Shown: positions 1-64,000 of the stretch, piece after piece
How positions within the stretch are numbered: position 1 is the first letter of the stretch
Layout of the letters: every line of letters begins with the position of its first letter
Source: Microbacterium saccharophilum
GTDB lineage: Bacteria > Actinomycetota > Actinomycetes > Actinomycetales > Microbacteriaceae
Length of the DNA stretch: 64,000 bases
NCBI RefSeq assembly: GCF_007992455.1
Contig: NZ_BKAH01000003.1
Location: 310,001 to 374,000 of the forward strand
Direction of reading: 5' to 3'
Program-made: the position numbers and the translations under genes
Notes under the pieces: generated by a model
Databases searched by the model: none
What the model was told of the DNA's origin: nothing
What the model saw: only the letters and a program-made list of their open reading frames with translations

Positions 1-1
1 C

Positions 2-181
2 GTCCTGAAGGCGCAGCACGGGATGCCGGCCTCCGATCCCGCCCGTGAGGAGCAGCAGCTCGAGCGCCTGCGCCGCCTCGCCGCCGACGCCGACCTCGAC
101 CCGGAGTTCGCACAGAAGTGGTTCACCTTCGTGGTGGCCGAAGTGATCCGCCACCACACCGCCGCGGCCGAGGCCGAGTGA
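2..181 (+). CDS. Chorismate mutase, 3' end only
   Basis: Only the last 59 codons are in the window; the gene begins before base 1. The visible residues include VLKAQHGMPASDPARE, then a helix ending in FVVAEVIRHH, the C-terminal part of the small all-helical AroQ-type chorismate mutase of actinobacteria (chorismate to prephenate, first step towards Phe and Tyr). The LKAQHG and DPAREEQQ stretches are the recognisable family signature. The gene converges on the ABC permease gene at 188 with only 6 bp between them. The 5' part, including one catalytic Arg, cannot be checked. Confidence 0.8.
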   Translation, partial: VLKAQHGMPASDPAREEQQLERLRRLAADADLDPEFAQKWFTFVVAEVIRHHTAAAEAE

Positions 182-187
182 TTCAGG

Positions 188-883
188 TCAGGGCGTCGCG
201 CGCCGCAGTGTCAGATAGCTGATCGCTGCCAGCACGGCGATCACGAGCAGCGACCAGAGGCCGAGCCCGAGAGCGCCCTGCGTGGCGAACCAGACGAACA
301 TGTCGGCCCAGGCGTTCATGCTCCCCGCCAGCCAGAGCAGGCCGACGAACACGAGCGCCAGGCCCACGATGACGGCGGTCAGGACGAGGTTGCCCCAGCG
401 CTTGAAGATCGTCGCACCCCAGAAGCCGACCGCGAACGACAGCATCGCCAGCGCGAAGAAGAAGAGCCCGGCGACCGCAGGCCCGCCTTCCCAGATCCAC
501 GGCAGGTAGAAGAAGTAGCCGTTCAGCCCCCAGCCGCCCGTGGCCTTCTCCAGGAGACCGCCGAGCACGAAGACGAGCGCCAGGATGGCGGAGGTCAGTG
601 CGGCGGTCAGCATCGTTCCCACATAGAACTCACGACGCGTGACGCTCATCGCCTGCGAGAAGGGGAAGGTGCGGGTGAGGGCCTGAGCTCCGACGACCGC
701 GAAGTACCACAGCGGTGCCTGGGCGCCACCGCCGTACATCGCCGTCGCGACGCCGGCATTGGCGAGGATGCCGTAGATGGCGAGCGTCAGAACGAACGAT
801 CCGGCCAGGACGAGCAGGGGGACCCAGATATAGGTCTGCCGGTTGACCAGCTGCATGCGGATGACGTTGAGTGTGCGGTTCAT
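188..883 (-). CDS. ABC transporter permease (YtrA-type operon)
   Basis: 231 aa, very hydrophobic, with about six membrane segments and no extracytoplasmic domain, typical of ABC-2 type export permeases. Its ATG overlaps the stop of the upstream ATPase (ATGA, 880-883), so the two are translationally coupled. Together with the ATPase and the GntR regulator it forms a three-gene YtrA/BcrA-like exporter operon, a class usually linked to cell-envelope stress or antimicrobial peptides. The substrate cannot be read from the sequence. Confidence 0.8.
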   Translation of the reverse strand: MNRTLNVIRMQLVNRQTYIWVPLLVLAGSFVLTLAIYGILANAGVATAMYGGGAQAPLWYFAVVGAQALTRTFPFSQAMSVTRREFYVGTMLTAALTSAILALVFVLGGLLEKATGGWGLNGYFFYLPWIWEGGPAVAGLFFFALAMLSFAVGFWGATIFKRWGNLVLTAVIVGLALVFVGLLWLAGSMNAWADMFVWFATQGALGLGLWSLLVIAVLAAISYLTLRRATP

Positions 884-1797
884 CGCAGGGCTCCTTCTTC
901 GGCGTTCGAGGCCGCCGTCGCATCGGCGGTCGCGTGCTGGGTCAGACGGACGATCAGCTGCTGGAGGGAGACGGGCGTGACATCCAGGCCCGCTCCCGCC
1001 AGGCCGGCGCGGTCCGCCGCGGTCAGCCCGCCGAGCACCGTGATGCCGGACACCCGACCGAGGCTCTCCCGGTGGATCACCTCACGACCGGCGGCGAAGG
1101 CATCCACTGCGGCGGAGTCGCCGACGATGTGCGTGGCGCGATCGCGGAGCGCGTCGGTCTCCTCGTCGAGGATGATCCGGCCCCGATCGATGACGAGGAC
1201 GCGCTCGAGCAGGTTCGACACCTCGTCGATGAGGTGGCTGGAGAGGATGACGGTGCGCGGGTGCGCGGCGTAGTCCTCGAGCAGCCGGTCGTAGAAGAGC
1301 TGCCGGGCCACGGCGTCGAGCCCCAGGTACGGCTCGTCGAAGAAGGTGATCTCGGCGCGCGCGGCGAGGCCGATGATGACGCCGACGGCGCTCAGCTGCC
1401 CACGGGAGAGCTTCTTGATGGTCTTGCGCAGCGGCAGCTGGAAGTCCTCGACCAGCCGGTCGGCGAGAGCCTGGTCCCAGTTCGGGTAGAACAGGCGGGC
1501 GATGCGGAAGGCATGCCGCGCCGTGGCATCCTCGGGGTACTTCTGGCTCTCGCGGACGAAGCACATCCGCGCGAGCACGCGGGCGTTCTCGTAGGGGTCC
1601 TCGCCGAAGATCCGGACGTCCCCATGGGTGGCGAAGTTCTGCGCCGTGAGGATCGACATGATCGTCGTCTTCCCCGCGCCGTTGCGGCCGAGGAGGCCGT
1701 AGATCGTGTTCTCCTCGACCGAGAAGCTCACGTCGTCGACGGCGAGCGTGTCGCGGTACTGCTTGGTGAGGTTCTGCACCTCGATCACGGTGGTCAT
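880..1797 (-). CDS. ABC transporter ATP-binding protein
   Basis: 305 aa. An N-terminal ABC domain shows Walker A GRNGAGKTT near residue 37, the signature LSRGQ near 130 and Walker B ITFFDEP near 150, followed by a family-specific C-terminal extension of about 90 aa as in BcrA/YtrB ATPases. It powers the permease encoded just downstream. ATG at 1797 overlaps the stop of the GntR gene (1794-1796). LSRGQ replaces the usual LSGGQ, which is common in this branch. Confidence 0.88.
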   Translation of the reverse strand: MTTVIEVQNLTKQYRDTLAVDDVSFSVEENTIYGLLGRNGAGKTTIMSILTAQNFATHGDVRIFGEDPYENARVLARMCFVRESQKYPEDATARHAFRIARLFYPNWDQALADRLVEDFQLPLRKTIKKLSRGQLSAVGVIIGLAARAEITFFDEPYLGLDAVARQLFYDRLLEDYAAHPRTVILSSHLIDEVSNLLERVLVIDRGRIILDEETDALRDRATHIVGDSAAVDAFAAGREVIHRESLGRVSGITVLGGLTAADRAGLAGAGLDVTPVSLQQLIVRLTQHATADATAASNAEEGALR

Positions 1798-2171
1798 CGT
1801 GCGGTTCCTTCCGTCGTGGCGGCGCGCTCCGTGAGGAGGCGGCCGAGGTCGTCGGGGCCGAGACCGAGCTTGCGGGCCTCGACCAGGAGGGGGTCGATGT
1901 AGCGGTCGGCGAACGCGCTGCGGCGCTCGGCCAGGAGCAGGTCGCGCGCGCCGGGCGCCACGAACATCCCGATCCCGCGGCGCTTGTAGAGCACGCCCTT
2001 GTCGGTCAGCATCGCGATCCCCTTCGCCGCGGTGGCGGGGTTGATGCGATAGAAGGCGGCGAGCTCGTTCGTCGACGGCGCCTGCGCCTCGGGCGCGAGG
2101 CTGCCGTCGATGATGGAGTCCTCCACGCTCTCCGCGATCTGCAGGAAGAGCGCCCGGCCCTCGTCGATCAC
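1794..2171 (-). CDS. GntR-family regulator, YtrA subfamily
   Basis: About 125 aa: an N-terminal winged helix (SVEDSIIDGSLAPEAQAPST, then PATAAKGIAMLTDKG and RRGIGMFV) and a short helical tail instead of a ligand domain, the hallmark of YtrA-type GntR repressors. I place the start at GTG 2171 because CGGAGG lies five bases upstream; an in-frame GTG at 2177 is also possible but would sit on that Shine-Dalgarno. First gene of an overlapping operon with the ABC exporter, and probably autoregulated through the palindrome at 2191-2214. Confidence 0.85.
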   Translation of the reverse strand: MIDEGRALFLQIAESVEDSIIDGSLAPEAQAPSTNELAAFYRINPATAAKGIAMLTDKGVLYKRRGIGMFVAPGARDLLLAERRSAFADRYIDPLLVEARKLGLGPDDLGRLLTERAATTEGTAR

Positions 2172-2190
2172 CCGCACCTCCGAGTGTGTT

Positions 2191-2214
2191 GGTTAGTTAC
2201 TTGACTAAGTAACC
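2191..2214. promoter_or_regulatory. Probable operator of the GntR/ABC operon
   Basis: A 24-bp imperfect palindrome with outer arms GGTTA and TAACC and inner TTA/TAA blocks lies about 20 bp upstream of the GntR start. It is AT-rich against a very GC-rich background. Position and symmetry fit the binding site of the YtrA-type repressor; no database match was made. Confidence 0.6.
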
Positions 2215-2267
2215 ATGGAACGCGCGCGCGTGTCAACCCCCGGCGTGCGGCGGGCTGTGCGGCGCGC

Positions 2268-2405
2268 TCAGTCGGCGGGCTTGTCGCTCGCCGAGTGCCC
2301 GGCGTCCAGCTCGAGGGCGACCTTCTTCTCGAGCACCTCGATGGCCTCGTCGGAGATCGAGAGGAGCCCGTCGAGCTCCTCGCGGACGCGCCGGTACGCC
2401 AGCTA
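2268..2405 (-). pseudogene. Detached in-frame 3' end of the 2403-3002 gene
   Basis: In the frame of the upstream gene, the codons after TAG (2403-2405) read through 44 residues to TGA at 2268. The segment is helical and charged (VREELDGLLSISDEAIEVLE), looks like genuine coding sequence and fills an otherwise unexplained gap. A single C-to-T change turning CAG (Gln) into TAG explains it; a sequencing error is the alternative. Confidence 0.6.
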
Positions 2406-3002
2406 GCGCTCGGCAGGCGTCGCAGCCTGATCGATCGCGACGGTGAGGAGCTGCTTCGCGGTGTTCAGCCGCTTCCGCTCGCCCTCGGTGAACGAGGAGT
2501 CGCGGACGCGCCGCGCATCGCGCTCGGCGATGTCGAAGGCGACCTCGAAGTCGGTCACGGCCGCGCGATACGCGGCGAGGTCGCCCGCGCTGATGCGCTC
2601 GTCGGCCGAGCGCGGACGCAGATTGTCGGCCGTCTTCTTCGCCCGCAGGAAGGCGGCGGTGAGGTCCTGCCGGCCGTCGCTCATCGTCGGGAAGGCGATG
2701 AGCTTCGCGACATCCAGCTCGTATTCCAGCCAGCGGGCCGTGACCGCGTCGTGCGCATGGAACAGCTGCTCGAGCTGCGTGGGCACCGGCGAGGCGCGCG
2801 TGATGGGCTTCGGCACCGAGGCCGTCGCGACGGTGACGCGCGAGGCGGCCTTCAGTTCGCTCTTGGCGCGGATGAACTCCAGGCGCCGCTTGTGCCGCCG
2901 CCGCGCGGCGCTCTCCCAGCCGCGCGCGATGCCGCCCGCGGCTCCGATGAGCGGGAACGCCAGCCACCAGTACCCGCGGAGGAAGTCGAAGAAGGCGTCC
3001 AC
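2403..3002 (-). CDS. Unknown membrane-anchored protein, probably truncated by amber codon
   Basis: 199 aa starting at GTG 3002, preceded six bases upstream by a TAGCAT -10 box (leaderless). One N-terminal membrane helix (about residues 9-25) is followed by a basic segment and a helical soluble domain. It shares the motif HDxVTxRWLxYExDxAKLIAF with the neighbouring 3032-3994 gene, so the two are tandem paralogues. The TAG at 2403-2405 is followed in the same frame by 44 sense codons (LAYRRVREELDGL...SDKPAD) to a TGA at 2268-2270 with normal codon use, so the ancestral protein was probably about 244 aa. Function unknown. Confidence 0.7.
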   Translation of the reverse strand: MDAFFDFLRGYWWLAFPLIGAAGGIARGWESAARRRHKRRLEFIRAKSELKAASRVTVATASVPKPITRASPVPTQLEQLFHAHDAVTARWLEYELDVAKLIAFPTMSDGRQDLTAAFLRAKKTADNLRPRSADERISAGDLAAYRAAVTDFEVAFDIAERDARRVRDSSFTEGERKRLNTAKQLLTVAIDQAATPAER

Positions 3003-3031
3003 GGTGCCATGCTATGCAACCGCGGCAGGCG

Positions 3032-3994
3032 TCACGGACGAGGCGGCCGTCTGCTCGAACGCGACGGCACGGGCCACACCGGCGGCGGGGGAGCGTCGGG
3101 GGCGGGAGGGGCGGGGGGCGACGAAGGCGTCGTGCGCGGCGGCGTGGGGTCGACCGGAGCGTCGCCGGGCGCATCGCTGCGCGCGGCGGAACGCGCGGCG
3201 TCGCCCACGCGGGCGATGACGTCGGCCGAGGAGGCGATGACGGTCTCGGTGACGCGCTGCGCGACCTGGGTCCACCGCGGCGCCGACGGCTCGTCTTCGG
3301 CAGGCGGCACGGCGCCGCTCGCGCGCGCGTGGCGCCACGCCTCCTTCTCCGCGGCGTCGAAGCTCGCCTCGAGCCGGCGGACGGCGTCGCGGTACGCCGC
3401 GAACTCGCCCGGCGACATCGGGGTCTGCGCCGATCGGGGGCGCAGGCGCTGCGCCGTGGCGCGCTCGGCGAGGTACACGGCGGTCAGCGGCGCGCGGACG
3501 TCGCTCATGACCGGGAAGGCGATGAGCTTGGCCGGGTCGGTCTCGTAGTCGAGCCAGCGTCGCGTGACGGTGTCGTGCGCGGTCATGAGCTGCGCGAGGG
3601 GCAGTCGTGCGGGGTCGGATGCCGCACCCGGCAGCACGGCGCGCGCGGCGGCGACGCGGGCACGCTGGGCACGCACGCCGGCGGCCAGGGCCCGCGCGTC
3701 GCGCTGGGCGCGGATGAGCTCGTTCCGGGCGCGGGTCACATCGCTCGACGACGCCCGTCCCGCGGCGCGCTCGGCCTGGACGCGGGCGAGGTCGGCGCGT
3801 GCGACGCGCACCTCTGCGCGGGCGCCCGCCGCGGTCGTGCGCGCATCCCGCAGCTCGTGCCGGGCCGCGTCGTAGGCCAGCCGCCGGGCATGCGCGGCCC
3901 GCTGCCGGCGCACGCCGAACCAGCCGACGGCCCCCGTGCCGATGACGGCCGGGGCCACCCACCAGAACTCGGCGATCGCCACCCAGAGGTCCAC
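3032..3994 (-). CDS. Unknown membrane-anchored coiled-coil protein, paralogue of 2403-3002
   Basis: 320 aa from GTG 3994, again with TAGCAT six bases upstream (leaderless). One N-terminal membrane helix (about 8-26), then a long Ala/Arg-rich predicted coiled coil (about 30-120), then the shared domain with HDTVTRRWLDYETDPAKLIA, and a Pro-rich tail. No enzyme motif is visible. The shared motif and promoter show a local duplication; the coiled coil is present only here. The family is unknown to me. Confidence 0.75.
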   Translation of the reverse strand: MDLWVAIAEFWWVAPAVIGTGAVGWFGVRRQRAAHARRLAYDAARHELRDARTTAAGARAEVRVARADLARVQAERAAGRASSSDVTRARNELIRAQRDARALAAGVRAQRARVAAARAVLPGAASDPARLPLAQLMTAHDTVTRRWLDYETDPAKLIAFPVMSDVRAPLTAVYLAERATAQRLRPRSAQTPMSPGEFAAYRDAVRRLEASFDAAEKEAWRHARASGAVPPAEDEPSAPRWTQVAQRVTETVIASSADVIARVGDAARSAARSDAPGDAPVDPTPPRTTPSSPPAPPAPDAPPPPVWPVPSRSSRRPPRP

Positions 3995-4008
3995 GTCGTC
4001 ATGCTAGC

Positions 4009-4025
4009 CACTCCGCCTGGGAGTG
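4009..4025. terminator. Small hairpin between 4049 and 3994 genes
   Basis: CACTCC and GGAGTG arms with a 5-base loop lie just 3' of the small membrane gene and upstream of the 3994 start. The stem is short with no clear U tract, so termination is only possible, not shown. Confidence 0.3.
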
Positions 4026-4048
4026 CAGCGGGGATCGAGCGGGCGGGG

Positions 4049-4179
4049 TCAGCCGAACAGGAGGGCGAGGACCGTGGCGCCGCCGCCGACGATGACCAGG
4101 GCGCCGATCACCGTCCACGCGACGATCTTCATGCGGGTCGCCCGCCGGTCGCCGAAGCCGGCGTACTCGTCCTGGTCGC

Positions 4180-4183
<4 letters not shown>
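4049..4183 (-). CDS. Tiny single-span membrane protein coupled to purL
   Basis: 44 aa: [19 protein letters not shown], then one hydrophobic helix of about 22 residues rich in Val and Gly. Its ATG overlaps the purL stop (ATGA at 4180-4183), so it should be translated together with purL. Too short to assign a family; the acidic head and single helix suggest a cytoplasmic-face anchor. It could be a chance ORF, but the exact overlap, codon use and sensible topology argue for a real gene. Confidence 0.65.
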
Positions 4184-6513
<2,330 letters not shown>

Positions 6514-6598
6514 GCGGCTGGGCTCCAAGATTCGGGTGCCGGGGATGGTCTCATCCTACCGGCGCCGCTCGCACCCCCTCCCGGCGATGCGGCTAGCC

Positions 6599-6912
6599 GG
6601 GAAAGGGGTCAGGATGCGCCGCCTCGCGCGCGCTGAGGCGGCGCGCAGCGCCCCCATTCCGCCGCGGGCCTGGAAAAGGGGTCAGGCTGCGCCGCCTCGC
6701 GCGCGCTGAGGCGGCGCGAAGCGCCACCTTTCTGCGCCGAGCCTGGAAAAGGGGTCGGGATGCGCCGCCTCGGGCGCGCTGAGGCGGCGCAAAGCGCCAC
6801 CTTTCCGCCGGGCGCCGGGCCTGGGCGCCGGGCCTGGGAAAGGGGTCACGATGCGCCGCTCCGGGCGTGATGAGGCGGCGCGAAGCGCCACCTTTCTTGC
6901 GCGGGGCGCCGG
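6599..6912. repeat. Four tandem ~72-91 bp GC-rich repeats upstream of purL
   Basis: Units begin near 6599, 6671, 6744 and 6835, each with GGAAA(A)GGGGTC, then GCGCCGCCTC and GAGGCGGCGC arms (10 bp, 9-base loop in units 1-3), then a small GGCGC/GCGCC hairpin and CACCTTTC. Unit 4 has a shorter stem. Units differ by point changes and by short GGGCGCCGGGCCT expansions. This explains most of the 424-bp gap between purL and the gene at 6938; no ORF in it looks real. It resembles an expanded REP/BIME-like array. Confidence 0.75.
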
Positions 6913-6937
6913 ACGCCGGGCGCCGGGCGCCGGGGGC

Positions 6938-7162
6938 TCAGTCCCGGTGCGGTTCCTCGTCGTCGAGGATGCCGATGCCGACGGCGTGGTGGCTCGGCTC
7001 GCCGTCCTTCGCCTCGGGCGCCTTCGGCTCCTCGCCGGGGTTCTTCTCGGTGCTCGGCTCCTCCAGCTCTTCCGTGGTCGGCTCGTCGTCGGGTGCGTGC
7101 TCGGCGCCGGAGGGCGCTTCGTCACCGGGCATGTCGGTGTTGCCCTGGGTCGCATCGGACAT
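6938..7162 (-). CDS. Small acidic, probably disordered protein
   Basis: 74 aa from ATG 7162, with AAAGGAG six bases upstream. Rich in Glu, Asp, Pro and Lys (EELEEPSTEKNPGEEPK), without hydrophobic core or Cys, ending in GIGILDDEEPHRD. Likely an intrinsically disordered cytoplasmic protein; I do not recognise the family. Divergent from terC with about 100 bp between them. Confidence 0.65.
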   Translation of the reverse strand: MSDATQGNTDMPGDEAPSGAEHAPDDEPTTEELEEPSTEKNPGEEPKAPEAKDGEPSHHAVGIGILDDEEPHRD

Positions 7163-7261
7163 GGCGACTCCTTTCGTCACCATCAGCATCCCCGGTGCGG
7201 CGCGCCGGGCCCAGGGGGTTGACCGCTCAGGATCCGGAAGGTAGCCGTTTACGCTGGGGTG

Positions 7262-8167
7262 ATGGACTTCTCGCTCGAGCTCTCGCCCGACCTGATCGCC
7301 GTCTTCCTCACGCTCTTCGTCCTCGAGCTCGTGCTCGGCGTCGACAACGTGATCTTCATCTCGATCCTCTCCTCGAGGCTCCCGGTCGCCCAGCAGGCAC
7401 GGGCGCGGAACCTCGGGCTGACGCTCGCGATGCTCATGCGCGTGCTGCTGGTGTTCTTCGCCGGCTGGATCATCACCTTGACCGAGCCCATCGTGACGCT
7501 CGGCGAGCTCGAGTTCTCGGTGAAGGACTTCATCCTCATCGTCGGCGGGCTCTTCCTCGTCTACAAGGCCGTGCACGAGATCCACCAGAAGCTGGAGGGT
7601 GCCGAGGAGCACCACGGTCCCGGCGAGAAGGTCGCGACGGCGACCTTCGGCAGCGTGCTGGTGCAGATCCTGCTCCTCGACCTCGTCTTCTCCCTCGACT
7701 CCGTCATCACCGCCGTCGGGATGACGAGCAACATGATCGTCATCATCGCGGCCGTCGTGCTGTCCTTCGGCATCATGCTGTTCGCCTCGCGCTTCATCTT
7801 CGCGTTCGTCAACGCGCACCCGACCGTGAAGATGCTGGCCCTGTCGTTCCTCCTCCTCATCGGCGTGTTCCTCATCGCCGAGGGCTTCCACATCAAGATC
7901 GACAAGGCGCTCATCTACGGCCCCATGGCGTTCGCGATCTTCGTCGAAGGCCTCAACCTGGCTGCCGCGGCACGCAAGCGGCGTCGCGACGCCGCCCGCT
8001 CCTCCGGCCCCGTGCGGCTGCGGCCGACCTATCCGGCGATCGACGAGTCCGTGGCCGTCCGTGCCGCGACCTCGACCGACCCCGGCGCCGGTTCCGTGGG
8101 ACTGTCGGGTCGCCCCGTCGCGGGGACGGATGCCGGTGGGCCCGACGACCGGCACGGCTTGGGCTGA
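7262..8167 (+). CDS. TerC-family integral membrane protein
   Basis: 301 aa with about seven to eight membrane helices. The family signature LELVLGVDNVIFISIL near residue 20 and DLVFSLDSVITAVGM near 140 carry the paired acidic residues thought to bind metal ions. TerC/Alx proteins are linked to manganese export and to metalation of secreted proteins. ATG 7262 is preferred over GTG 7259 because TACGCT sits exactly six bases upstream, the leaderless spacing seen throughout this window. A hydrophilic tail of about 60 aa follows the last helix. Confidence 0.9.
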   Translation: MDFSLELSPDLIAVFLTLFVLELVLGVDNVIFISILSSRLPVAQQARARNLGLTLAMLMRVLLVFFAGWIITLTEPIVTLGELEFSVKDFILIVGGLFLVYKAVHEIHQKLEGAEEHHGPGEKVATATFGSVLVQILLLDLVFSLDSVITAVGMTSNMIVIIAAVVLSFGIMLFASRFIFAFVNAHPTVKMLALSFLLLIGVFLIAEGFHIKIDKALIYGPMAFAIFVEGLNLAAAARKRRRDAARSSGPVRLRPTYPAIDESVAVRAATSTDPGAGSVGLSGRPVAGTDAGGPDDRHGLG

Positions 8168-8173
8168 CGTCCG

Positions 8174-8521
8174 ATGATCGGCGGGGAGGCGGAGCGCGCG
8201 CTGCGCGCGCGGGCGGGCGAGCTCGATGAGATGCTCGCGCGGCTCGATCGCGACGAGGAGAGCATCCGCGTCGACCGCGCCGACGCCACCGCCGACGACG
8301 AGCACGACCCGGAGGGATCGACGCTCTCCGGCGAATGGCAGCGCGTCGAGGCCCTCCGCCGGGCGGCCCGCGCCGAGCGCGCGGACGTGGATGCCGCGCT
8401 GCAGCGCGTCGCCGACGGATCCTACGGCGTGTGCGCGTCGTGCGGACGGCCGATCCCGCCGGCGCGGCTCGAGGCCCGGCCGATGGCGACGCTCTGCGTC
8501 GCCTGCGCGCAGCGCGCCTGA
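8174..8521 (+). CDS. TraR/DksA-type zinc-finger protein
   Basis: 115 aa: a helical, highly charged N-terminal half and a C-terminal zinc finger with Cys87, Cys90, Cys108 and Cys111 in a CxxC-x17-CxxC arrangement. The GSYGVCASCGRPIPPARLEA motif is typical of actinobacterial DksA/TraR-like proteins. Such proteins can bind RNA polymerase through the secondary channel, but many short actinobacterial members are uncharacterised. Lies six bases after terC, probably in the same transcript. Confidence 0.85.
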   Translation: MIGGEAERALRARAGELDEMLARLDRDEESIRVDRADATADDEHDPEGSTLSGEWQRVEALRRAARAERADVDAALQRVADGSYGVCASCGRPIPPARLEARPMATLCVACAQRA

Positions 8522-8540
8522 GCGCGAGTCGGCGGCGGAC

Positions 8541-9038
8541 CTACTGCTTCGCCATCTCCACGGTCATCGTCACGCTCATCGCGGTCAGCTCGTACTTCAG
8601 CGTGCCGTCCTCGTAGGTGAACACCTTCGATTCGTCGCCGGAGGCCAGGAGCGCGGGATCCATCTTCTCGACGTCGCCGACAGACGTCCACGTGAACGTG
8701 TCGGTCGCGCCGGTGGGTGCCTCGTAGGTGCCGATCCAGTAGAGCGCCGTCGTGGACTCCGCCTCGTTGACCCAGTTGACCGTGATCACGTCACCGGCGA
8801 TCGTGGCGGTCTGGTATGAGGTGGCCGAGTCCGAGTTCGTCTGCTTCCACTCGCCCGTGAGGTCCAGGTCCGCGGCGGGAGGCGTCGGCTCCGCGGCCGG
8901 GGTCGTCGGCTCCGCAGGGGTCGCTGACGCGGAGCTGCTGCCTCCGCTTCCTTCCCCGGCCGGGGTCGAGGGGCTGCCTGAGCACCCCGTGAGCAGGAGC
9001 GCGGCCAGCGCGATCGGGAGGAGGATGCGGTGCTTCAT
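8541..9038 (-). CDS. Predicted secreted lipoprotein
   Basis: 165 aa. Signal peptide MKHRILLPIALAALLLTGC with lipobox LTGC (Cys19), then a Ser/Thr/Pro/Ala linker to about residue 55, then a small beta-rich domain starting LTGEWKQTNSDSATSYQTAT. Possible lipocalin-like or avidin-like barrel by pattern (LxGxW start), but not a firm match. ATG 9038 has TAGGAT six bases upstream, so it is probably leaderless. Converges with the DksA-like gene. Confidence 0.75.
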   Translation of the reverse strand: MKHRILLPIALAALLLTGCSGSPSTPAGEGSGGSSSASATPAEPTTPAAEPTPPAADLDLTGEWKQTNSDSATSYQTATIAGDVITVNWVNEAESTTALYWIGTYEAPTGATDTFTWTSVGDVEKMDPALLASGDESKVFTYEDGTLKYELTAMSVTMTVEMAKQ

Positions 9039-9106
9039 GATCGGATCCTACGGGCGCCGGGTGGCGAGGCCCGCCGGGCGGCCGAGGTGTCCGGCAGAAA
9101 AACGTC

Positions 9107-9152
9107 TTGACGGGCGGCATCCGCGGGTCTAATCTACAACCAAATGGTTGTA
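9107..9152 (+). promoter_or_regulatory. Promoter and ArsR-type operator for the 9144 operon
   Basis: TTGACG at 9107-9112 and TAATCT at 9130-9135 are spaced by 17 bp, a strong sigma-70-type promoter. Overlapping the expected start point is a perfect palindrome with arms TACAACCA and TGGTTGTA and a 2-bp centre (9135-9152). The site would block transcription when the dimeric ArsR protein encoded immediately downstream binds. Confidence 0.75.
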
Positions 9153-9539
9153 CATGACATGCCCCAGCACTCTCCGCGACACCGAGAGTTGACCGATGAT
9201 GAAACCGATCGCCTGTTCCACGCCCTCGCGGCGGCGACGCGCCGTGACATCCTGCGGCGCACCGTGGAGCGCGAGCAGTCCGTCTCGGCGCTCGCGGCGG
9301 ATTACGACATGTCGTTCGCGGCCGTGCAGAAGCACGTCGCGGTCCTCGAGGCCGCCCGCCTCATCGTCAAGCGCGCCGAGGGACGTGAGCGCCTCGTGCG
9401 TGCGGACCCCGTCATGATCGCCCGCGCCCGGGCGCTGCTGGCGCGCTACGAAGACCTCTGGCGCAGCCGGGTCGATCGCCTGGACGCCCTGCTGACCCAC
9501 CCGGAAAACCCGGAACACCCGCAACACCCCGAACGCTGA
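9144..9539 (+). CDS. ArsR-family winged-helix repressor
   Basis: 131 aa. Winged helix with TRRDILRRTVEREQSVSALA and the recognition helix region FAAVQKHVAVLEAARLI, the subgroup that usually pairs with AHSA1/SRPBCC genes. No metal-binding Cys cluster is visible, so it is not an arsenic sensor. ATG 9144 lies inside the operator and 8 bp after the -10 box, consistent with leaderless initiation; ATG 9159 is the alternative. The gene for its partner follows 27 bp downstream. Confidence 0.85.
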   Translation: MVVHDMPQHSPRHRELTDDETDRLFHALAAATRRDILRRTVEREQSVSALAADYDMSFAAVQKHVAVLEAARLIVKRAEGRERLVRADPVMIARARALLARYEDLWRSRVDRLDALLTHPENPEHPQHPER

Positions 9540-9566
9540 CACCGCCACCGGACGAAGGAGACCGAC

Positions 9567-10544
9567 ATGCCTGTCACCGATATCACCACCGATCCCGAGA
9601 AGCTCGAGATGACGCTCGTGGCGGAGTTCGCCGCACCGGCGCACCGCCTCTGGCATGCGCTGACCGACCCGCGGCAGCTCGAGCGGTTCTGGGGCCCGCC
9701 GGGATGGCCGGCGACCTTCACGGAGTTCGACTTCACCGTCGGCGGCCGCGCGAGGTACCACATGACGAGTCCCCGCGGCGAGGCGTCCCGGGGCGCGTGG
9801 GAGTTCCTGCGCATCGACGATGGCTCGTCGTTTGAGGTCATCGACGCGTTCGTCGATGAGCACGGCGCGGCGCTGGACGGCTTCCCCGCCATGCGCATGA
9901 CGTTCGCGGTCGCCGACGCGGGGGACGGCTCGCGCCTCACGAACGTGTCGTACTTCACCTCGCTCGAGGCGCTGGAGCAGATCGTGGCGATGGGCGGCGT
10001 CGAGGGCGCTCGCCAGGCGATCAGCCAGCTCGACGCGGTCCTTCAGGACCTCCGCGCGTACGCGCAGGGCAAGGGCACCCGCACGGAGCTGCTCGACGAC
10101 ACGCACGTGCGGATCACGCGGCTCATCGACGGTCCCCGTGACGTCGTGTGGCGCGCCCACCATGACCCCGAGCTCATGAGGAAGTGGCTGCTGGGTCCGG
10201 ACGGCTGGTCGATGACGGAGTGCGAGATCGCCCAGGGGGCCGGCGACCGCTACCGGTACGTGTGGGAGCAGGACGGCGTGCCGGACAGCGGCTTCGGCTT
10301 CGAAGGCGAGTCGCTCCTGAGCGAGCCGCCGCGGCGGGCCGTGACGACCGAGAAGATGATCGGGATGGACGGACCCTCGACCCTCAACGACATGACGCTC
10401 TACGAGGAGGAGGGGGCGACCCTGCTGACGCTGCTCATCGAGTACCCGGACAAGGACACGCGCGACATGATCCTCGCCACCGGGATGACCGACGGCATGG
10501 AGGCCAGCTACGCGCGCCTCGAGGAGCAGGTCATCCGCGCCTGA
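9567..10544 (+). CDS. Tandem SRPBCC (AHSA1-like) domain protein
   Basis: 325 aa containing two START-like AHSA1 domains in tandem, roughly residues 12-165 and 175-325. Each has the typical opening (FAAPAHRLWHALTDPRQLERFWGPPGW and IDGPRDVVWRAHHDPELMRKWLLGPDGW split over the two repeats). These domains form a hydrophobic cavity; members linked to ArsR genes are usually of unknown ligand. ATG 9567 has GAAGGAG upstream. Two domains in one chain is less usual than a single one. Confidence 0.85.
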   Translation: MPVTDITTDPEKLEMTLVAEFAAPAHRLWHALTDPRQLERFWGPPGWPATFTEFDFTVGGRARYHMTSPRGEASRGAWEFLRIDDGSSFEVIDAFVDEHGAALDGFPAMRMTFAVADAGDGSRLTNVSYFTSLEALEQIVAMGGVEGARQAISQLDAVLQDLRAYAQGKGTRTELLDDTHVRITRLIDGPRDVVWRAHHDPELMRKWLLGPDGWSMTECEIAQGAGDRYRYVWEQDGVPDSGFGFEGESLLSEPPRRAVTTEKMIGMDGPSTLNDMTLYEEEGATLLTLLIEYPDKDTRDMILATGMTDGMEASYARLEEQVIRA

Positions 10545-10571
10545 CGACGGCGGACGGCGCCCTCCCTGCGC

Positions 10572-11015
10572 TCACGCGCGGGCGAGGGCGTCTTCCAGTG
10601 CGACCCAGGCGAGCATCGCGCACTTCACGCGCGCGGAGAACTTCGAGACGCCGGTGAGGGCGGCCGCGTCGCCGTAGACGTCCTCGTCGAGCTCGAGCTG
10701 TCCGCGCGAGCGGAGCGCCTCGCGGAAGCCGTCGATCAGCGTGCGCGCCTCGGTGCGCGGCATCCCTTCGACGAGATCGGAGAGCATCGACGCCGACGCC
10801 TGCGAGATCGAGCAGCCCGACCCCTCCCACGTGACGTCGCGGATGGCGTCGCCGTCGGTCGTGATCCGCGCGCGCAGCGTGATCTCGTCGCCGCACACCG
10901 GATTCCGCTGGTGCGAGGTGGCGTGCGCGCCGTCCTGGTCGGCGAGGCCGAAGTGCTGCGGGTGCTTCGAGTGATCGAGGATCAGCTCGCGGTACAGGCC
11001 GTCGAGGTCGCTCAT
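10572..11015 (-). CDS. sufU: SufU-type sulfur transfer protein
   Basis: 147 aa. Accepts persulfide sulfur from SufS for Fe-S cluster assembly. Zinc/sulfur ligands Cys41 (NPVCGDE), Asp43, Cys68 (GSGCSISQ) and Cys132 (KCAMLAW) are all present, and the 18-20 residue insertion between them that separates SufU from IscU is visible (FREALRSRGQLELDED). ATG at 11015 overlaps the sufS stop (ATGA), so sufS-sufU are coupled. Confidence 0.92.
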   Translation of the reverse strand: MSDLDGLYRELILDHSKHPQHFGLADQDGAHATSHQRNPVCGDEITLRARITTDGDAIRDVTWEGSGCSISQASASMLSDLVEGMPRTEARTLIDGFREALRSRGQLELDEDVYGDAAALTGVSKFSARVKCAMLAWVALEDALARA

Positions 11016-12307
11016 GATGCCGCTCCGAAATAGGCGCGGATGCCGGAGACCGCGTCGAGCAGCTCGTCGATCTCGTCCGCGGTGTTGTACAGCGCCGCGC
11101 TCGCCCGCACGGATGCCGTGATGCCGTACTGCCGGTGCAGCGGCGCGGCGCAGTGGTGGCCCACGCGCACCGCGATGCCGCGGGCGTCCAGGAACTGTCC
11201 GGCATCGTGCGCGTGCACGCCGTCGACGTCGAAGGACCACAGCCCGACGCGCTCGACCCCGGCGGCATCGCCGAGGAGGCGGATGCCGGGGATCCGGCGG
11301 AGGCCGTCGCCCAGGCGCGTCGCGAGCGCGCTCTCGTGCGCGTGGATCGCGCCGAGTCCCACGCCGTCGAGGTACCGGACGGCGGCGGCGAGGCCGATCG
11401 CGGGCCCCACCGGCTGCGTGCCCGCCTCGAACCGCTGGGGCGGCGGGAGGTATTCGGCGCCGTCGAGGGTGACGGTCGTGATCATCGAGCCGCCGGTGAG
11501 GAACGGCGGGAGGGCTTCGAGGACCTCGGCGCGACCGTACAGGCCGCCGACGCCGTAGGGTCCCAGCATCTTGTGGCCGCTGAAGACCGCGAGATCGACC
11601 CCGAGGGCCGGGAGATCCAGCGGCAGGTGCGGCGCCGACTGGCAGGCGTCCAGCACCGTGACGGCGCCGACCTCGCGGGCGAGCGCGACGAGCTCGGCGA
11701 CGGGGTTCACGATGCCGAGGACGTTGGAGACGTGCGTGAAGGCGACGATGCGCGTCCGTGGTCCGATGAGGGATGCCGCGGCGTCCAGGTCGAGCGTCCC
11801 GTCGTCGCGCGCGGGGATGTGCTTCAGCACGGCGCCGGTGCGGGCGGCCAGCTCCTGCCACGGGATGAGGTTCGCGTGGTGCTCGATCGCCGTGGTGAGG
11901 ATCTCGTCTCCGGGCTGCAGCGCGAAGCGCGCGGAGGACGCGCCGCCGCGGCCGAGCGTCGCGTTGCCGATCGCGTAGGCGACGAGGTTGAGGCCCATCG
12001 TCGCGCCGCTCGTCCAGACCAGCTGCTCCGGGGCAGCCCCGACGAAACCTGCGACGGTGGCGCGGGCGTCCTCGAAGAGATCGGTGGCCTCGGCGGCGAG
12101 CGTGTGCGCCCCCCGGTGCACGGCGGAGTTCGCGTGGGTGAGGAAGTCCCGCTCGGCGTCCAGGACCTGACGGGGCTTCTGGCTCGTGGCGGCGGAGTCG
12201 AGATAGATGAGCGGGCGCCCGTTCACCTGCTGGCCCAGGATCGGGAAGTCCGCGCGCAGCGCGGCGGCATCCAGACCGGGGATCGTCTGAGGGAGGGCGG
12301 AAGTCAC
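11012..12307 (-). CDS. sufS: Cysteine desulfurase SufS
   Basis: 431 aa PLP enzyme (class V aminotransferase fold) releasing sulfur from cysteine for Fe-S assembly. PLP lysine Lys246 in FSGHKMLGP; catalytic Cys386 in RVGHHCAAPLH, the group II (SufS) form; HREAHTL-like region near residue 64 is HRGAHTL. GTG 12307 has TAGCCT six bases upstream (leaderless). First gene of a two-gene sufSU operon; sufBCD are not in the window. Confidence 0.93.
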   Translation of the reverse strand: MTSALPQTIPGLDAAALRADFPILGQQVNGRPLIYLDSAATSQKPRQVLDAERDFLTHANSAVHRGAHTLAAEATDLFEDARATVAGFVGAAPEQLVWTSGATMGLNLVAYAIGNATLGRGGASSARFALQPGDEILTTAIEHHANLIPWQELAARTGAVLKHIPARDDGTLDLDAAASLIGPRTRIVAFTHVSNVLGIVNPVAELVALAREVGAVTVLDACQSAPHLPLDLPALGVDLAVFSGHKMLGPYGVGGLYGRAEVLEALPPFLTGGSMITTVTLDGAEYLPPPQRFEAGTQPVGPAIGLAAAVRYLDGVGLGAIHAHESALATRLGDGLRRIPGIRLLGDAAGVERVGLWSFDVDGVHAHDAGQFLDARGIAVRVGHHCAAPLHRQYGITASVRASAALYNTADEIDELLDAVSGIRAYFGAAS

Positions 12308-12331
12308 CCCTCTAGGCTACGCCGTGCACGC

Positions 12332-12348
12332 CCGCCGGGCTCCGGCGG
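12332..12348 (-). terminator. GC hairpin downstream of the APC transporter gene
   Basis: CCGCCGG and CCGGCGG arms separated by GCT form a 7-bp stem with a 3-base loop, just after the permease stop (12356) and before the sufS promoter. No T run follows, as is common in high-GC actinobacteria. Confidence 0.45.
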
Positions 12349-12355
12349 CTACGGC

Positions 12356-14404
12356 CTACGGCTCCTCGTCGGTGTGCGCGACGAGCCCGTACGTCGCGAG
12401 CCGGCCGCCGCGGTCGTCGCCCGGCAGCGGGCGCGACCGGCGGCCATAGACGAGCTCGGACGAGTCCAGCAGCCACGGAACGAGGGTCACCGTCACGCCG
12501 TGCACCATGAGGAGCTGCTGGGCGATGCGCCGCGCGCGGCGGTTGTGCAGCAGGGACTCCCACCAGTGGCCGACCATGTACTGCGGCAGGTAGACGGTGA
12601 CGACCGACGATCCGTGCGTCTCGCGGTACTTCTCGATGAACTGGACGAGCGGCGACGCGTAGTGCCGGTACGGCGACTCGATGACGACGAGCGGGATCGG
12701 CATCCCATGCACCTCCCAGTCGGTCTGCACCGCGAGGGCGTCCTCCTTCGTCACCGCCACGTGCACCGCGAGCGTCTTGTCGTGGCGCGCGGCCAGCGCG
12801 TAGTCCACGGCCTTGGCGACCGGCTTCTGCAGACGGCTGACGAGGATCAGGGCGAGATCGCCGGACGAGCCGAACCGCACCTCGTCGTCCATCGTGATCT
12901 CGTGCTCGACATCGCGGTAGTAGCGGTTCACGCCGACCATGAGGACGGCCAGGAGCGGAATCGCGAGGAAGACGAGCCAGGCCCCGTGCGTGAACTTCGT
13001 CACCGTGACGATGACCAGCACGAGGATCGTGAACGTCGCGCCCAGCGAGTTGATGACGAGGCCGATGGAGGACTCGCGCCGCTCCCGCCGCCGCGTGGCC
13101 GGCAGCAGGCGCAGCTCGCGACGCCAGTGGCGCACCATCCCCAGCTGGCCGAGCGAGAACGAGACGAACACGCCGATGATGTAGAGCTGGATGAGCGTCG
13201 TCAGCCGTGCCTGGAAGACCACGAGCACGGCGATCGCGGCGAGGCCCAGCAGGATCATGCCGTTGGAGTAGACGAGGCGGTCGCCACGCGTGTTGAGCGC
13301 CTTGGGGGCGTAGCCGTCGCGCGCGAGCACGGAGCCCAGCAGCGGGAAGCCGTTGAACGCCGTGTTGGCAGCCAGCAGCAGCACGCACGCGGTCGCCGCC
13401 TGGATGACGAAGAACGGCAGTGAGCCGCCGCCGAAGGTCGCGGCGGCGACCTGCGCCATGAGCGAGGGCTGCGGCGCGGTGCAGTCGAACCCGACCAGGC
13501 TGCACGGGTTCTCGGCGTAGTGGACGCCGGTGACGAGTGCCAGCAGCGTGAGCCCGGCGAAGAGCCCGATGGCGATCGAGCCCATGAGGACGAGCGTCGT
13601 CTGGGCGTTGCGCACCTTGTCCTCGCGGAACGCGGGCACGCCGTTGGACACGGCCTCGACGCCCGTGAGAGCGGAGCAGCCGCTGGAGAACGCGCGCAGG
13701 ATCAGCAGGATGACGGCCACCTGGGTGAGGTCCTCGGCCTGCACCGCGTACTGCGCGCTCTCCGCCACCGGGGCGTCGCCGAGACCCCAGCGGACGAGAC
13801 CCGTCACGATCATGACGGCGACGGACCCGATGAAGACGTAGGTGGGGATCGCGAACGCCGACGAGGCCTCCCGGACGCCCCGGAGGTTCACGACGATGAT
13901 CAGCACGACGAATCCGACCGCGAACTCCACCCGCCACGGGTCCAGTCCCGGCAGGGCGGAGATGATGTTGTCGACACCGGATGCCACCGACACCGCGACC
14001 GTCAGGACGTAGTCCACGAGCAGGGCGGATGCCACCACGACACCGGGCACCTCGCCGAGGTTCGTGCGGGCGACCTCGTAGTCGCCGCCGCCGGACGGGT
14101 ACGCCTTGATGAGCTGCCGGTAGCTCAGCACGACGACGACCAGCAGCGTCACGACGGCCGCGGCGACCCACGGGCTGAAGGCCAGGAACGCCGTGCCGCC
14201 GATCAGCAGGATCATCAGCAGCTCCTGCGGCGCGTAGGCCACGGAGGAGAGCGCATCGGAGGCGAAGATCGGCAGCGCACGCCGTTTCGGGAGCAGCTGA
14301 TCGTCGAGCGTCTCGCTGGTGAGGGGATCGCCGATGAGGATGCGTTTGACGACGGGGGAATCGTCGGCCGGTTCGCCGATGTCGGTAGCCACGGCGGGCG
14401 ACAT
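12356..14404 (-). CDS. APC-superfamily amino acid/polyamine-type permease
   Basis: 682 aa. Twelve or more membrane helices in residues ~45-480, starting after LPIFASDALSSVAYAPQE, a motif of the large APC permeases with KUP-like features, followed by a cytoplasmic domain of about 180 aa (ALILVSRLQKPVAKAVDYAL, universal-stress-like fold by appearance). Substrate not predictable. ATG 14404 has no clear ribosome site or -10; GTG at 14392 is an alternative. Stands alone between the 14470 gene and sufS. Confidence 0.85.
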   Translation of the reverse strand: MSPAVATDIGEPADDSPVVKRILIGDPLTSETLDDQLLPKRRALPIFASDALSSVAYAPQELLMILLIGGTAFLAFSPWVAAAVVTLLVVVVLSYRQLIKAYPSGGGDYEVARTNLGEVPGVVVASALLVDYVLTVAVSVASGVDNIISALPGLDPWRVEFAVGFVVLIIVVNLRGVREASSAFAIPTYVFIGSVAVMIVTGLVRWGLGDAPVAESAQYAVQAEDLTQVAVILLILRAFSSGCSALTGVEAVSNGVPAFREDKVRNAQTTLVLMGSIAIGLFAGLTLLALVTGVHYAENPCSLVGFDCTAPQPSLMAQVAAATFGGGSLPFFVIQAATACVLLLAANTAFNGFPLLGSVLARDGYAPKALNTRGDRLVYSNGMILLGLAAIAVLVVFQARLTTLIQLYIIGVFVSFSLGQLGMVRHWRRELRLLPATRRRERRESSIGLVINSLGATFTILVLVIVTVTKFTHGAWLVFLAIPLLAVLMVGVNRYYRDVEHEITMDDEVRFGSSGDLALILVSRLQKPVAKAVDYALAARHDKTLAVHVAVTKEDALAVQTDWEVHGMPIPLVVIESPYRHYASPLVQFIEKYRETHGSSVVTVYLPQYMVGHWWESLLHNRRARRIAQQLLMVHGVTVTLVPWLLDSSELVYGRRSRPLPGDDRGGRLATYGLVAHTDEEP

Positions 14405-14469
14405 TACGCCTGTGCCCCACGGCGTGCAATGCGGCTCTCTTCCGGGGGGAGGGAAGCCGCACAGGGCGG

Positions 14470-15216
14470 TCAGAACTCGGCGTAGAAGTAGTACAGGATC
14501 GCCGTGACGGCGGTGCCGTCGGTGTCGGCCATCATGCTGTAGGACGGGACCCCGCCGGCCATCGACGACCGGTCGGCGGCGAAGACGTAGCGCGTGACGC
14601 CGTTCCGGTCGACTTCGGCATCCGGTCCGGCGGCCCGCACCGCGTCGACCGTCGTCCCGATCTCGATGCCGAACTCGCCGGTCACCGCGACCTCCCCCAC
14701 CGTGTTCGCGGTCACGCGGGCCCACGACGGCTGCGTGTACTCCTCGCGCGGAGTGCCGCCGTCGATGGGCACCATGTCGTAGAGGGCGAAACCGCGCCAC
14801 TGGTACACGGTGTAGTCCGGATAGTGGGTGCCGTCGCCCTTCTCGGTGCGCTGCTCGGGCGCGGCGCCGAACGCCTCGGTGAGGGCGGCGACCGCCGGCG
14901 CGCTCGGGTCTGACCAGCCGTAGCCGAACGTCTCGGCGCCGCTGTCGTCCACGAGGGCGAAGCCCGTGGCCGCCAGCTGCACGCCCGCCGGCTCCTCGGC
15001 CGGGTCGGTCGGCTCGGCCGACGGCGCGGGGTCCTGCTCCGGTGCGGTCGTCTGCGCCGGCGTGCTCGGGCTGGGTGCGCCCTGGGACGGCCCGCCCCGC
15101 GTGAGGGCGATCGTGAGCGTCACGCCCACGACGACCGCGAGGATGCCGGCGATGATGCCGAGCACGATCGGGGTCCTGTCGCGGCGCTCGCCGTCGGGGC
15201 TGTGCGGTTCGGTCAC
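14470..15216 (-). CDS. Membrane-anchored secreted protein of unknown function
   Basis: 248 aa: basic cytoplasmic start, one membrane helix (TPIVLGIIAGILAVVVGVTL, about 20-40), Pro/Thr/Ser-rich linker, then an extracellular globular domain of about 180 aa ending ILYYFYAEF. GTG 15216 overlaps the stop of the M20 hydrolase gene, so it is translated from the same message. No family recognised. Confidence 0.75.
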   Translation of the reverse strand: MTEPHSPDGERRDRTPIVLGIIAGILAVVVGVTLTIALTRGGPSQGAPSPSTPAQTTAPEQDPAPSAEPTDPAEEPAGVQLAATGFALVDDSGAETFGYGWSDPSAPAVAALTEAFGAAPEQRTEKGDGTHYPDYTVYQWRGFALYDMVPIDGGTPREEYTQPSWARVTANTVGEVAVTGEFGIEIGTTVDAVRAAGPDAEVDRNGVTRYVFAADRSSMAGGVPSYSMMADTDGTAVTAILYYFYAEF

Positions 15217-16439
15217 GCGGAGACCTCCTCGAGGAACTCCCGCGTGGCGACGACGAGCGCGTCCACGCCGCGCTCGATCGTGGGGTGCAGCACGGGGGCG
15301 AAGAACGGCGAGTGGTTGGTGGGGATGTCCTTCTCCACGGTCCCGGCGCTGACGGCATCCGCGTACATCTGCGGGTCGACCCCGCCCCAGAACCAGTAGA
15401 CGAGCGGCACGCCCGCCTCTCGGGCGAACCACGAGACGTCCTCGCTGCCGGTGAACATGCCGGGGTCCACGACCGTCCCGTCGCCGAACGCCGCGTCGAA
15501 GGCCGCCGTGAGCCGGGCCGTGGCGGCGCGGTCGTTGATGGTCGGCGGGAGGGAGTGATCGACCGTGATGATGGGGGCCTCCTCCGCGCCGGATGCCTGC
15601 GCCTCGGCGCGGATGATCCGCTCCACGCGGCCGAGGATGTTCGTGCGCGCCTCCTCGTCCGGGTAGCGCAGGCTCAGCTCGAGCTTCGCCTCGGCGGGGA
15701 TGATGTTGTTCTTGAGGCCCGCGTGGATCGAGCCGACGGTCACGACGCCCATCTCGCGCGGGTCGATCTCGCGGGACACGACGGTCTGCAGGCGCATGAC
15801 GGTCGCGGCCGCCATGACGACGGGGTCGATCGTCGAGTGCGGGCGGGAGCCGTGGCCGCCGCGGCCGAGGAGCGTGACGGTGAGCCCGTCGGAGGCCGCC
15901 ATCTGCGTCCCGGGACGGACCCCGATCACACCGGCGGGGAGCGGCGTGAGGTGCTGGCCGAGCACGACGTCGGGCCGCGGGAAGCGATCGAGCACGCCGT
16001 CGGCGATCATCGCCTGCGCGCCGGCGCCGTACTCCTCGGCGGGCTGGAAGACCGCGACGATCGTGCCGCTCCATTCCGCGCGGGTCGCGGCGAGGCGCTC
16101 GAGGGCGCCCAGCATCGCCGTGACGTGCATGTCGTGCCCGCACGCGTGCATGACGGGGACGTCGAGGCCGGCGGGGTCGGTTCCGCGCGCCGTGCTCGCG
16201 TAGTCCAGGCCGGTCTGCTCCGGCACCGGGAGGGCGTCCATGTCGGCGCGCAGCCACACGACCGGCCCGTCGCCGTTGCGGATGACCGTCGCGACGCCCG
16301 TCTTGCCGAGCCCCTCGACGAATTCGAGTCCGAGAGCCTCGAGCTCCCGCGTGATCACGCCGGCCGTGCGGGTCTCCTGGAAGGAGAGCTCGGGGTGGCG
16401 ATGCAGGTCGATGTAGAGGGCCTCGAGGTCGATCGTCAT
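15213..16439 (-). CDS. M20-family amidohydrolase (hippurate hydrolase-like)
   Basis: 408 aa metallopeptidase of the AmhX/HipO/IAA-amino-acid hydrolase group. Signature elements: [10 protein letters not shown] at the start, the DMDALP region, MHACGHDMH (metal Cys/His) near 135-143, [10 protein letters not shown] (Glu ligands) near 170. Hydrolyses an N-acyl amino acid or similar amide; the substrate is uncertain. ATG 16439 has TAGGCT seven bases upstream inside the end of the lacI gene, so it may be transcribed separately. Confidence 0.87.
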
Positions 16440-16449
16440 GGCCTCGAGC

Positions 16450-17451
16450 CTACGCGGGCCGCGCCGTCGAGTTCCGGACCACGAGTTCGAACGCGAGGGA
16501 CGCGGGCTCCGGGGCGTCGCCGGAGCGGAGGACCGCGAGGACCGCCTCCGCGGCGCGCTCCCCCTGGGCGTGCGGGAACTGGTCGACCGTCGTGAGGGCG
16601 AAGAAGCCGCTCATCTCATGTCCGTCCACGCCCACGACGGACAGATCCTCGGGGACGCGCAGCCCCCGCTCGCGCGCGGCGAAGATCGCCCCGAAGGCCA
16701 TCTCGTCGGACGCCGCGAAGATCGCCGTCGGCCGGTCGGCGCGATCGAGGAGCCGCCCCGCGGCGCGATAGCCGCCGTCGATCGTGAAGTCGGCGGGCTC
16801 GAGCAGGTCGCCGTGCACGGGGATGCCGGCATCCGTCATCGCCTGCTCGAATCCGCGGCGCCGCAGCGTCGGCACGTGCACCTCGCCGTGCCGGCCGCGG
16901 CTCTCGCCGATGTGCGCGACGGCGGTGTGCCCGAGCTCCAGAAGATGCGCGGTCGCGAGCCGCGCGACGGCGCGGTCGTCGACCGTGAGGGCGACCAGCT
17001 GCGGGCTCTGCCGGCCGATCGCGATGACGGGCTTGCCCAGGCGCTGCAGCTCGGCCACCTCCTCGTCGTCTAGGAAGACCGACAGGGCGATGACCGCGTC
17101 CACGCGGTTGCGTCGCAGCGACCGGGCGAGCACGTCGCGGCGCGGCGCATGCGCGTCGGGCAGGTTGTAGAGCGTGAGGTCGTAGCCCTCGGGCGACAGG
17201 CGCGTGGCGATGCCGCTCAGCACCTGGGCGTAGAACCAGCGGTCCAGCAGCGGCACGAGCACCCCGACATTGCGGGTGCGCCCCGTCGCGAGGCTCGACG
17301 CCGCGGCCGAGACGACGTAGCCGAGTTCGTCGGCGGCGGCGAGGACCCGCGCGCGGGTGGCGGCGGAGACCGTCCCGCGGCCGCTGAGGGCACGCGAGAC
17401 GGTCGCCGTCGAGACCCCCGCGCGGCGGGCCACCTCGTCGATGCCGACCAT
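16450..17451 (-). CDS. LacI-family regulator of the adjacent GH13 gene
   Basis: 333 aa: helix-turn-helix [20 protein letters not shown] at 4-23, hinge region, then a periplasmic-binding-protein-like sugar domain with the usual [12 protein letters not shown] and VVGVDG motifs. Lies six bases after the alpha-glucosidase stop, so both are one operon. Expected to bind the perfect palindrome at 19153-19168 in front of that gene and to be released by an alpha-glucoside such as maltose. Confidence 0.9.
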
Positions 17452-17456
17452 GGGGC

Positions 17457-19139
17457 TCAGTCTGCCGTGAGCCAGACCGCGGTGTCGGCGGGAAGGTGCG
17501 TGCCGTCGAACTCCTCGCTCGCGACGAGCAGCGTGCCGGCCGGCAGGTCGACCGGCTCGCTGCCGAGGTTGGCGATGACCGTGACGTCGCCGTTGCGGAA
17601 CGCGACGACGTCGTCGCCGTAACCGGTCAGCCACTCCAGCGCGCCGGTGCCGAGTGCGTGGGCGCGGCGGGTTGCGAGCAGGCTCCGGTACAGCCACAGG
17701 GTCGAGTCGGGGTCGGCCTCCTGAACGGAGCGCGCGAGCGTCGCCCACTCCTCCGGCTGCGGCAGCCAGGACGCGCCGCTCGGGCTGAAGCCGTAGGCGG
17801 GGGCGTCGGCGACCCAGGGGATCGGCACACGGCAGCCGTCGCGGCCGTAGCGCTCGCCGTCCGTCCGGAACCAGGTCGGGTCCTGACGGGTCTCGTCCGG
17901 GAGGTGGATGACCTCCGGGAGGCCCAGCTCCTCGCCCTGGAAGACGTACGCCGAGCCGGGCAGCGCCAGCATGATCGTCGTCGCGGCGCGGGCGCGGCGC
18001 AGGCCCACCTCGGGGATCGGCTGGCCCGGGGAGTCCGGTCCGATGCCGTGACCCTGGGGGTTCTCCGCGGTCAGCGCGAGACGCGACGCGTGCCGCACGA
18101 CGTCGTGGTTGGAGAGCACCCAGGTGGCCGGTGCGCCGACGGCGGGGAAGGCGCGCAGCGATTCCGAGATGACCTCGCGGAGCTCCGCGGCATCCCACCC
18201 GGTCATCAGGTACGGGAAGTTGAACGCCTGGTGCATCTCGTCGGGGCGCACCCACAGGGCCGTCCGGTCGACGGTCGGGAGCCACGCCTCGGCGCAGAGG
18301 GCCCGGTCGCCGTCGTACTCGGCGAGGACGCGGTTCCAGTCGCGGTAGATCTCGTGGACGCCGTCCTGGCCCCAGTACGGCACGTCCTCGTCGCCGCCGC
18401 CCATCGAATCCGCCGTGAGGGGGTCCGCGTCGACGGTCGGCAGGTGGTCGGGCAGGCCGTCGGTCTTGACCAGCCCGTGCGCCACGTCGACCCGGAACCC
18501 GTCGACGCCGCGGTCGAGCCAGAAGCGGAGGATGCGGCGGAACTCCTCCTGCACCTCGGGATTGGCCCAGTCGAAGTCGGGCTGCGACGTGTCGAAAAGG
18601 TGCAGGTACCACTGACCGTCCGGCACGCGCGTCCAGGCCGGGCCGCCGAAGACGGACTCCCAGTTGTTCGGGGGGAGCTCACCGTGCTCGCCCTGCCCGT
18701 CGCGGAACATGTAGCGGGCGCGGGCGGCGCTGCCCGGGGCCGCGGCGAGGGCCTCCTGGAACCAGGCGTGCTGGTCGGAGCTGTGGTTGGGGACGAGGTC
18801 CACGATGACGCGGATGCCGTGGGCGTGCGCGCGGGCGAGCATGTCGTCGAAGTCGGCCAGGGTGCCGAACAGCGGGTCGACGTCGCAGTAGTCGGCGACG
18901 TCGTAGCCGGCATCCTTCTGCGGGGAGCGGTAGAACGGGCTCAGCCAGACGGCGTCGACGCCGAGCGCGGCGAGGTCGTCGAGGTGCGCCGTGATGCCCG
19001 CCAGGTCCCCGATGCCGTCGCCGTCCGCGTCGGCGAACGAGCGGGGGTAGATCTGGTAGATCACGGCGGTGCGCCACCACTCGGAGCCGGGCCGGCTCTC
19101 GCCGATGGGCTCGAGGGTCGAGGTGAGGGGAGAAGTCAT
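17457..19139 (-). CDS. GH13 alpha-glucosidase / oligo-1,6-glucosidase type
   Basis: 560 aa intracellular glycoside hydrolase without signal peptide. The (beta/alpha)8 domain carries YQIYPRSFADADGDGIGDL, DLVPNHSS (~114-121), nucleophile Asp218 in GFRVDVAHG, acid/base Glu284 in LCAEAWLP and Asp346 in LSNHDVVRH; a small beta domain ends the chain. The motif set fits the alpha-glucosidase/oligo-1,6-glucosidase subfamily that cleaves short maltose- or isomaltose-type sugars. Controlled by the LacI protein encoded downstream; no transporter gene is adjacent. Confidence 0.9.
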   Translation of the reverse strand: MTSPLTSTLEPIGESRPGSEWWRTAVIYQIYPRSFADADGDGIGDLAGITAHLDDLAALGVDAVWLSPFYRSPQKDAGYDVADYCDVDPLFGTLADFDDMLARAHAHGIRVIVDLVPNHSSDQHAWFQEALAAAPGSAARARYMFRDGQGEHGELPPNNWESVFGGPAWTRVPDGQWYLHLFDTSQPDFDWANPEVQEEFRRILRFWLDRGVDGFRVDVAHGLVKTDGLPDHLPTVDADPLTADSMGGGDEDVPYWGQDGVHEIYRDWNRVLAEYDGDRALCAEAWLPTVDRTALWVRPDEMHQAFNFPYLMTGWDAAELREVISESLRAFPAVGAPATWVLSNHDVVRHASRLALTAENPQGHGIGPDSPGQPIPEVGLRRARAATTIMLALPGSAYVFQGEELGLPEVIHLPDETRQDPTWFRTDGERYGRDGCRVPIPWVADAPAYGFSPSGASWLPQPEEWATLARSVQEADPDSTLWLYRSLLATRRAHALGTGALEWLTGYGDDVVAFRNGDVTVIANLGSEPVDLPAGTLLVASEEFDGTHLPADTAVWLTAD

Positions 19140-19152
19140 GCGCGGAAGTCTA

Positions 19153-19168
19153 CTGCAAGCGCTTGCAG
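19153..19168. promoter_or_regulatory. LacI-family operator before the alpha-glucosidase gene
   Basis: Perfect 16-bp palindrome CTGCAAGC/GCTTGCAG with the central CG of LacI-family sites, 13 bp upstream of the glucosidase ATG. It also lies 50 bp from the divergent apt gene, which may or may not respond. Confidence 0.8.
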
Positions 19169-19218
19169 CGGGCCGTGCCGTCCCCGGTGGGCCGCCGGCG
19201 GGAGCGTAAGCTCGGCGG

Positions 19219-19737
19219 GTGCCCTCCGATGCCCTCGCCCGCGCAGAATCCCTCATCGCCCTGACGCCCGATTTCCCGGAGCCCGGCATCCTCTTCCGCG
19301 ACATCTCGCCGCTGCTGGCCGACGCCGCGGCGCTGCGCGCCGTCGTGGATGCGCTCATCGAGCCGTTCGCCGGCACCTTCGACGTCGTGGCCGGCGTCGA
19401 GGCGCGCGGCTTCCTGCTCGCGGGGGCCGTCGCCGTCGCGGCGGGCGTCGGCACCGTCCCGATCCGCAAGGCCGGCAAGCTGCCGCGTCCCGCGGCATCC
19501 GTCTCCTACGACCTCGAGTACGGGAAGGCAACGATCGAGATGGCCGCCGACCTCCCGGAGGGGACCCGCGTGCTGCTCGTCGACGACGTGCTGGCGACCG
19601 GAGGCACGCTGCGCGCCGGCCGCGCCGTGCTCGCCGAGCTCGGCTACGTGCTGGCCGGCACCGCCGTGCTGATGGAGCTCGAGGCGCTCGGCGGCCAGCA
19701 GGTCGCCGGTCCCGTGCACGCCGTCTTCCGCGTCTGA
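19219..19737 (+). CDS. apt: Adenine phosphoribosyltransferase
   Basis: 172 aa; salvages adenine plus PRPP to AMP. The PRPP-binding loop VLLVDDVLATGGTLRAG lies near residues 119-135, and the start FPEPGILFRDISPLL is typical of Apt. GTG 19219 has TAAGCT exactly six bases upstream (leaderless). It lies upstream of the purine-catabolic island and is not part of it. Confidence 0.93.
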   Translation: MPSDALARAESLIALTPDFPEPGILFRDISPLLADAAALRAVVDALIEPFAGTFDVVAGVEARGFLLAGAVAVAAGVGTVPIRKAGKLPRPAASVSYDLEYGKATIEMAADLPEGTRVLLVDDVLATGGTLRAGRAVLAELGYVLAGTAVLMELEALGGQQVAGPVHAVFRV

Positions 19738-19842
19738 CAGGCCGGACGGCCGCGCGGCGGGGGATGCCGGGTCCGCGTCCCTCCGGATGCGATACTCGAC
19801 AGCGCAGCCTCCAGCGGCAGCGCACCCGACAGAAAGGCTCCC

Positions 19843-21408
19843 GTGGGAACCGCCACCGAACCTCTCGTTCACCTCACCTCGAACACGCTCGCCCGCATCC
19901 ACGTGGCCGGGGAGGTCGACGAGGTCTTCGCTTCGACGGAAGAGGGGCTGCGCGGCCGCATCGTCGAGTCGATCCGGCAGCTCGCGGCGTCGGCCGGTGA
20001 GCCCGTGACGGCGATCGTCGTCGACGGCGACGTGCGCTGGCCGCTGATCGTCCACCCCGACGGCGCCTTCATCGAGGCCACGGCCCTGGCCGAGCGCGAG
20101 AACGGCGAGCCGGCCCCGGCGCCCCACCCCGTGCGCACCGGCGAGGTGCCCGTCGTCGCGGATGCTGCGGACAGCGCGGATGCTGCGGACAGCGCGGATG
20201 CTGCGAGCAGCGCGGATGCTGCGGTCAGCGCCGCCGAGCCCGCCGCGGTCGCCGACGAGCCCGCACCCGTCGCGGAGCCGGCACCCGTTGCGGAGCCGGG
20301 GCCCGGCGCGGAGCCCGCACCCGTGGCGATGCAGCCGGAGCCCGTCGCGGAGCCCGCGCCGGTCTCCGTGGCGGCGCAGCCGGAGCCCGCTCCCGTCGGA
20401 CCCCTCCGCAGCGATCTGTCCCGCAGTGACCTCGCGCGTCGCGAGAGCGCGCACCGCGATCCCGCGCAGCGGGCGACGCCAACCGTCGAAGACCTGCTCA
20501 ACTCCCGCGCCGACCGCGCGAAGCCACGGGCCACCGAGGGCTGGCAGGGTGCCGTGCGCCGCGCCACCGGCGGGGCGATCTCGCCGCGCCCCGGAAAGGC
20601 CGAGCAGTCGCGACTGGATCGCGAGCGCATCGTGCAGCGGCGCCTCGACGCACCCCGCACGATCGTCGTGCTCAACCCCAAGGGCGGCGCGCACAAGACC
20701 ACCTCGACGCTGCTGCTGGCCGCGACCTTCGGCACGCAGCGCGGCGGCGCGACGCTCGCGTGGGACAACAACGAGACCCGGGGCACGCTCGGCTGGCGGG
20801 CGCAGAACGCTCCGCACCACCGCACCGCCGTCGACCTGCTCGAGGACCTCGACCGGTTCACGACACCCGACCAGTCCAGCCTCGCCGCCCTCGACACCTA
20901 CGTCCGCACGCAGGTCGATGCCCGGTTCGATGTGCTGGCCTCCGACGAGGATGCCGCGGCATCCTCCACCATCGACGCCGCCGCCTTCGACCGGTTGCAC
21001 GGGGTGCTCTCGCGCTACTACCGGCTGCTCATCATCGACACCGGCAACAACATGCGCGCGTCGAACTGGGTCGCCGCCGTCGCCGCGGCCGACCAGCTGG
21101 TGATCGTCTCGACCGTGCGCGAGGACACCGCCGCGAGCGCCGCGTGGCTGCTCGACGGGCTGCGCGAGAAGGGCTTCGACGACAAGATCGACGACGCCGT
21201 CACGATCCTCGCGGCCCCCTCGGCGAAGCCCGATCGCAAGCTCGCCGAGCGACTGGAGCGCCACTTCGCGCAGGTGACCTCCGCCGTCGTGCACGTGCCG
21301 TTCGACGCGGCCCTCGTCGACGGCGGACCGATCGACTTCGACGCCCTGTCGGGCGACACCCGCGACGCGTGGCTCACCGCCGCCGCCGCGATCGCCCAGC
21401 GGCTCTGA
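19843..21408 (+). CDS. ParA/MinD-like P-loop ATPase with disordered middle
   Basis: 521 aa from GTG 19843 (AAAGG upstream). Residues 1-~95 form a small N-terminal domain; ~100-190 are Ala/Pro/Glu-rich repeats; ~275-521 form the ATPase with deviant Walker A PKGGAHKTT near 283 and IIDTGNNM near 399. No parB or parS is nearby, so it is more likely an orphan MinD/ParA-type positioning ATPase than a plasmid partition protein. Its 3' 462 bp recur at 45668-46129, marking the left edge of the purine island. Confidence 0.82.
   Translation: MGTATEPLVHLTSNTLARIHVAGEVDEVFASTEEGLRGRIVESIRQLAASAGEPVTAIVVDGDVRWPLIVHPDGAFIEATALAERENGEPAPAPHPVRTGEVPVVADAADSADAADSADAASSADAAVSAAEPAAVADEPAPVAEPAPVAEPGPGAEPAPVAMQPEPVAEPAPVSVAAQPEPAPVGPLRSDLSRSDLARRESAHRDPAQRATPTVEDLLNSRADRAKPRATEGWQGAVRRATGGAISPRPGKAEQSRLDRERIVQRRLDAPRTIVVLNPKGGAHKTTSTLLLAATFGTQRGGATLAWDNNETRGTLGWRAQNAPHHRTAVDLLEDLDRFTTPDQSSLAALDTYVRTQVDARFDVLASDEDAAASSTIDAAAFDRLHGVLSRYYRLLIIDTGNNMRASNWVAAVAAADQLVIVSTVREDTAASAAWLLDGLREKGFDDKIDDAVTILAAPSAKPDRKLAERLERHFAQVTSAVVHVPFDAALVDGGPIDFDALSGDTRDAWLTAAAAIAQRL
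20158..20229 (+). repeat. 18-bp coding minisatellite in the parA-like gene
   Basis: Four consecutive copies of an 18-bp unit beginning GCGGATGCTGCG; the first two are identical and the others differ at 2 bases. They encode repeats of ADAADS/ADAASS. A second degenerate repeat of APVAEP codons follows. The stretch extends the disordered linker and is a likely site of length variation between strains. Confidence 0.85.
20947..21408 (+). repeat. Left copy of the 462-bp island-flanking direct repeat
   Basis: The 3' end of the full parA-like gene. It aligns without gaps to 45668-46129 with roughly 30 mismatches by eye, nearly all at third codon positions, plus different stop codons (TGA here, TAG there). 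Confidence 0.9.
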
Positions 21409-21420
21409 CCCGCGACCCGC

Positions 21421-21481
21421 GTTCATCCGTCCCTCGGGGTCGCTTCCGCGCACGCGTAGCGGTACGACGGGCCGGATGAAC
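21421..21481. repeat. REP-like palindromic element, left island edge
   Basis: 61 bp bounded by GTTCATCCG and its exact complement CGGATGAAC, with GTAGCGG inside. Two relatives lie at the right island edge (45451-45509 and 45536-45593). It sits 12 bp after the parA-like stop. Confidence 0.7.
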
Positions 21482-21515
21482 GGATGCGGGCCGAGCACCG
21501 CCCGCGCCCCGCGGC

Positions 21516-22709
21516 TCAGACCGCGCGCAACCCGCCGCCGAGGTCGACGGGGGTGCCGTCGATGTTGCCCACGATCCCGCGGATGATGCCAACACCGTCG
21601 GCGCCGCGCAGGCTCTCGTACCAGGCCTCGGTGGCGTCCACGTCGAACGCGTGCGTCTCGTAGCCGCGCTTGCGCGCCCGCAGCACGAGGTCGCCCGCGC
21701 GCTCCGCGCGCATCTGCTCGTACCGCTTCAGGGTGTCTTCGACGCTCACGGTGTTCGTCGCGAACGCGATGCCGAGCGCGAAGGCATCCTCGAGCGCCGA
21801 GCACGCGCCCTGCCCGATGTCGGGCGCCGTGTTGTGCGCCGCATCGCCGAGGATCGCGACGCGCCCTTTCGCCCACGTCGAAAACGGCGTGATGTCCCAG
21901 ATCTCGACGCGATTGAGGGATGCCTCGGGATCGATGGCATCCACCAGTGCCTGCACGCCGGGAGCCCACCCGTCGAACGCCGCACGCAGCGGTGCGACGC
22001 CGTCGGCGCGGTCGTACTCGAGCCCCGCCGGCTGCGGCACGTCGAACCAGAAGTAGAACCGGTCGCCCGCGACGGGCATGACCGCCGCGCGCTTGCCGTC
22101 GGCGACGTAGGTCGTCCACGCGGTGGCGCGGCCGACTGCGGCATCCGTCGGAATCAGCCCGTTGAAGTTGGTGTACCCGGAGTACTCGCGCACGATCTCG
22201 GGTGCGCCCTCGGGCTGCACGTAGTCGCGCGTGATCGAGCGAGCGCCGTCGGCGCCGATCAGCAGGTCGCCCGTGTCGGTCGTGCCGTCGGCGAACGTCA
22301 CCGTGACCTTCGTGCCGTCATCGGCGATGCCGACCACCTGGCGCCCGAGGTGGATGCGATCCATGCCGACGCGTTCCATCAGCAGCGCTTGCAAGTCGGC
22401 GCGGGCGACGGGGTAGGGCTTCTGCCCTGCCATCGCCGTGACCGGGGCGAGCGAGAAGTCGCACATCGTCTCACCGGTGTGTCCCTCGAGGTAGACCATG
22501 TCGGCCATGTCGCCGCCGAGGGCGGCGACTTCGGCGCCGACGCCGAGCCAGTTGAGCACCTTGACGCCGTTGGACCACAGCGACAGCGCCGCGCCGACCG
22601 GCTTGTTCTCACGCATCCGGTCGTAGATGACGACCTCGTGTCCGAGTCGTGCGAGCGCGATCCCCGCGCTCGTCCCGCCGATGCCCGCGCCCACGATGAT
22701 GACCTTCAC
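21516..22709 (-). CDS. hpxO: FAD-dependent urate hydroxylase
   Basis: 397 aa class A flavoprotein monooxygenase. Rossmann motif VGAGIGGTSAG at 6-16, the urate-hydroxylase hallmark PVGAALSLWSNGVKVLNWLG at ~37-56, and the second FAD motif VAILGDAAHNTAPDIGQG near 290. Converts urate to 5-hydroxyisourate using NAD(P)H and oxygen, taking the place of cofactor-free uricase. GTG 22709. Last gene after uraD-uraH, with its own upstream box at 22732-22768. Confidence 0.92.
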   Translation of the reverse strand: MKVIIVGAGIGGTSAGIALARLGHEVVIYDRMRENKPVGAALSLWSNGVKVLNWLGVGAEVAALGGDMADMVYLEGHTGETMCDFSLAPVTAMAGQKPYPVARADLQALLMERVGMDRIHLGRQVVGIADDGTKVTVTFADGTTDTGDLLIGADGARSITRDYVQPEGAPEIVREYSGYTNFNGLIPTDAAVGRATAWTTYVADGKRAAVMPVAGDRFYFWFDVPQPAGLEYDRADGVAPLRAAFDGWAPGVQALVDAIDPEASLNRVEIWDITPFSTWAKGRVAILGDAAHNTAPDIGQGACSALEDAFALGIAFATNTVSVEDTLKRYEQMRAERAGDLVLRARKRGYETHAFDVDATEAWYESLRGADGVGIIRGIVGNIDGTPVDLGGGLRAV

Positions 22710-22731
22710 ATCCGCAGGCTACGGAGGCTGT

Positions 22732-22768
22732 GTCACCGTCAGGTTTCGTCGCGCTACCGGGGCGTTAC
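22732..22768 (-). promoter_or_regulatory. Candidate GlnR-type nitrogen box before hpxO
   Basis: Read on the minus strand: GTAAC-n6-GTAGC-n5-GAAAC-n6-GTGAC. The GAAAC/GTGAC half-sites have the GlnR spacing; the middle gap is one base short. It lies 23-59 bp upstream of the hpxO start. Confidence 0.45.
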
Positions 22769-22772
22769 GCCG

Positions 22773-23093
22773 TCACGACCCGCGATACGTCGAGTACGCG
22801 AACGGGCTCAGCAGCAACGGCACGTGGTAGTGCGGACGGTCTGCGACGGTGAACGCGACCGTCACCGACGGGTAGAAGGTCTCGACTCCCTGCGCCGCGA
22901 AGTACGGCCTGGTGTCGAACCTCAGCGAGTAGTCGCCCGGCTCCAGCACGTCCGGACCGAGCGCGAGCCGCCCGTCGGCGTCGGTCTGTCCCGACGCGAC
23001 GGCGACGCCGTCGGGTCCCGCCAGGGTCACCGCGACGCCCGTCGCCGGCACACCCGCGGTCGCGTCGAGGATGTGGGTCGTCAGGTGGCTCAT
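22773..23093 (-). CDS. uraH: 5-Hydroxyisourate hydrolase
   Basis: 106 aa transthyretin-like protein. The family signatures are complete: HILDATAGVPA near the N-terminus (His7), RFDTRPYF in the middle and the C-terminal PFAYSTYRGS ending in the diagnostic YRGS. Hydrolyses 5-hydroxyisourate to OHCU, the step between HpxO and UraD. ATG 23093 follows the uraD stop by one base, so they are one operon. Confidence 0.95.
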   Translation of the reverse strand: MSHLTTHILDATAGVPATGVAVTLAGPDGVAVASGQTDADGRLALGPDVLEPGDYSLRFDTRPYFAAQGVETFYPSVTVAFTVADRPHYHVPLLLSPFAYSTYRGS

Positions 23094-23094
23094 G

Positions 23095-23592
23095 TCAGTC
23101 CTCCAGGCTTGAGCGCAGGCGCAGCAGCGCGATCTGGCGCAGCTGATCGCGCGCCTCGGCGGCCTCCGCGGCGTCGTCGTTGCCCAGGCGGCGGCGCACT
23201 TCGGCGAGCATCTCTTCGGCACTGCGGCCCGCGGCGCGGATCAGGAACACGCGCCCGAACCGGGCCTCGTAGTCGGCGTTGGCCTGTGCCATGGCATCCG
23301 TCGCCGACACGGATGCCGTCGCCATCGCCGCCTGCTCGCGGGTGCTCGCTGCGGCTTCCGCCCCCGACCCCGCGGGCTTCTGCCCGATGCGCGGGTGGTG
23401 AGCGAGCGCGGCATCCAGGTCGGCGTCGCTCCAGCGTCGGGCAAGCGCGTCGGCGCGCGCGGCAGCCTCGCCGACCGAGGCGTACGGACGTGCTGCGACG
23501 ACCGCGTCGACCCACGTGGGTACCGCCGCCCACACCGCGACCGTCGCCGTGGCCGTCTCGCGGTCGGTGGCGTTGAACTCGTCGAGTCTCAT
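23095..23592 (-). CDS. uraD: OHCU decarboxylase
   Basis: 165 aa; decarboxylates 2-oxo-4-hydroxy-4-carboxy-5-ureidoimidazoline to S-allantoin. Catalytic His66 in AHHPRIGQ, and the family motif FGRVFLIRAAGRSAEEML near 125-142. ATG 23592 has TACGGT six bases upstream (leaderless) and a clean GTTAC-n6-GAAAC box 22 bp upstream, so this heads the uraD-uraH(-hpxO) unit. Confidence 0.94.
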   Translation of the reverse strand: MRLDEFNATDRETATATVAVWAAVPTWVDAVVAARPYASVGEAAARADALARRWSDADLDAALAHHPRIGQKPAGSGAEAAASTREQAAMATASVSATDAMAQANADYEARFGRVFLIRAAGRSAEEMLAEVRRRLGNDDAAEAAEARDQLRQIALLRLRSSLED

Positions 23593-23614
23593 GCACCGAC
23601 CGTATCGCCGCGGC

Positions 23615-23630
23615 GTTTCGGCCCCGTAAC
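23615..23630 (-). promoter_or_regulatory. GlnR-type nitrogen box before uraD
   Basis: Minus strand GTTAC-n6-GAAAC with exact six-base spacing, matching the a-n6-b half-site pair of actinobacterial GlnR. The -10 (TACGGT) lies 10 bp downstream, so the box covers the -35 area, fitting an activator. Confidence 0.6.
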
Positions 23631-23780
23631 GTGCGCTCAGCGCCCCGGGTCGACGGTGTCGCGTCGGCTGTGGGCCTCGCGACCGCGATGGTGCGGATGG
23701 GGCTGAAGACGAGCAAGCGCAGCGAGTACGTGAGCCCGCCCCGCCTCGTCGCTGTGTGAGGCGCTGCCCCGCGGCCGGGG

Positions 23781-24569
23781 TCACGCGTGATCGCCTGCGC
23801 CGTGCACCAGGTCGGAGATCTCGCGCTTGTACGCGTTGAACGCGGGGGTCGTGACATCCCGCGGCTCGGGCAGGTCGATCGGCACGATGCGCGCGATGTG
23901 CCCGGGCACGCCGTGCGAGGCCCCACCGGTCATCACCACCACGCGGTCGGCGAGGAACACGGCCTCTTCGATCGAGTGCGTGACGAAGACGACGGTTGTG
24001 CGGGTCTCGAGGTGGATGCGCTTGAGCTCGGCCTGCAGGTCCGAGCGGGTCAGCGCATCCAGCGCGCCGAACGGCTCATCCATCAGCAGCACGCTCGGCT
24101 CGTTCGCGAGGACGCGGGCGATCGCGACCCGCTGCTGCATGCCGCCGGACAGCTCGCCCGGGTACCGGTCGGCGAAGCGGCTGAGCCCGACGGTCTCGGT
24201 GAACCGGTCCGCAAGCTCGCGCACACGTGCGCGCGGCAGGCGCCGCCGTTTCGGGCCGTAGGCGATGTTCTCGCGCACCGTGAGCCAGGGGAACAGCCCG
24301 TAGTCCTGGAAGACGACCCCGCGGTCCGGACCGGGGGCGGTCACGGGCCGCCCGCCGACGGTGACGCTGCCGCTCGTGGCGGGCTCGAATCCGGCGAGGA
24401 TGCGCAGCACGGTGCTCTTGCCGCAGCCGGATGCGCCGACGACGGCGATGAACTCGCCCGCCGCGATGTCGATGTCGACGTCGGCGACGGCCTGCACGCC
24501 GGCCCATTCCGGACCGTAGCGCTTGCCGAGATCCTGCAGGACGACGTCGGCGGTGGTCAGATCGGTCAT
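23781..24569 (-). CDS. ABC uptake ATPase (nitrate/taurine-type), purine island
   Basis: 262 aa. Walker A GASGCGKST near residue 45, signature LSGGMQQR near 145, Walker B VLLMDEP. The SsuB/TauB/ThiZ class of ATPases that works with NMT1-like binding proteins. Third gene of a binding protein-permease-ATPase operon; from context it probably imports a purine breakdown compound (urate, allantoin or a nucleobase), which is inference. Confidence 0.88.
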   Translation of the reverse strand: MTDLTTADVVLQDLGKRYGPEWAGVQAVADVDIDIAAGEFIAVVGASGCGKSTVLRILAGFEPATSGSVTVGGRPVTAPGPDRGVVFQDYGLFPWLTVRENIAYGPKRRRLPRARVRELADRFTETVGLSRFADRYPGELSGGMQQRVAIARVLANEPSVLLMDEPFGALDALTRSDLQAELKRIHLETRTTVVFVTHSIEEAVFLADRVVVMTGGASHGVPGHIARIVPIDLPEPRDVTTPAFNAYKREISDLVHGAGDHA

Positions 24570-24583
24570 GTGCTGTGCTCCCG

Positions 24584-25450
24584 TCACTTCACCAGGGGGC
24601 GCCCGCGCGTGAGCAGGCGGAAGACTCCGACGAGGATGCGGTCGGAGAGGAAGCCGGCGAGGCCGATCACGATCATGCCGACGACGATCATGTCGGTGCG
24701 CACGACGTCGCGGGCGAGGATGATCGCAGAGCCGAGGCCGACGTTGACGCCGACGCTCTCGCCGAGCACGAGCACGACCCAGGCGAGCCCGAGCCCGACG
24801 CGCATTCCGTTGATGACGGCTGCCGCCGAGGCGGGCACGACGATCTGGCCGAGGATCTCCCACCGCCTGGCGCCGAGCATCTGCCCGGCCTCGATGAGCC
24901 GACCCGGGACCTCTTTGGATCCGCTGATCGCGCCGAGCACGATCGGGAAGAACGACGAGAGGGCGATCAGGAAGATCGTCGCCTGGTCGCCCCAGCCGAT
25001 GAGGAGGCCGACGAGGGGCACCCACGCCGTCGCCGGAATCGGCCGGAACAGGTTGATGAACGGATCGAACATCGCGTCCATCTTGTAGTAGCGGCCCATC
25101 AGGATGCCGAGGGGGATGGCCAGCACCGACGCGATGAGGAAGCCGATGAGCACCCGCAGCGACGACGCCCCGAGGTTGACCCACAGGTCGCCGGAGAAGG
25201 CGTCGTCGTGGATGCCCCCGAATGCGTAGTCCCACAGCGACGCGACGACGTCGCCGGGGGCGGGCAGGTACCCCATCCGGATGCCGATGAGGGGAATCTC
25301 CCACGCCTGGTCGCGCCCGACCTGCCACAAGACGAGGAACAGGAACGGGATCGGGATCCCGAGGAGGATCCGCGTGAGGAGTGCGCGCTGATTGGGTCGT
25401 TGCGCGGGAGGGCGTCGGCGCACGGGTCGCGCCGTCGTCTGCGTGGCCAT
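24584..25450 (-). CDS. ABC uptake permease, purine island system 1
   Basis: 288 aa, about six to seven membrane helices, with the BPD-type EAA loop LIEAGQMLGARRWEILGQIV near 195-214. Start chosen at ATG 25450 (MATQTTARPV); an upstream in-frame start exists but would add 19 residues without a ribosome site. TauC/SsuC-like. Partner of the ATPase 14 bp downstream and the binding protein 53 bp upstream. Confidence 0.86.
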   Translation of the reverse strand: MATQTTARPVRRRPPAQRPNQRALLTRILLGIPIPFLFLVLWQVGRDQAWEIPLIGIRMGYLPAPGDVVASLWDYAFGGIHDDAFSGDLWVNLGASSLRVLIGFLIASVLAIPLGILMGRYYKMDAMFDPFINLFRPIPATAWVPLVGLLIGWGDQATIFLIALSSFFPIVLGAISGSKEVPGRLIEAGQMLGARRWEILGQIVVPASAAAVINGMRVGLGLAWVVLVLGESVGVNVGLGSAIILARDVVRTDMIVVGMIVIGLAGFLSDRILVGVFRLLTRGRPLVK

Positions 25451-25503
25451 GCGGCCGCCCTTCTGGCGTGCGGGGGAGGCCGCAGCCGCCCCCGCACGCG
25501 CGA

Positions 25504-26460
25504 TCACGAGGTGAAGGAGGTGTCCACGATGTCGTCGCCCGTGGGCGTCGTGGTGATGAGCCCGATCGAGGCCATCGCCTCGGCGAGGGCGGAGAGCTGT
25601 CCGACGTACTCGTCGGACAGATCCGAGCGCAGCCAGAAGTTCGCCAGCGCCGACGTGAACACGTCCTCGTCACCGCCGAACTCCTCGACCATGCCGGGCA
25701 GCCACTCCTCGATGTTGTCGGCCATGTAGGCGGTCGTCGCGGCGTGCGTGTCGACGACTTTCTGCACGAGCTCGGGGTTCTCCTCGATGAGCTTGCCGGT
25801 GGTGACCAGGCCGATGTTGACCTTGCCGATGGGCGTCGAGTACGGATCGACGACCTCGGTGCCGCCCGCGTTCTTCGCGATCGAGACGCCGATCTCGACG
25901 CCCATGAACGCGTCGATGTCGCCCGCGATGAACGCCGACGCCATCTCGGGCACGGGGATCACCGAGAGCTCGAAGTCCTCGGGGGTGAGGCCGGCCTCAT
26001 CGATCAGCAGGCGGAGGGCGACCTCCTGGGCCGAACCCTGGACGATGCCGATCTTCTTGCCGACGAGCTCGTCGAGGCTCGACTCGCCGTTGCCGATGAA
26101 GCCGGATCCGCCGTCGGCGGCGCTCGCGATGATCTTGAGGTCGCGGCCCTGCGCGATGGAGGAGATCGTCGGGGTGACACCCGAGATGGCGAAGTCGATC
26201 GACCCCGACACGAGCGCGTCGGACAGGGCGGGCGTCGTGTCGAGCGTGACGACCTCGAACTTCACACCGTCGACGGCGTGGTCGTCGTAGAGGAACGGCT
26301 GGTAGAAGTGCGGCTGGCCGCGCAGGGTGCCGATCTTGACGGTGACGGTCTCGGCGGCATCCGACGACGCGGGTGTCGTGTCACCCGAGCTGCAGGCGGA
26401 CAGGATGAGGACGGATGCCACGGCCAGCGCGGCGGCGATGCGAGGACGGAATCGTGCCAT
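25504..26460 (-). CDS. ABC substrate-binding lipoprotein, purine island system 1
   Basis: 318 aa. Signal peptide with lipobox LSAC (Cys22), then an NMT1/SsuA-type periplasmic-binding fold (VKIGTLRGQPHFYQPF opening, KKIGIVQGSAQEVALR hinge region). Binds the imported substrate outside the membrane. Divergent from the cupin regulator at 26652, which is the natural candidate to control it. Confidence 0.88.
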   Translation of the reverse strand: MARFRPRIAAALAVASVLILSACSSGDTTPASSDAAETVTVKIGTLRGQPHFYQPFLYDDHAVDGVKFEVVTLDTTPALSDALVSGSIDFAISGVTPTISSIAQGRDLKIIASAADGGSGFIGNGESSLDELVGKKIGIVQGSAQEVALRLLIDEAGLTPEDFELSVIPVPEMASAFIAGDIDAFMGVEIGVSIAKNAGGTEVVDPYSTPIGKVNIGLVTTGKLIEENPELVQKVVDTHAATTAYMADNIEEWLPGMVEEFGGDEDVFTSALANFWLRSDLSDEYVGQLSALAEAMASIGLITTTPTGDDIVDTSFTS

Positions 26461-26556
26461 GTGAAGGACTCCCGGGTTCGGTCCGCCGTCGACACGGCCG
26501 ACGGACGGTGCGAGGTACTGTGTGGCCCCAGTAAAGCGAGCGCGGTCGCGCTCGCC

Positions 26557-26583
26557 ATGAAGGCGGTGTAACGGTTGTGTTAA
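26557..26583. promoter_or_regulatory. Weak nitrogen-box-like half-sites between SBP1 and cupin regulator
   Basis: On the minus strand TTAAC-n6-GTTAC-n6-TTCAT keeps the 11-bp periodicity of GlnR half-sites but lacks a GAAAC. Weak alone; listed because stronger boxes occur at the other island promoters. Confidence 0.25.
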
Positions 26584-26651
26584 GTCATGACTGAACACGC
26601 GCGGAGTCGGTCGCGCATACGATGGGTCGCGCACGAGGACCGGAGGATGCC

Positions 26652-27272
26652 GTGGAAGAGAGCCCCCTGCCCGCACAGATCGGTGCGCGACTGCGTCGGC
26701 TGCGGACGGCCTCGGGCCGCTCCCTCGCGTCGGTCGCACAGCAGCTCGGCATCTCGTCGAGCGCGCTGTCGCAGATCGAGACGGGCACGATGCGTCCCTC
26801 GGTCAACCGGCTCGTCGAGCTCGTCGCCGTGCTGGGCGCTCCCGTGTCGGCGATCTTCGATGATCTCGATCTGTTCGCACCCGACCTCGATCACGCCGCA
26901 GGTGACGTCGCCGAGCCCGTCCCGGGGGTCCTCGTCACGCAACCGGGCGAGGCTGCCCCCGCACAGCTGGACCAGGGCGTCGTCTACCGGCGGCTGTCGC
27001 CGGCGCCTCTTCCCGGCGTGGACTTCTTCGAGTCGATCTACCCGCCTGGCTCCGCGTCGAGCGCCGACGGTGCGATGCTCGTGCATGACGGCCTCGAGTC
27101 GGGCTACGTGCGCTCGGGCGAGCTCACGTTCGAGTTCACGGAAGGCGCCGTGCGGCTCGGCGCAGGGGGGTCGCTCTCGTTCGCCGCGTCGCGGCCGCAC
27201 CGCGTCGTCAATCAGACGGCGGAGGTGGCCTCGGCGATCTGGCTGACGATCCTCCCGGCGTGCGGCGTCTGA
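26652..27272 (+). CDS. XRE-cupin transcriptional regulator
   Basis: 206 aa: helix-turn-helix at ~8-62 (SVAQQLGISSSALSQIETG) and a C-terminal cupin domain (~110-200) for small-molecule sensing. I choose GTG 26652 because CGGAGG precedes it; ATG 26622 would lack a ribosome site. Divergent from ABC system 1 and upstream of the allantoinase operon, so it probably senses a purine catabolite such as allantoin. Confidence 0.85.
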   Translation: MEESPLPAQIGARLRRLRTASGRSLASVAQQLGISSSALSQIETGTMRPSVNRLVELVAVLGAPVSAIFDDLDLFAPDLDHAAGDVAEPVPGVLVTQPGEAAPAQLDQGVVYRRLSPAPLPGVDFFESIYPPGSASSADGAMLVHDGLESGYVRSGELTFEFTEGAVRLGAGGSLSFAASRPHRVVNQTAEVASAIWLTILPACGV

Positions 27273-27295
27273 ACCCCGCGGCGTTTCACACGCCC

Positions 27296-27338
27296 GTTAC
27301 GTGGGGGTAATCGCTCGCGTCACGTTAAGCAATAGCTT
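27296..27338 (+). promoter_or_regulatory. Promoter of the allantoinase operon with nitrogen-box-like repeats
   Basis: TAGCTT at 27333-27338 is followed after 7 bp by the GTG start (leaderless). Upstream are GTTAC-n6-GTAAT-n7-GTCAC, half-site-like but imperfect. A GTTTC-n8-GTTAC pair also overlaps 27283-27300. Confidence 0.4.
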
Positions 27339-27345
27339 TAGAAGC

Positions 27346-28734
27346 GTGAAGACCGGTGAAGTGCAGGTGGATGCCGCGGAGCTCGTGATCCGTGCGGAGC
27401 GCGCGTGGATCGACGGTGCGTTCCGCCCGGCCGAGGTCGTCGTGCGCGGCGGCGTCATCGCGGACGTCCGGGTGCCCCACGGTGCCCCGCGCGGCGCCGT
27501 CGAAGTGCCCGAGGACGCGGCCCTCGTCCCCGGTCTCGTCGACTCGCACGTGCACGTCAACGAACCCGGCCGCACCGAATGGGAGGGCTTCCGGTCGGCG
27601 ACCCTCGCCGCGGCCGCGGGCGGCGTCACGACCCTCGTCGACATGCCGCTCAACTCGATCCCGCCGACGACGACGACCGAGGCCCTCGAGATCAAGCGGG
27701 CGGCGGCCGCGGCATCCGCCTATGTCGACATCGGGTTCTGGGGCGGCGCCGTCCCCGAGAACCTCGGTGCGCTCGGGCCGGTCCACGACGCCGGGGTGTA
27801 CGGGTTCAAGTGCTTCCTCGCACCGAGCGGCGTCGACGAGTTCGGCCACCTCGATCGCGCCCAGCTCGACCGGGCGATGGCCGAGGTCGCGTCGATCGGC
27901 TCGCGCCTGATCGTCCATGCGGAAGACCCCGACCTCCTTTCCGGTGACGGGTCGCTCGGGCGCGGCTACGCCGCCTTCCTCGCGTCGCGCCCGCCGGCGA
28001 GCGAGGAGGCCGCGATCGACGCCGTCATCGCCGCCGCGCGGCGTCACGGCGCACGCGCCCACATCCTGCACTTGAGCGACGCCCGGGCTCTGCCCGCGAT
28101 CGCCGCGGCGAAGGCCGACGGGGTCGACCTCACCGTCGAGACCTGCCCGCACTACCTGACGATCACCGCCGAGGAGATCCCCGACGGCGCGAGCGAGTTC
28201 AAGTGCTGCCCGCCGATCCGCGAAGCAGGCAATCAGGACCTGTTGTGGCAGGGCATCCTCCACGGAACGATCGACGCGATCGTGAGCGACCACTCGCCCT
28301 CCACCGTCGACCTCAAGCGCTCGGGGAACGGCGACTTCGGTCTCGCGTGGGGCGGCATCGCCGGCCTGCAGGTGGGGCTCTCGGCCGTCTGGACCGAGGC
28401 GCGCCGCCGCGGCATCCCGCTCGACACCCTCCTGCCGCTGTTCACGACCGGTCCCGCGCGCGTCGCGGGGCTGACGGGCGTCGGCGAGATCGTCGTCGGC
28501 GCGCCCGCGCACCTCGCGGTGTTCGGCCTCGACGACACCCTGCGCATCGAGGCGCGCGCCCTGCAGCACCGCAACCCCATCTCGGCCTACGACGGCAAGG
28601 TCCTCACCGGACGCGTGCGCCGCACGTGGCTGCGCGGGCAGAGTGTGTACGACGCGAGCGAAGGCGGCGCCGGCGAGGCGCCGTGGCTGAGGCGCTCACC
28701 GGCGGGCCGCCTCCTGTCGAGAGGAACGGCGTGA
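27346..28734 (+). CDS. allB: Allantoinase
   Basis: 462 aa amidohydrolase of the cyclic amidase group. Metal ligands His68 and His70 in VDSHVHVNEPGRTEWEGF, carboxylated Lys155 in VYGFKCFLAPSGVDEF, later LIVHAED, ILHLSDA and IVSDHSPST. The NEPGRTEWEGF and SDHSPST motifs separate allantoinases from dihydroorotase and hydantoinase. Opens allantoin to allantoate. GTG 27346 fits the -10 spacing better than the longer frame start. First of a five-gene operon. Confidence 0.93.
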   Translation: MKTGEVQVDAAELVIRAERAWIDGAFRPAEVVVRGGVIADVRVPHGAPRGAVEVPEDAALVPGLVDSHVHVNEPGRTEWEGFRSATLAAAAGGVTTLVDMPLNSIPPTTTTEALEIKRAAAAASAYVDIGFWGGAVPENLGALGPVHDAGVYGFKCFLAPSGVDEFGHLDRAQLDRAMAEVASIGSRLIVHAEDPDLLSGDGSLGRGYAAFLASRPPASEEAAIDAVIAAARRHGARAHILHLSDARALPAIAAAKADGVDLTVETCPHYLTITAEEIPDGASEFKCCPPIREAGNQDLLWQGILHGTIDAIVSDHSPSTVDLKRSGNGDFGLAWGGIAGLQVGLSAVWTEARRRGIPLDTLLPLFTTGPARVAGLTGVGEIVVGAPAHLAVFGLDDTLRIEARALQHRNPISAYDGKVLTGRVRRTWLRGQSVYDASEGGAGEAPWLRRSPAGRLLSRGTA

Positions 28735-29816
28735 GCGAGATCCTGCAGCCCGGAGTCGGGCCCATCCCCGGCGACCACTACGTCGCCGCGTCGCCGCAGA
28801 CGGTGCTGTGGGGGAGGTTGCCGTGCGAGACGGATGCCCCGGTGCTGGCCGTTCCGGCCGGGGCGACCGTCACGTTCGACACCGTCAGCCACGAAGGCAT
28901 CCTGCCTGATCAGGGGCAGGATCCGTTCGCCTACTTCACGGGACACGGGGTCGCGCCCGAGGCCGTGCTCACCGACGCGATCGAGATCGCGGCATCCGTC
29001 CCCCGCGACGCCGCCGCGGACGGGCCGCACGTCGTCACGGGTCCCGTCTTCGTTGAGGGAGCCGAGCCCGGCGACCTGCTCAAGATCACGGTCGTCGATC
29101 TCGCACCGCGCGTGCCGTACGGCGTCATCTCGAACCGGCACGGCAAGGGGGCCCTGCCCGGCACGCTGCCGCGCGGCCCCGAGAACGTCAGCGTCTTCAC
29201 GCCGGTGGCCGGCGGCGCGGGACGCCTGCCGCTCGTCGAGGGTGGCGAGCGCGTCGTGGGCTTTCCGCTCGCGCCGTTCCTCGGCACGATGGGCGTCGCC
29301 GTAGCGGGTCCGGAGCGCCCGCACTCGGTGCCCCCCGGGTCGCACGGCGGCAACATCGACATCAACCTTCTCGTGGAGGGCACGGTCCTGTACCTGCCCG
29401 TGCAGGTGCCGGGCGCCCTCGCCTACGTCGGCGACCCGCACTTCGCGCAGGGCGACGGCGAAGTAGCCCTGACGGCGCTCGAGGCATCCCTGCGCGCGAC
29501 GCTGCGCTTCGAGGTCGTGCCGCGCGCCGAGGCGCTCGCCGCCTTCGGCGAGATCACCGGCCCCCTCGTGCGGACGGGCGAGTACCTCGTGCCGACGGGC
29601 CTCGACCCCGACCTCAACGAGGCGATGCGCAAGGCCGTGCGCGCGGCGCTCGACCTGCTCGCGGGCCGGTACGGCATGGCCGAGCACCTCGCCTACGCGT
29701 ACCTGTCGGCGGCCACCGACTTCGACATCTCGCAGGTCGTCGACATCGTGTGCGGCGTGCACGCCCGCATCCGCGAGGCCGACTTCGCCGGCGTCGAGAC
29801 GGCGGGTGACGCGTGA
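28731..29816 (+). CDS. Acetamidase/formamidase-family amidase
   Basis: 361 aa; starts at GTG 28731 overlapping the allantoinase stop. The family signature is clear: VTFDTVSHEG, GPVFVEGAEPGDLLKITVVDL near 102-122 and VPPGSHGGNIDINLL near 200-214. Members hydrolyse small amides such as formamide or acetamide to ammonia. In this operon, where PucG makes oxalurate, a role on oxamate (replacing HpxW) or on formamide is plausible; that is inference. Confidence 0.82.
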   Translation: MSEILQPGVGPIPGDHYVAASPQTVLWGRLPCETDAPVLAVPAGATVTFDTVSHEGILPDQGQDPFAYFTGHGVAPEAVLTDAIEIAASVPRDAAADGPHVVTGPVFVEGAEPGDLLKITVVDLAPRVPYGVISNRHGKGALPGTLPRGPENVSVFTPVAGGAGRLPLVEGGERVVGFPLAPFLGTMGVAVAGPERPHSVPPGSHGGNIDINLLVEGTVLYLPVQVPGALAYVGDPHFAQGDGEVALTALEASLRATLRFEVVPRAEALAAFGEITGPLVRTGEYLVPTGLDPDLNEAMRKAVRAALDLLAGRYGMAEHLAYAYLSAATDFDISQVVDIVCGVHARIREADFAGVETAGDA

Positions 29817-29821
29817 GCGCG

Positions 29822-29897
29822 GCGCATAACTCAGGCTGTTCGGGGCTCAAGCCGGGGTTTCGACGTCCGCGGGCGGGGTTCTGCCTGAGTTGTGCGC
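29822..29897. repeat. REP-like palindrome between formamidase and HpxZY genes
   Basis: Arms GCGCATAACTCAGGC (29822-29836) and GCCTGAGTTGTGCGC (29883-29897), 14 of 15 pairing across a 46-bp centre. A related ACTCAG element lies at 46191-46269. It fills most of the only real gap in this operon. Confidence 0.65.
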
Positions 29898-29922
29898 CCG
29901 CGTCGGCGGAGAGGGGTGACGC

Positions 29923-31497
29923 ATGACCGAGATCCCCGCCGACCTGCGCGCGGCTTTCGACGCGTACGAGGCCGCGATCCTCGCGAACGACATCGATGCG
30001 CTGGATGCCGCGTTCGCGCCCGGCGCCGAAACGATGCGCGGCGACGGTGCGGGCCTGCTCGTCGGGCACGACACGATCAGCGCGTTCCGCGGCGTGCGCG
30101 GCGGGGTTCCGCCCCGGACGATCGAGCGCATCGAGTACCGCCCGCTGGCAGACGACGTCGCGCTGCTCGTGTCGGTCTCGCGCTTCCGCGGTGGTGGCAC
30201 GGGACTGCAGACGCAGGTCTGGGAGCGCCTCGACGGGCGCTGGCTCATCACGGCCGCCCACGTCACGCCGCGCGCGCAGGCGCTCGACCGGTCGGTCTGG
30301 CGATCGGTCGGTGACCCGCTGTTCCAGGGCGCGTGGGAGGGCCCGCTCGAAGGCCTCACCGTCGCCGTCAAGGACCTCTTCGCGATCAAGGGCTACCGCA
30401 TCGGCGCGGGCAACCCCACCTACCTCGACTCGGCGCGCGCCGAGACGACGACGGCTCCCGCCGTCGCCGACCTGCTCCGCGGCGGCGCGTCGCTGCGCGG
30501 CATCGCCCGCACCGACGAGTTCGCGTACTCGATCGCGGGCGACAACGCGCACTACGGCACCCCGCCCAACGGAGCCCTCCCGGGGGCCCTGCCCGGCGGC
30601 TCGTCGAGCGGACCGGCGACCGCCGTCGCGACGGGCCAGGCCGACATCGGCCTCGCGACCGACACCGCCGGATCCGTGCGCGTGCCCGCGTCGTACCAGA
30701 GGCTGTGGGGTCTGCGCACGACGCACGGCCTCGTGCCGCGGCAGGGCCTACTCCCGCTCGCGCAGAGCTTCGACACCGTCGGCTGGCTCACGCGCGACGG
30801 CGCGACCCTGCAGCGCGTCGCGGACTGGTGCCTCAGCTACGACGGGTCGGACTCGACCGAGTCGGTCTTCGGTGAGTCCGGCGCCGACCTGCCGTGGCGC
30901 TTCGTCATCCCGGCCGAGGCGCTGGATGCCGCAGATGCCGCCACGCGCGCCGCGTTCGAGGCCTTCGTCGCGGCATCCGCTCTGCCGGTCGAGACCGCCT
31001 CGATCGGCGACCTCGACGACTACCTCGTGCCGTTCCGCACGGTGCAGGGCGCGGAGGCCTGGCGCAACAACGGCGACTGGCTGCGCGCGCACCCGGGCGC
31101 CACGGGACCGGCCGTCGCCGAGCGGTTCCGTGCGGCCGCCGCCGTCACGGCCGCCGACGAGGCCGCAGCCCGCACCGCCATCGCCCCGTTGCGCGCGCGG
31201 CTGATCGACCTCGTGACGGATGCCGTCCTGATCCTGCCGACCGCGCCCGGCCCTGCCCCCGCGCGCACGGCCGGCGGCGCGGGCATCGACGCCGTGCGCC
31301 AGGCGACGCTGCGGCTCACGACCCCCGCCGCCGTCGCCGGGTTGCCCGCCCTGTCGGTGCCGCTGCTCACGGTCGCCTCGCCCCTCGGCCCCGCACCCGT
31401 CGGCGTCTGCCTCGTCGCGCGCGCCGGAACTGACATCGCCCTCGTGCGCCAGGGCCTCGCCCTGCACGCCCTCACCACCGGAACGGAAGCACCATGA
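29923..31497 (+). CDS. HpxZ(AtzH)-HpxY(AtzE) fusion, probable oxalurate amidohydrolase
   Basis: 524 aa in two parts. Residues ~1-120 are an AtzH/HpxZ-type DUF3225 NTF2-like domain (LRAAFDAYEAAILANDIDAL; WERLDGRWLITAAHVT). Residues ~130-520 are an amidase-signature enzyme with Lys150 (VAVKDLFAIKG), cis-Ser227 (PGGSSSGPA) and nucleophile Ser251 (DTAGSVRVPAS). In Klebsiella, as I recall, separate hpxX-Y-Z genes act on oxalurate, the product of PucG. pucG overlaps this gene by 4 nt, so oxalurate is the best guess; biuret-type or other amides are alternatives. GAGAGGGG precedes the ATG. Confidence 0.85.
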   Translation: MTEIPADLRAAFDAYEAAILANDIDALDAAFAPGAETMRGDGAGLLVGHDTISAFRGVRGGVPPRTIERIEYRPLADDVALLVSVSRFRGGGTGLQTQVWERLDGRWLITAAHVTPRAQALDRSVWRSVGDPLFQGAWEGPLEGLTVAVKDLFAIKGYRIGAGNPTYLDSARAETTTAPAVADLLRGGASLRGIARTDEFAYSIAGDNAHYGTPPNGALPGALPGGSSSGPATAVATGQADIGLATDTAGSVRVPASYQRLWGLRTTHGLVPRQGLLPLAQSFDTVGWLTRDGATLQRVADWCLSYDGSDSTESVFGESGADLPWRFVIPAEALDAADAATRAAFEAFVAASALPVETASIGDLDDYLVPFRTVQGAEAWRNNGDWLRAHPGATGPAVAERFRAAAAVTAADEAAARTAIAPLRARLIDLVTDAVLILPTAPGPAPARTAGGAGIDAVRQATLRLTTPAAVAGLPALSVPLLTVASPLGPAPVGVCLVARAGTDIALVRQGLALHALTTGTEAP

Positions 31498-32756
31498 CCA
31501 CCGTCATCCCCGGCCCCGCTATCCCCGGCCCTGCGATCCCCGGCCCGGTGGACCCGCCCGCACGCCTGCTGATGGGCCCTGGCCCCATCTCGGCCTACCC
31601 CAGCGTCCTGCGCGCGATGTCGGCACCGCTCGTCGGGCAGTACGACCCGTTCATGACGACCGCGATGGCCGAGACGCAGGAACTCTACCGACGCGTCTGG
31701 AACACCGCGAACGACGCGACCCTGCTCATCGACGGAACGAGCCGCGCCGGCATCGAGGCCGCCATCGTCTCGCTCGTGCGACCCGGCGATCGTGTGCTCG
31801 TGCCCGTTTTCGGGCGGTTCGGGCACCTGCTCGCCGAGATCGCCGAGCGCGCGCAGGCCGAGGTGCACACGATCGAGACTGAATGGGGGCAGGTGTTCCC
31901 GGCATCCGTCATCGAAGAGGCGATCATCCGCGTGAAGCCGACGCTGCTCGCCCTCGTGCAGGGCGACACCTCGACCACGATGAACCAGCCGCTCGAGGAC
32001 ATCGGCTCGATCTGCGCCCGCCATGGGGTCCTGTTCTACTCCGACGCGACCGCGTCGCTCGGCGGCAACGCGTTCGATGCGGATGCGTGGGGACTGGATG
32101 CCGCGACCGCCGGCCTGCAGAAGTGTCTCGGTGGGCCGTCGGGCTCGTCGCCGATCACGCTGTCTGAGCGCGCCGTCGACGTCATCCGCTCGCGCGGGCG
32201 TGTCGAAGCGGGCATCCGCGAGGCGGGCGACGTCGCGGCATCCGACTTCGTGCTCTCGAACTACTTCGACCTCGGCATGATCCTCGACTACTGGGGGCCG
32301 CGGCGGCTCAACCACCACACCGAGGCGACGAGCATGCTGTACGCGGCGCGCGAGTGCGCGCGCGTGCTGCTGCTCGAGGGGCGTGACGACGTCATCGCCC
32401 GGCACGAGCTCGCCGGCCGCGCGATGCTCGCGGGCGTGCGGGGCCTCGGCCTCGGCGTCTTCGGCGACGTCGCGCACAAGATGAACAACGTCGTCGCCGT
32501 CGAGATCCCCGAGGGCGTGCCGGGGGATGCCGCGCGTTCGGCCCTGCTGGAGGACTTCGGCATCGAGATCGGCACCTCGTTCGGACCCCTGCACGGACGC
32601 GTCTGGCGCGTCGGGACGATGGGCTACAACGCCCGCAAGGACGCCGTGCTCACGACGCTCGCGGCGCTCGAGGCCGTGTTGCGGCGGTTCGGGGCATCCG
32701 TGCCCGCGGGCGGCGGTGTCGAGGCCGCCGCTGACGTCTACGCGGGGGCCGCGTGA
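31494..32756 (+). CDS. pucG: (S)-Ureidoglycine-glyoxylate aminotransferase
   Basis: 420 aa class V PLP aminotransferase. RLLMGPGPISAYPSVLRAM near 24-42, PLP lysine Lys210 in AGLQKCLGGPSG, and the C-terminal RVWRVGTMGYNA typical of the AGXT/PucG group. Transfers the amino group of ureidoglycine to glyoxylate, giving glycine and oxalurate. The N-terminus carries a three-fold IPGPA/V repeat encoded by near-identical 15-bp units. ATG overlaps the previous stop. Confidence 0.9.
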   Translation: MTTVIPGPAIPGPAIPGPVDPPARLLMGPGPISAYPSVLRAMSAPLVGQYDPFMTTAMAETQELYRRVWNTANDATLLIDGTSRAGIEAAIVSLVRPGDRVLVPVFGRFGHLLAEIAERAQAEVHTIETEWGQVFPASVIEEAIIRVKPTLLALVQGDTSTTMNQPLEDIGSICARHGVLFYSDATASLGGNAFDADAWGLDAATAGLQKCLGGPSGSSPITLSERAVDVIRSRGRVEAGIREAGDVAASDFVLSNYFDLGMILDYWGPRRLNHHTEATSMLYAARECARVLLLEGRDDVIARHELAGRAMLAGVRGLGLGVFGDVAHKMNNVVAVEIPEGVPGDAARSALLEDFGIEIGTSFGPLHGRVWRVGTMGYNARKDAVLTTLAALEAVLRRFGASVPAGGGVEAAADVYAGAA

Positions 32757-34093
32757 GCGCTGCGCCTCGCCTGCTCACCGCGTCGCCGGATGCCGTCGCG
32801 GCAGCAGCGCGCCGCGTCATGGCGCGCTGCGACGAGCTCGCCCGCGTCACCGCGACGCCCGGGCGCATCGAGCGCGTCTACCTCTCGCCCGAGCACGCCC
32901 GCGTCAACCGTCTCGCCGCCGAGTGGATGCGCGAGGTCGGCATGCGCACGTGGCAGGATGCCGCCGGCAACCAGGTCGGGCGGATCGAGGCGGCCGGTGG
33001 TCGAGTGCCGTCGCGCAGCGACGGTGTATCGAGACCATCCGACACCCCCGCACTGCTGCTCGGATCGCACCTCGACACCGTCATCGACGCGGGCCGGTTC
33101 GACGGCATCGCGGGCGTGCTCATCGCGCTTGAGGTCGTGCGGCTGCTGCGGGTTCCGACCGACACCGGCTGGGCCGTGCCGCTGCCGTTCCCGATCGAGG
33201 TCGTCGCCTTCTCGGACGAAGAGGGCACCCGGTTCGGCAAGGCGCTGCTGGGTTCGTCGGCTGTCGCCGGTTCGTGGAACGACGCGTGGTGGACGCTGAC
33301 GGATGCCGACGGCGTGAGCCTGCGGCAGGCGTTCCTCGAGTTCGGTCTCGACCCCGCGCGGATCGGAGAGGCGGCCCGCCGCCCCGATGAGCTCGTCGCG
33401 TACCTCGAGGCCCACATCGAGCAGGGCCCCGCGCTCGACCGCGCCGGCGAACCCCTCGCAGTCGTGTCATCGATCGCGTCGGCACGCCGGTTCCAGCTCG
33501 TCGTCGAGGGTGAGGCGCGGCACGCCGGCGGCACCCCCTACGACATGCGCCGCGATGCCCTGCTGGGCGCAAGCGAAGCGGCACTCGCCGTCGAGCGCGT
33601 CTGCGCGGCGGAGCACCACATCATCGGCACGGTGGGCCGGTTCGAGGCCTTTCCCGGCGCCGTCAACGTGATCCCCGGCGAGGTGCGGTTCTCGCTCGAT
33701 CTGCGCGGCGAGTTCGACGGCGAACGCGACCGCGTGTGGGACGTGCTCTCGCGCGACCTCGACGAGATCATGGGCCGCCGCGGACTGCGCTGGTCAGCCC
33801 GCGAGGTGCACAGCGCCCCGGCGGTGTTCTGCGCGCCCCTGCTGCAGGATGTCGTGGCCGCCGGCATCCGTGCAACCCTGCCCGTGCGCTCCGACGCGGC
33901 GCCCGTGCTGTTCAGCCCGGCCGGCCACGACGGCATGGCGCTCGGTGCGATCACCGACGTGGGGATGCTGTTCCTGCGCAATCCCGACGGCATCAGCCAT
34001 CACCCCGACGAATTCGTGTCGGCGGGCGATGTGGCTTACGGCATCCGCGCCCTCGCCGAGTCGATCCTGCACCTCGCCGCCGAGCCGCGCTGA
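32753..34093 (+). CDS. Allantoate amidohydrolase-family M20 enzyme, with REP-encoded insert
   Basis: 446 aa. Metal ligands His106 and Asp108 (LLGSHLDTV), Glu pair in FSDEEGTRFG, HIEQGP and FSPAGHDG place it in the AllC/HyuC/beta-ureidopropionase group; operon context favours allantoate (giving ureidoglycine, ammonia and CO2) over N-carbamoyl amino acids. Residues ~83-97 (RVPSRSDGVSRPSD region) come from a 45-bp palindromic element inserted in frame just before the metal site. GTG overlaps the pucG stop. Confidence 0.87.
   Translation: MSAAPRLLTASPDAVAAAARRVMARCDELARVTATPGRIERVYLSPEHARVNRLAAEWMREVGMRTWQDAAGNQVGRIEAAGGRVPSRSDGVSRPSDTPALLLGSHLDTVIDAGRFDGIAGVLIALEVVRLLRVPTDTGWAVPLPFPIEVVAFSDEEGTRFGKALLGSSAVAGSWNDAWWTLTDADGVSLRQAFLEFGLDPARIGEAARRPDELVAYLEAHIEQGPALDRAGEPLAVVSSIASARRFQLVVEGEARHAGGTPYDMRRDALLGASEAALAVERVCAAEHHIIGTVGRFEAFPGAVNVIPGEVRFSLDLRGEFDGERDRVWDVLSRDLDEIMGRRGLRWSAREVHSAPAVFCAPLLQDVVAAGIRATLPVRSDAAPVLFSPAGHDGMALGAITDVGMLFLRNPDGISHHPDEFVSAGDVAYGIRALAESILHLAAEPR
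32996..33040. repeat. REP-like element inserted in frame in the allantoate hydrolase gene
   Basis: 45 bp from GGTGGTCGAG to ATCGAGACCATCC with an internal perfect hairpin CCGTCGC-GCA-GCGACGG. The outline GGTGGTCGAG...TATCGAGACCA is one I recall as a common intergenic palindrome of Microbacteriaceae. 45 bp is 15 codons, so the frame is kept. Confidence 0.75.
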
Positions 34094-34144
34094 CCCTCCG
34101 CGCTGCGCTGACCCACCGCTCCGCGCCGCGCTGACCCTCCGCGC
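34084..34144 (+). repeat. Short duplicated end of the 32753-34093 gene
   Basis: GCCGCGCTGACCCTCCGCGC occurs exactly at 34084-34103 and 34125-34144, with a diverged copy between. The first covers the gene's stop codon, so the unit looks like a tandem duplication of the gene end. Confidence 0.7.
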
Positions 34145-34156
34145 CGCGCCGCCGTG

Positions 34157-34774
34157 TCAGGGCCGCACGGGCAGCGACAGCGCGCCGGTCATCTCGGCGC
34201 CGGGGGATGCCTCGCTGTGCGCCGGCGGTACGTAGTCGCGCAACCGCGCGAGGGCCTCGTCGGCCTCGGTCGCCACGACGAGCATGTCGGTGTAGCGCGG
34301 GTGGGTGAAGCCGCGGTCGCGCATGTTCGCGACGAACGCGAGCAGCGGATCGAAGTAGCCGTCGATGTTGAGCAGGCCGACGGGCTTGGTGTGGATGCCC
34401 AGCTGCGCCCACGTCCACTGCTCGGTGAGCTCCTCGAGCGTGCCCGGCCCGCCGGGCAGCGCCAGGAACGCGTCGGCCCGGTCGGCCATCATCATCTTGC
34501 GCTCGTGCATCGTGTCGACGATGACGAGCTCGGCGATGTTGTGGTTGACGGCCTCGCGCGCCTGCAGTGCGCGCGGGATGACGCCCGTGACGTGCGCGCC
34601 GGCTGCCACCGCGGCATCCGCCACCGTGCCCATGAGCCCGACGTGTCCGCCGCCGTAGACGAGGTTCATGCCGGCGCGACCGATCGCGGTGCCGACCGCG
34701 CGGGCGGCGTCGACGTAGATCGGGTCGAACCCCGGCGAGGATCCGCAGAAGACCGTGACTGTGAACCGTTCCAT
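34157..34774 (-). CDS. LOG-family nucleotide phosphoribohydrolase
   Basis: 205 aa Rossmann-like protein with GGGHVGLMG near 41-49 and the catalytic PGGPGTLEE near 106-114, the TIGR00730/LOG signature. LOG proteins split nucleoside 5'-monophosphates into base and ribose 5-phosphate; plant-type members release cytokinins, others cleave AMP or GMP. In a purine-degradation island, feeding free bases into the pathway is the attractive reading. ATG 34774 has TAGCGT six bases upstream (leaderless). Divergent from the deaminase gene. Confidence 0.87.
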   Translation of the reverse strand: MERFTVTVFCGSSPGFDPIYVDAARAVGTAIGRAGMNLVYGGGHVGLMGTVADAAVAAGAHVTGVIPRALQAREAVNHNIAELVIVDTMHERKMMMADRADAFLALPGGPGTLEELTEQWTWAQLGIHTKPVGLLNIDGYFDPLLAFVANMRDRGFTHPRYTDMLVVATEADEALARLRDYVPPAHSEASPGAEMTGALSLPVRP

Positions 34775-34828
34775 GGATAGACGCTAGAACCCGCGTGTTT
34801 CCGGGGCGTGCCTGCGTGTTTCCAGGCC

Positions 34829-34860
34829 GTGACAGCGCGGAAACATCGCCCGGATACCGT
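34829..34860 (+). promoter_or_regulatory. GlnR-type box and -10 before the deaminase gene
   Basis: GTGAC-n6-GAAAC at 34829-34844 with exact spacing, then TACCGT (34855-34860) seven bases before the ATG. Upstream TGTTTCC also mirrors GGAAACA. Same geometry as the uraD promoter. Confidence 0.6.
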
Positions 34861-34867
34861 GACGAGC

Positions 34868-36235
34868 ATGTCTCTTCTGGTCACCCACGCGCGTCTCATC
34901 ACGATCCCCGCCGGCACCGCCGACCCCGGGTACATCGAAGACGGCTGGATGCTGATCGAAGACGGCCGCATCGCCGCGATCGGGTCGGGGACGCCGGATG
35001 CCGCGGCCGACGAGACCCTCGACGTCGCGGGCGCCTTCGTCGCGCCCGGCTTCGTCTCGAGCCATTCGCACCTGTTCACGAGCGGCCTGCGCGGCCTCGG
35101 CGTCGCCGACACGCTCTACGGCTGGTGCGACGCGATGCTCGGCACGACCGCGCACATGACGCCCGAGCAGCTGTACTGGTCGACGCTGCACGGGTCGCTC
35201 GACTTCCTGTCCAACGGCGTCACGACGGCGTACAACTTCACCGACCCGCTGCAGGCGTGGGAGTCGATGGTCGACGGCAAGCGCACGGGCACCGCGGGCA
35301 TCCGCGGACTCGAGTACCACTACCGGCAGGCTGACGGGACGCTCGATGCGGGCATCCGCTTCGTGGATGCCTCGGGCATGGACGTCACGGTCGGCAGCTC
35401 CGACGAGGTTTTCGACCGCTTCGCCGCCGAGGTCGCGCACACCCGAGCGATGGACGCCGACTTCGCCCTCGGCTCGTCGATCATGGGCCAGGTGCAGTGG
35501 TCGCCGCATCCTGAGGCCGCCGAGTTCGAGGTCGAGGCGATGCGTCGCTACGGCGTGACGAACCAGGCGCACTTCCTCGAGTCGCCCGAGGCGGTCGAGC
35601 ACCAGCAGTCCAAGTTCGCGCTGTATCGGGATGCCGGGGCCCTCGGCCTCGGGCTCATGTTCGGCCATTTCATCCAGACGACCCCCGAGATCATCGCCGA
35701 GTCGGTCTCAGGCGGTGCGTCGATGTCGTGGCAGCCGGCATCCAACGGTCGCCTCGCATCGGGCGTCGCGCTGGTACCCGAAATGCTCGAGATGGGCATG
35801 AAGGTAGGTGTCGGGCTCGATGATCAGGCGTGCACCGACGTGAGTGACCCGTGGCAGAACATGCGCATGGGCATCTACATGCAGCGGGCACGCACGAAGG
35901 ATCCTTTGTCGATGATGCCCGAGCTCATGCTGCGCCTGCACACTCTCGGCGGAGCCGAGATCATGGGCGTCGACGACCGCGTCGGATCGCTCGAGGTGGG
36001 CAAGTTCGCCGACTTCGTCGTCGTCGACCCGCGGATGCCGGATGTCGGGCCGCTGTGGCATCCCGTCCGCTCGTACGTGCTCGCGATGAGTCCCCGCAAC
36101 CTCAAGGCCGTCTACGTCGGCGGCCGCCTCGTGAGCGAGAATGGGGTGTCGACCAACCCGCTGGCCGCCGAGGCGTCGGCGAAGGTGCACGAGCTGCCGG
36201 CATCCGTCATCCCGCTGCGCGGCCACCCCCACTGA
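34868..36235 (+). CDS. Amidohydrolase-superfamily deaminase, probably guanine-type
   Basis: 455 aa. Metal-binding HxH in APGFVSSHSHLFTSGLRG (His66, His68), FGHFIQTTPE, the VGVGLDDQACTD aspartate region and C-terminal GSLEVGKFADFVVVD are typical of the cytosine/guanine/atrazine deaminase branch. With XDH encoded next door, guanine to xanthine is the most likely reaction; 8-oxoguanine or another aminopurine is possible. ATG 34868, leaderless. It has no operon partner. Confidence 0.75.
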   Translation: MSLLVTHARLITIPAGTADPGYIEDGWMLIEDGRIAAIGSGTPDAAADETLDVAGAFVAPGFVSSHSHLFTSGLRGLGVADTLYGWCDAMLGTTAHMTPEQLYWSTLHGSLDFLSNGVTTAYNFTDPLQAWESMVDGKRTGTAGIRGLEYHYRQADGTLDAGIRFVDASGMDVTVGSSDEVFDRFAAEVAHTRAMDADFALGSSIMGQVQWSPHPEAAEFEVEAMRRYGVTNQAHFLESPEAVEHQQSKFALYRDAGALGLGLMFGHFIQTTPEIIAESVSGGASMSWQPASNGRLASGVALVPEMLEMGMKVGVGLDDQACTDVSDPWQNMRMGIYMQRARTKDPLSMMPELMLRLHTLGGAEIMGVDDRVGSLEVGKFADFVVVDPRMPDVGPLWHPVRSYVLAMSPRNLKAVYVGGRLVSENGVSTNPLAAEASAKVHELPASVIPLRGHPH

Positions 36236-36303
36236 GTGGCCCGCGGCGCGGCATCCGTCCGCCGCGCGGCTTCCAGCCCCGCCCCGCAGCATCCGCCCGC
36301 AGA

Positions 36304-36389
36304 ACCATGTCCCAAAAATCGCTGGTTCAGCGCGCCAAACCCAACCTCTTTTGGGACATGGTCTGCGATAAGTGGGACATGGTCTGCGA
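36304..36389. repeat. Inverted repeat with a repeated GGGACATGGTCTGCGA end, possible IS/MITE remnant
   Basis: Perfect 14-bp arms ACCATGTCCCAAAA (36304-36317) and TTTTGGGACATGGT (36349-36362) around a 31-bp, less GC-rich centre, then a second direct copy of GGGACATGGTCTGCGA (36353-36368 and 36374-36389). It lies between two convergent genes, so it might also terminate transcription, but the repeated end looks like IS481-type termini I recall from actinobacteria. Confidence 0.5.
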
Positions 36390-36400
36390 CCGTCAGGCGG

Positions 36401-37297
36401 TCAGCGGGACATGCCCATGCGGGTCAGGACGATGTTCTCGACGATCTGCACGAGGTTGTAGAGCAACAGCGTGATGAGCGTGATGAGCGCGATCGACGAC
36501 CACAGCTGCGCGAACTGAGCCTGCGCGTTGAACTTAAGGATCGACCCGCCGATGCCGGCGCCCGTCGACAGCCACTCGGCCAGCAGAGCACCGGTCACCG
36601 CCCCCGGCACCGACACGCGCGCCGCCGCGAAGATCGACGGCAGCGCCCCGGGCAGGTTGACCTTGCGCAGCGCCGTGAGGCGTCCGCCGCCGAACACGTG
36701 CACGACGTCGAGACTCTGCCGGCTCGCCCGGCTCAGCCCGAAGAGCACGTTGGCGAGAGCGGGGAAGAGCACGACGATGGTGCCGATGACGGCGACGGAT
36801 GCCGTGGTGCCGCGCCCCGTCATGAGGATGATCACCGGCGCGATCGACACGAGGGGGATCGTCCGCAGCAGCAGCACGAGCGGCATGACGCCCGCCTCGA
36901 CCGCCTTCGACAGGCTGAACGCCACCGCCAGCACGATCGCGACGATCATGCCGACGACGAACCCGAGCGACGAGTCCACGAGCGTCTGCCCGACGAGCGG
37001 GAACAGCTGTGCGCGGTTCGCCTCGGCATTCGGCGACGTGAAGAGGAACTCCCACACGTCCAGCGGACCCTTCGCGATGTACGGCGAGATGCCGGTGAGA
37101 CTGACGACCGCCTGCCACAGCAGAAGCAGCACGATGATCGTGATCCCGGCGTTACCGAGCGAGCGCAGCACCGTCTTGCGCAGTGCGCGCCGGCGCTCGG
37201 CGCGCAGGCGCGCCTGCGCCGCGGCATCCGCTGCCACGGCCAGCTGGACGGTGGCTCCTCCGGCGGTGACCGGATCGAGAGTTGCACGCGGAGACAT
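36401..37297 (-). CDS. ABC uptake permease B, purine island system 2
   Basis: 298 aa, about six membrane helices and an EAA-type loop (VVHVFGGGRLTALRKVNLPG, ~195-214). ATG 37297 overlaps the stop of the other permease by one base. Together the two different permeases probably make a heterodimeric channel for the ATPase and binding protein encoded upstream. Confidence 0.85.
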   Translation of the reverse strand: MSPRATLDPVTAGGATVQLAVAADAAAQARLRAERRRALRKTVLRSLGNAGITIIVLLLLWQAVVSLTGISPYIAKGPLDVWEFLFTSPNAEANRAQLFPLVGQTLVDSSLGFVVGMIVAIVLAVAFSLSKAVEAGVMPLVLLLRTIPLVSIAPVIILMTGRGTTASVAVIGTIVVLFPALANVLFGLSRASRQSLDVVHVFGGGRLTALRKVNLPGALPSIFAAARVSVPGAVTGALLAEWLSTGAGIGGSILKFNAQAQFAQLWSSIALITLITLLLYNLVQIVENIVLTRMGMSR

Positions 37298-38121
37298 CAG
37301 GCCGCCTTCCCAGCCACACCCGCGGCGCCTGCGACCCAGGGAGTGACGAGCTTGATCACGAGGCCGAACAGGCCGTACGCGGCGAGGGCGAACACGGCGC
37401 ACAGCAGGAACACCGACCACACGCCGGCCGAGTCGAGTTGCCCCTGCAGGCGGATGAGTGTGGGCCCGACTCCTGCGGTGATTGAGCCGAGGTATTCGCC
37501 CAGCACGGCGCCGAGGAACGCGGTCGGCACGGCGATCTGCAGGGCGTTGAGGATCGCGGGCAGCGCCGCGATCAGCCGCACCTTGCGCAACTGCGTCCAG
37601 GCGCCGCCGCCGTAGACGCGGACGACGTCGAGGGATGCCTTGTCGGCGGACTTGAAGCCGAGGATCGCGCCGACGACCGTCGTGAACACGCACACGAGCG
37701 CGGCGAGGAAGATCGCCGTCGCCGATGGGTCGCCGGGGTTCTTCGCGCCGCCGAGCACGACGACCGAGATGCCGCCGACCGCGACGACCGGCAGGCAGTA
37801 GGTGACGACCGCGATCTGGGTGATGACGGTCTCGGTGCGGGGGAAGACGAGCACGGATGTCGCGAGCACGAGTGCGATGCCGTTGCCCCACAGATACCCG
37901 ATCGCGGCGGCCGTGATCGTCGGCTGGAAAACGCTCCACGCGCCGGCGATGTTGCCCTGGATGAACAGCCATTCGAACACGGCGTACGGCGAGGGAACGG
38001 GCGTGAAGGTCGTGCCCTCCTGCTGCTGGAACGCGAGCAGCGAGAACAGCCACCACGCGAGGACCAGCCCGACGCCTCCGAGCGTCGCGGCGAGCCAGCC
38101 GGGTATGTGAGCCTTGGTCAC
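37297..38121 (-). CDS. ABC uptake permease A, purine island system 2
   Basis: 274 aa, six to seven membrane helices, EAA loop VVRVYGGGAWTQLRKVRLIA near 178-197. Start at GTG 38121, one base after the ATPase stop and with GGAGG inside the ATPase end; the longer in-frame start would overlap the ATPase by 30 bases. Similar to permease B, but clearly diverged. Confidence 0.84.
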   Translation of the reverse strand: MTKAHIPGWLAATLGGVGLVLAWWLFSLLAFQQQEGTTFTPVPSPYAVFEWLFIQGNIAGAWSVFQPTITAAAIGYLWGNGIALVLATSVLVFPRTETVITQIAVVTYCLPVVAVGGISVVVLGGAKNPGDPSATAIFLAALVCVFTTVVGAILGFKSADKASLDVVRVYGGGAWTQLRKVRLIAALPAILNALQIAVPTAFLGAVLGEYLGSITAGVGPTLIRLQGQLDSAGVWSVFLLCAVFALAAYGLFGLVIKLVTPWVAGAAGVAGKAA

Positions 38122-38122
38122 C

Positions 38123-38944
38123 TCACGCCTCCGCTTCGGCGTGCCCGTCCGCACCGAACAGCAGTTCGGATGCCCGGTCCACGAGCGCGTGGAACTCGGG
38201 CGTGCGCATCATCTCGGGGGTTCGTGGGCGCGGCAGGTCGACCTCGATGATCTCCTTGACCCGCCCGGGACGCGGCGACATGACGGCGACGCGGTCGGCG
38301 AGGAAGATGGCTTCGCTGATGCCGTGGGTGACCAGCAGCGTCGTCGCGGGCTTCTCGGTCCAGATGCGCAGCAACTCAAGGTTGAGGTTCTGGCGGGTCA
38401 TGTCGTCGAGCGCGCCGAACGGCTCGTCGAGAAGGAGCACAGAGGGCTTGAGCACGAGGGCGCGCGCGATCGAGGCGCGCTGGCGCATGCCGCCCGACAG
38501 CTGCGCGGGCTTCGCGTTCGCGAAATCACGCAGGCCCACGAGGTCGATGAGCTCGTCGACGTAGGCCTTGTCGACGGGGCGACCGGCGACCTCGAACGGC
38601 AGCTCGATGTTCTTGCGGATGCTGCGCCAGGGCAGCAGCGCGTGGTCTTGGAAGGCGATGCCCAGCTCGCTCTTCGCGCGAAGCTGGTCGGGCGTCTCGC
38701 CGTCGACGAGCGCCATGCCGTCGGACGGGTGGTCGAGAGCTGCGAGGATGCGCAGGATCGTGGATTTGCCGCACCCGGACGGCCCGAGCAGGGCCAGGAA
38801 TGACCCCTTCTCGGTGTGCAGGTCGGTGTTCTGCAGCGCCTGCAGCGACCTGCCCCCGCGCAAGGTGAACGACTTCGATACTCCGGAGATCTGGATGCCG
38901 GTGCCCGCGAGAGCACCGGCATCCAGGGTTTCTGCCATGGTCAT
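38123..38944 (-). CDS. ABC uptake ATPase, purine island system 2
   Basis: 273 aa. Walker [10 protein letters not shown] near 54-62, signature LSGGMRQR near 150, Walker B VLLLDEP. NitT/TauT-type ATPase. Four bases after the binding-protein stop, so the order is binding protein-ATPase-permease-permease in one operon headed by the nitrogen box at 40102-40140. Confidence 0.88.
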
Positions 38945-38948
38945 GTTG

Positions 38949-40052
38949 TTACGGGAGGTACGACTTCAGGTCGGGGTTCTCGGCGTAGATCTCGTCGATG
39001 ATCGTCGTGTCGAACAACTGGTCGGCCGTGAGGTCCCAGCCCGAGGCGGCGAGCGACGCGAGGGTCTGCGTCTTCAGGTCGTCCGAGATCGTGAACAGAC
39101 CGTTCGCCTCGGTCTCGTCCGTCGAGATCAGCTTCGCCTGGGCCTCGACGCCGGCCGCGACCTTGTCGGGGTCGAGGTCTCCGAAGGTGAGGTCACCGGC
39201 AGAGGCCGACTCGTTGTAGTACTTCGTCACGAGCGCGACGGTGTCGTCGATGGGCTGTGTGAAGGTGTCCGTCCAGCCCTTGATCTCGGCGATCAGGAAC
39301 GCCTTGATGAGGTCCTTGTTGTTCGCGAGGTAGTCGTCGGTCACGGCGTACGACTCCGCCACGTAGGGCAGGCCGTTCTCGGCGTAGGCGAGGTTCGTGA
39401 CCTCATAACCGGCCATCTCGACCGTGATGGCCTCATTGGTCAGGTATGCCATGAAGCCGTCGACGTCGCCGTTCATCAGCGGAGTCGGGTCGAAGTCGAC
39501 CGGGACGATCGTGAGCTGGTCCTCGGTGATGCCGTTGGCGGCGAGCAGGGCCTTGAAGACCGAGGCGTTCGAGTCCTGCACGCCGATCTTCTTGCCGATG
39601 AGGTCCTCGGGCGTCGCGATGTTCGCGCCGTCCTTCAGCGACAGGATCGTGAACGGGTTCTTCTGGAACGTCGTCGCGATGATCTTCAGCGGGGCATCCT
39701 GCTCGGCCACCGCAGCGCCGACCGAGGCAGCGTCGGTGAGGGCGAACTGGACCGAGCCGGAGAGCAGCTTCGCCACGCCGGTGTCGGGGCCGGCGACGCC
39801 GACGACGTTCGAGAAGCCGGCCTCGTCGTAGTAGCCGTTGTCATAGGCGTAGAACTCGCCGGCGAACTCCTCGTTCTTGATCCACGAGTACTGCACGCTG
39901 ATCTCGCCGAAGTCGGCGGAAGCGCCCGCGTCGCCCGAGGAGGACGCCGAGGGGGCGGCCGTCGACGAGCAGGCGGACAGGGCGAGCGCGGCGGCGGCCG
40001 CCAGCGCGAGGACGATTCCGCCGCGGCGGCGGATGGTGTGAGATGCGGGCAT
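38949..40052 (-). CDS. ABC substrate-binding lipoprotein, purine island system 2
   Basis: 367 aa. Signal peptide and lipobox LSAC (Cys28), Ser/Ala linker, then an NMT1/THI5-like domain ([23 protein letters not shown] split near 53-75; [14 protein letters not shown]). NMT1/THI5-like proteins bind pyrimidine- or purine-like heterocycles among other ligands, so a nucleobase or urate ligand fits its place beside xanthine dehydrogenase. AAGGAG precedes the ATG. Confidence 0.86.
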
Positions 40053-40097
40053 CGGGTCTCCTTGAGTGCTGTTGGTGCTCTCGTGACCCTAGGTCGC

Positions 40098-42866
40098 TTA
40101 CGTTTCGGGCGTCCGTTCGGTGGTGTTTCCGGGATGTGACGAGTGTGCGAGACGCCACACCCGGTCGCGGCTGAAGGGCTGCGCGAAGGGCCGGATGCCC
40201 AGGGCGCGCGCGATCGCGTTGCCGATCGCGGGTGCCACGGGGTTGTACGGCGACTCGCTCATCGACTTCGCGCCGAACGGGCCCAGGTCGTCGCTCGTGT
40301 CGGCGAAGTACACCTCGGTCTCGGGCACGTCGGCGAACTGCGGCACGCGATACGTGCGGAAGACGGGCGTCGTGACCTTGCCCTCGGGCGAGACCATGAC
40401 CTCTTCGTACAGCGCGCTGCCGATGCCCTGCGCGACGCCGCCCTCGATCTGGCCGCGGCACTGCGCGGGGTTCATGACGAACCCGGCATCCGCCGACTGG
40501 ATCGACTGCAGGATGCGCACCGTGCCGGTCGTCGGGTCGACGGCGACGCGCACGGCGTGCACGTTGAACGCGAGCGAGCGCTGCTCGCCGAGCTCGCTGC
40601 CGTCGGCGGTGAGCTCACCGTCGGCGCACAGCTCGGCGAAGCCGACGAGCCCGGCGATCGTCTCGACTCCCGTCGAGGTGAGCGAAGCGGATGCCGCGTC
40701 GGTGCCGGTCAGCGCCGCTGCGCGCGCGCGCATCCGCCGCGCGAGCGTCAGGCACGCGGCATGCAGGGCCTTGCCCGCGACCGTGATGCCGGCCGACGCG
40801 AACGCGCCGGTGTCGTGCGCGACGGCATCCGTGTCGGCGTGCCACAGCTCGATGCGGTCGAAGTCGGCGGCGAGATCGGTCGCCCCGATCTGACGCAGGA
40901 CCGTCGTCGTGCCGTTGCCGAACTCGGCCGTGCCGGCCCGCAGCAGGTACGTGCCGTCGGCGCGCAGGGTCGCGGTCGTGTGCGCGATGTGGCCGAACGG
41001 GGCCATCGTCGCGATCATCGCGGCCGCCATCCCCTCGCCGACGAGCCAGCCGTCGGGGGCGGTCGCGCCGTTGCCGCGCGCCAGGGCGTCCTGCGCGAGG
41101 TCGAGGCACTGGTCGAACCCGTAGCTGCCCCACACGAGGTCGTCGTGCCCGGGGTCGTCACCCGACCGGATCGCATTGATCCGCCGCAGGTCGAACGGGT
41201 CGATCCCGAGCCGCTCAGCGAGCATGTCCATCGCCGATTCGACGCCGAGCACAACCTGCCCGAGGCCGTACCCGCGGAACGCACCGGACGGGATGTTGTT
41301 CGTGTAGACGACCTCGGCGTCGACGCGCTTCAGCGGCACCCGGTAGATCGTCGTCGACTCGGCGAGCGAGTGGAACATGACGCCGCGCGAGTGGTTGCCG
41401 TAGGCGCCGGTGTCGCTCAGCAGGTCGATCTGCATCGCGGTGAGCGTGCCATCCGCATCCGCCCCGAGCGTCACCGTGACGCGCATCGGGTGCCGCACCG
41501 CGGCACGCAAGAACTCGTCGGTGCGGGTGAACTCGTACGCGACAGGGCGCCGGGTGCGCAGCACCGCGAGGGCGACGAGGTCTTCCGTGAAGATCTCCTG
41601 CTTGCCGCCGAAACCGCCGCCGAGCCTGGCCGCATGTACACGCACGCGGTCGCGCTCGAGGTCGAACAGTCGCGCGATCTCGTCGCGCGCAAGGAACGGT
41701 ACCTGCGTCGACGAGCGGATGACCAGGCGCCCCTCGTCGTCGAGCCAGCCGACCGAGCCGTGCGTCTCGAGCTGCGCGTGCGTCACGCGCGAGGTCTGCC
41801 ACGTGCCGGTGACGGTCACGGCGCTTGCGGCGAGGGCGGATGCCACGTCGGGCCCCGCGTGCACGCTCGCGATGACGTTGCGGTGCGCCTCGTCGACGCG
41901 GTCGTCCGGCGTGCGATCGGGGTGGATGAGCGGCGCGCCGGGCATCCGCGCCTCGTCGGGGTCGAAGACGGCCGGGAGCACGTCGTAGGTGATGTCGACG
42001 AGGCGGCACGCGGCATCCGCCGCTTCGGCCGTCTCGGCGACGACCGCGACGACGCGCTGGCCGATGTAGCGCACGACGTCGTCGAGCATGCGGGTGTCGT
42101 CGGGGTCGTCGGTGCGGTGCTCGTGGCGACCCGACGAGTAGCGCACCTGCGGGACGTCCTCGTGCGTGAAGACGGCGACGACGCCGGCAACGGCGCGCGC
42201 GGCGGTGGTGTCGATCGCGGTGACGCGCGCGTGCGCGTGCGGGCTCGCGACGACGCGCAGCACGAGCGCATCCGTCGCGGGGTGATCCGGCGGCAGATCG
42301 AACGTGAACGGCTCGCGGCCCTGCACGATGCGGCGCGCGGCCTCGGGGCGGGCGGAGGTGCCGACGTGCTGCAGGGCCGCCGTGGCCGGTGCCGTCGTCG
42401 CGGATTCGGCTCGCGGCCCCGTCTCGCGCACCTCGCCGAGCACCGACGCGCGGATCGCCTCGCGGATGGGGCGGTAGCCCGTGCAGCGGCAGAGGTTGCC
42501 CTTCATGCGGCGGTCGAGGTCGTCGAGATCATCGCCGCACAGCGTCGAGGCGGTCACGGTCATGCCGGGCGTGCAGAATCCGCACTGGAAGCCGAAGCCG
42601 TCGGCGATCGCCTCCTGCACGGGATGCAGCTCATCGGCGGGCGCGAGGCCCGCGGCGGTCGTGACGGCGTGGCCCTCGACGCGCACGGCGGGGATCAGGC
42701 ACGAGTGCACGGGCACCCCGTCGAGCAGCACCGAGCACGCGCCGCAGTCGCCCGCGTCGCAGCCCTTCTTCACCTCGGTGTGGCCCGTCTCGCGCAGGAG
42801 GGTCCGCAGGCACTGGCCCGCGCGTGGGTCGGCCTCGACCGGCTCGCCGTCGACGTCGAAGATCAT
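40098..42866 (-). CDS. Xanthine dehydrogenase, fused Fe-S and molybdenum subunits
   Basis: 922 aa. Residues 1-~150 bind two 2Fe-2S clusters (Cys36, 41, 44, 56 plant-type; Cys94, 97, 125, 127 in QCGFCTPG and NLCRCTGY). Residues ~170-910 are the molybdopterin-binding part ([31 protein letters not shown] with the active-site Glu). Oxidises hypoxanthine/xanthine to urate. Separate small and large subunits are more usual. ATG overlaps the FAD-subunit stop. Confidence 0.9.
40102..40140 (-). promoter_or_regulatory. GlnR-type box before ABC system 2
   Basis: Minus strand GTCAC-n6-GAAAC-n6-GAACG, then GAAAC after 7 bases: four half-sites, three in exact register. It overlaps the last codons of the xanthine dehydrogenase gene and lies 50 bp before the binding-protein start. 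One of the best boxes in the window. Confidence 0.6.
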
Positions 42867-43666
42867 GCGAGCTCCGCCCGGATGCGTGACGCGAGCTCGA
42901 CGCTGACCGCCCGCCGCCAGTCGGCGGCACCCAGGGGGTCGGTGTAATAGCCGGGAGCGGATGCCACGGCATCCGCCAGTTCCGTCTCGGTCGGCAGCAG
43001 CGCGAATCGCAGCACCGTCGGCGTCGCCGTGGCAGCGGTCACGGTGAAGACGGTCGTGCCGTCGGGGTCGACGCGGCCCGTCACGACAGCGCCGGAGCGG
43101 CCGTGCTCGGCGAGGGCGATCTTGCGCAGCAGGGCGCGCGAGGCGAGCGCGTGCGTGGGGATCTCAACGGCGCGCAGCACGTCGCCTCGGCCGAGGTTCG
43201 TGGTGCCGTTGCCCGTCACGAGATCGGCCACGGGCATCCGCCGTTCGTCGTCTTTTGTCCAGATGACAGCGACGGCGTCGAGTGCGACGCTCAGCGACAC
43301 CATCGCTCCCGCGGCGAACGCGCGGCAGATGTTGCCGCCCACGGTCGCGGTGTTCCAGATCTTGAACGATGCCAACAGGGCGTTCGCGGCCGCCGGCACG
43401 AGCTGCGCGGCGGGCCAGTGCGCGGGAGCTGTCGCGGCCCACGCGACGAGGTTCGCGATCGTGCACGTCGCTGCGACGCGCAGGCCCTCGGGGGTCTCCT
43501 CGAGGTCGGGCCAGGCGAGCCCGGTGAGATCGACGAGGCCGGTCGTGGCGGGCTGCGGCTCGCTCATGATCCAGGTGCCCCCGGCGAGGAGAGCCTCGCC
43601 GGGGGCAAGCTGCAGATCCTCCCGAGAACGGGCGACGCGGTACGCCTGCACCGACGTGATGTCCAT
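42863..43666 (-). CDS. Xanthine dehydrogenase FAD-binding subunit
   Basis: 267 aa CO-dehydrogenase flavoprotein type: [17 protein letters not shown] as FAD loop, [16 protein letters not shown] near 116-131, and a C-terminal CODH domain. Passes electrons from the Fe-S clusters to NAD+. ATG 43666 has GGAGAG upstream. First gene of the two-gene xdh operon. Confidence 0.9.
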
Positions 43667-43732
43667 GTTGCCCTGCTCTCCGGATCGCGGCCCTAGCTCG
43701 CTGTCGCGCCCGATCGAGTGAAGCAGGCCCCC

Positions 43733-43759
43733 GTTTCGCGGGTGTTTCATGGCCGCAAC
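43733..43759 (-). promoter_or_regulatory. GlnR-type box in the xdh / xdhC divergent promoter
   Basis: Minus strand GTTGC-n6-GAAAC-n6-GAAAC, three half-sites in perfect 11-bp register, 67 bp before the FAD-subunit start. The divergent xdhC start (TACCGT at 43781-43786, ATG 43794) lies 35 bp on the other side, so both could be controlled. Confidence 0.6.
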
Positions 43760-43793
43760 ACGGCCGCAATCCGGGGCGCATACCGTGAATGGC

Positions 43794-44897
43794 ATGCGTG
43801 AGATCCTGCCTGTCGCCGCCCGTTGGGCGGGTGCGGAGCAGGCGTTCGCGATCGCGACGGTTGTCGGCGTCGGCGGCAGTGCGCCGCGCGAGATCGGCGC
43901 GAGCATGGTCGTCTCGGCGAGCGGCGAGGTGTTCGGCACGGTGTCCGGCGGATGCGTCGAGGGCGCCGTCTACGAGCGCTGCCTCGAGGTACTGGCCGGT
44001 GCCGCACCTCACGTCGACCGGTTCGCGTACAGCGACGCCGACGCGTTCGCCGTCGGGCTGACATGCGGCGGGACGATCGATGTCCTCGTGCGGGCCGTGC
44101 CCCCGGGGAGTGCCGCCGCGGCCGATCTGCAGCTGCTCGCGGCGCGCGAGGCCGCCGCGATCCCGACGGGGTTCGCGCTCGTGACCGCGGGGCCGGAACT
44201 CGGCGTCGGGCGAGTCGTGTCGTCGGACGCCGCAGCGCCCGCGGCGGTGCCGGGTGTCGTCTCGCTGCGGGTCGGGGTTCCGGCGCGGTTGATCGTCGTC
44301 GGCGCGGTCGAGTTCGCCGTCGCGCTCGCGCGGCTGGGCGCCGCGATGGGGATGCGGGTGACCGTCGTCGATCCGCGCGAGGTGTTCGCGACCGAGGCCC
44401 GATTCCCGGGTGCCGAAGTCGTCGTCGACTGGCCCGACCGGTACCTCGCGGGGGAGCGGCTGGATGCCGGAACCGCCGTCTGCGTCTTGACGCACGACCC
44501 CAAGATCGATGTCCCCGCGCTGCGCGCGGCGCTCGCGTCGCCGGCCGGATACATCGGGGCGATGGGCAGTCGCCGGACCCACGACGACCGCATGCGGCGC
44601 CTCGGTGACGCCGAGGTGCCGCTGGCCGCGCGGATGCGCGTGCGCTCGCCGATCGGACTGGATCTGGGCGGACGCAGCCCCGAGGAGACGGCCCTGTCGA
44701 TCCTCGCGGAGATCGTCGCCGACCGGCACGGTGGCACGGGGGCCCGGTTGTCGGGGCTGTCCGGGCCTGTGCACGCTGCGGTCGGGCCGGGGGCGGGTTC
44801 GGGTTCTGATGCGGCTACCCAGGTTCCTGCCGCGGTGCCTTCGTCGGTGCCCTCGATCGAGTGCGCCTGGATGCCCGACGTCCCCGCCCGCTCATGA
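43794..44897 (+). CDS. XdhC-family molybdenum-cofactor insertion protein
   Basis: 367 aa. N-terminal XdhC/CoxI domain (VVGVGGSAPREIGASMVV, SGGCVEGAVYERC, LTCGGTIDVLV) and a Rossmann-like second domain (RLIVVGAVEFAVALARLGAAMG; YIGAMGSRRTHDDR). Needed to sulfurate and insert Moco into xanthine dehydrogenase. ATG 43794 is preferred because of TACCGT seven bases upstream. Ala/Ser-rich tail. Confidence 0.9.
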   Translation: MREILPVAARWAGAEQAFAIATVVGVGGSAPREIGASMVVSASGEVFGTVSGGCVEGAVYERCLEVLAGAAPHVDRFAYSDADAFAVGLTCGGTIDVLVRAVPPGSAAAADLQLLAAREAAAIPTGFALVTAGPELGVGRVVSSDAAAPAAVPGVVSLRVGVPARLIVVGAVEFAVALARLGAAMGMRVTVVDPREVFATEARFPGAEVVVDWPDRYLAGERLDAGTAVCVLTHDPKIDVPALRAALASPAGYIGAMGSRRTHDDRMRRLGDAEVPLAARMRVRSPIGLDLGGRSPEETALSILAEIVADRHGGTGARLSGLSGPVHAAVGPGAGSGSDAATQVPAAVPSSVPSIECAWMPDVPARS

Positions 44898-45487
44898 GCG
44901 TCGTCGGCATCGTGCTCGCCGCCGGCGCGGGCACGCGGTACGGCCACCCGAAGGCGCTCGCGACGGATGCCGACGGGCGAGGGTGGATCGCTTCTGCCGT
45001 CGAGACGCTGACGGATGCCGGATGCGCGCCCGTGCTCGTCGTGCTCGGCGCCCGACACGACGAGGCGACCGCGCTCGTCCCCGCCGCCGCGACGATCGTC
45101 GTCGCGGTGGACTGGTCCGACGGGTTGTCGGCCTCGGTGCGGGCGGGACTCGCCGTCGCGGCGGAGACCGCCGCGACGGCCGCACTCGTGGTCCCCGTGG
45201 ATGTGCCCGAGCTGCCGGCATCCGCGTGCATCCGCGTCTCGGCGGATGCATCCGCCGAGACGCTGCGGCAGGCGGCCTACGGCGGCGAGGTGGGCCACCC
45301 CGCGCTCATCGGGCGGGCGCACTGGAGCGCGCTCGCCGCCGAGCTGGCCGGCGACCGCGGCGCGGGCGGATACCTGCGCGCGCACGGTGCCGCCCTCGTC
45401 GAGTGCGGCGACCTGTGGCACGGCCGCGACGTCGACGCGCCGCCCCCGCGGCATCCGTCCCTTCCCGCCGCATTCGCGCGCCCGTAG
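44894..45487 (+). CDS. MobA/MocA-like nucleotidyltransferase for Moco
   Basis: 197 aa. NTP-transferase N-terminus VVGIVLAAGAGTRYGHPKAL, a VPVDVPELPA aspartate motif and GHPALIGRAHW, matching MocA/CoxI-linked enzymes that attach CMP or GMP to molybdopterin. Overlaps the xdhC stop (ATGA). Its last codons lie inside a REP-like element, so the natural C-terminus may have been changed. Confidence 0.85.
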   Translation: MSVVGIVLAAGAGTRYGHPKALATDADGRGWIASAVETLTDAGCAPVLVVLGARHDEATALVPAAATIVVAVDWSDGLSASVRAGLAVAAETAATAALVVPVDVPELPASACIRVSADASAETLRQAAYGGEVGHPALIGRAHWSALAAELAGDRGAGGYLRAHGAALVECGDLWHGRDVDAPPPRHPSLPAAFARP

Positions 45488-45509
45488 CGGCGCCAACGGC
45501 CGGATGAGC
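45451..45509. repeat. REP-like element B, right island edge
   Basis: Starts GCATCCGTCCC, contains CCCGTAGCGG and ends GGCCGGATGAGC, the same plan as 21421-21481. It overlaps the last 37 bases of the MobA-like gene. Confidence 0.7.
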
Positions 45510-45535
45510 CCCGCGCGCGGCGCGCCGACCCCGCG

Positions 45536-45593
45536 GCATCCGTCCCTTCCCGCCGCATCCGCGCGCCCATAGCGGCACGGGCGGCCGGATGAG
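45536..45593. repeat. REP-like element C, right island edge
   Basis: Second copy 85 bp after element B, near-identical over most of its length, with CCCATAGCGG instead of CCCGTAGCGG. Confidence 0.7.
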
Positions 45594-45647
45594 CCCGCCG
45601 CCGTGTAGCGCCACCACCAAGACCCGACGCATCCAGGAGGCGACGAT

Positions 45648-45669
45648 GATTCCCGAGATCGACTATTGA
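45648..45669 (+). pseudogene. Truncated start of a second DUF1761 gene
   Basis: CAGGAGG, then ATGATTCCCGAGATCGAC, then an immediate stop gives only MIPEIDY. The ribosome site and first codons match the intact DUF1761 gene at 47311 (MIPEINYW). The match stops where the parA fragment begins, so this is a recombination joint. Confidence 0.75.
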
Positions 45670-46129
45670 GGATGCCGCGGCATCCTCCACCGTCGACGCC
45701 GCCGCCTTCGACCGGTTGCACGGTGTGCTCTCGCGCTACTACCGTTTGCTGATCATCGACACCGGCAACAACATGCGCGCGTCGAACTGGGTGGCCGCGG
45801 TCGCGGCGGCCGACCAGCTCGTCATCGTCTCGACCGTGCGCGAGGACACCGCCGCGAGCGCCGCGTGGCTGCTCGACGGGCTGCGCGAGAAGGGCTTCGA
45901 CGCGAAGATCGACGACGCGGTCACGATCCTCGCCGCGCCGTCGGCGAAGCCCGACCGCAAGCTCGCCGAGCGCCTGGAGCGCCACTTCGCGCAGGTGACC
46001 TCCGCCGTGGTGCACGTGCCGTTCGACGCGGCGCTCGTCGACGGCGGGCCGATCGACTTCGATGCGCTGTCGGGAGACACCCGCGACGCGTGGCTGACCG
46101 CCGCCGCCGCCATTGCCGAGCGCCTGTAG
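45668..46129 (+). pseudogene. 3' fragment of a ParA-like ATPase gene (right island repeat)
   Basis: Ungapped counterpart of 20947-21408, keeping the reading frame for about 153 residues with only a few amino-acid differences (for example D to A and Q to E) but lacking the P-loop and N-terminal domains. A start at 45716 would give 137 aa without nucleotide-binding site. Mostly synonymous differences show it was once a selected gene from a different lineage. Confidence 0.85.
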
Positions 46130-46190
46130 CCCCGCTCCGGCCGGGACCACAGGCGGGTCGCGCGGGCCGGTGCGCGGGCGGCCTGGTCCC

Positions 46191-46269
46191 CAACTCAGTC
46201 TCCTCGCGCCGGATCCGGCTGGTCTGAGCCCGCTGGGGCGCCACGAGCACCAGAGCAGACTGAATTGTG
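46191..46269. repeat. ACTCAG-type palindrome downstream of the parA fragment
   Basis: Arms CAACTCAGTCT (46191-46201) and AGACTGAATTGTG (46257-46269). Related in plan to 29822-29897. The 843-bp interval 45488-46330 holds the REP elements, the DUF1761 stub, the parA fragment and this palindrome, and no intact gene. Confidence 0.5.
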
Positions 46270-46330
46270 CCCGCTCGCTCCCGCGCACCGCGCACCCCGC
46301 TCTCTCCCGAGCACCGCGCCCGCGCGGGCC

Positions 46331-47248
46331 TCAGGTGCGGATGACGATGTTCTCCGGCTCCTCGTCGGCGAGCAGGTGCGCGATCTGGCGCTTCACAAGC
46401 GCCGCGATGCGCGGGTGCATGGCGCTGGAGGCTCCGCCGACGTGCGGCGCGATGAGCACGCCCGGAAGCCCCCAGAGCGGGTGCCCCTCCGGCAGCGGTT
46501 CGGGGTCGGTGACATCGAGCGCCGCGCGGATGCGCCCCTCCCGCACGTGCCGCACGAGCGCGTCGGTGTCCACGAGCGGTCCGCGCCCGACGTTGACGAT
46601 CAGCGCGCCGTCGGGGAGGGCGGCGAGCTCGGCGTCTCCGATGATGTGCCGCGTCGCATCTCCGCCGGGAAGGGTCAGCACGACGATCTCCGCCGTCGGC
46701 AGCAGTTCCGGCAGCTCGTCGATGCCGTGCACGCGGATGCCGTCCTCGCCGCGCGCCCGCGACGCCACCGGCACGAGGTCCACCTCGAAGGGCGCCAGCC
46801 GTGCGGCGACCGCCTTGCCGACGCCGCCGTAGCCGAGCAGCAGCACCCGCCGGTCCGCGAGGCTCTGGGCGTAGCGAGGATGCCACACCCCCGCGCGGGT
46901 GTCGACGGCGAACGCGTCGAGGTGCCGCTGCGCGGCGAGGGTCAGCCCCACCGCCAGCTCGGCGGTGGAGGTCTCGTGCACAGTCGCGGCGTTGGCGAAG
47001 ACGATCCCGGGCGGGAGCTTCTCCGCGGTGCCCTCGTAGCCGATGGACTGGCCCTGCACGAGTCGGGTCGTCACCCCCGCCAGCAGCGACAGCCCGTTGC
47101 CGCCGGACATGTAGGGCGGTACGACCAGGTCGATGCGGTCGCGCGGGGCTGCGGCATCCATCGCCCATACGATCACCTCGACGCCGTCCGGGAGCGGCTC
47201 GAGGTCGCGGGCGAGTTCGGGGCGGGGGACGGAGACGACGAGACTCAT
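46331..47248 (-). CDS. D-2-hydroxyacid dehydrogenase family protein
   Basis: 305 aa NAD-dependent oxidoreductase. Rossmann motif VLLLGYGGVGKAVAARL near 134-150, ALIVNVGRGPLVDTDAL with the catalytic-site Arg region, DVTDPEPLPEGHPLW and active-site His in APHVGG. Reduces a 2-keto acid or oxidises a D-2-hydroxyacid; substrate unknown. ATG 47248 has TAGCGT seven bases upstream (leaderless). Confidence 0.88.
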   Translation of the reverse strand: MSLVVSVPRPELARDLEPLPDGVEVIVWAMDAAAPRDRIDLVVPPYMSGGNGLSLLAGVTTRLVQGQSIGYEGTAEKLPPGIVFANAATVHETSTAELAVGLTLAAQRHLDAFAVDTRAGVWHPRYAQSLADRRVLLLGYGGVGKAVAARLAPFEVDLVPVASRARGEDGIRVHGIDELPELLPTAEIVVLTLPGGDATRHIIGDAELAALPDGALIVNVGRGPLVDTDALVRHVREGRIRAALDVTDPEPLPEGHPLWGLPGVLIAPHVGGASSAMHPRIAALVKRQIAHLLADEEPENIVIRT

Positions 47249-47310
47249 GACCTCGACGCTACCCGCCCGTGCGACGGGCGCGCCCAGTATCCTCGCCCCA
47301 GGAGGTGCGC

Positions 47311-47742
47311 ATGATTCCGGAGATCAACTACTGGGCGGTGCTGCTGGCGACGGTGGCCGCCATCGTCATCGGGTCGGTCTGGTACACGCCTCGCGTGTTC
47401 GGCGACCGGTGGAAGAAGTGGGGGCAGGTCGCCGATCCCGAGACCTCGGCGCAGTCGTGGCTGCCGATCCTGGTCTCGATCGTCCTCGCGTTCCTGCTCG
47501 CGTGGGTGCTCGCCGGGTCGGTCGCCATCGCCTGGCACTTCTACGGCGGCACCTACTTCGGCTCCGCGATCGTGACCGGGCTGACGCTGTGGGCCGGCTT
47601 CACGGCCGGTCGCTTCATCACGCACGACGTCTTCGCCGGGCGCCCCTCGCAGCTGACGATCCTCAACATCTCCTACGAGCTGGTGCTCGTGCTGGTGATG
47701 TCGGTGATCATCGGCGTGTGGCCACCCGCGGGCACCGTCTGA
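47311..47742 (+). CDS. DUF1761 membrane protein
   Basis: 143 aa with four membrane helices. Start MIPEINYWAVLLATVAAIVIG and WYTPRVFGDRW are characteristic of DUF1761. Perfect GGAGG at 47301-47305. Function unknown. Its first 30 bases recur as the stub at 45648. Confidence 0.85.
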   Translation: MIPEINYWAVLLATVAAIVIGSVWYTPRVFGDRWKKWGQVADPETSAQSWLPILVSIVLAFLLAWVLAGSVAIAWHFYGGTYFGSAIVTGLTLWAGFTAGRFITHDVFAGRPSQLTILNISYELVLVLVMSVIIGVWPPAGTV

Positions 47743-47793
47743 CCGGCCGATGCCGCGGCGCGCGGCATCCGTGCGTGTATCGCGCGGCGCGGG

Positions 47794-48497
<704 letters not shown>

Positions 48498-48501
<4 letters not shown>

Positions 48502-48743
48502 TCGACGACCTCGATGCCCACGACGTCCTCGATGACGGCGTTGGAGAGGATCTCGTCCGCGAGCTTCTTGACCGTCTCGAGCGTCGCGTCATCGGCGCGC
48601 TCGACGGTCAGCTCGAACCGCTTGCCGATGCGGACACCGGAGAAGCCGTCGACCCCCAGCCGCGCCAGTGCGCCGGCGACGGCCTTCCCCTGCGGGTCCA
48701 GCAGCTCGGCCTTGGGCATGACGTCGACGACGATGGTGGGCAT
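48498..48743 (-). CDS. purS: Phosphoribosylformylglycinamidine synthase subunit PurS
   Basis: 81 aa. The family pattern is clear: [35 protein letters not shown] and the C-terminal [12 protein letters not shown]. Bridges PurQ and PurL. ATG 48743 has GGAG upstream. purSQ form an operon by themselves; purL is not attached. Confidence 0.95.
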
Positions 48744-48843
48744 TCGAGGCTCCAGGAGTCGCGGGATGGGGTGCGCCGTCCAGTCTACGGGGCCGCTCGT
48801 GCGGCGAGCCCCGTCGGCTTGTGACCGAACCGTGACCTGAGTG

Positions 48844-48913
48844 TGGGAGCGCTCCCTTGACGAGCGTGGGAGCGATCCCATAACGTGTCCATCAATCGGT
48901 GAGAGCGCTCCCA
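48844..48913 (+). promoter_or_regulatory. ceb promoter with three CebR-type operators
   Basis: TTGACG (48857-48862) and TAACGT (48881-48886) are 18 bp apart. TGGGAGCGATCCCA fills the spacer (48867-48880); TGGGAGCGCTCCC lies just upstream (48844-48856) and TGAGAGCGCTCCCA just downstream (48900-48913). TGGGAGCGCTCCCA is the known CebR operator of Streptomyces, so strong repression without cellobiose is expected. Confidence 0.85.
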
Positions 48914-48975
48914 TCCTGGGACGGGAATGCGACCCGACGCACCCAGCATCACCCACATCCACAAAGGAGTGACAC

Positions 48976-50256
48976 GTGAAATCACGCGCACTGCGACGCA
49001 TCGGCCTCGTGGCCGGCTTCGCGACCACGTCGGCGATCGTCCTCGCGGGCTGCGCCGGCGGCGGCAGCACCCCCGCCCCGACCAGCGGCAGCGACGGCGA
49101 CTTCGAAGGGGTCGAGCTCACGCTCGCCACCTTCAACGACTTCGGCTACACACCCGAGCTCCTGGCGGAGTTCGAGGAGGAGACCGGCATCAAGGTCGTC
49201 CACAACAAGGCGGCGACCTCCAACGACGCCCGCGCGAACTTCTTCCAGAAGCTCGGCAAGAGCGGCCTCGCCGACGTCGAGGCCGTCGAGGTCGACTGGT
49301 TCACCGAGATGATGCAGTACTCGGACCTCGTCGCTCCGGTTCCCGACGACCTCAAGGGCCGCTGGCTGGACTGGAAGGAAGCCGCCGCGACCGACGCCGA
49401 CGGCAACCTCGTGGCGTACGGCACCGACGTGGGGCCGCAGGCCATCTGCTACCGCTCCGACCTGTTCGGTGCGGCCGGTCTGCCCACCGACCGTGAAGAG
49501 GTCGCCGGCCTGTTCACCACGTGGGACGACTTCTTCGAGGTCGGCGCCGACTACGTCGAGAAGACCGGCAAGCCGTTCATCGACTCGGCCAACTCCGCGC
49601 TGCAGGGCCTCGTGAACCAGCTCGAGATCGCGTACGAGGAGCCCGACGGCACCATTGTCGCGACCGAGAACGACGACATCCGCGCCGCCTACGACACCGT
49701 CGTGGACAAGGCCATCCCGATCTCGGCGTACGCCGGACAGTGGAGCGACGACTGGTACGCCGCCATGGCCAACGGCGACTTCGCCGCGATGCTGTGCCCG
49801 CCGTGGATGCACGGCATCATCTCCGGTGAGGCCCCCGACATCACCGGCTGGGACGTCGCCGACGTCTTCCCCGAGGGCGGCGGCAACTGGGGCGGCTCGT
49901 ACCTCGTCGTCCCGGCCAACGGCGAGAACGTCGCCGCGGCGCAGAAGCTGGCCGACTGGCTGACGGCTCCCGAGACCCAGGCGAAGGCCTTCGTCAACGC
50001 GGGTACGTTCCCCAGCCAGATCGAAGCGCAGGAGAGCGCCGAGCTGACCGGCTTCACCAACCCGTACTTCAACGACGCCCCCACCGGTGAGATCGGCATC
50101 AACCGCGCCAACGCGGTCAAGGTCGCCACCTACAAGGGCGAGAAGTACTTCCAGTTCCACGACGCCCTGCAGAACGCGGTCACCCGTGTCTTCGACGGCC
50201 TCGAGGACAAGGAGACCAGCTGGGACACCTGGGTGAACGAGGTCGGAGCCTTCTGA
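48976..50256 (+). CDS. cebE: Cellobiose/oligosaccharide-binding lipoprotein
   Basis: 426 aa. Lipobox LAGC (Cys26), then a family 1 sugar-binding fold (ELTLATFNDFGYTPELL; LCPPWMHGII; NWGGSYLVVPAN). First gene of the operon, GTG 48976 with AAAGGAG upstream. Ligand inferred from CebR operators and the neighbouring GH1 enzyme; other beta-glucosides or gluco-oligosaccharides are possible. Confidence 0.85.
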   Translation: MKSRALRRIGLVAGFATTSAIVLAGCAGGGSTPAPTSGSDGDFEGVELTLATFNDFGYTPELLAEFEEETGIKVVHNKAATSNDARANFFQKLGKSGLADVEAVEVDWFTEMMQYSDLVAPVPDDLKGRWLDWKEAAATDADGNLVAYGTDVGPQAICYRSDLFGAAGLPTDREEVAGLFTTWDDFFEVGADYVEKTGKPFIDSANSALQGLVNQLEIAYEEPDGTIVATENDDIRAAYDTVVDKAIPISAYAGQWSDDWYAAMANGDFAAMLCPPWMHGIISGEAPDITGWDVADVFPEGGGNWGGSYLVVPANGENVAAAQKLADWLTAPETQAKAFVNAGTFPSQIEAQESAELTGFTNPYFNDAPTGEIGINRANAVKVATYKGEKYFQFHDALQNAVTRVFDGLEDKETSWDTWVNEVGAF

Positions 50257-50271
50257 GCTCCCCCTCTCCCT

Positions 50272-50305
50272 CCGGGGGTGCGGGCCGTCAGGCCCGCACC
50301 CCCGG
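50272..50305 (+). terminator. Strong hairpin between binding-protein and permease genes
   Basis: A perfect 15-bp GC-rich stem (CCGGGGGTGCGGGCC and complement) with GTCA loop, 16 bp after the cebE stop. It probably protects the cebE message or partially terminates, so that the binding protein outnumbers the permeases. Confidence 0.75.
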
Positions 50306-50333
50306 GCATCCCACCCGAACCCGAAGGGCGATC

Positions 50334-51389
50334 GTGACCGCTACCGATTCGCGACCGGCGACGCGCGCCGAGGCCGCACCCACACCCCCGCGCCAGCCGC
50401 GCGTGATCTCGTTCTCGCAGAAGCTCAGCAAGTGGGACCTGAAGTTCTCGCCGTACCTCTACATCTCGCCGTTCTTCATCATGTTCGCGGTCGTCGGGCT
50501 CTTCCCGATCGCGTACACGGCGGTCATCTCCTTCATGGACTGGGACCTCGTCCGCAACTCCGGTGAGTTCATCGGCTTCGACCAGTACATCTGGATCCTG
50601 AGCCAGCCCCACTTCTGGACGGCGCTGCGCAACACGTTCAGCATCTTCCTGCTCTCCAGCGTCCCGCAGCTGATCCTCGCGATCTTCGTCGCGGCCGTGC
50701 TGGACCGCAACATCCGCGCCAAGACGTTCTGGCGGATGAGCGTCCTCGTGCCGTTCGTCGTGGCACCGGTCGCCGTCGGCCTCATCTTCAACGCGATGTT
50801 CGCCGACCAGTCCGGCCTCATCAACAGCTGGCTGCAGACGATCGGCATCCCCGCCATCCCGTGGCACAAGGACCCGTTCTGGAGCCACGTCGCGATCGCG
50901 ACGATGGTCAACTACCGCTGGATGGGCTACAACGCCCTCATCCTTCTGGCGGCCATGCAGGCGGTGAACCGCGACTTCTACGAGGCCGCGACCGTCGACG
51001 GCGCAGGTCCGATCCGCCAGTTCTTCAGCATCACGATGCCCTCGCTCAAGCCGACCCTCATCTTCGTGATCATCACCTCGACGATCGGCGGCCTGCAGAT
51101 CTTCGACGAGCCCCGCGTGTTCGACCAGTTCGGTCGGGGCGGAGCCGCGCAGCAGTGGCTCACCATCACGCTGTACCTCTACGACATCGGCTGGGGACAG
51201 TGGAACTTCGGCCGGGCCGCCGCCATGGCGTGGATCCTGTTCATCATCATCCTCGGCATCGGCCTCATCAACCTGCTCATCACCCGCTCGCTCGTGCGTG
51301 ACGAGGGGCTCCGCGGCGGGATCAGCAAGGCGCAGCAGAAGAAGTCCGCCCGCGAGGCGAAGAAGAAGGTCAAGGAGGCCCAGCGATGA
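50334..51389 (+). CDS. cebF: Sugar ABC transporter permease CebF-type
   Basis: 351 aa: a basic N-terminal tail of about 35 aa, six membrane helices and EAA loop YEAATVDGAGPIRQFFSITM near 220-240, the MalF-like inner-membrane subunit. GTG 50334. Overlaps cebG by 4 nt. No ATPase gene is present, fitting systems that share the MsiK ATPase. Confidence 0.87.
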   Translation: MTATDSRPATRAEAAPTPPRQPRVISFSQKLSKWDLKFSPYLYISPFFIMFAVVGLFPIAYTAVISFMDWDLVRNSGEFIGFDQYIWILSQPHFWTALRNTFSIFLLSSVPQLILAIFVAAVLDRNIRAKTFWRMSVLVPFVVAPVAVGLIFNAMFADQSGLINSWLQTIGIPAIPWHKDPFWSHVAIATMVNYRWMGYNALILLAAMQAVNRDFYEAATVDGAGPIRQFFSITMPSLKPTLIFVIITSTIGGLQIFDEPRVFDQFGRGGAAQQWLTITLYLYDIGWGQWNFGRAAAMAWILFIIILGIGLINLLITRSLVRDEGLRGGISKAQQKKSAREAKKKVKEAQR

Positions 51390-52306
51390 GCACCATCGGC
51401 ACCACCCCCGCCTCCCTCGCGGTCGTCGAGGAGAACATCCCGAACGCGAAGAAGGCCCGCCGCGCCGGCAAGGGCATCCGCATCCGCGGGTCGCGCCCCG
51501 GCTTCTGGGCGTACGCGACGCTCGCCGTCGTCTTCCTCTCGGCGATCTTCCCGCTGTACTGGTCGTTCATCATCGGCTCAGGCGACGCCACGACGCTGCG
51601 CAAGCCCTTCCCGTGGATTCCGGGTGGCAATTTCTTCGAGAACGCCGCGGCGGTCATGAACAACCCGGCCGTGAACTTCTGGCCGGCGCTGTGGAACTCG
51701 ATCTACAGCTCGTTCCTCATCGCCGCCGCCGTCGTCATCACCTCGACCCTGGCCGGCTGGGCGTTCGCGAAGCTCCGGTTCCACGGCGGCCCCGCACTGC
51801 TCGTCTTCGTCGTCGCCACGATGGCGGTGCCGCAGCAGCTCGGCGTCGTGCCGCTGTACATCCTCTTCAGCGAGCTGGGCTGGACGGGCCAGATCGGCGC
51901 GATCATCATCCCGGCGCTCACGAGCGCGTTCGGGGTGTTCTGGATGACGCAGTACCTGCGCCAGTCCGTGCCGGATGAGCTCATCGAGGCGGCCCGCGTC
52001 GACGGCGCATCCATGATCCGCACGTTCTGGACCGTCGGTGTCACCGCCGCCCGTCCCGCGGCGGCCATGCTGTTCCTCTTCACCTTCGTCGGGTCGTGGA
52101 ACAATTTCTTCTGGCCGTTCATCGTGCTCGACCGGCAGAACCCCACGCTGCCCGTCGCGCTGTCGCTGCTGCAGTCGAACTACTTCGTCGACTACTCCGT
52201 CGTGCTGGCGGGCGTCGTCCTCGCGACGATCCCCCTCCTGCTGTTGTTCATCTTCGCGGGCAAGCAGCTCGTCAGCGGCATCATGCAAGGCGCGGTCAAG
52301 GGCTGA
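51386..52306 (+). CDS. cebG: Sugar ABC transporter permease CebG-type
   Basis: 306 aa, six membrane helices, EAA loop IEAARVDGASMIRTFWTVGV near 199-218 (MalG-like). Partner of CebF. ATG overlaps the cebF stop. Confidence 0.87.
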   Translation: MSTIGTTPASLAVVEENIPNAKKARRAGKGIRIRGSRPGFWAYATLAVVFLSAIFPLYWSFIIGSGDATTLRKPFPWIPGGNFFENAAAVMNNPAVNFWPALWNSIYSSFLIAAAVVITSTLAGWAFAKLRFHGGPALLVFVVATMAVPQQLGVVPLYILFSELGWTGQIGAIIIPALTSAFGVFWMTQYLRQSVPDELIEAARVDGASMIRTFWTVGVTAARPAAAMLFLFTFVGSWNNFFWPFIVLDRQNPTLPVALSLLQSNYFVDYSVVLAGVVLATIPLLLLFIFAGKQLVSGIMQGAVKG

Positions 52307-52338
52307 CGCCCCGACCGCTCACGAAAGGCACCACACAC

Positions 52339-53796
52339 ATGACCGATACTTCGCGCGCGTTCCCGGCGGGCTTCCTCTTCGGCGCGGCAACCGCCGCGTA
52401 CCAGATCGAGGGTGCCGCGTTCGAGGACGGCCGGCGCGCCTCGATCTGGGATGAGTTCAGCCGCATCCCCGGCGCCGTCATCAACGGCGACAACGGCGAT
52501 GTCGCCTGCGACCACTATCACCGGTACCCGGGCGATGTCGCGATCATGAAGGATCTGGGCCTGGACACCTACCGGTTCAGCGTGTCGTGGGCGCGGGTGC
52601 GCCCCGATGGCGGCGCGCTCAACCCGAAGGGACTCGACTTCTACAAGCGCCTCGTGGACGAGCTGCGGGACGCCGACATCTTGCCGTGGCTGACCCTGTA
52701 CCACTGGGACCTCCCGCAGGCGCTCGAAGCACGCGGCGGCTGGACCGTGCGCGAGACGGCCGACCGGTTCACCGAATACGCGCTCGACGTGCACGATGCA
52801 CTGGGTGACCGCGTGGCGAACTGGACGACGCTCAACGAGCCCTGGTGCTCGTCGTTCCTCAGCTACACCGCCGGCATCCACGCGCCCGGCCGCTACAGCG
52901 TGACCGACGGCGTGCTCGCCGCGCATCACCTGCTGCTCGGCCATGGTCAGGCCGTGCGCGAGCTGCGCGCGCGCGATGCGTCGCTGAGCCTCGGCATCAC
53001 GCTGAACCTCACGGTCGCCGAGCCGGCGAACCCGCAGGATGCCGCCGACCTCGACGCCGCCCGCCGCATCGACGGCCAGTTCAACCGCTGGTTCCTCGAC
53101 CCGATCTTCCGCGGGGCGTACCCGGCCGACACCGTCGAGGACATCCGCGGGGTGGATGCCGGCGCCATCGACGCGCTGGACGCGGCGACGCGGGACGGCG
53201 ACCTCGCCACGATCGCGCAGCCGCTCGACGCGCTGGGCGTCAACTACTACCACGGCGAATTCGTCGGCGGCCGGCCCGACCCGAACCCGCCGGCGCCCGG
53301 CGATGCGCCCACCGACCGTCGCGCCGAGTCGCCGTTCCCCTCGCACGAGGGCATCCACTGGCACGAGCGGGGCCTCCCGCGCACGTCGATGAACTGGGAG
53401 GTGCAGCCCGCCGGGCTCACCGAGCTGCTGCAGCGGGTGTCGACGGAGTACGCCGCGCCGGCCGGGACCGCGCTGTACGTCACCGAGAACGGCGCCGCCT
53501 ACGACGACGAGCTCGTGACGGAGGACGGCGAGCGTCGTGTGCACGATGCCGACCGCGTCGCCTTCCTGCGCGGACACCTCGGTGCCGTGGCGGATGCCGC
53601 CGCCGCCGGCGTGGACGTCCGCGGCTACTTCTACTGGTCGCTGCTCGACAACTACGAGTGGGCGTGGGGGTACGAGAAGCGCTTCGGCATCATCCGTGTC
53701 GACTACGACACCCAGGAGCGCACCCTCAAGGACAGCGCGCTGGAGTATCGTCGGGTCATCGCCGCCCGGGCGATCGACGTCCCCGTACTGAGGTAG
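52339..53796 (+). CDS. bglC: GH1 beta-glucosidase
   Basis: 485 aa cytoplasmic glycoside hydrolase family 1. Acid/base Glu167 in TTLNEPW, nucleophile Glu383 in YVTENG, FLFGAATAAYQIEGA at the start and YWSLLDNYEWAWGYEKRFG near the end. Splits imported cellobiose or short beta-glucosides to glucose. Follows cebG by 32 bp. Confidence 0.93.
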   Translation: MTDTSRAFPAGFLFGAATAAYQIEGAAFEDGRRASIWDEFSRIPGAVINGDNGDVACDHYHRYPGDVAIMKDLGLDTYRFSVSWARVRPDGGALNPKGLDFYKRLVDELRDADILPWLTLYHWDLPQALEARGGWTVRETADRFTEYALDVHDALGDRVANWTTLNEPWCSSFLSYTAGIHAPGRYSVTDGVLAAHHLLLGHGQAVRELRARDASLSLGITLNLTVAEPANPQDAADLDAARRIDGQFNRWFLDPIFRGAYPADTVEDIRGVDAGAIDALDAATRDGDLATIAQPLDALGVNYYHGEFVGGRPDPNPPAPGDAPTDRRAESPFPSHEGIHWHERGLPRTSMNWEVQPAGLTELLQRVSTEYAAPAGTALYVTENGAAYDDELVTEDGERRVHDADRVAFLRGHLGAVADAAAAGVDVRGYFYWSLLDNYEWAWGYEKRFGIIRVDYDTQERTLKDSALEYRRVIAARAIDVPVLR

Positions 53797-53805
53797 AGAA
53801 GCGCC

Positions 53806-54819
53806 GTGACCATCGAGACCTCGCGCGCAGCCGCCACCATCGAGGAAGTCGCCGCCGTCGCCGGCGTCTCCCGGTCGACGGTGTCGCGCGTGGTCAACGG
53901 GTCGACCGCCGTGAGCCCCGCCGCGCTCGCGGCCGTGCAGCGGGCCATCGCCGAGCTGAACTACGTGCCCAACCGCGCGGCGCGCTCGCTCGCGAGTCGC
54001 GCGACGATGGCCCTGGCCCTCGTCGTGCCCGAGGACACCACCCGTTTCTTCGGGGACCCGTTCTTCGCCGCCATCGTGTCGGGGATCAACACCCGGTTGA
54101 GCCGGTCGGACTACGTCCTCAACCTCATCATCGCGAGCGACGATCCGCGCGACAAGACGACGGCGTACGTGCGCAGCGGCGCCGTCGACGGCGCGATCGT
54201 GGTGTCGCATCATACGAGCGACACCTTCATCGACCGGATCGCCGCGGCCGTCCCGGTCGTCTACGGCGGCCGGCCGGTGCGCGAGCGGGAGCGCGACTAC
54301 TACGTCGACGTCGACAACCTCGCCGGCGCGCGCGCCGCGACGGAGTACCTGATCGCCAAGGGCCATCGGAAGATCGCGACGATCACGGGTCCCCTCACGA
54401 TGCCCGCCGGCATCGACCGCCTCGCGGGGTTCCGGGAGGCGCTCGGCGACGCCGGGCTCGAAGAGGTCGCCGTGGAGGACGGCAACTTCACGGCCGACGG
54501 GGGCGGCGCGGCGATGCAGCGGATCCTCGCCTCCGGCGCGGAGTTCGACGCGCTGTTCATCGCGAGCGACCTCATGGCCCGCGGGGCGCTCGCCTCGCTC
54601 GCCCGCGCGGGACGGCGTGTGCCGGACGACGTGGCGATCATCGGCTTCGACGACTCCCCGGTCGCGACGAGCGTGCGCCCGAACCTCACGACGATGCGCC
54701 AGCCCTCGCACGCACAGGGCGAGCGGATGGCCGACGTCCTGCTGTCGCTCCTGGCCGGCGGCACCCCGCCGCACGTCACGATCCTCGAGACCGAGCTCGT
54801 CGTCCGCGACTCGGCCTGA
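53806..54819 (+). CDS. cebR: LacI-family repressor CebR-type
   Basis: 337 aa: helix-turn-helix TIEEVAAVAGVSRSTVSRVV at ~11-30, then a sugar-binding core (FIASDLMARGAL, IIGFDDSPVATSVRP). Last gene of the ceb operon, nine bases after bglC, so autoregulated through the three operators at 48844-48913. Cellobiose as inducer is inferred from the Streptomyces system. Confidence 0.87.
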   Translation: MTIETSRAAATIEEVAAVAGVSRSTVSRVVNGSTAVSPAALAAVQRAIAELNYVPNRAARSLASRATMALALVVPEDTTRFFGDPFFAAIVSGINTRLSRSDYVLNLIIASDDPRDKTTAYVRSGAVDGAIVVSHHTSDTFIDRIAAAVPVVYGGRPVRERERDYYVDVDNLAGARAATEYLIAKGHRKIATITGPLTMPAGIDRLAGFREALGDAGLEEVAVEDGNFTADGGGAAMQRILASGAEFDALFIASDLMARGALASLARAGRRVPDDVAIIGFDDSPVATSVRPNLTTMRQPSHAQGERMADVLLSLLAGGTPPHVTILETELVVRDSA

Positions 54820-54972
54820 CGCTCGGTCCGGCGCCCGTCGCGGCCCGTCGTCGGGACCCGCTTGCCGCGCAAACGGCAGGACCGGGTGTGACCCGTGGGG
54901 CGGGGGAGGCTCATGCGCCCCATCCGTCACACGGCATCCTGCAGTTTGCTGCGCTTGCGGCGGTGAACGACG

Positions 54973-55017
54973 GGATGCCGGGGGCCGCGCTCGTGTGAAC
55001 GACGGCCCCCGGCATCC
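54973..55017. terminator. Bidirectional terminator between cebR and the NCS2 permease
   Basis: Perfect 15-bp stem GGATGCCGGGGGCCG with its complement, 15-base loop, midway between two convergent genes. GTGAACGACGG is present on both sides of the left arm. Nothing else is seen in 54820-55030. Confidence 0.75.
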
Positions 55018-55030
55018 GGGTGTGCGCGGG

Positions 55031-56371
55031 CTACTGCGGGTCGCCGCCGAGCTGGCCGATGGGGACGATGGGTCCGCCGTCGTCGGCGCCGGTCTTGCGC
55101 GCCCGCGCGATCGCGTTGCCGACGTGGTAGATGACGAGCGCCGCGACGGTGCCGAGGACGATGCCGCCGAAGGTCAGCGCGCCCCAGTTCATCGAGTAGC
55201 CCGCGATCGCGAGCACGAAGGACACCGCGACGGTGTACTGGTTCACCGGGCGGGAGAAGTCGACCTGATTGTCGACCCAGATCTTGATGCCGATGACGCC
55301 GATGAGGCCGTACAGCGCCGTCGTGACGCCGCCGATGACGCCGCCGGGGACGGTGAAGAGGACCGCACCGATCTTCGGCGAGAACGCCAGGACGATCGCG
55401 ATGGCACCGGCGACCCAGTAGACGGCGGTCGAGTAGATGCGGGTCGCGGCCATGACGCCGATGTTCTCGCCGTAGGTCGTGGTCGCCGAACCGCCGAAGC
55501 CGCCCGCGAGGGTCGTCGCGAGTCCGTCGGCGATGAGCGCGCGCCCGGTCTGCTTGTTGACCGACGGGTCGGCCGCCATGGTCGCGACACCGCGGACGTG
55601 TCCGACGTTCTCCGCCACGAGCACCAGCACGACCGGGAGGAACATCGGGACGAGGCCCCACGCGACGCCGTCGCCGAAGGCCGGGAGGTGGAACTGCGGC
55701 AAGCCCAGCCAGGCGGCCTCGTTCACCGCGGTGAAATCGACCTCGCCGAGGAAGAGCGCCACGATGTAGCCGACGACGACGCCGAGGAAGATCGAGATGC
55801 GCCCGAGGAAGCCGCGGAAGAGGACGCTGAAGAGGATGGTCGCCGCGAGCGTGATCGTGCCGAGCAGCGGCTGCGTCTGGAAGTTGTTCCACGCGGCGGG
55901 CGCGAGGTTGAAGCCGATGAGGGCGACGATGGCGCCGGCGACGACCGGCGGCATGAGCTTCTCGATCCAGCCGGTGCCGAACGCCTGCACGACGAAGCCG
56001 ACGACGGCCAGCAGGACGCCGGCGATGACGACGCCGACGAGCGCCTGCCCGATCTGCTCCGGCGTCTCCAGTGGCGAGCCGTCGTTGAGCGCCGTGATGG
56101 GGGCGATGAACGCGAACGACGATCCCAGGTAGCTGGGCAGGCGGTTCTGCGTGATGAGGAGGAACAGGAGCGTGCCGACTCCCGAGAACAGCAGGGTCGT
56201 CGAGACGGGAAAGCCGGTCAGCAGCGGCACGAGGAAGGTCGCGCCGAACATGGCGACGACGTGCTGCGCGCCGACGGCGATGGTGCCGGGCCAGCTCAGA
56301 CGCTCGCCGGGCTTGACGACGGCGCCGGGGGCGACGTGCGTGCCGTCGCCGTGAAGGGTCCAGATGGGCAT
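55031..56371 (-). CDS. Uracil/xanthine permease (NCS2 family)
   Basis: 446 aa with about 12-14 membrane helices. MFGATFLVPLLTGFPVSTTLLFSGVG split around residues 41-66, PSYLGSSFAFI, GGSATTTYGENIGVMAAT (NCS2 signature with the conserved Glu) near 295-312. Imports uracil or a purine by proton symport; the UraA-like SATTTYGEN pattern favours uracil. It lies outside the purine island. Confidence 0.9.
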   Translation of the reverse strand: MPIWTLHGDGTHVAPGAVVKPGERLSWPGTIAVGAQHVVAMFGATFLVPLLTGFPVSTTLLFSGVGTLLFLLITQNRLPSYLGSSFAFIAPITALNDGSPLETPEQIGQALVGVVIAGVLLAVVGFVVQAFGTGWIEKLMPPVVAGAIVALIGFNLAPAAWNNFQTQPLLGTITLAATILFSVLFRGFLGRISIFLGVVVGYIVALFLGEVDFTAVNEAAWLGLPQFHLPAFGDGVAWGLVPMFLPVVLVLVAENVGHVRGVATMAADPSVNKQTGRALIADGLATTLAGGFGGSATTTYGENIGVMAATRIYSTAVYWVAGAIAIVLAFSPKIGAVLFTVPGGVIGGVTTALYGLIGVIGIKIWVDNQVDFSRPVNQYTVAVSFVLAIAGYSMNWGALTFGGIVLGTVAALVIYHVGNAIARARKTGADDGGPIVPIGQLGGDPQ

Positions 56372-56470
56372 GGGGGTGCTCCTCGGAATCGGGTGGGGGA
56401 TGCTGCTGTCACCCTACTCTGGGAGTTCCCTGGGAGCCGCCACATCGTGCGGGGCGGCGTGCGGGCCGGA

Positions 56471-57415
56471 TCAGGCGGCGGTGAGGCGCGCGAGGAGTTC
56501 GCGGTACTTGGCGCTCGTCTGCTCGACGATCTCGGCCGGAAGGGTGGGGGCGGTGCCGGTCTTGTCCCAGTTCGCGGCGAGCCAGTCCCGGACGATCTGC
56601 TTGTCGAAGCTGGCCATCCGGTCGGCGGGCGTCGCACCGCTGCGCCAGGTCTCGGCATCCCAGTAGCGCGAGGAGTCGCTCGTCAGCACTTCGTCGGCGA
56701 GCGTGAGGACGCCCTCGGCGTCGAGGCCGAACTCGAACTTCGTGTCCGCGAGGATGAGCCCGCGGGCCTCGGCGATCGCCGCGGCCCGCGCGTAGATCTC
56801 CAGCGATGCGTCGCGCAGCTGCGCGGCGAGGTCGGCGCCGACCAGCTCGGCGGTCTGCTCGTACGAGATGTTCTCGTCGTGCTGGCCCATCGGCGCCTTG
56901 TAGGCGGGCGTGAAGATCGGCTCCGGCAGGCGGTCGCCGTTGGCGAGCCCCTCCGGCAGCGGGATGCCGCACACGGTGCCGCTCTCCTGGTACTCCGCCC
57001 AGCCGGAGCCGGTGAGGTAGCCGCGGACGACGCACTCGACGGGCTGCATCGCGAGCGCCTTGACGACCATGGCACGGCCCGCGACGGCGTCCGGGATGAG
57101 GCGCTGTACGTCGTCCGCGGTGTTCGCGATGCCGTCGGCGCCGAGGGTGAGCTCGTGGGAGGCGGCGAGGTGGTTGGGGATGCGGATGCCGCCGTCGGCG
57201 CCGGAGAGCTGGTCGAACCACCACAGGCTGAGGGTCGTCAGCAACGTGCCCTTGCCGGGGATGCCGGGTTCGAGGACGACGTCGAACGCGCTGACGCGAT
57301 CGCTCGCGACGACGAGCATGCGGTCCTCGCTGCCGTCCTCCGGCCGGTAGAGGTCGCGGACCTTCCCGGAGTACGCATGGGTCCAACCGGGCAGGGGGAG
57401 GGCGGCATCGGTCAC
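56471..57415 (-). CDS. purC: SAICAR synthetase
   Basis: 314 aa; ligates aspartate to CAIR in de novo purine synthesis. SGKVRDLY near the N-terminus, VVASDRVSAFDVVLEPGIPGKG split at ~38-60, VRGYLTGSGWAEYQ, GLILADTKFEFG. Longer, eukaryote-like form common in actinobacteria. GTG 57415 has GATAAT exactly six bases upstream (top strand 57422-57427), a leaderless start. Confidence 0.95.
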   Translation of the reverse strand: MTDAALPLPGWTHAYSGKVRDLYRPEDGSEDRMLVVASDRVSAFDVVLEPGIPGKGTLLTTLSLWWFDQLSGADGGIRIPNHLAASHELTLGADGIANTADDVQRLIPDAVAGRAMVVKALAMQPVECVVRGYLTGSGWAEYQESGTVCGIPLPEGLANGDRLPEPIFTPAYKAPMGQHDENISYEQTAELVGADLAAQLRDASLEIYARAAAIAEARGLILADTKFEFGLDAEGVLTLADEVLTSDSSRYWDAETWRSGATPADRMASFDKQIVRDWLAANWDKTGTAPTLPAEIVEQTSAKYRELLARLTAA

Positions 57416-57511
57416 CTGCCCATTATCGACTGTGCCGAGACCCCCTCGAGTCATGGCCGATTCATAGCCGAGGGAAAGGATGCCGATGATCGCGCGGAGA
57501 AGACTCGGATC

Positions 57512-58492
57512 ATGATCCCGGAACCCGACCAGACCCCGGACGGCCCCGCTTTCGAGGGCCGTCTCCTGCACCGCGCCGACGAGGAGGTCGTGGACCAGGG
57601 CGCGGCATTCGATCTCGGCACGCTCGTGAGTCGACGCGGCATCCTGAGTCTCGTCGGGATCGGGCTCGGTGCGGTGACCCTCGCCGCCTGCGCCCCGTCT
57701 GCGACCGGCGCCGGACCGGCGGCGACCCGCACACCCGCGGCGACGCCCTCCGAGGCCCCGTCCGCGACCCCGTCCGCCACCGCGGAGCCTGACGCCGCGC
57801 TACCCGCGGGGGAGATCCCCGACGAGACGGCCGGCCCGTACCCGGGCGACGGCTCGAACGGACCGGATGTGCTCGAGCGCACCGGCATCGTCCGCAGCGA
57901 CATCACCTCGAGCCTGGGCGGAGGGGCCACGGCCGCAGGCGTGCCGCTCAGCTTCACCCTCGCGATCACCGACACCGCGAACGGCGACCGGCCCTTCGCG
58001 GGGGTGGCGGTGTACGCGTGGCACTGCGACGCGGAGGGCCGGTACTCGATGTACTCCGACGGGGTGCAGGACGAGACGTACCTCCGGGGCGTGCAGGTGG
58101 CCGGGGCGGACGGCACGGTCACCTTCCGCTCGATCGTGCCGGGCTGCTACACCGGCCGCTGGACGCACATCCACTTCGAGGTCTATCCGGACGTCGCCTC
58201 GATCACCGACTCGACGAGCGCCCTCGCGACCTCGCAGCTCGCGTTCCCGCAGGAGATGCTCGACGCCGTCTACGCCGGCAGCGGCTACGCCGGCTCCGCG
58301 CGCAACCTCAGTGGGATCTCCCTGGCGTCCGACAACGTCTTCGGCGAGGATTCCGCCGCCCTGCAGCTGGCGACCGTCGCGGGCGACCCCCGCGCCGGCT
58401 ACACGGCGGCGCTGTCCGTCCGCGTCGACACCCGCACCGCCCCGACGGCGGGCGGCGCGCCCGGCGGCGGACCGGGCGGCCCGCATCCCTGA
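57512..58492 (+). CDS. Exported intradiol-dioxygenase-like lipoprotein
   Basis: 326 aa. A 40-residue cytoplasmic extension precedes SRRGILSLVGIG (twin Arg 41-42) and lipobox LAAC (Cys60), so a Tat-exported lipoprotein is likely. After a Pro/Ala/Thr linker comes a catechol-dioxygenase-type beta domain: DETAGPYPGDGSNG, VYAWHCDAEGRYSMY, RWTHIHFEVYP with the HxH iron ligands. Secreted members are poorly understood; ring cleavage of aromatics outside the cell is inferred. GGAGAAG precedes the ATG. Confidence 0.83.
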   Translation: MIPEPDQTPDGPAFEGRLLHRADEEVVDQGAAFDLGTLVSRRGILSLVGIGLGAVTLAACAPSATGAGPAATRTPAATPSEAPSATPSATAEPDAALPAGEIPDETAGPYPGDGSNGPDVLERTGIVRSDITSSLGGGATAAGVPLSFTLAITDTANGDRPFAGVAVYAWHCDAEGRYSMYSDGVQDETYLRGVQVAGADGTVTFRSIVPGCYTGRWTHIHFEVYPDVASITDSTSALATSQLAFPQEMLDAVYAGSGYAGSARNLSGISLASDNVFGEDSAALQLATVAGDPRAGYTAALSVRVDTRTAPTAGGAPGGGPGGPHP

Positions 58493-58545
58493 GCCAGCGC
58501 CCCGGCTCCGACACGGTCCCCGGACAGAGCTCTCCCCCCCGCGCC

Positions 58546-59877
58546 TCAGCTGACGAGGTCGTACCGCGCCCGACCGCCGAGCCGTGGCCGTCGGGCGGGA
58601 TCCAGCCACGGCGGCGGGACGAACCACACCCGCGCCGCGACGCCCGTGCCGTCGACCCGGATCTCCCACCCGTCGTCGTGGATGCGGTGGTGGCACGCGG
58701 TGCAGAGCAGGATGCCGTTGCGGAGATCGGTGGGCCCGCGGTCTCGGGCCCACCACCGGATGTGGTGCACGATGCAGCGGGCCGGGGGAGCGCCGCACGA
58801 CGCGCAGCCGCCGTCGCGCTCGCCGAGGGCCAGTTTCTGCGCCGGGGTGAAGAGGCGCTTGGCGCGTCCCCAGTCGAGGATCTCACCGTCAGCGCCGAGG
58901 ACGCACGGGATGACTTCGGAATCGGCCGCCATCCGCCGCACGGCCGCCGCCGAGAGGGGCTGGTCGATGCCGTCGACGGTGGCCGTTCCCACGCCATCGA
59001 GGAGTGTCTCAAGATTCATCCGCACGACGACCGTCGTCGTGGGCAGCGTCGGCAGCTGCGTGCAGCCGAGCGCGTGCCGGCAGAGGTCGCCGAGCGCGTC
59101 GGCCTGCATCTGACGCACGGATCGCTGGTCGGCCTCCGCATCGTCGGCCTGCTCGTTGCGGCGGATGGCCGCGGTCACGAGCCCCTCGATGGCGGCCTTG
59201 ACCGGTGCCGCCGTCTCCGGGTCGAGGCGGGCGGTCAGGAGCACCATGCCGTCCCGCTCTTGGATGAGCAGCGACCGGTCGGCACGCACTTCGGCTTCGC
59301 GCGGTTCGACGCCGTCGGGATCGAGGATCGCCTCGGCGCGCACCAGGAGCTTCTGCAGCTGGTCGGGTCGCAGACCCGGCGCTGCGGCGACCAGTCGCTC
59401 CTCCATCTCGGCCAGCGCGTCGGCATCGGCGCGGACGGCGACGCGGTCGAGCAGCGTCACGATGGCCGATGATGCGGGGACGCCGATGACGCCGGCGTGC
59501 AGCGCGGCGGCGACGTGCGGGTGCTTGGCCGGGAGCGCCTCGCCGGTCAGCGCGCGACGGGGCGCCGTGGCCTCGCCGACCTGCACGATCCGGATGGCAT
59601 CACCCACCGTCGTCCCCGTCGTCGCCGCGATGAGCGTCGCCGGAGTGCGGAAGCCCTGGACGCGGGCCAGCGAGTCGCGCCCCAGCTCGGCGCGAGACTG
59701 GCGCGCGATCTCGGCGGCGACGGGCGCGAACGCCGCATCGACATGGCGTTTGAGCGCTCCGAAGGCGTCGTTGACGGCGATCAGCTCGCCCGGCGTGAGC
59801 ACCTCCGGCGCGCGACCCCCGCCCGCAGCGGCCAGCGCCGCGAGCGCCTCCGCGATGCCGGTGAGAGTGTCTTCCAT
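58546..59877 (-). CDS. DUF222 / HNH endonuclease-domain protein
   Basis: 443 aa. N-terminal DUF222 helical region and a C-terminal HNH nuclease domain (CASCGAPPARCIVHHIRWWA; LCTACHHRIHDDGW), the multi-copy 13E12-repeat-like family of actinobacteria. ATG 59877 has TACTCT seven bases upstream and also GGAG. Biological role unknown; often scattered in many copies. Confidence 0.9.
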   Translation of the reverse strand: MEDTLTGIAEALAALAAAGGGRAPEVLTPGELIAVNDAFGALKRHVDAAFAPVAAEIARQSRAELGRDSLARVQGFRTPATLIAATTGTTVGDAIRIVQVGEATAPRRALTGEALPAKHPHVAAALHAGVIGVPASSAIVTLLDRVAVRADADALAEMEERLVAAAPGLRPDQLQKLLVRAEAILDPDGVEPREAEVRADRSLLIQERDGMVLLTARLDPETAAPVKAAIEGLVTAAIRRNEQADDAEADQRSVRQMQADALGDLCRHALGCTQLPTLPTTTVVVRMNLETLLDGVGTATVDGIDQPLSAAAVRRMAADSEVIPCVLGADGEILDWGRAKRLFTPAQKLALGERDGGCASCGAPPARCIVHHIRWWARDRGPTDLRNGILLCTACHHRIHDDGWEIRVDGTGVAARVWFVPPPWLDPARRPRLGGRARYDLVS

Positions 59878-59969
59878 GTCTCCGAGAGTAGAACATACCT
59901 ACGACACTCAGAGGATGCGATCGCCGACCTGTGGAGAGATGCTGGGCCGTGGGTGTTGGGGAAGACCCC

Positions 59970-60295
59970 CTACGGCGTGATCGCGTCCACGAACGCGAAC
60001 GCCTCGTCGACGATCGGCCACCACAGCTCCCCGCGCTCCACGCCGACGATCACCCACTCGCGCAGCATCCGCTCGCGCATGACCATGCGCTCCGCCTGCC
60101 CCGACGCCTCCAGTTCGGTCACGCGTTCCTCCGGCAGCTTGGCGATGAGGTCCCCGCGATGCCCGACGAAGGCGAACACCTTGCCCCGGATCCGCAGCCC
60201 CTCGCTGCCGAACATGGGCCCGATGTCGACCCGTCGCGCGCCAGGTACGCGTCCGCGATCGGATCGAAGAGGGCACGCGCCACGGCATCCGTCAT
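59970..60295 (-). pseudogene. TfoX N-terminal-domain protein, frameshifted
   Basis: From ATG 60295 (TATCGT six bases upstream) the frame reads MTDAVARALFDPIADAYLARDG and then loses sense; one frame over, VDIGPMFGSEGLRIRGKVFAF and the rest of a TfoX/Sxy N-terminal domain follow to TGA at 59970. Adding one base in the C-triplet 60230-60232 restores a 108-aa protein. Either a real one-base loss or a homopolymer sequencing error. Confidence 0.7.
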
Positions 60296-60327
60296 GCCCG
60301 CACGATAGCCCCGTCGCAGACAGGCGG

Positions 60328-60345
60328 TATAGTCCATCTGGACTA
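60328..60345 (+). promoter_or_regulatory. PadR operator overlapping the -10 box
   Basis: Perfect palindrome TAGTCCA-TC-TGGACTA (60330-60345) overlapping a -10-like TATAGT (60328-60333), 21 bp before the PadR start. Size and position fit autorepression by the PadR protein. Confidence 0.7.
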
Positions 60346-60366
60346 AGCGAGGCGGGAGGGCCGACA

Positions 60367-60981
60367 GTGACGCTCACACCGCTGGCCGTCGTCATCCTGG
60401 GCCTGCTGCGCGAAGGCGACATGCACCCGTACGAGATGCGGCGTCTGATCCGCGAGCGGCGCGACGACCGGCTCGTCAGCATCGCCAACGGCACGTTCTA
60501 CCACGTGGTCGGTCGTCTTGAGCGGGACGGCCTCATCGTCCCGGTCGGCGTCGACCGGCAGGGCGGCCGCCCCGAGCGCACGACCTACTCGCTCACGGAT
60601 ACCGGACGCAGCGCGGAGACGACCTGGCTCCGCCGTGAGCTGCCGCGCATCGACAACCTCATGGAGCACCGCGTCGCGCTCGCCGAGGCCCACGTCCTGC
60701 CCCGCGAGGAGGTCGCGCGGCTCCTGACCCTCCGGCGGGACGCACTCGCCGCCCACCGGCAGGACCTGCGTAGCGGCGTGACCGCCGCGGAAGACCGCGG
60801 CGTCCCCTTCCAGTTCCTCGTCGAGCTCGAGCGCGAGACCGCCCTCCTCGACGCCGACCTCGCGTGGCTCGACACGCTCCTCACCCGTCTCGCCGACCCC
60901 GGCACCGCCTGGGGAATCCACGAACTTCCCCCCACCACGCGGGAACGCCTCACCGCCTACCGAGAAAGCGTGCTCGCATGA
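60367..60981 (+). CDS. PadR-family regulator of the MFS pump
   Basis: 204 aa. N-terminal winged helix (VILGLLREGDMHPYEMRRLI; NGTFYHVVGRLERDGLI; GRPERTTYSLTDTG) and a C-terminal helical dimer domain of about 100 aa, the PadR subfamily-2 layout. GTG 60367. Overlaps the pump gene by 4 nt, so it represses its own operon until a drug-like ligand binds. Confidence 0.9.
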   Translation: MTLTPLAVVILGLLREGDMHPYEMRRLIRERRDDRLVSIANGTFYHVVGRLERDGLIVPVGVDRQGGRPERTTYSLTDTGRSAETTWLRRELPRIDNLMEHRVALAEAHVLPREEVARLLTLRRDALAAHRQDLRSGVTAAEDRGVPFQFLVELERETALLDADLAWLDTLLTRLADPGTAWGIHELPPTTRERLTAYRESVLA

Positions 60982-62462
60982 CCGACGCAGACACCCGCCG
61001 CCCCACGGTCGCGACACCGGCCGCAGCCACCCGCAACCCCTGGCCCGCCCTGTGGGCGCTCGTCATCGGGTTCTTCATGATCCTCGTCGACACGACGATC
61101 GTGTCGGTGGCGAACCCCGCGATCAAGGCGGCGCTCGACCCCGACACCGGCAACCTCGACAACGTCGTGTGGGTGACCTCGGCCTACCTCCTCGCCTACG
61201 CCGTGCCGCTCCTGATCACCGGCCGGCTCGGCGATCGCTTCGGCCCGCGCCGCGTCTACCTCGTGGGTCTCGCCGTCTTCACGCTCGCCTCGCTCGGCTG
61301 CGGCCTGTCCACGTCGCTCGGGATGCTGATCGGCATGCGCGCCGTGCAGGGCCTCGGCGCCGCCATGATGACGCCGCAGACGATGGCCGTCATCACGCGC
61401 ACGTTCCCGCCCGAGCGCCGCGGCGCGGCGATGGGCCTGTGGGGAGCGACCTCCGGCGTCGCGATGCTCGTGGGCCCGCTGGCCGGCGGCTTCCTCGTCG
61501 ACGGCCTCGGCTGGGAGTGGATCTTCTTCGTCAACATCCCGGTCGGCATCGTCGGCTTCGTCCTCGCCTGGATCCTCGTGCCCGAGCTCGAGACCCACGC
61601 GCACCGCTTCGACATCGTGGGCGTCATCCTGAGCGCCGTCGCGCTCTTCCTCATCGTCTTCGGCCTGCAGGAGGGGGAGCACTACGACTGGGCGCCCTGG
61701 GTGTGGTCGCTCATCCTGGGCGGTGTCGTCGTGCTCGGCGGGTTCGTCTGGCAGCAGTTCCGCACCCGCAGCGAGCCGCTCGTGCCGATGTCGCTCTTCC
61801 GGGAGCGCAACTTCTCGGTCTCCGGCATCGGCATCGTGACGGTGGGCTTCATGGCATCCGGCATGGCGCTGCCGCTGATGTTCTTCCTGCAGCTCGCCCG
61901 CGGGTTGACGCCGACGGATGCCGCGCTTCTGCTCGTGCCGATGGCGGTCGCCGCGGGCGTCCTCTCCCCCCTGGCCGGGCGGGTCCTCGACCGCGTCGAC
62001 CCGCGCCTCATCCTCCTGCCCGGTCTCCTCCTCGCCGCGGCCGCCCTGGTCTGGTACGCGCTGCTGATGAACACCGAGACCGAGATCTGGATGTTCCTGC
62101 TGCCGTCGTTCCTGCTGGGCGCCGGGCAGGCGGGCATCTGGGGTCCGCTGGCGACCACTGCGACCCGCAACCTCGACCCCCGGCAGGCGGGGGCGGCATC
62201 CGGCGTCTACAACACGATGCGCACGGTCGGCTCCGTGCTCGGATCGGCGTCCATCGCGGCGCTCATGCAGGGGCGCCTCGAGGCGAACCTCCCGGGCGCG
62301 GGCGACGCGGAGATCGGCTTCGGCTCCGGCACGCTGCCGGACTTCGTCGCGGACGGCTTCTCCACGGCGATGGCGCAGGCGACCCTGCTGCCGGCCGCCG
62401 CGCTCCTCGTCGGCGCCGTCGCGGTGGTCTTCCTCCGCCGCCCGGCCCACCTGACCCGCTGA
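60978..62462 (+). CDS. MFS efflux pump, DHA2 (14-TM) family
   Basis: 494 aa, about 14 membrane helices. VDTTIVSVANPAI, GRLGDRFGPRRVYLVGL (motif A) and GPLAGGFLVDGLGWEWIFFVN split near 160-180 (motif C region) are DHA2 hallmarks (EmrB/QacA type). Exports drugs or toxic organics by proton antiport. Coupled to padR. Confidence 0.9.
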   Translation: MTDADTRRPTVATPAAATRNPWPALWALVIGFFMILVDTTIVSVANPAIKAALDPDTGNLDNVVWVTSAYLLAYAVPLLITGRLGDRFGPRRVYLVGLAVFTLASLGCGLSTSLGMLIGMRAVQGLGAAMMTPQTMAVITRTFPPERRGAAMGLWGATSGVAMLVGPLAGGFLVDGLGWEWIFFVNIPVGIVGFVLAWILVPELETHAHRFDIVGVILSAVALFLIVFGLQEGEHYDWAPWVWSLILGGVVVLGGFVWQQFRTRSEPLVPMSLFRERNFSVSGIGIVTVGFMASGMALPLMFFLQLARGLTPTDAALLLVPMAVAAGVLSPLAGRVLDRVDPRLILLPGLLLAAAALVWYALLMNTETEIWMFLLPSFLLGAGQAGIWGPLATTATRNLDPRQAGAASGVYNTMRTVGSVLGSASIAALMQGRLEANLPGAGDAEIGFGSGTLPDFVADGFSTAMAQATLLPAAALLVGAVAVVFLRRPAHLTR

Positions 62463-62504
62463 ACCGGGCCCGCCCGGCGGCTACACCCCCGCCGGTCGTC
62501 CCGC

Positions 62505-63383
62505 TCAGTCCTCCGGGTCGTCCGGGTCGATGGGCGCGTGGTGGTCGAAGCCCGCGAGCCCGGCCTTCCAGTACCCGCTGAGTGCGTACTGCGCGCGCGG
62601 GAGCGCGAGCTCCCGGCGAAGGTATCGACGCAGCGGCACGAGGCGCCCCGCCTCGGCGGCGGCGAACAGATAGGTCCCGGCGTCGATCCCGGCCTCCTGC
62701 ACGGCGGCGACGAGGTCGTCTCCTGCCGCCGTGACGGATGCCGTGCGGCCGCCCTCCTGCGCGAGATAGGCGCGCACCCACTCCAGGTCCCCGGCGATGT
62801 CGGCGATGATCTCGACCTCGGTCTCGGCCGGCACCTCGGCGAGGAAGCGCCCGGCGGCAGGCAGCGCCGTGCCGTCCACGACGCAGAGGACGCGGGGTGC
62901 GGCCTGCGGTGCCGCTTTCGAGCCGCGCGGACCGACGACGACGAGGCGGTCACCGACCTGCGCGCGCTCCGCCCACGCCGCGGCCGGCCCCGGGTCGGCG
63001 TGCAGCAGCAGATCGATGTCGACGAAACGCGCGCCGGAGGAGTCCTCCCGCGGATGCAGCGGCGTGAAGTCCCGGGAGATGACGGGGCGATCGGGCCGGA
63101 CGATGCCGTCCTCGTCCCGACCGACAGCAGTGGGCGCGACGAGCTCGCCCGAGACCGGATCGGGGAAGAAGACCCGGACGTGGTCGCTCGGGCCGGAACT
63201 GGTGAAGTCGTGGAAATCAGGCCCGGACAGCGTCACCCGCACGAACTCGTCGACCGGCCGGGACACCGCCGTGACGACGGCGTCGCGTGCGGTGAACCGA
63301 TTGCGCCCGCCTGCCCGGTAGAACGGGGAGGCCGGGTCCTCGGCCGGTCGCTGCGGTCGGCGTGCGGGGGCGGCATCCGTCAT
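62505..63383 (-). CDS. Siderophore-interacting (ViuB-type) flavoreductase
   Basis: 292 aa. FAD-binding domain (VRVTLSGPDFHDF; SRDFTPLHPREDS close to the RxYTxR motif, here SRDFTP), then a SIP C-terminal NAD(P)H domain (YLFAAAEAGRLVPLRRYLRRE; YALSGYWKAG). Releases iron from imported ferric siderophores by reduction. AAGGAG precedes ATG 63383. The SRDFTP form departs slightly from the consensus RxYT/S. Confidence 0.88.
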   Translation of the reverse strand: MTDAAPARRPQRPAEDPASPFYRAGGRNRFTARDAVVTAVSRPVDEFVRVTLSGPDFHDFTSSGPSDHVRVFFPDPVSGELVAPTAVGRDEDGIVRPDRPVISRDFTPLHPREDSSGARFVDIDLLLHADPGPAAAWAERAQVGDRLVVVGPRGSKAAPQAAPRVLCVVDGTALPAAGRFLAEVPAETEVEIIADIAGDLEWVRAYLAQEGGRTASVTAAGDDLVAAVQEAGIDAGTYLFAAAEAGRLVPLRRYLRRELALPRAQYALSGYWKAGLAGFDHHAPIDPDDPED

Positions 63384-63399
63384 GGGGGCTCCTTGTTCG

Positions 63400-63427
63400 G
63401 GGGTGGGGCGGGCAGAAACCCCACCCC
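63400..63427. terminator. GC hairpin between lhgO and the siderophore gene
   Basis: GGGGTGGGG and CCCCACCCC arms with a 10-base loop, 85 bp after the lhgO stop and before the siderophore-interacting gene. Nothing else recognisable in 63384-63512. Confidence 0.55.
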
Positions 63428-63512
63428 AAGCAAACCACCCCACGACCACGGACGCGCGCAGCGCTGTGCACGGTCCGTAACCTGAACCTCCGTCCGCGCG
63501 CGGCGACGAGCC

Positions 63513-64000
63513 TCAGGACGTGGGAGTCGTGTCGAAGTAATGCTCCAGGACGTAGTCCGCGATGGCGATCGAGCTCGTGGCCGCCGGCGACGGGGCGTTC
63601 CGGAGGAGCGTGACGGGGCCGACGCGGTCGACGGCGAAGTCGTCGAGCAGCTCACCGGCGCGACCCCAGGCCTGCGCCCGGACGCCCGCGCCGTGCTTGT
63701 GGGTGAGGTCGCTCATCTTCAGCTCGGGGACGAACCGCTTCGCCTTGCGGTACCAGAGGGGCTTGATGAGGGAGGACGAGATCTCGTCGACGCCCATCTT
63801 CCAATGCTCTTTGGCGAGTGGCCAGGCGCCCGGCCACGCGAGGGACTGGAACGTGTCCTTCACAGAGATCTGCAGCCAGTTGTACCCCTCGCGGGCGAGC
63901 GCGGGGACGGCGTTCGGGCCGACGTGCACGTTGTCGTAGACGCCGCGCGTGAAGTGCACCCCGAGGAACGGGAACCGCGGGTCGGGCACGGGATAGATCA
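63513..64000 (-). CDS. lhgO: L-2-hydroxyglutarate oxidase, C-terminal part
   Basis: The 5' end lies beyond base 64000; 162 codons are visible. IYPVPDPRFPFLGVHFTRGV, VGPNAV, GAGVRAQAW and APSPAATSSIAIADYV are the C-terminal signatures of LhgO, an FAD enzyme (DAO fold) that oxidises L-2-hydroxyglutarate to 2-oxoglutarate and passes electrons to the quinone pool. An in-frame GTG at 63989 is internal, not the start. Confidence 0.9.
   Translation of the reverse strand, partial: IYPVPDPRFPFLGVHFTRGVYDNVHVGPNAVPALAREGYNWLQISVKDTFQSLAWPGAWPLAKEHWKMGVDEISSSLIKPLWYRKAKRFVPELKMSDLTHKHGAGVRAQAWGRAGELLDDFAVDRVGPVTLLRNAPSPAATSSIAIADYVLEHYFDTTPTS

Follow-up and report, generated by a model that had tools for sequence, protein, structure and literature searches.

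A Microbacterium purine-catabolism island that was probably exchanged between species through its flanks, with a severed parA tail as the likely scar of an earlier one-sided insertion

Why should a block of purine-catabolism genes lie between an intact parA-like gene and a headless second copy of that gene's 3' end? This question is raised by the 64,000-nt stretch of DNA analyzed here (the window). The full gene for a MinD/ParA-family ATPase occupies 19843..21408 (+); its product matched none of the Pfam and NCBIfam models, and homologues in some relatives carry the name MinD/ParA family ATP-binding protein. Its last 462 bp (20947..21408, +) recur at 45668..46129 (+) as a tail running from codon 369 to the stop without the 5' part, as located by blastn and codon comparison. 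The original prediction had the region start at 20947, which is correct for the duplicated end, but the full open reading frame begins upstream, at 19843. With blastn, the two regions gave a single match of 468 columns at 93% (20947-21413 vs. 45668-46135); further matches to the parA end in the window's genome were three short and weak ones (40 of 591 candidates scored). The copies differed at 32 positions, of which 28 fell in synonymous codons (two of these in the stop, TGA/TAG) and four in three nonsynonymous codons. With the stop excluded, 26 of 30 differences were synonymous, where 0.22-0.30 would be expected under neutrality (P < 2e-10). By branch, seven synonymous differences fell on the left copy, 11 synonymous and one nonsynonymous on the tail, and 13 were assigned to neither. 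Thus, the predicted figure of about 30 mostly synonymous differences was close, and the synonymous pattern bore out the view that the right copy diverged as a working gene before its truncation.

The block between the copies was predicted to serve purine catabolism, as first proposed: HpxO, hydroxyisourate hydrolase, and allantoinase scored above curated cut-offs in NCBIfam/Pfam searches, an OHCU decarboxylase was also matched, and the genes resembling allantoate amidohydrolase, xanthine dehydrogenase, and XdhC scored below equivalog cut-offs. From the left, the block contains hpxO, for an FAD-dependent urate hydroxylase (21516..22709, -; NF033623, 551 bits, cut-off 500); reading frames for hydroxyisourate hydrolase (22773-23222) and OHCU decarboxylase (23095-23784; together 22773..23784, -; TIGR02962, PF09349); the first of two ABC transporters, with ATPase, permease, and substrate-binding genes (approximately 23785..26739, -); and an HTH regulator with allantoinase AllB (26622..28734, +; TIGR03178, 521 bits, cut-off 358). 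Family matches then indicated an AtzH-like/amidase fusion, a class V aminotransferase, and the allantoate amidohydrolase-like gene (29923..34093, +); a LOG-family gene (-) and an amidohydrolase (+) (34157..36235); a segment with the second ABC transporter (36248..40146); and, as best family matches, xanthine dehydrogenase-like genes (-) with XdhC-like and MobA-like maturation genes (+) (40098..45487). Beyond the tail lie a D-2-hydroxyacid dehydrogenase-like gene (46331..47248, -; family match) and an intact DUF1761 gene (47311..47742, +; PF08570). In agreement with the original prediction, no integrase was found among 29 ORFs scanned with NCBIfam, 22 of them inside 19843-46129, and no tRNA in the window. 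In addition, a hairpin repeat of a family abundant in genome G332 stands directly downstream of parA (21416..21484, +), an order also seen in G332, and a repeat search revealed two more copies at 45443..45597 (+). In the window's genome the repeat was confined to this block, as it was in genome G137; compared with shuffled sequences, the left copy folded better (z -2.40), and the others gave -0.14 and -0.05.

G137 represents another species, probably also of Microbacterium (one genome per species was used). Over the block of about 26 kb, which lies between parA and purQ, 21312 of 21741 aligned positions were identical between the window and G137 (98.0%), compared with 5973/7479 (79.9%) in the left flank and 7441/9401 (79.2%) in the right. 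The edges of this near-identity were sharp, the left at 21398..21420, with no mismatch from 21420 to 21881, and the right at 47431-47475, inside the intact DUF1761 gene. The dehydrogenase gene was 99% identical, and the segment 36248-40146 was absent from G137. A near-identical block between diverged flanks (98.0% vs. 79-80%) is the pattern of an island exchanged through its flanks, and these alignments strongly support its transfer from one species to another, likely through homologous exchange in the flanks they have in common. To this extent, the predicted import from a relative by homologous recombination was upheld.

The role given to the parA tail was a different matter. The tail is abutted on its left by the start of a DUF1761 gene at 45646, which had been overlooked; its first 23 bases (45646..45668, +; MIPEIDY) run into parA codon 369, with one base, 45668, shared. 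G137's version of these bases agreed with the DUF1761 starts of G008, G169, G188, and G358 at 23/23 positions, and the window's differed from them by one change. The same joint was present in G137, where 405 bp of the tail had been deleted between CGCCGCCGCC repeats; its location within a 3.41-Mb contig ruled out an assembly artefact as its source. Across 366 genus genomes, only these two carried the joint. Of 295 genomes searched for parA, 35 others gave a match at E 1e-60, each with a single copy; both searches scored two candidate places per genome, so that a weak or third copy could escape. Because G137 shares the joint, the tail must have existed before the two blocks separated, and it travelled inside the block. 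Thus, the claim that the tail marks this import was not supported, an older tail carried along being the better reading; nor was the claim that the right end arose from homologous recombination in parA, since the right end of the older event resembles an illegitimate joint.

The chromosomal site was shared by several species. Purine genes lay downstream of parA in 16 of 25 relatives, parA was directly followed by the dehydrogenase in eight, a layout for which the original prediction had suggested looking, and neither arrangement was seen in one; the stretches from G265, G211, G048, G275, and G176 were shortened by contig ends. The tail is followed by the dehydrogenase in the same order as parA in those eight. 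A donor-type layout, with the island directly followed by DUF1761, was found in G080, G188, and G293, and likewise, with an insert, in G332. The MobA-like protein adjoining the joint had at most 71% identity in these four genomes, and a protein-level search for other carriers with the MobA-like sequence turned up P0121 as the single near-identical cluster (98% across 89% of the query). Trees of the island genes (part of them, like the dehydrogenase tree, quick and with a single support value) grouped the window, G137, G358, and G332, and identity to G358 and G332 fell off on the right side at two separate positions, about 40.1 kb and 43-44 kb. In the rpoB tree, which held 24 of 26 genomes (G330 gave no match, and G332, with partial matches, was left out), the window grouped with G013 (99/96), G137 with G037 (98/95), and G358 with G169, the window and G137 lying elsewhere. 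Searches for HpxO (E 1e-60) and allantoinase (E 1e-90) found neither in G013, G008, G271, G097, or G037; of these, G013 and G037 are nearest in rpoB to the window and to G137, respectively. HpxO was present in G211, from the same open rpoB group as the window and G013, and in G018, G048, G176, and G320, from the wider group of G137, and G011, next to the window and G013, has allantoinase elsewhere; thus, absence of the pathway around the carriers is not uniform.

The tree of the 462-bp copies, another comparison suggested in the original prediction, partly produced an outcome that had been named there as refuting: the left copy and the tail, though 7% divergent and mostly at synonymous sites, formed a single clade (98/90) that excluded 25 other species. 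Grouping them with the window's rpoB relatives G013, G008, G271, and G097 was rejected for the left copy (p 0.0005), the tail (p 0.0036), and both (p 0.007), these and the following groups having been tested after the rpoB and parA trees were known. Placement of the tail with G037 and G320 was also rejected (p 0.0026), and its placement with G137 was not (p 0.11). The failure of both copies to group with those rpoB relatives of the window gives no grounds for assigning the older event to the window's own lineage; as the copies are sisters, the tree does not name a separate donor and recipient. Both alleles would derive from one unsampled lineage group.

The best surviving alternative is that the tail does mark an import into the window's own line, with a relative's DNA recombined through parA there. 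The tail bounds the island on the right and the two copies are each other's closest sequences, as this would predict; however, the shared joint in a 98% identical block and the rejected rpoB groupings leave it standing only if the joint arose in the window's line and was handed on from there to that of G137, which we considered unlikely. Less probable still is an in-place tandem duplication, in which a single lineage would have doubled parA, island, and DUF1761 and later lost the second island. The order DUF1761 to parA is that of a tandem breakpoint and the parA copies cluster together, but most of the 32 mostly synonymous differences, lying on both branches, cannot postdate truncation of the tail, and further deletions plus the dehydrogenase between tail and DUF1761 would be needed. 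Such a duplication could be saved if a foreign allele had later replaced one of the parA copies; the synonymous pattern and the DUF1761 fragment nevertheless disfavor it. An integrase-type island attached at the parA 3' end is highly improbable, for although copies of a gene's 3' end flank the island on either side, no integrase was found in the 29 ORFs scanned and no tRNA in the window, the repeats differ at 32/462 sites, and the right one abuts a DUF1761 gene broken near its start. Moreover, with two candidate places scored per genome, the 35 others showed one parA copy each, and 16 relatives have the island there. Plasmid and viral carriage were also rejected: 35 plasmid records matched 21409-46129 (megablast), but no single place in any of them spanned 80% of the query, and the best among the matches listed (20 of 35) covered 4%; for the joint pattern, viral contigs gave 0 exact matches.

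We therefore favored, with a probability of roughly 0.7, the reading that the island was exchanged between species via its flanks and that the tail is the scar of an earlier one-sided insertion. In an unsampled lineage with the order parA, dehydrogenase, DUF1761, purQ, incoming DNA consisting of parA, the purine island, and DUF1761 would have recombined homologously on the left, in or near parA, and its right end, broken within the DUF1761 start, would have been end-joined to resident parA codon 369. A complete parA would thereby stand left of the island and the severed resident 3' end right of it, the two ends being donor and recipient alleles. The composite with its scar would then have reached the species of both the window and G137; the identity pattern shows transfer, with route and direction presumed. 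Finally, G137 lacks most of the tail (405 bp) as well as the segment with the second ABC transporter, a state observed directly whose timing as the last step is presumed. Judged from the DNA alone, the older event fits homology-facilitated illegitimate recombination (HFIR): one end is joined without homology, the DUF1761 start meeting codon 369 over one shared base, and the duplicated ends carry 32 differences on both branches, as expected of two alleles, with source lineages not separated because the copies are sisters. No crossover point was located within the left, intact parA, and homologous anchoring there is inferred. Ku was found in 10/10 genomes tested and in 1/14 control genomes. HFIR arises when linear DNA is taken up; a ComEC-type domain was found in 6/6 genomes but also in 10/14 controls including E. 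coli, and thus says little about DNA uptake.

In literature matches listed for Microbacterium with uric acid, purine degradation, and interspecies homologous recombination or genomic islands, this island was absent; one report describes another island, which serves iron acquisition, in bacteria from cheese, Microbacterium among them (PMC5526665). The types of event proposed here are already known and are unusually legible at this locus. It offers a natural example in which two modes of transfer can be read one after the other: a rare one-sided insertion adds new DNA and ordinary homologous exchange then spreads the result across about 20% flank divergence. This offers a plausible route for a complete catabolic pathway into species without it, needing no integrases, plasmids, or phages. 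It is also probable that the purine pathway circulates among Microbacterium at one fixed site without a mobility gene of its own, the scar being a marker for following the block and a heritable tag for tracing and ordering transfers.

Replacement-type flexible genomic islands are exchanged via homologous recombination in conserved flanks. The present island resembles them in occupying one site in several species, in its probable flank exchange, and in that no mobility genes were found; it differs in its content, a conserved set of genes for a predicted purine pathway where such islands have variable surface genes, and in that the site holds the island in some species and is empty in others. 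When a new module inserts into Vibrio cholerae T6SS clusters, the 3' end of the displaced gene stays behind downstream of it; an HFIR-like event was proposed, and finished arrays were suggested to move by ordinary homologous recombination (PMC5361080). Their orphan immunity genes and displaced effector 3' ends share with this locus the old gene's 3' part downstream of the insert, but there a protective immunity gene is kept, whereas here a headless parA tail without evident use remains. HFIR itself, with one homologous and one illegitimate end, has been reported in Streptococcus pneumoniae, Acinetobacter baylyi, and Pseudomonas stutzeri (PMC3240628). The same pair of ends is proposed here, the homologous left one presumptively; the difference is that this event is read from a natural joint, that the added segment exceeds 20 kb, and that it later lay within a block of two species.

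The full parA-like gene of the window (left copy, ORF 19843-21408), whose closest named relatives belong to Microbacterium, is separated by the predicted purine-breakdown genes from a second copy of its last 462 bp at 45668-46129. The left copy and this headless tail differ at 32 sites. Synonymous codons account for 28 of these and three nonsynonymous codons for the other 4, whereas the synonymous share under random mutation is 22-30% (P < 2e-10 for the observed pattern). When the majority state among five near relatives was used to polarise the differences, 7 synonymous changes fell on the left branch and 11 synonymous plus 1 nonsynonymous on the tail branch, with 13 assigned to neither. As the changes lie on both branches and are mostly synonymous, most of the divergence arose while both copies belonged to working genes, before the tail was cut; the original prediction, about 30 nearly all synonymous differences and a right copy that evolved as a real gene, thus agrees with our counts. 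Separate lineages for the two copies, which it had also expected, were not recovered, and the left copy and tail formed a clade of their own (98/90) that excluded parA from 25 other species, among them G137, a relative with a nearly identical block.

From their families alone, the predicted role of the genes between the parA copies is the breakdown of xanthine by way of urate to allantoin, and later steps. HpxO, hydroxyisourate hydrolase and allantoinase scored above the curated cut-offs of their family models, and they are accompanied by xanthine dehydrogenase-like, XdhC-like and allantoate amidohydrolase-like genes, an OHCU decarboxylase, two ABC transporters and one regulator. An AtzH-like (HpxZ-like) domain and an amidase are fused in a single gene at 29923-31497. 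Outside the block, imperfect direct repeats (78-83% identical) lie at 6588-6928.

Identity between the window and G137 was 79.9% on the left side of parA, rose to 86% within parA and to 98.0% across the block, and fell back to 79.2% on the right. Both edges were sharp: at the left there were zero mismatches from 21420 to 21881, and at the right divergence resumed inside DUF1761 (47431-47475), beyond which short mosaic tracts extend to about 48.4 kb. The rpoB tree joined the window to G013 (99/96), with G011 close by and G008, G271, G097 and G211 in the same open group, and it joined G137 to G037 (98/95). Neither HpxO nor allantoinase was found at the thresholds used in G013, G008, G271, G097 or G037; G011 carries allantoinase elsewhere in its genome and no HpxO, and HpxO is present in G211 and, within the wider G137 group, in G018, G048, G176 and G320. 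The pathway is thus distributed in a mixed picture around its carriers, and it is the identity pattern, more than presence and absence, that argues for movement of the block between species, in a comparison of one genome per species. Part of the island also occurs in two further species: identity is about 95% in G358 as far as about 40.1 kb and 94-95% in G332 as far as about 43-44 kb, and past these points each falls to 74-80%. In G332 the first ABC transporter segment (about 24.5-27.3 kb) is mostly absent. The gene trees agree with this part-sharing, as the window, G137, G358 and G332 grouped together for hpxO (100/99) and the amidase gene (100/100), and for xdhA the first two stayed with G332 while G358 went to G169. 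The second ABC transporter segment (36248-40146) occupies the same place in 11 of 16 island-bearing relatives; G137 does not have it, and by eye the joint at that place shows no clear repeat.

Directly left of the tail, a DUF1761 gene start, ATGATTCCCGAGATCGACTATTG at 45646, reads straight into parA codon 369, with one base common to both parents of the joint; an intact DUF1761 gene lies at 47311, past a D-2-hydroxyacid dehydrogenase-like gene. The same joint is carried by G137, where a 405-bp deletion between CGCCGCCGCC repeats has left only the two ends of the tail, and where the DUF1761 start matches those of G008, G169, G188 and G358 at 23 of 23 bases. Among the tail bases still present in both, the window has two changes of its own, one being the nonsynonymous change assigned to the tail. 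Across 366 genus genomes, one per species, with two candidate places scored in each, a match through the joint was found in the window's genome and G137 only. The scar therefore predates the separation of the two blocks, and the tail moved along inside the block. Of the original proposal of import by homologous recombination through parA, transfer between species by homologous exchange at shared flanks is supported; that the tail marks this import is not, since G137 has the same joint.

Grouping the left copy, the tail or both with G013, G008, G271 and G097 was rejected (p 0.0005, 0.0036 and 0.007, respectively), and grouping the tail with G137 was not (p 0.11). Because the parA 5' end is nearest to that of G137 (92-93% identical, and at most 85% to the other genomes compared) and the groupings with the rpoB relatives were rejected, the whole parA of the window probably did not originate in its species line. 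On the parA tree, grouping tests and 5' identity together, both alleles probably came from an unsampled relative group of G137. A quick dehydrogenase tree, with the window and G137 together (100) beside G037 and G320 (89), fits such a source; a protein search returned parA relatives with as much as 97% identity, for which the genomic context was not given.

A REP-like hairpin repeat of about 60 bp follows the left parA (21416-21484) and occurs twice before the joint (45443-45512 and 45528-45597). The window's genome and G137 each gave three matches (E up to 0.05), all inside the block, and a stricter text pattern added one place in G137 whose interior differs. G332 carries the repeat at 12 places (15 rows, of which three read one palindrome a second time). 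In seven other genomes searched, only short weak matches turned up in G013 and G211, and the remaining five gave none. This abundance in G332, set beside block-confined matches at E 0.05, suggests that at least part of the block came from a G332-like source. In G332 (L210), the gap between a MobA-like gene and DUF1761, corresponding to the scar position in the window, holds two small frames resembling by eye a candidate MNT/HEPN toxin-antitoxin pair.

Downstream of parA, purine genes were observed in 16 of the 25 relatives read and the dehydrogenase, directly after parA as had been anticipated for some strains, in 8; one (G011) had neither. The island ends directly on DUF1761 in G080, G188 and G293, and on the dehydrogenase followed by DUF1761 in G169, G230, G358 and G361, with other arrangements elsewhere. 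In L035/G320 (a M. paulum record), the island is rearranged, since its xanthine dehydrogenase-like, maturation and ABC genes are found upstream of parA rather than after it. Contig L059, recorded as Stenotrophomonas maltophilia P13, has a Microbacterium-type parA with purine genes and is likely mislabelled or contaminated; the L094 (Planococcus) and L096 (Croceicoccus) records appear similarly doubtful.

In terms of these layouts, the sequence left of the joint resembles an island that ends on DUF1761, and the sequence right of it resembles an island-free chromosome with the parA end, dehydrogenase and DUF1761. We propose that the scar arose from a homologous join on the left combined with a near-random one on the right, the pattern of homology-facilitated illegitimate recombination (HFIR). 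Ku was detected in 10 of 10 genomes tested, so that end-joining is possible; a ComEC-type domain was found in 6 of 6 genomes but also in 10 of 14 controls, and is therefore weak support for DNA uptake. HFIR itself has been reported for transformable bacteria (PMC3240628), and for Vibrio T6SS clusters an HFIR-like event has been proposed (PMC5361080).
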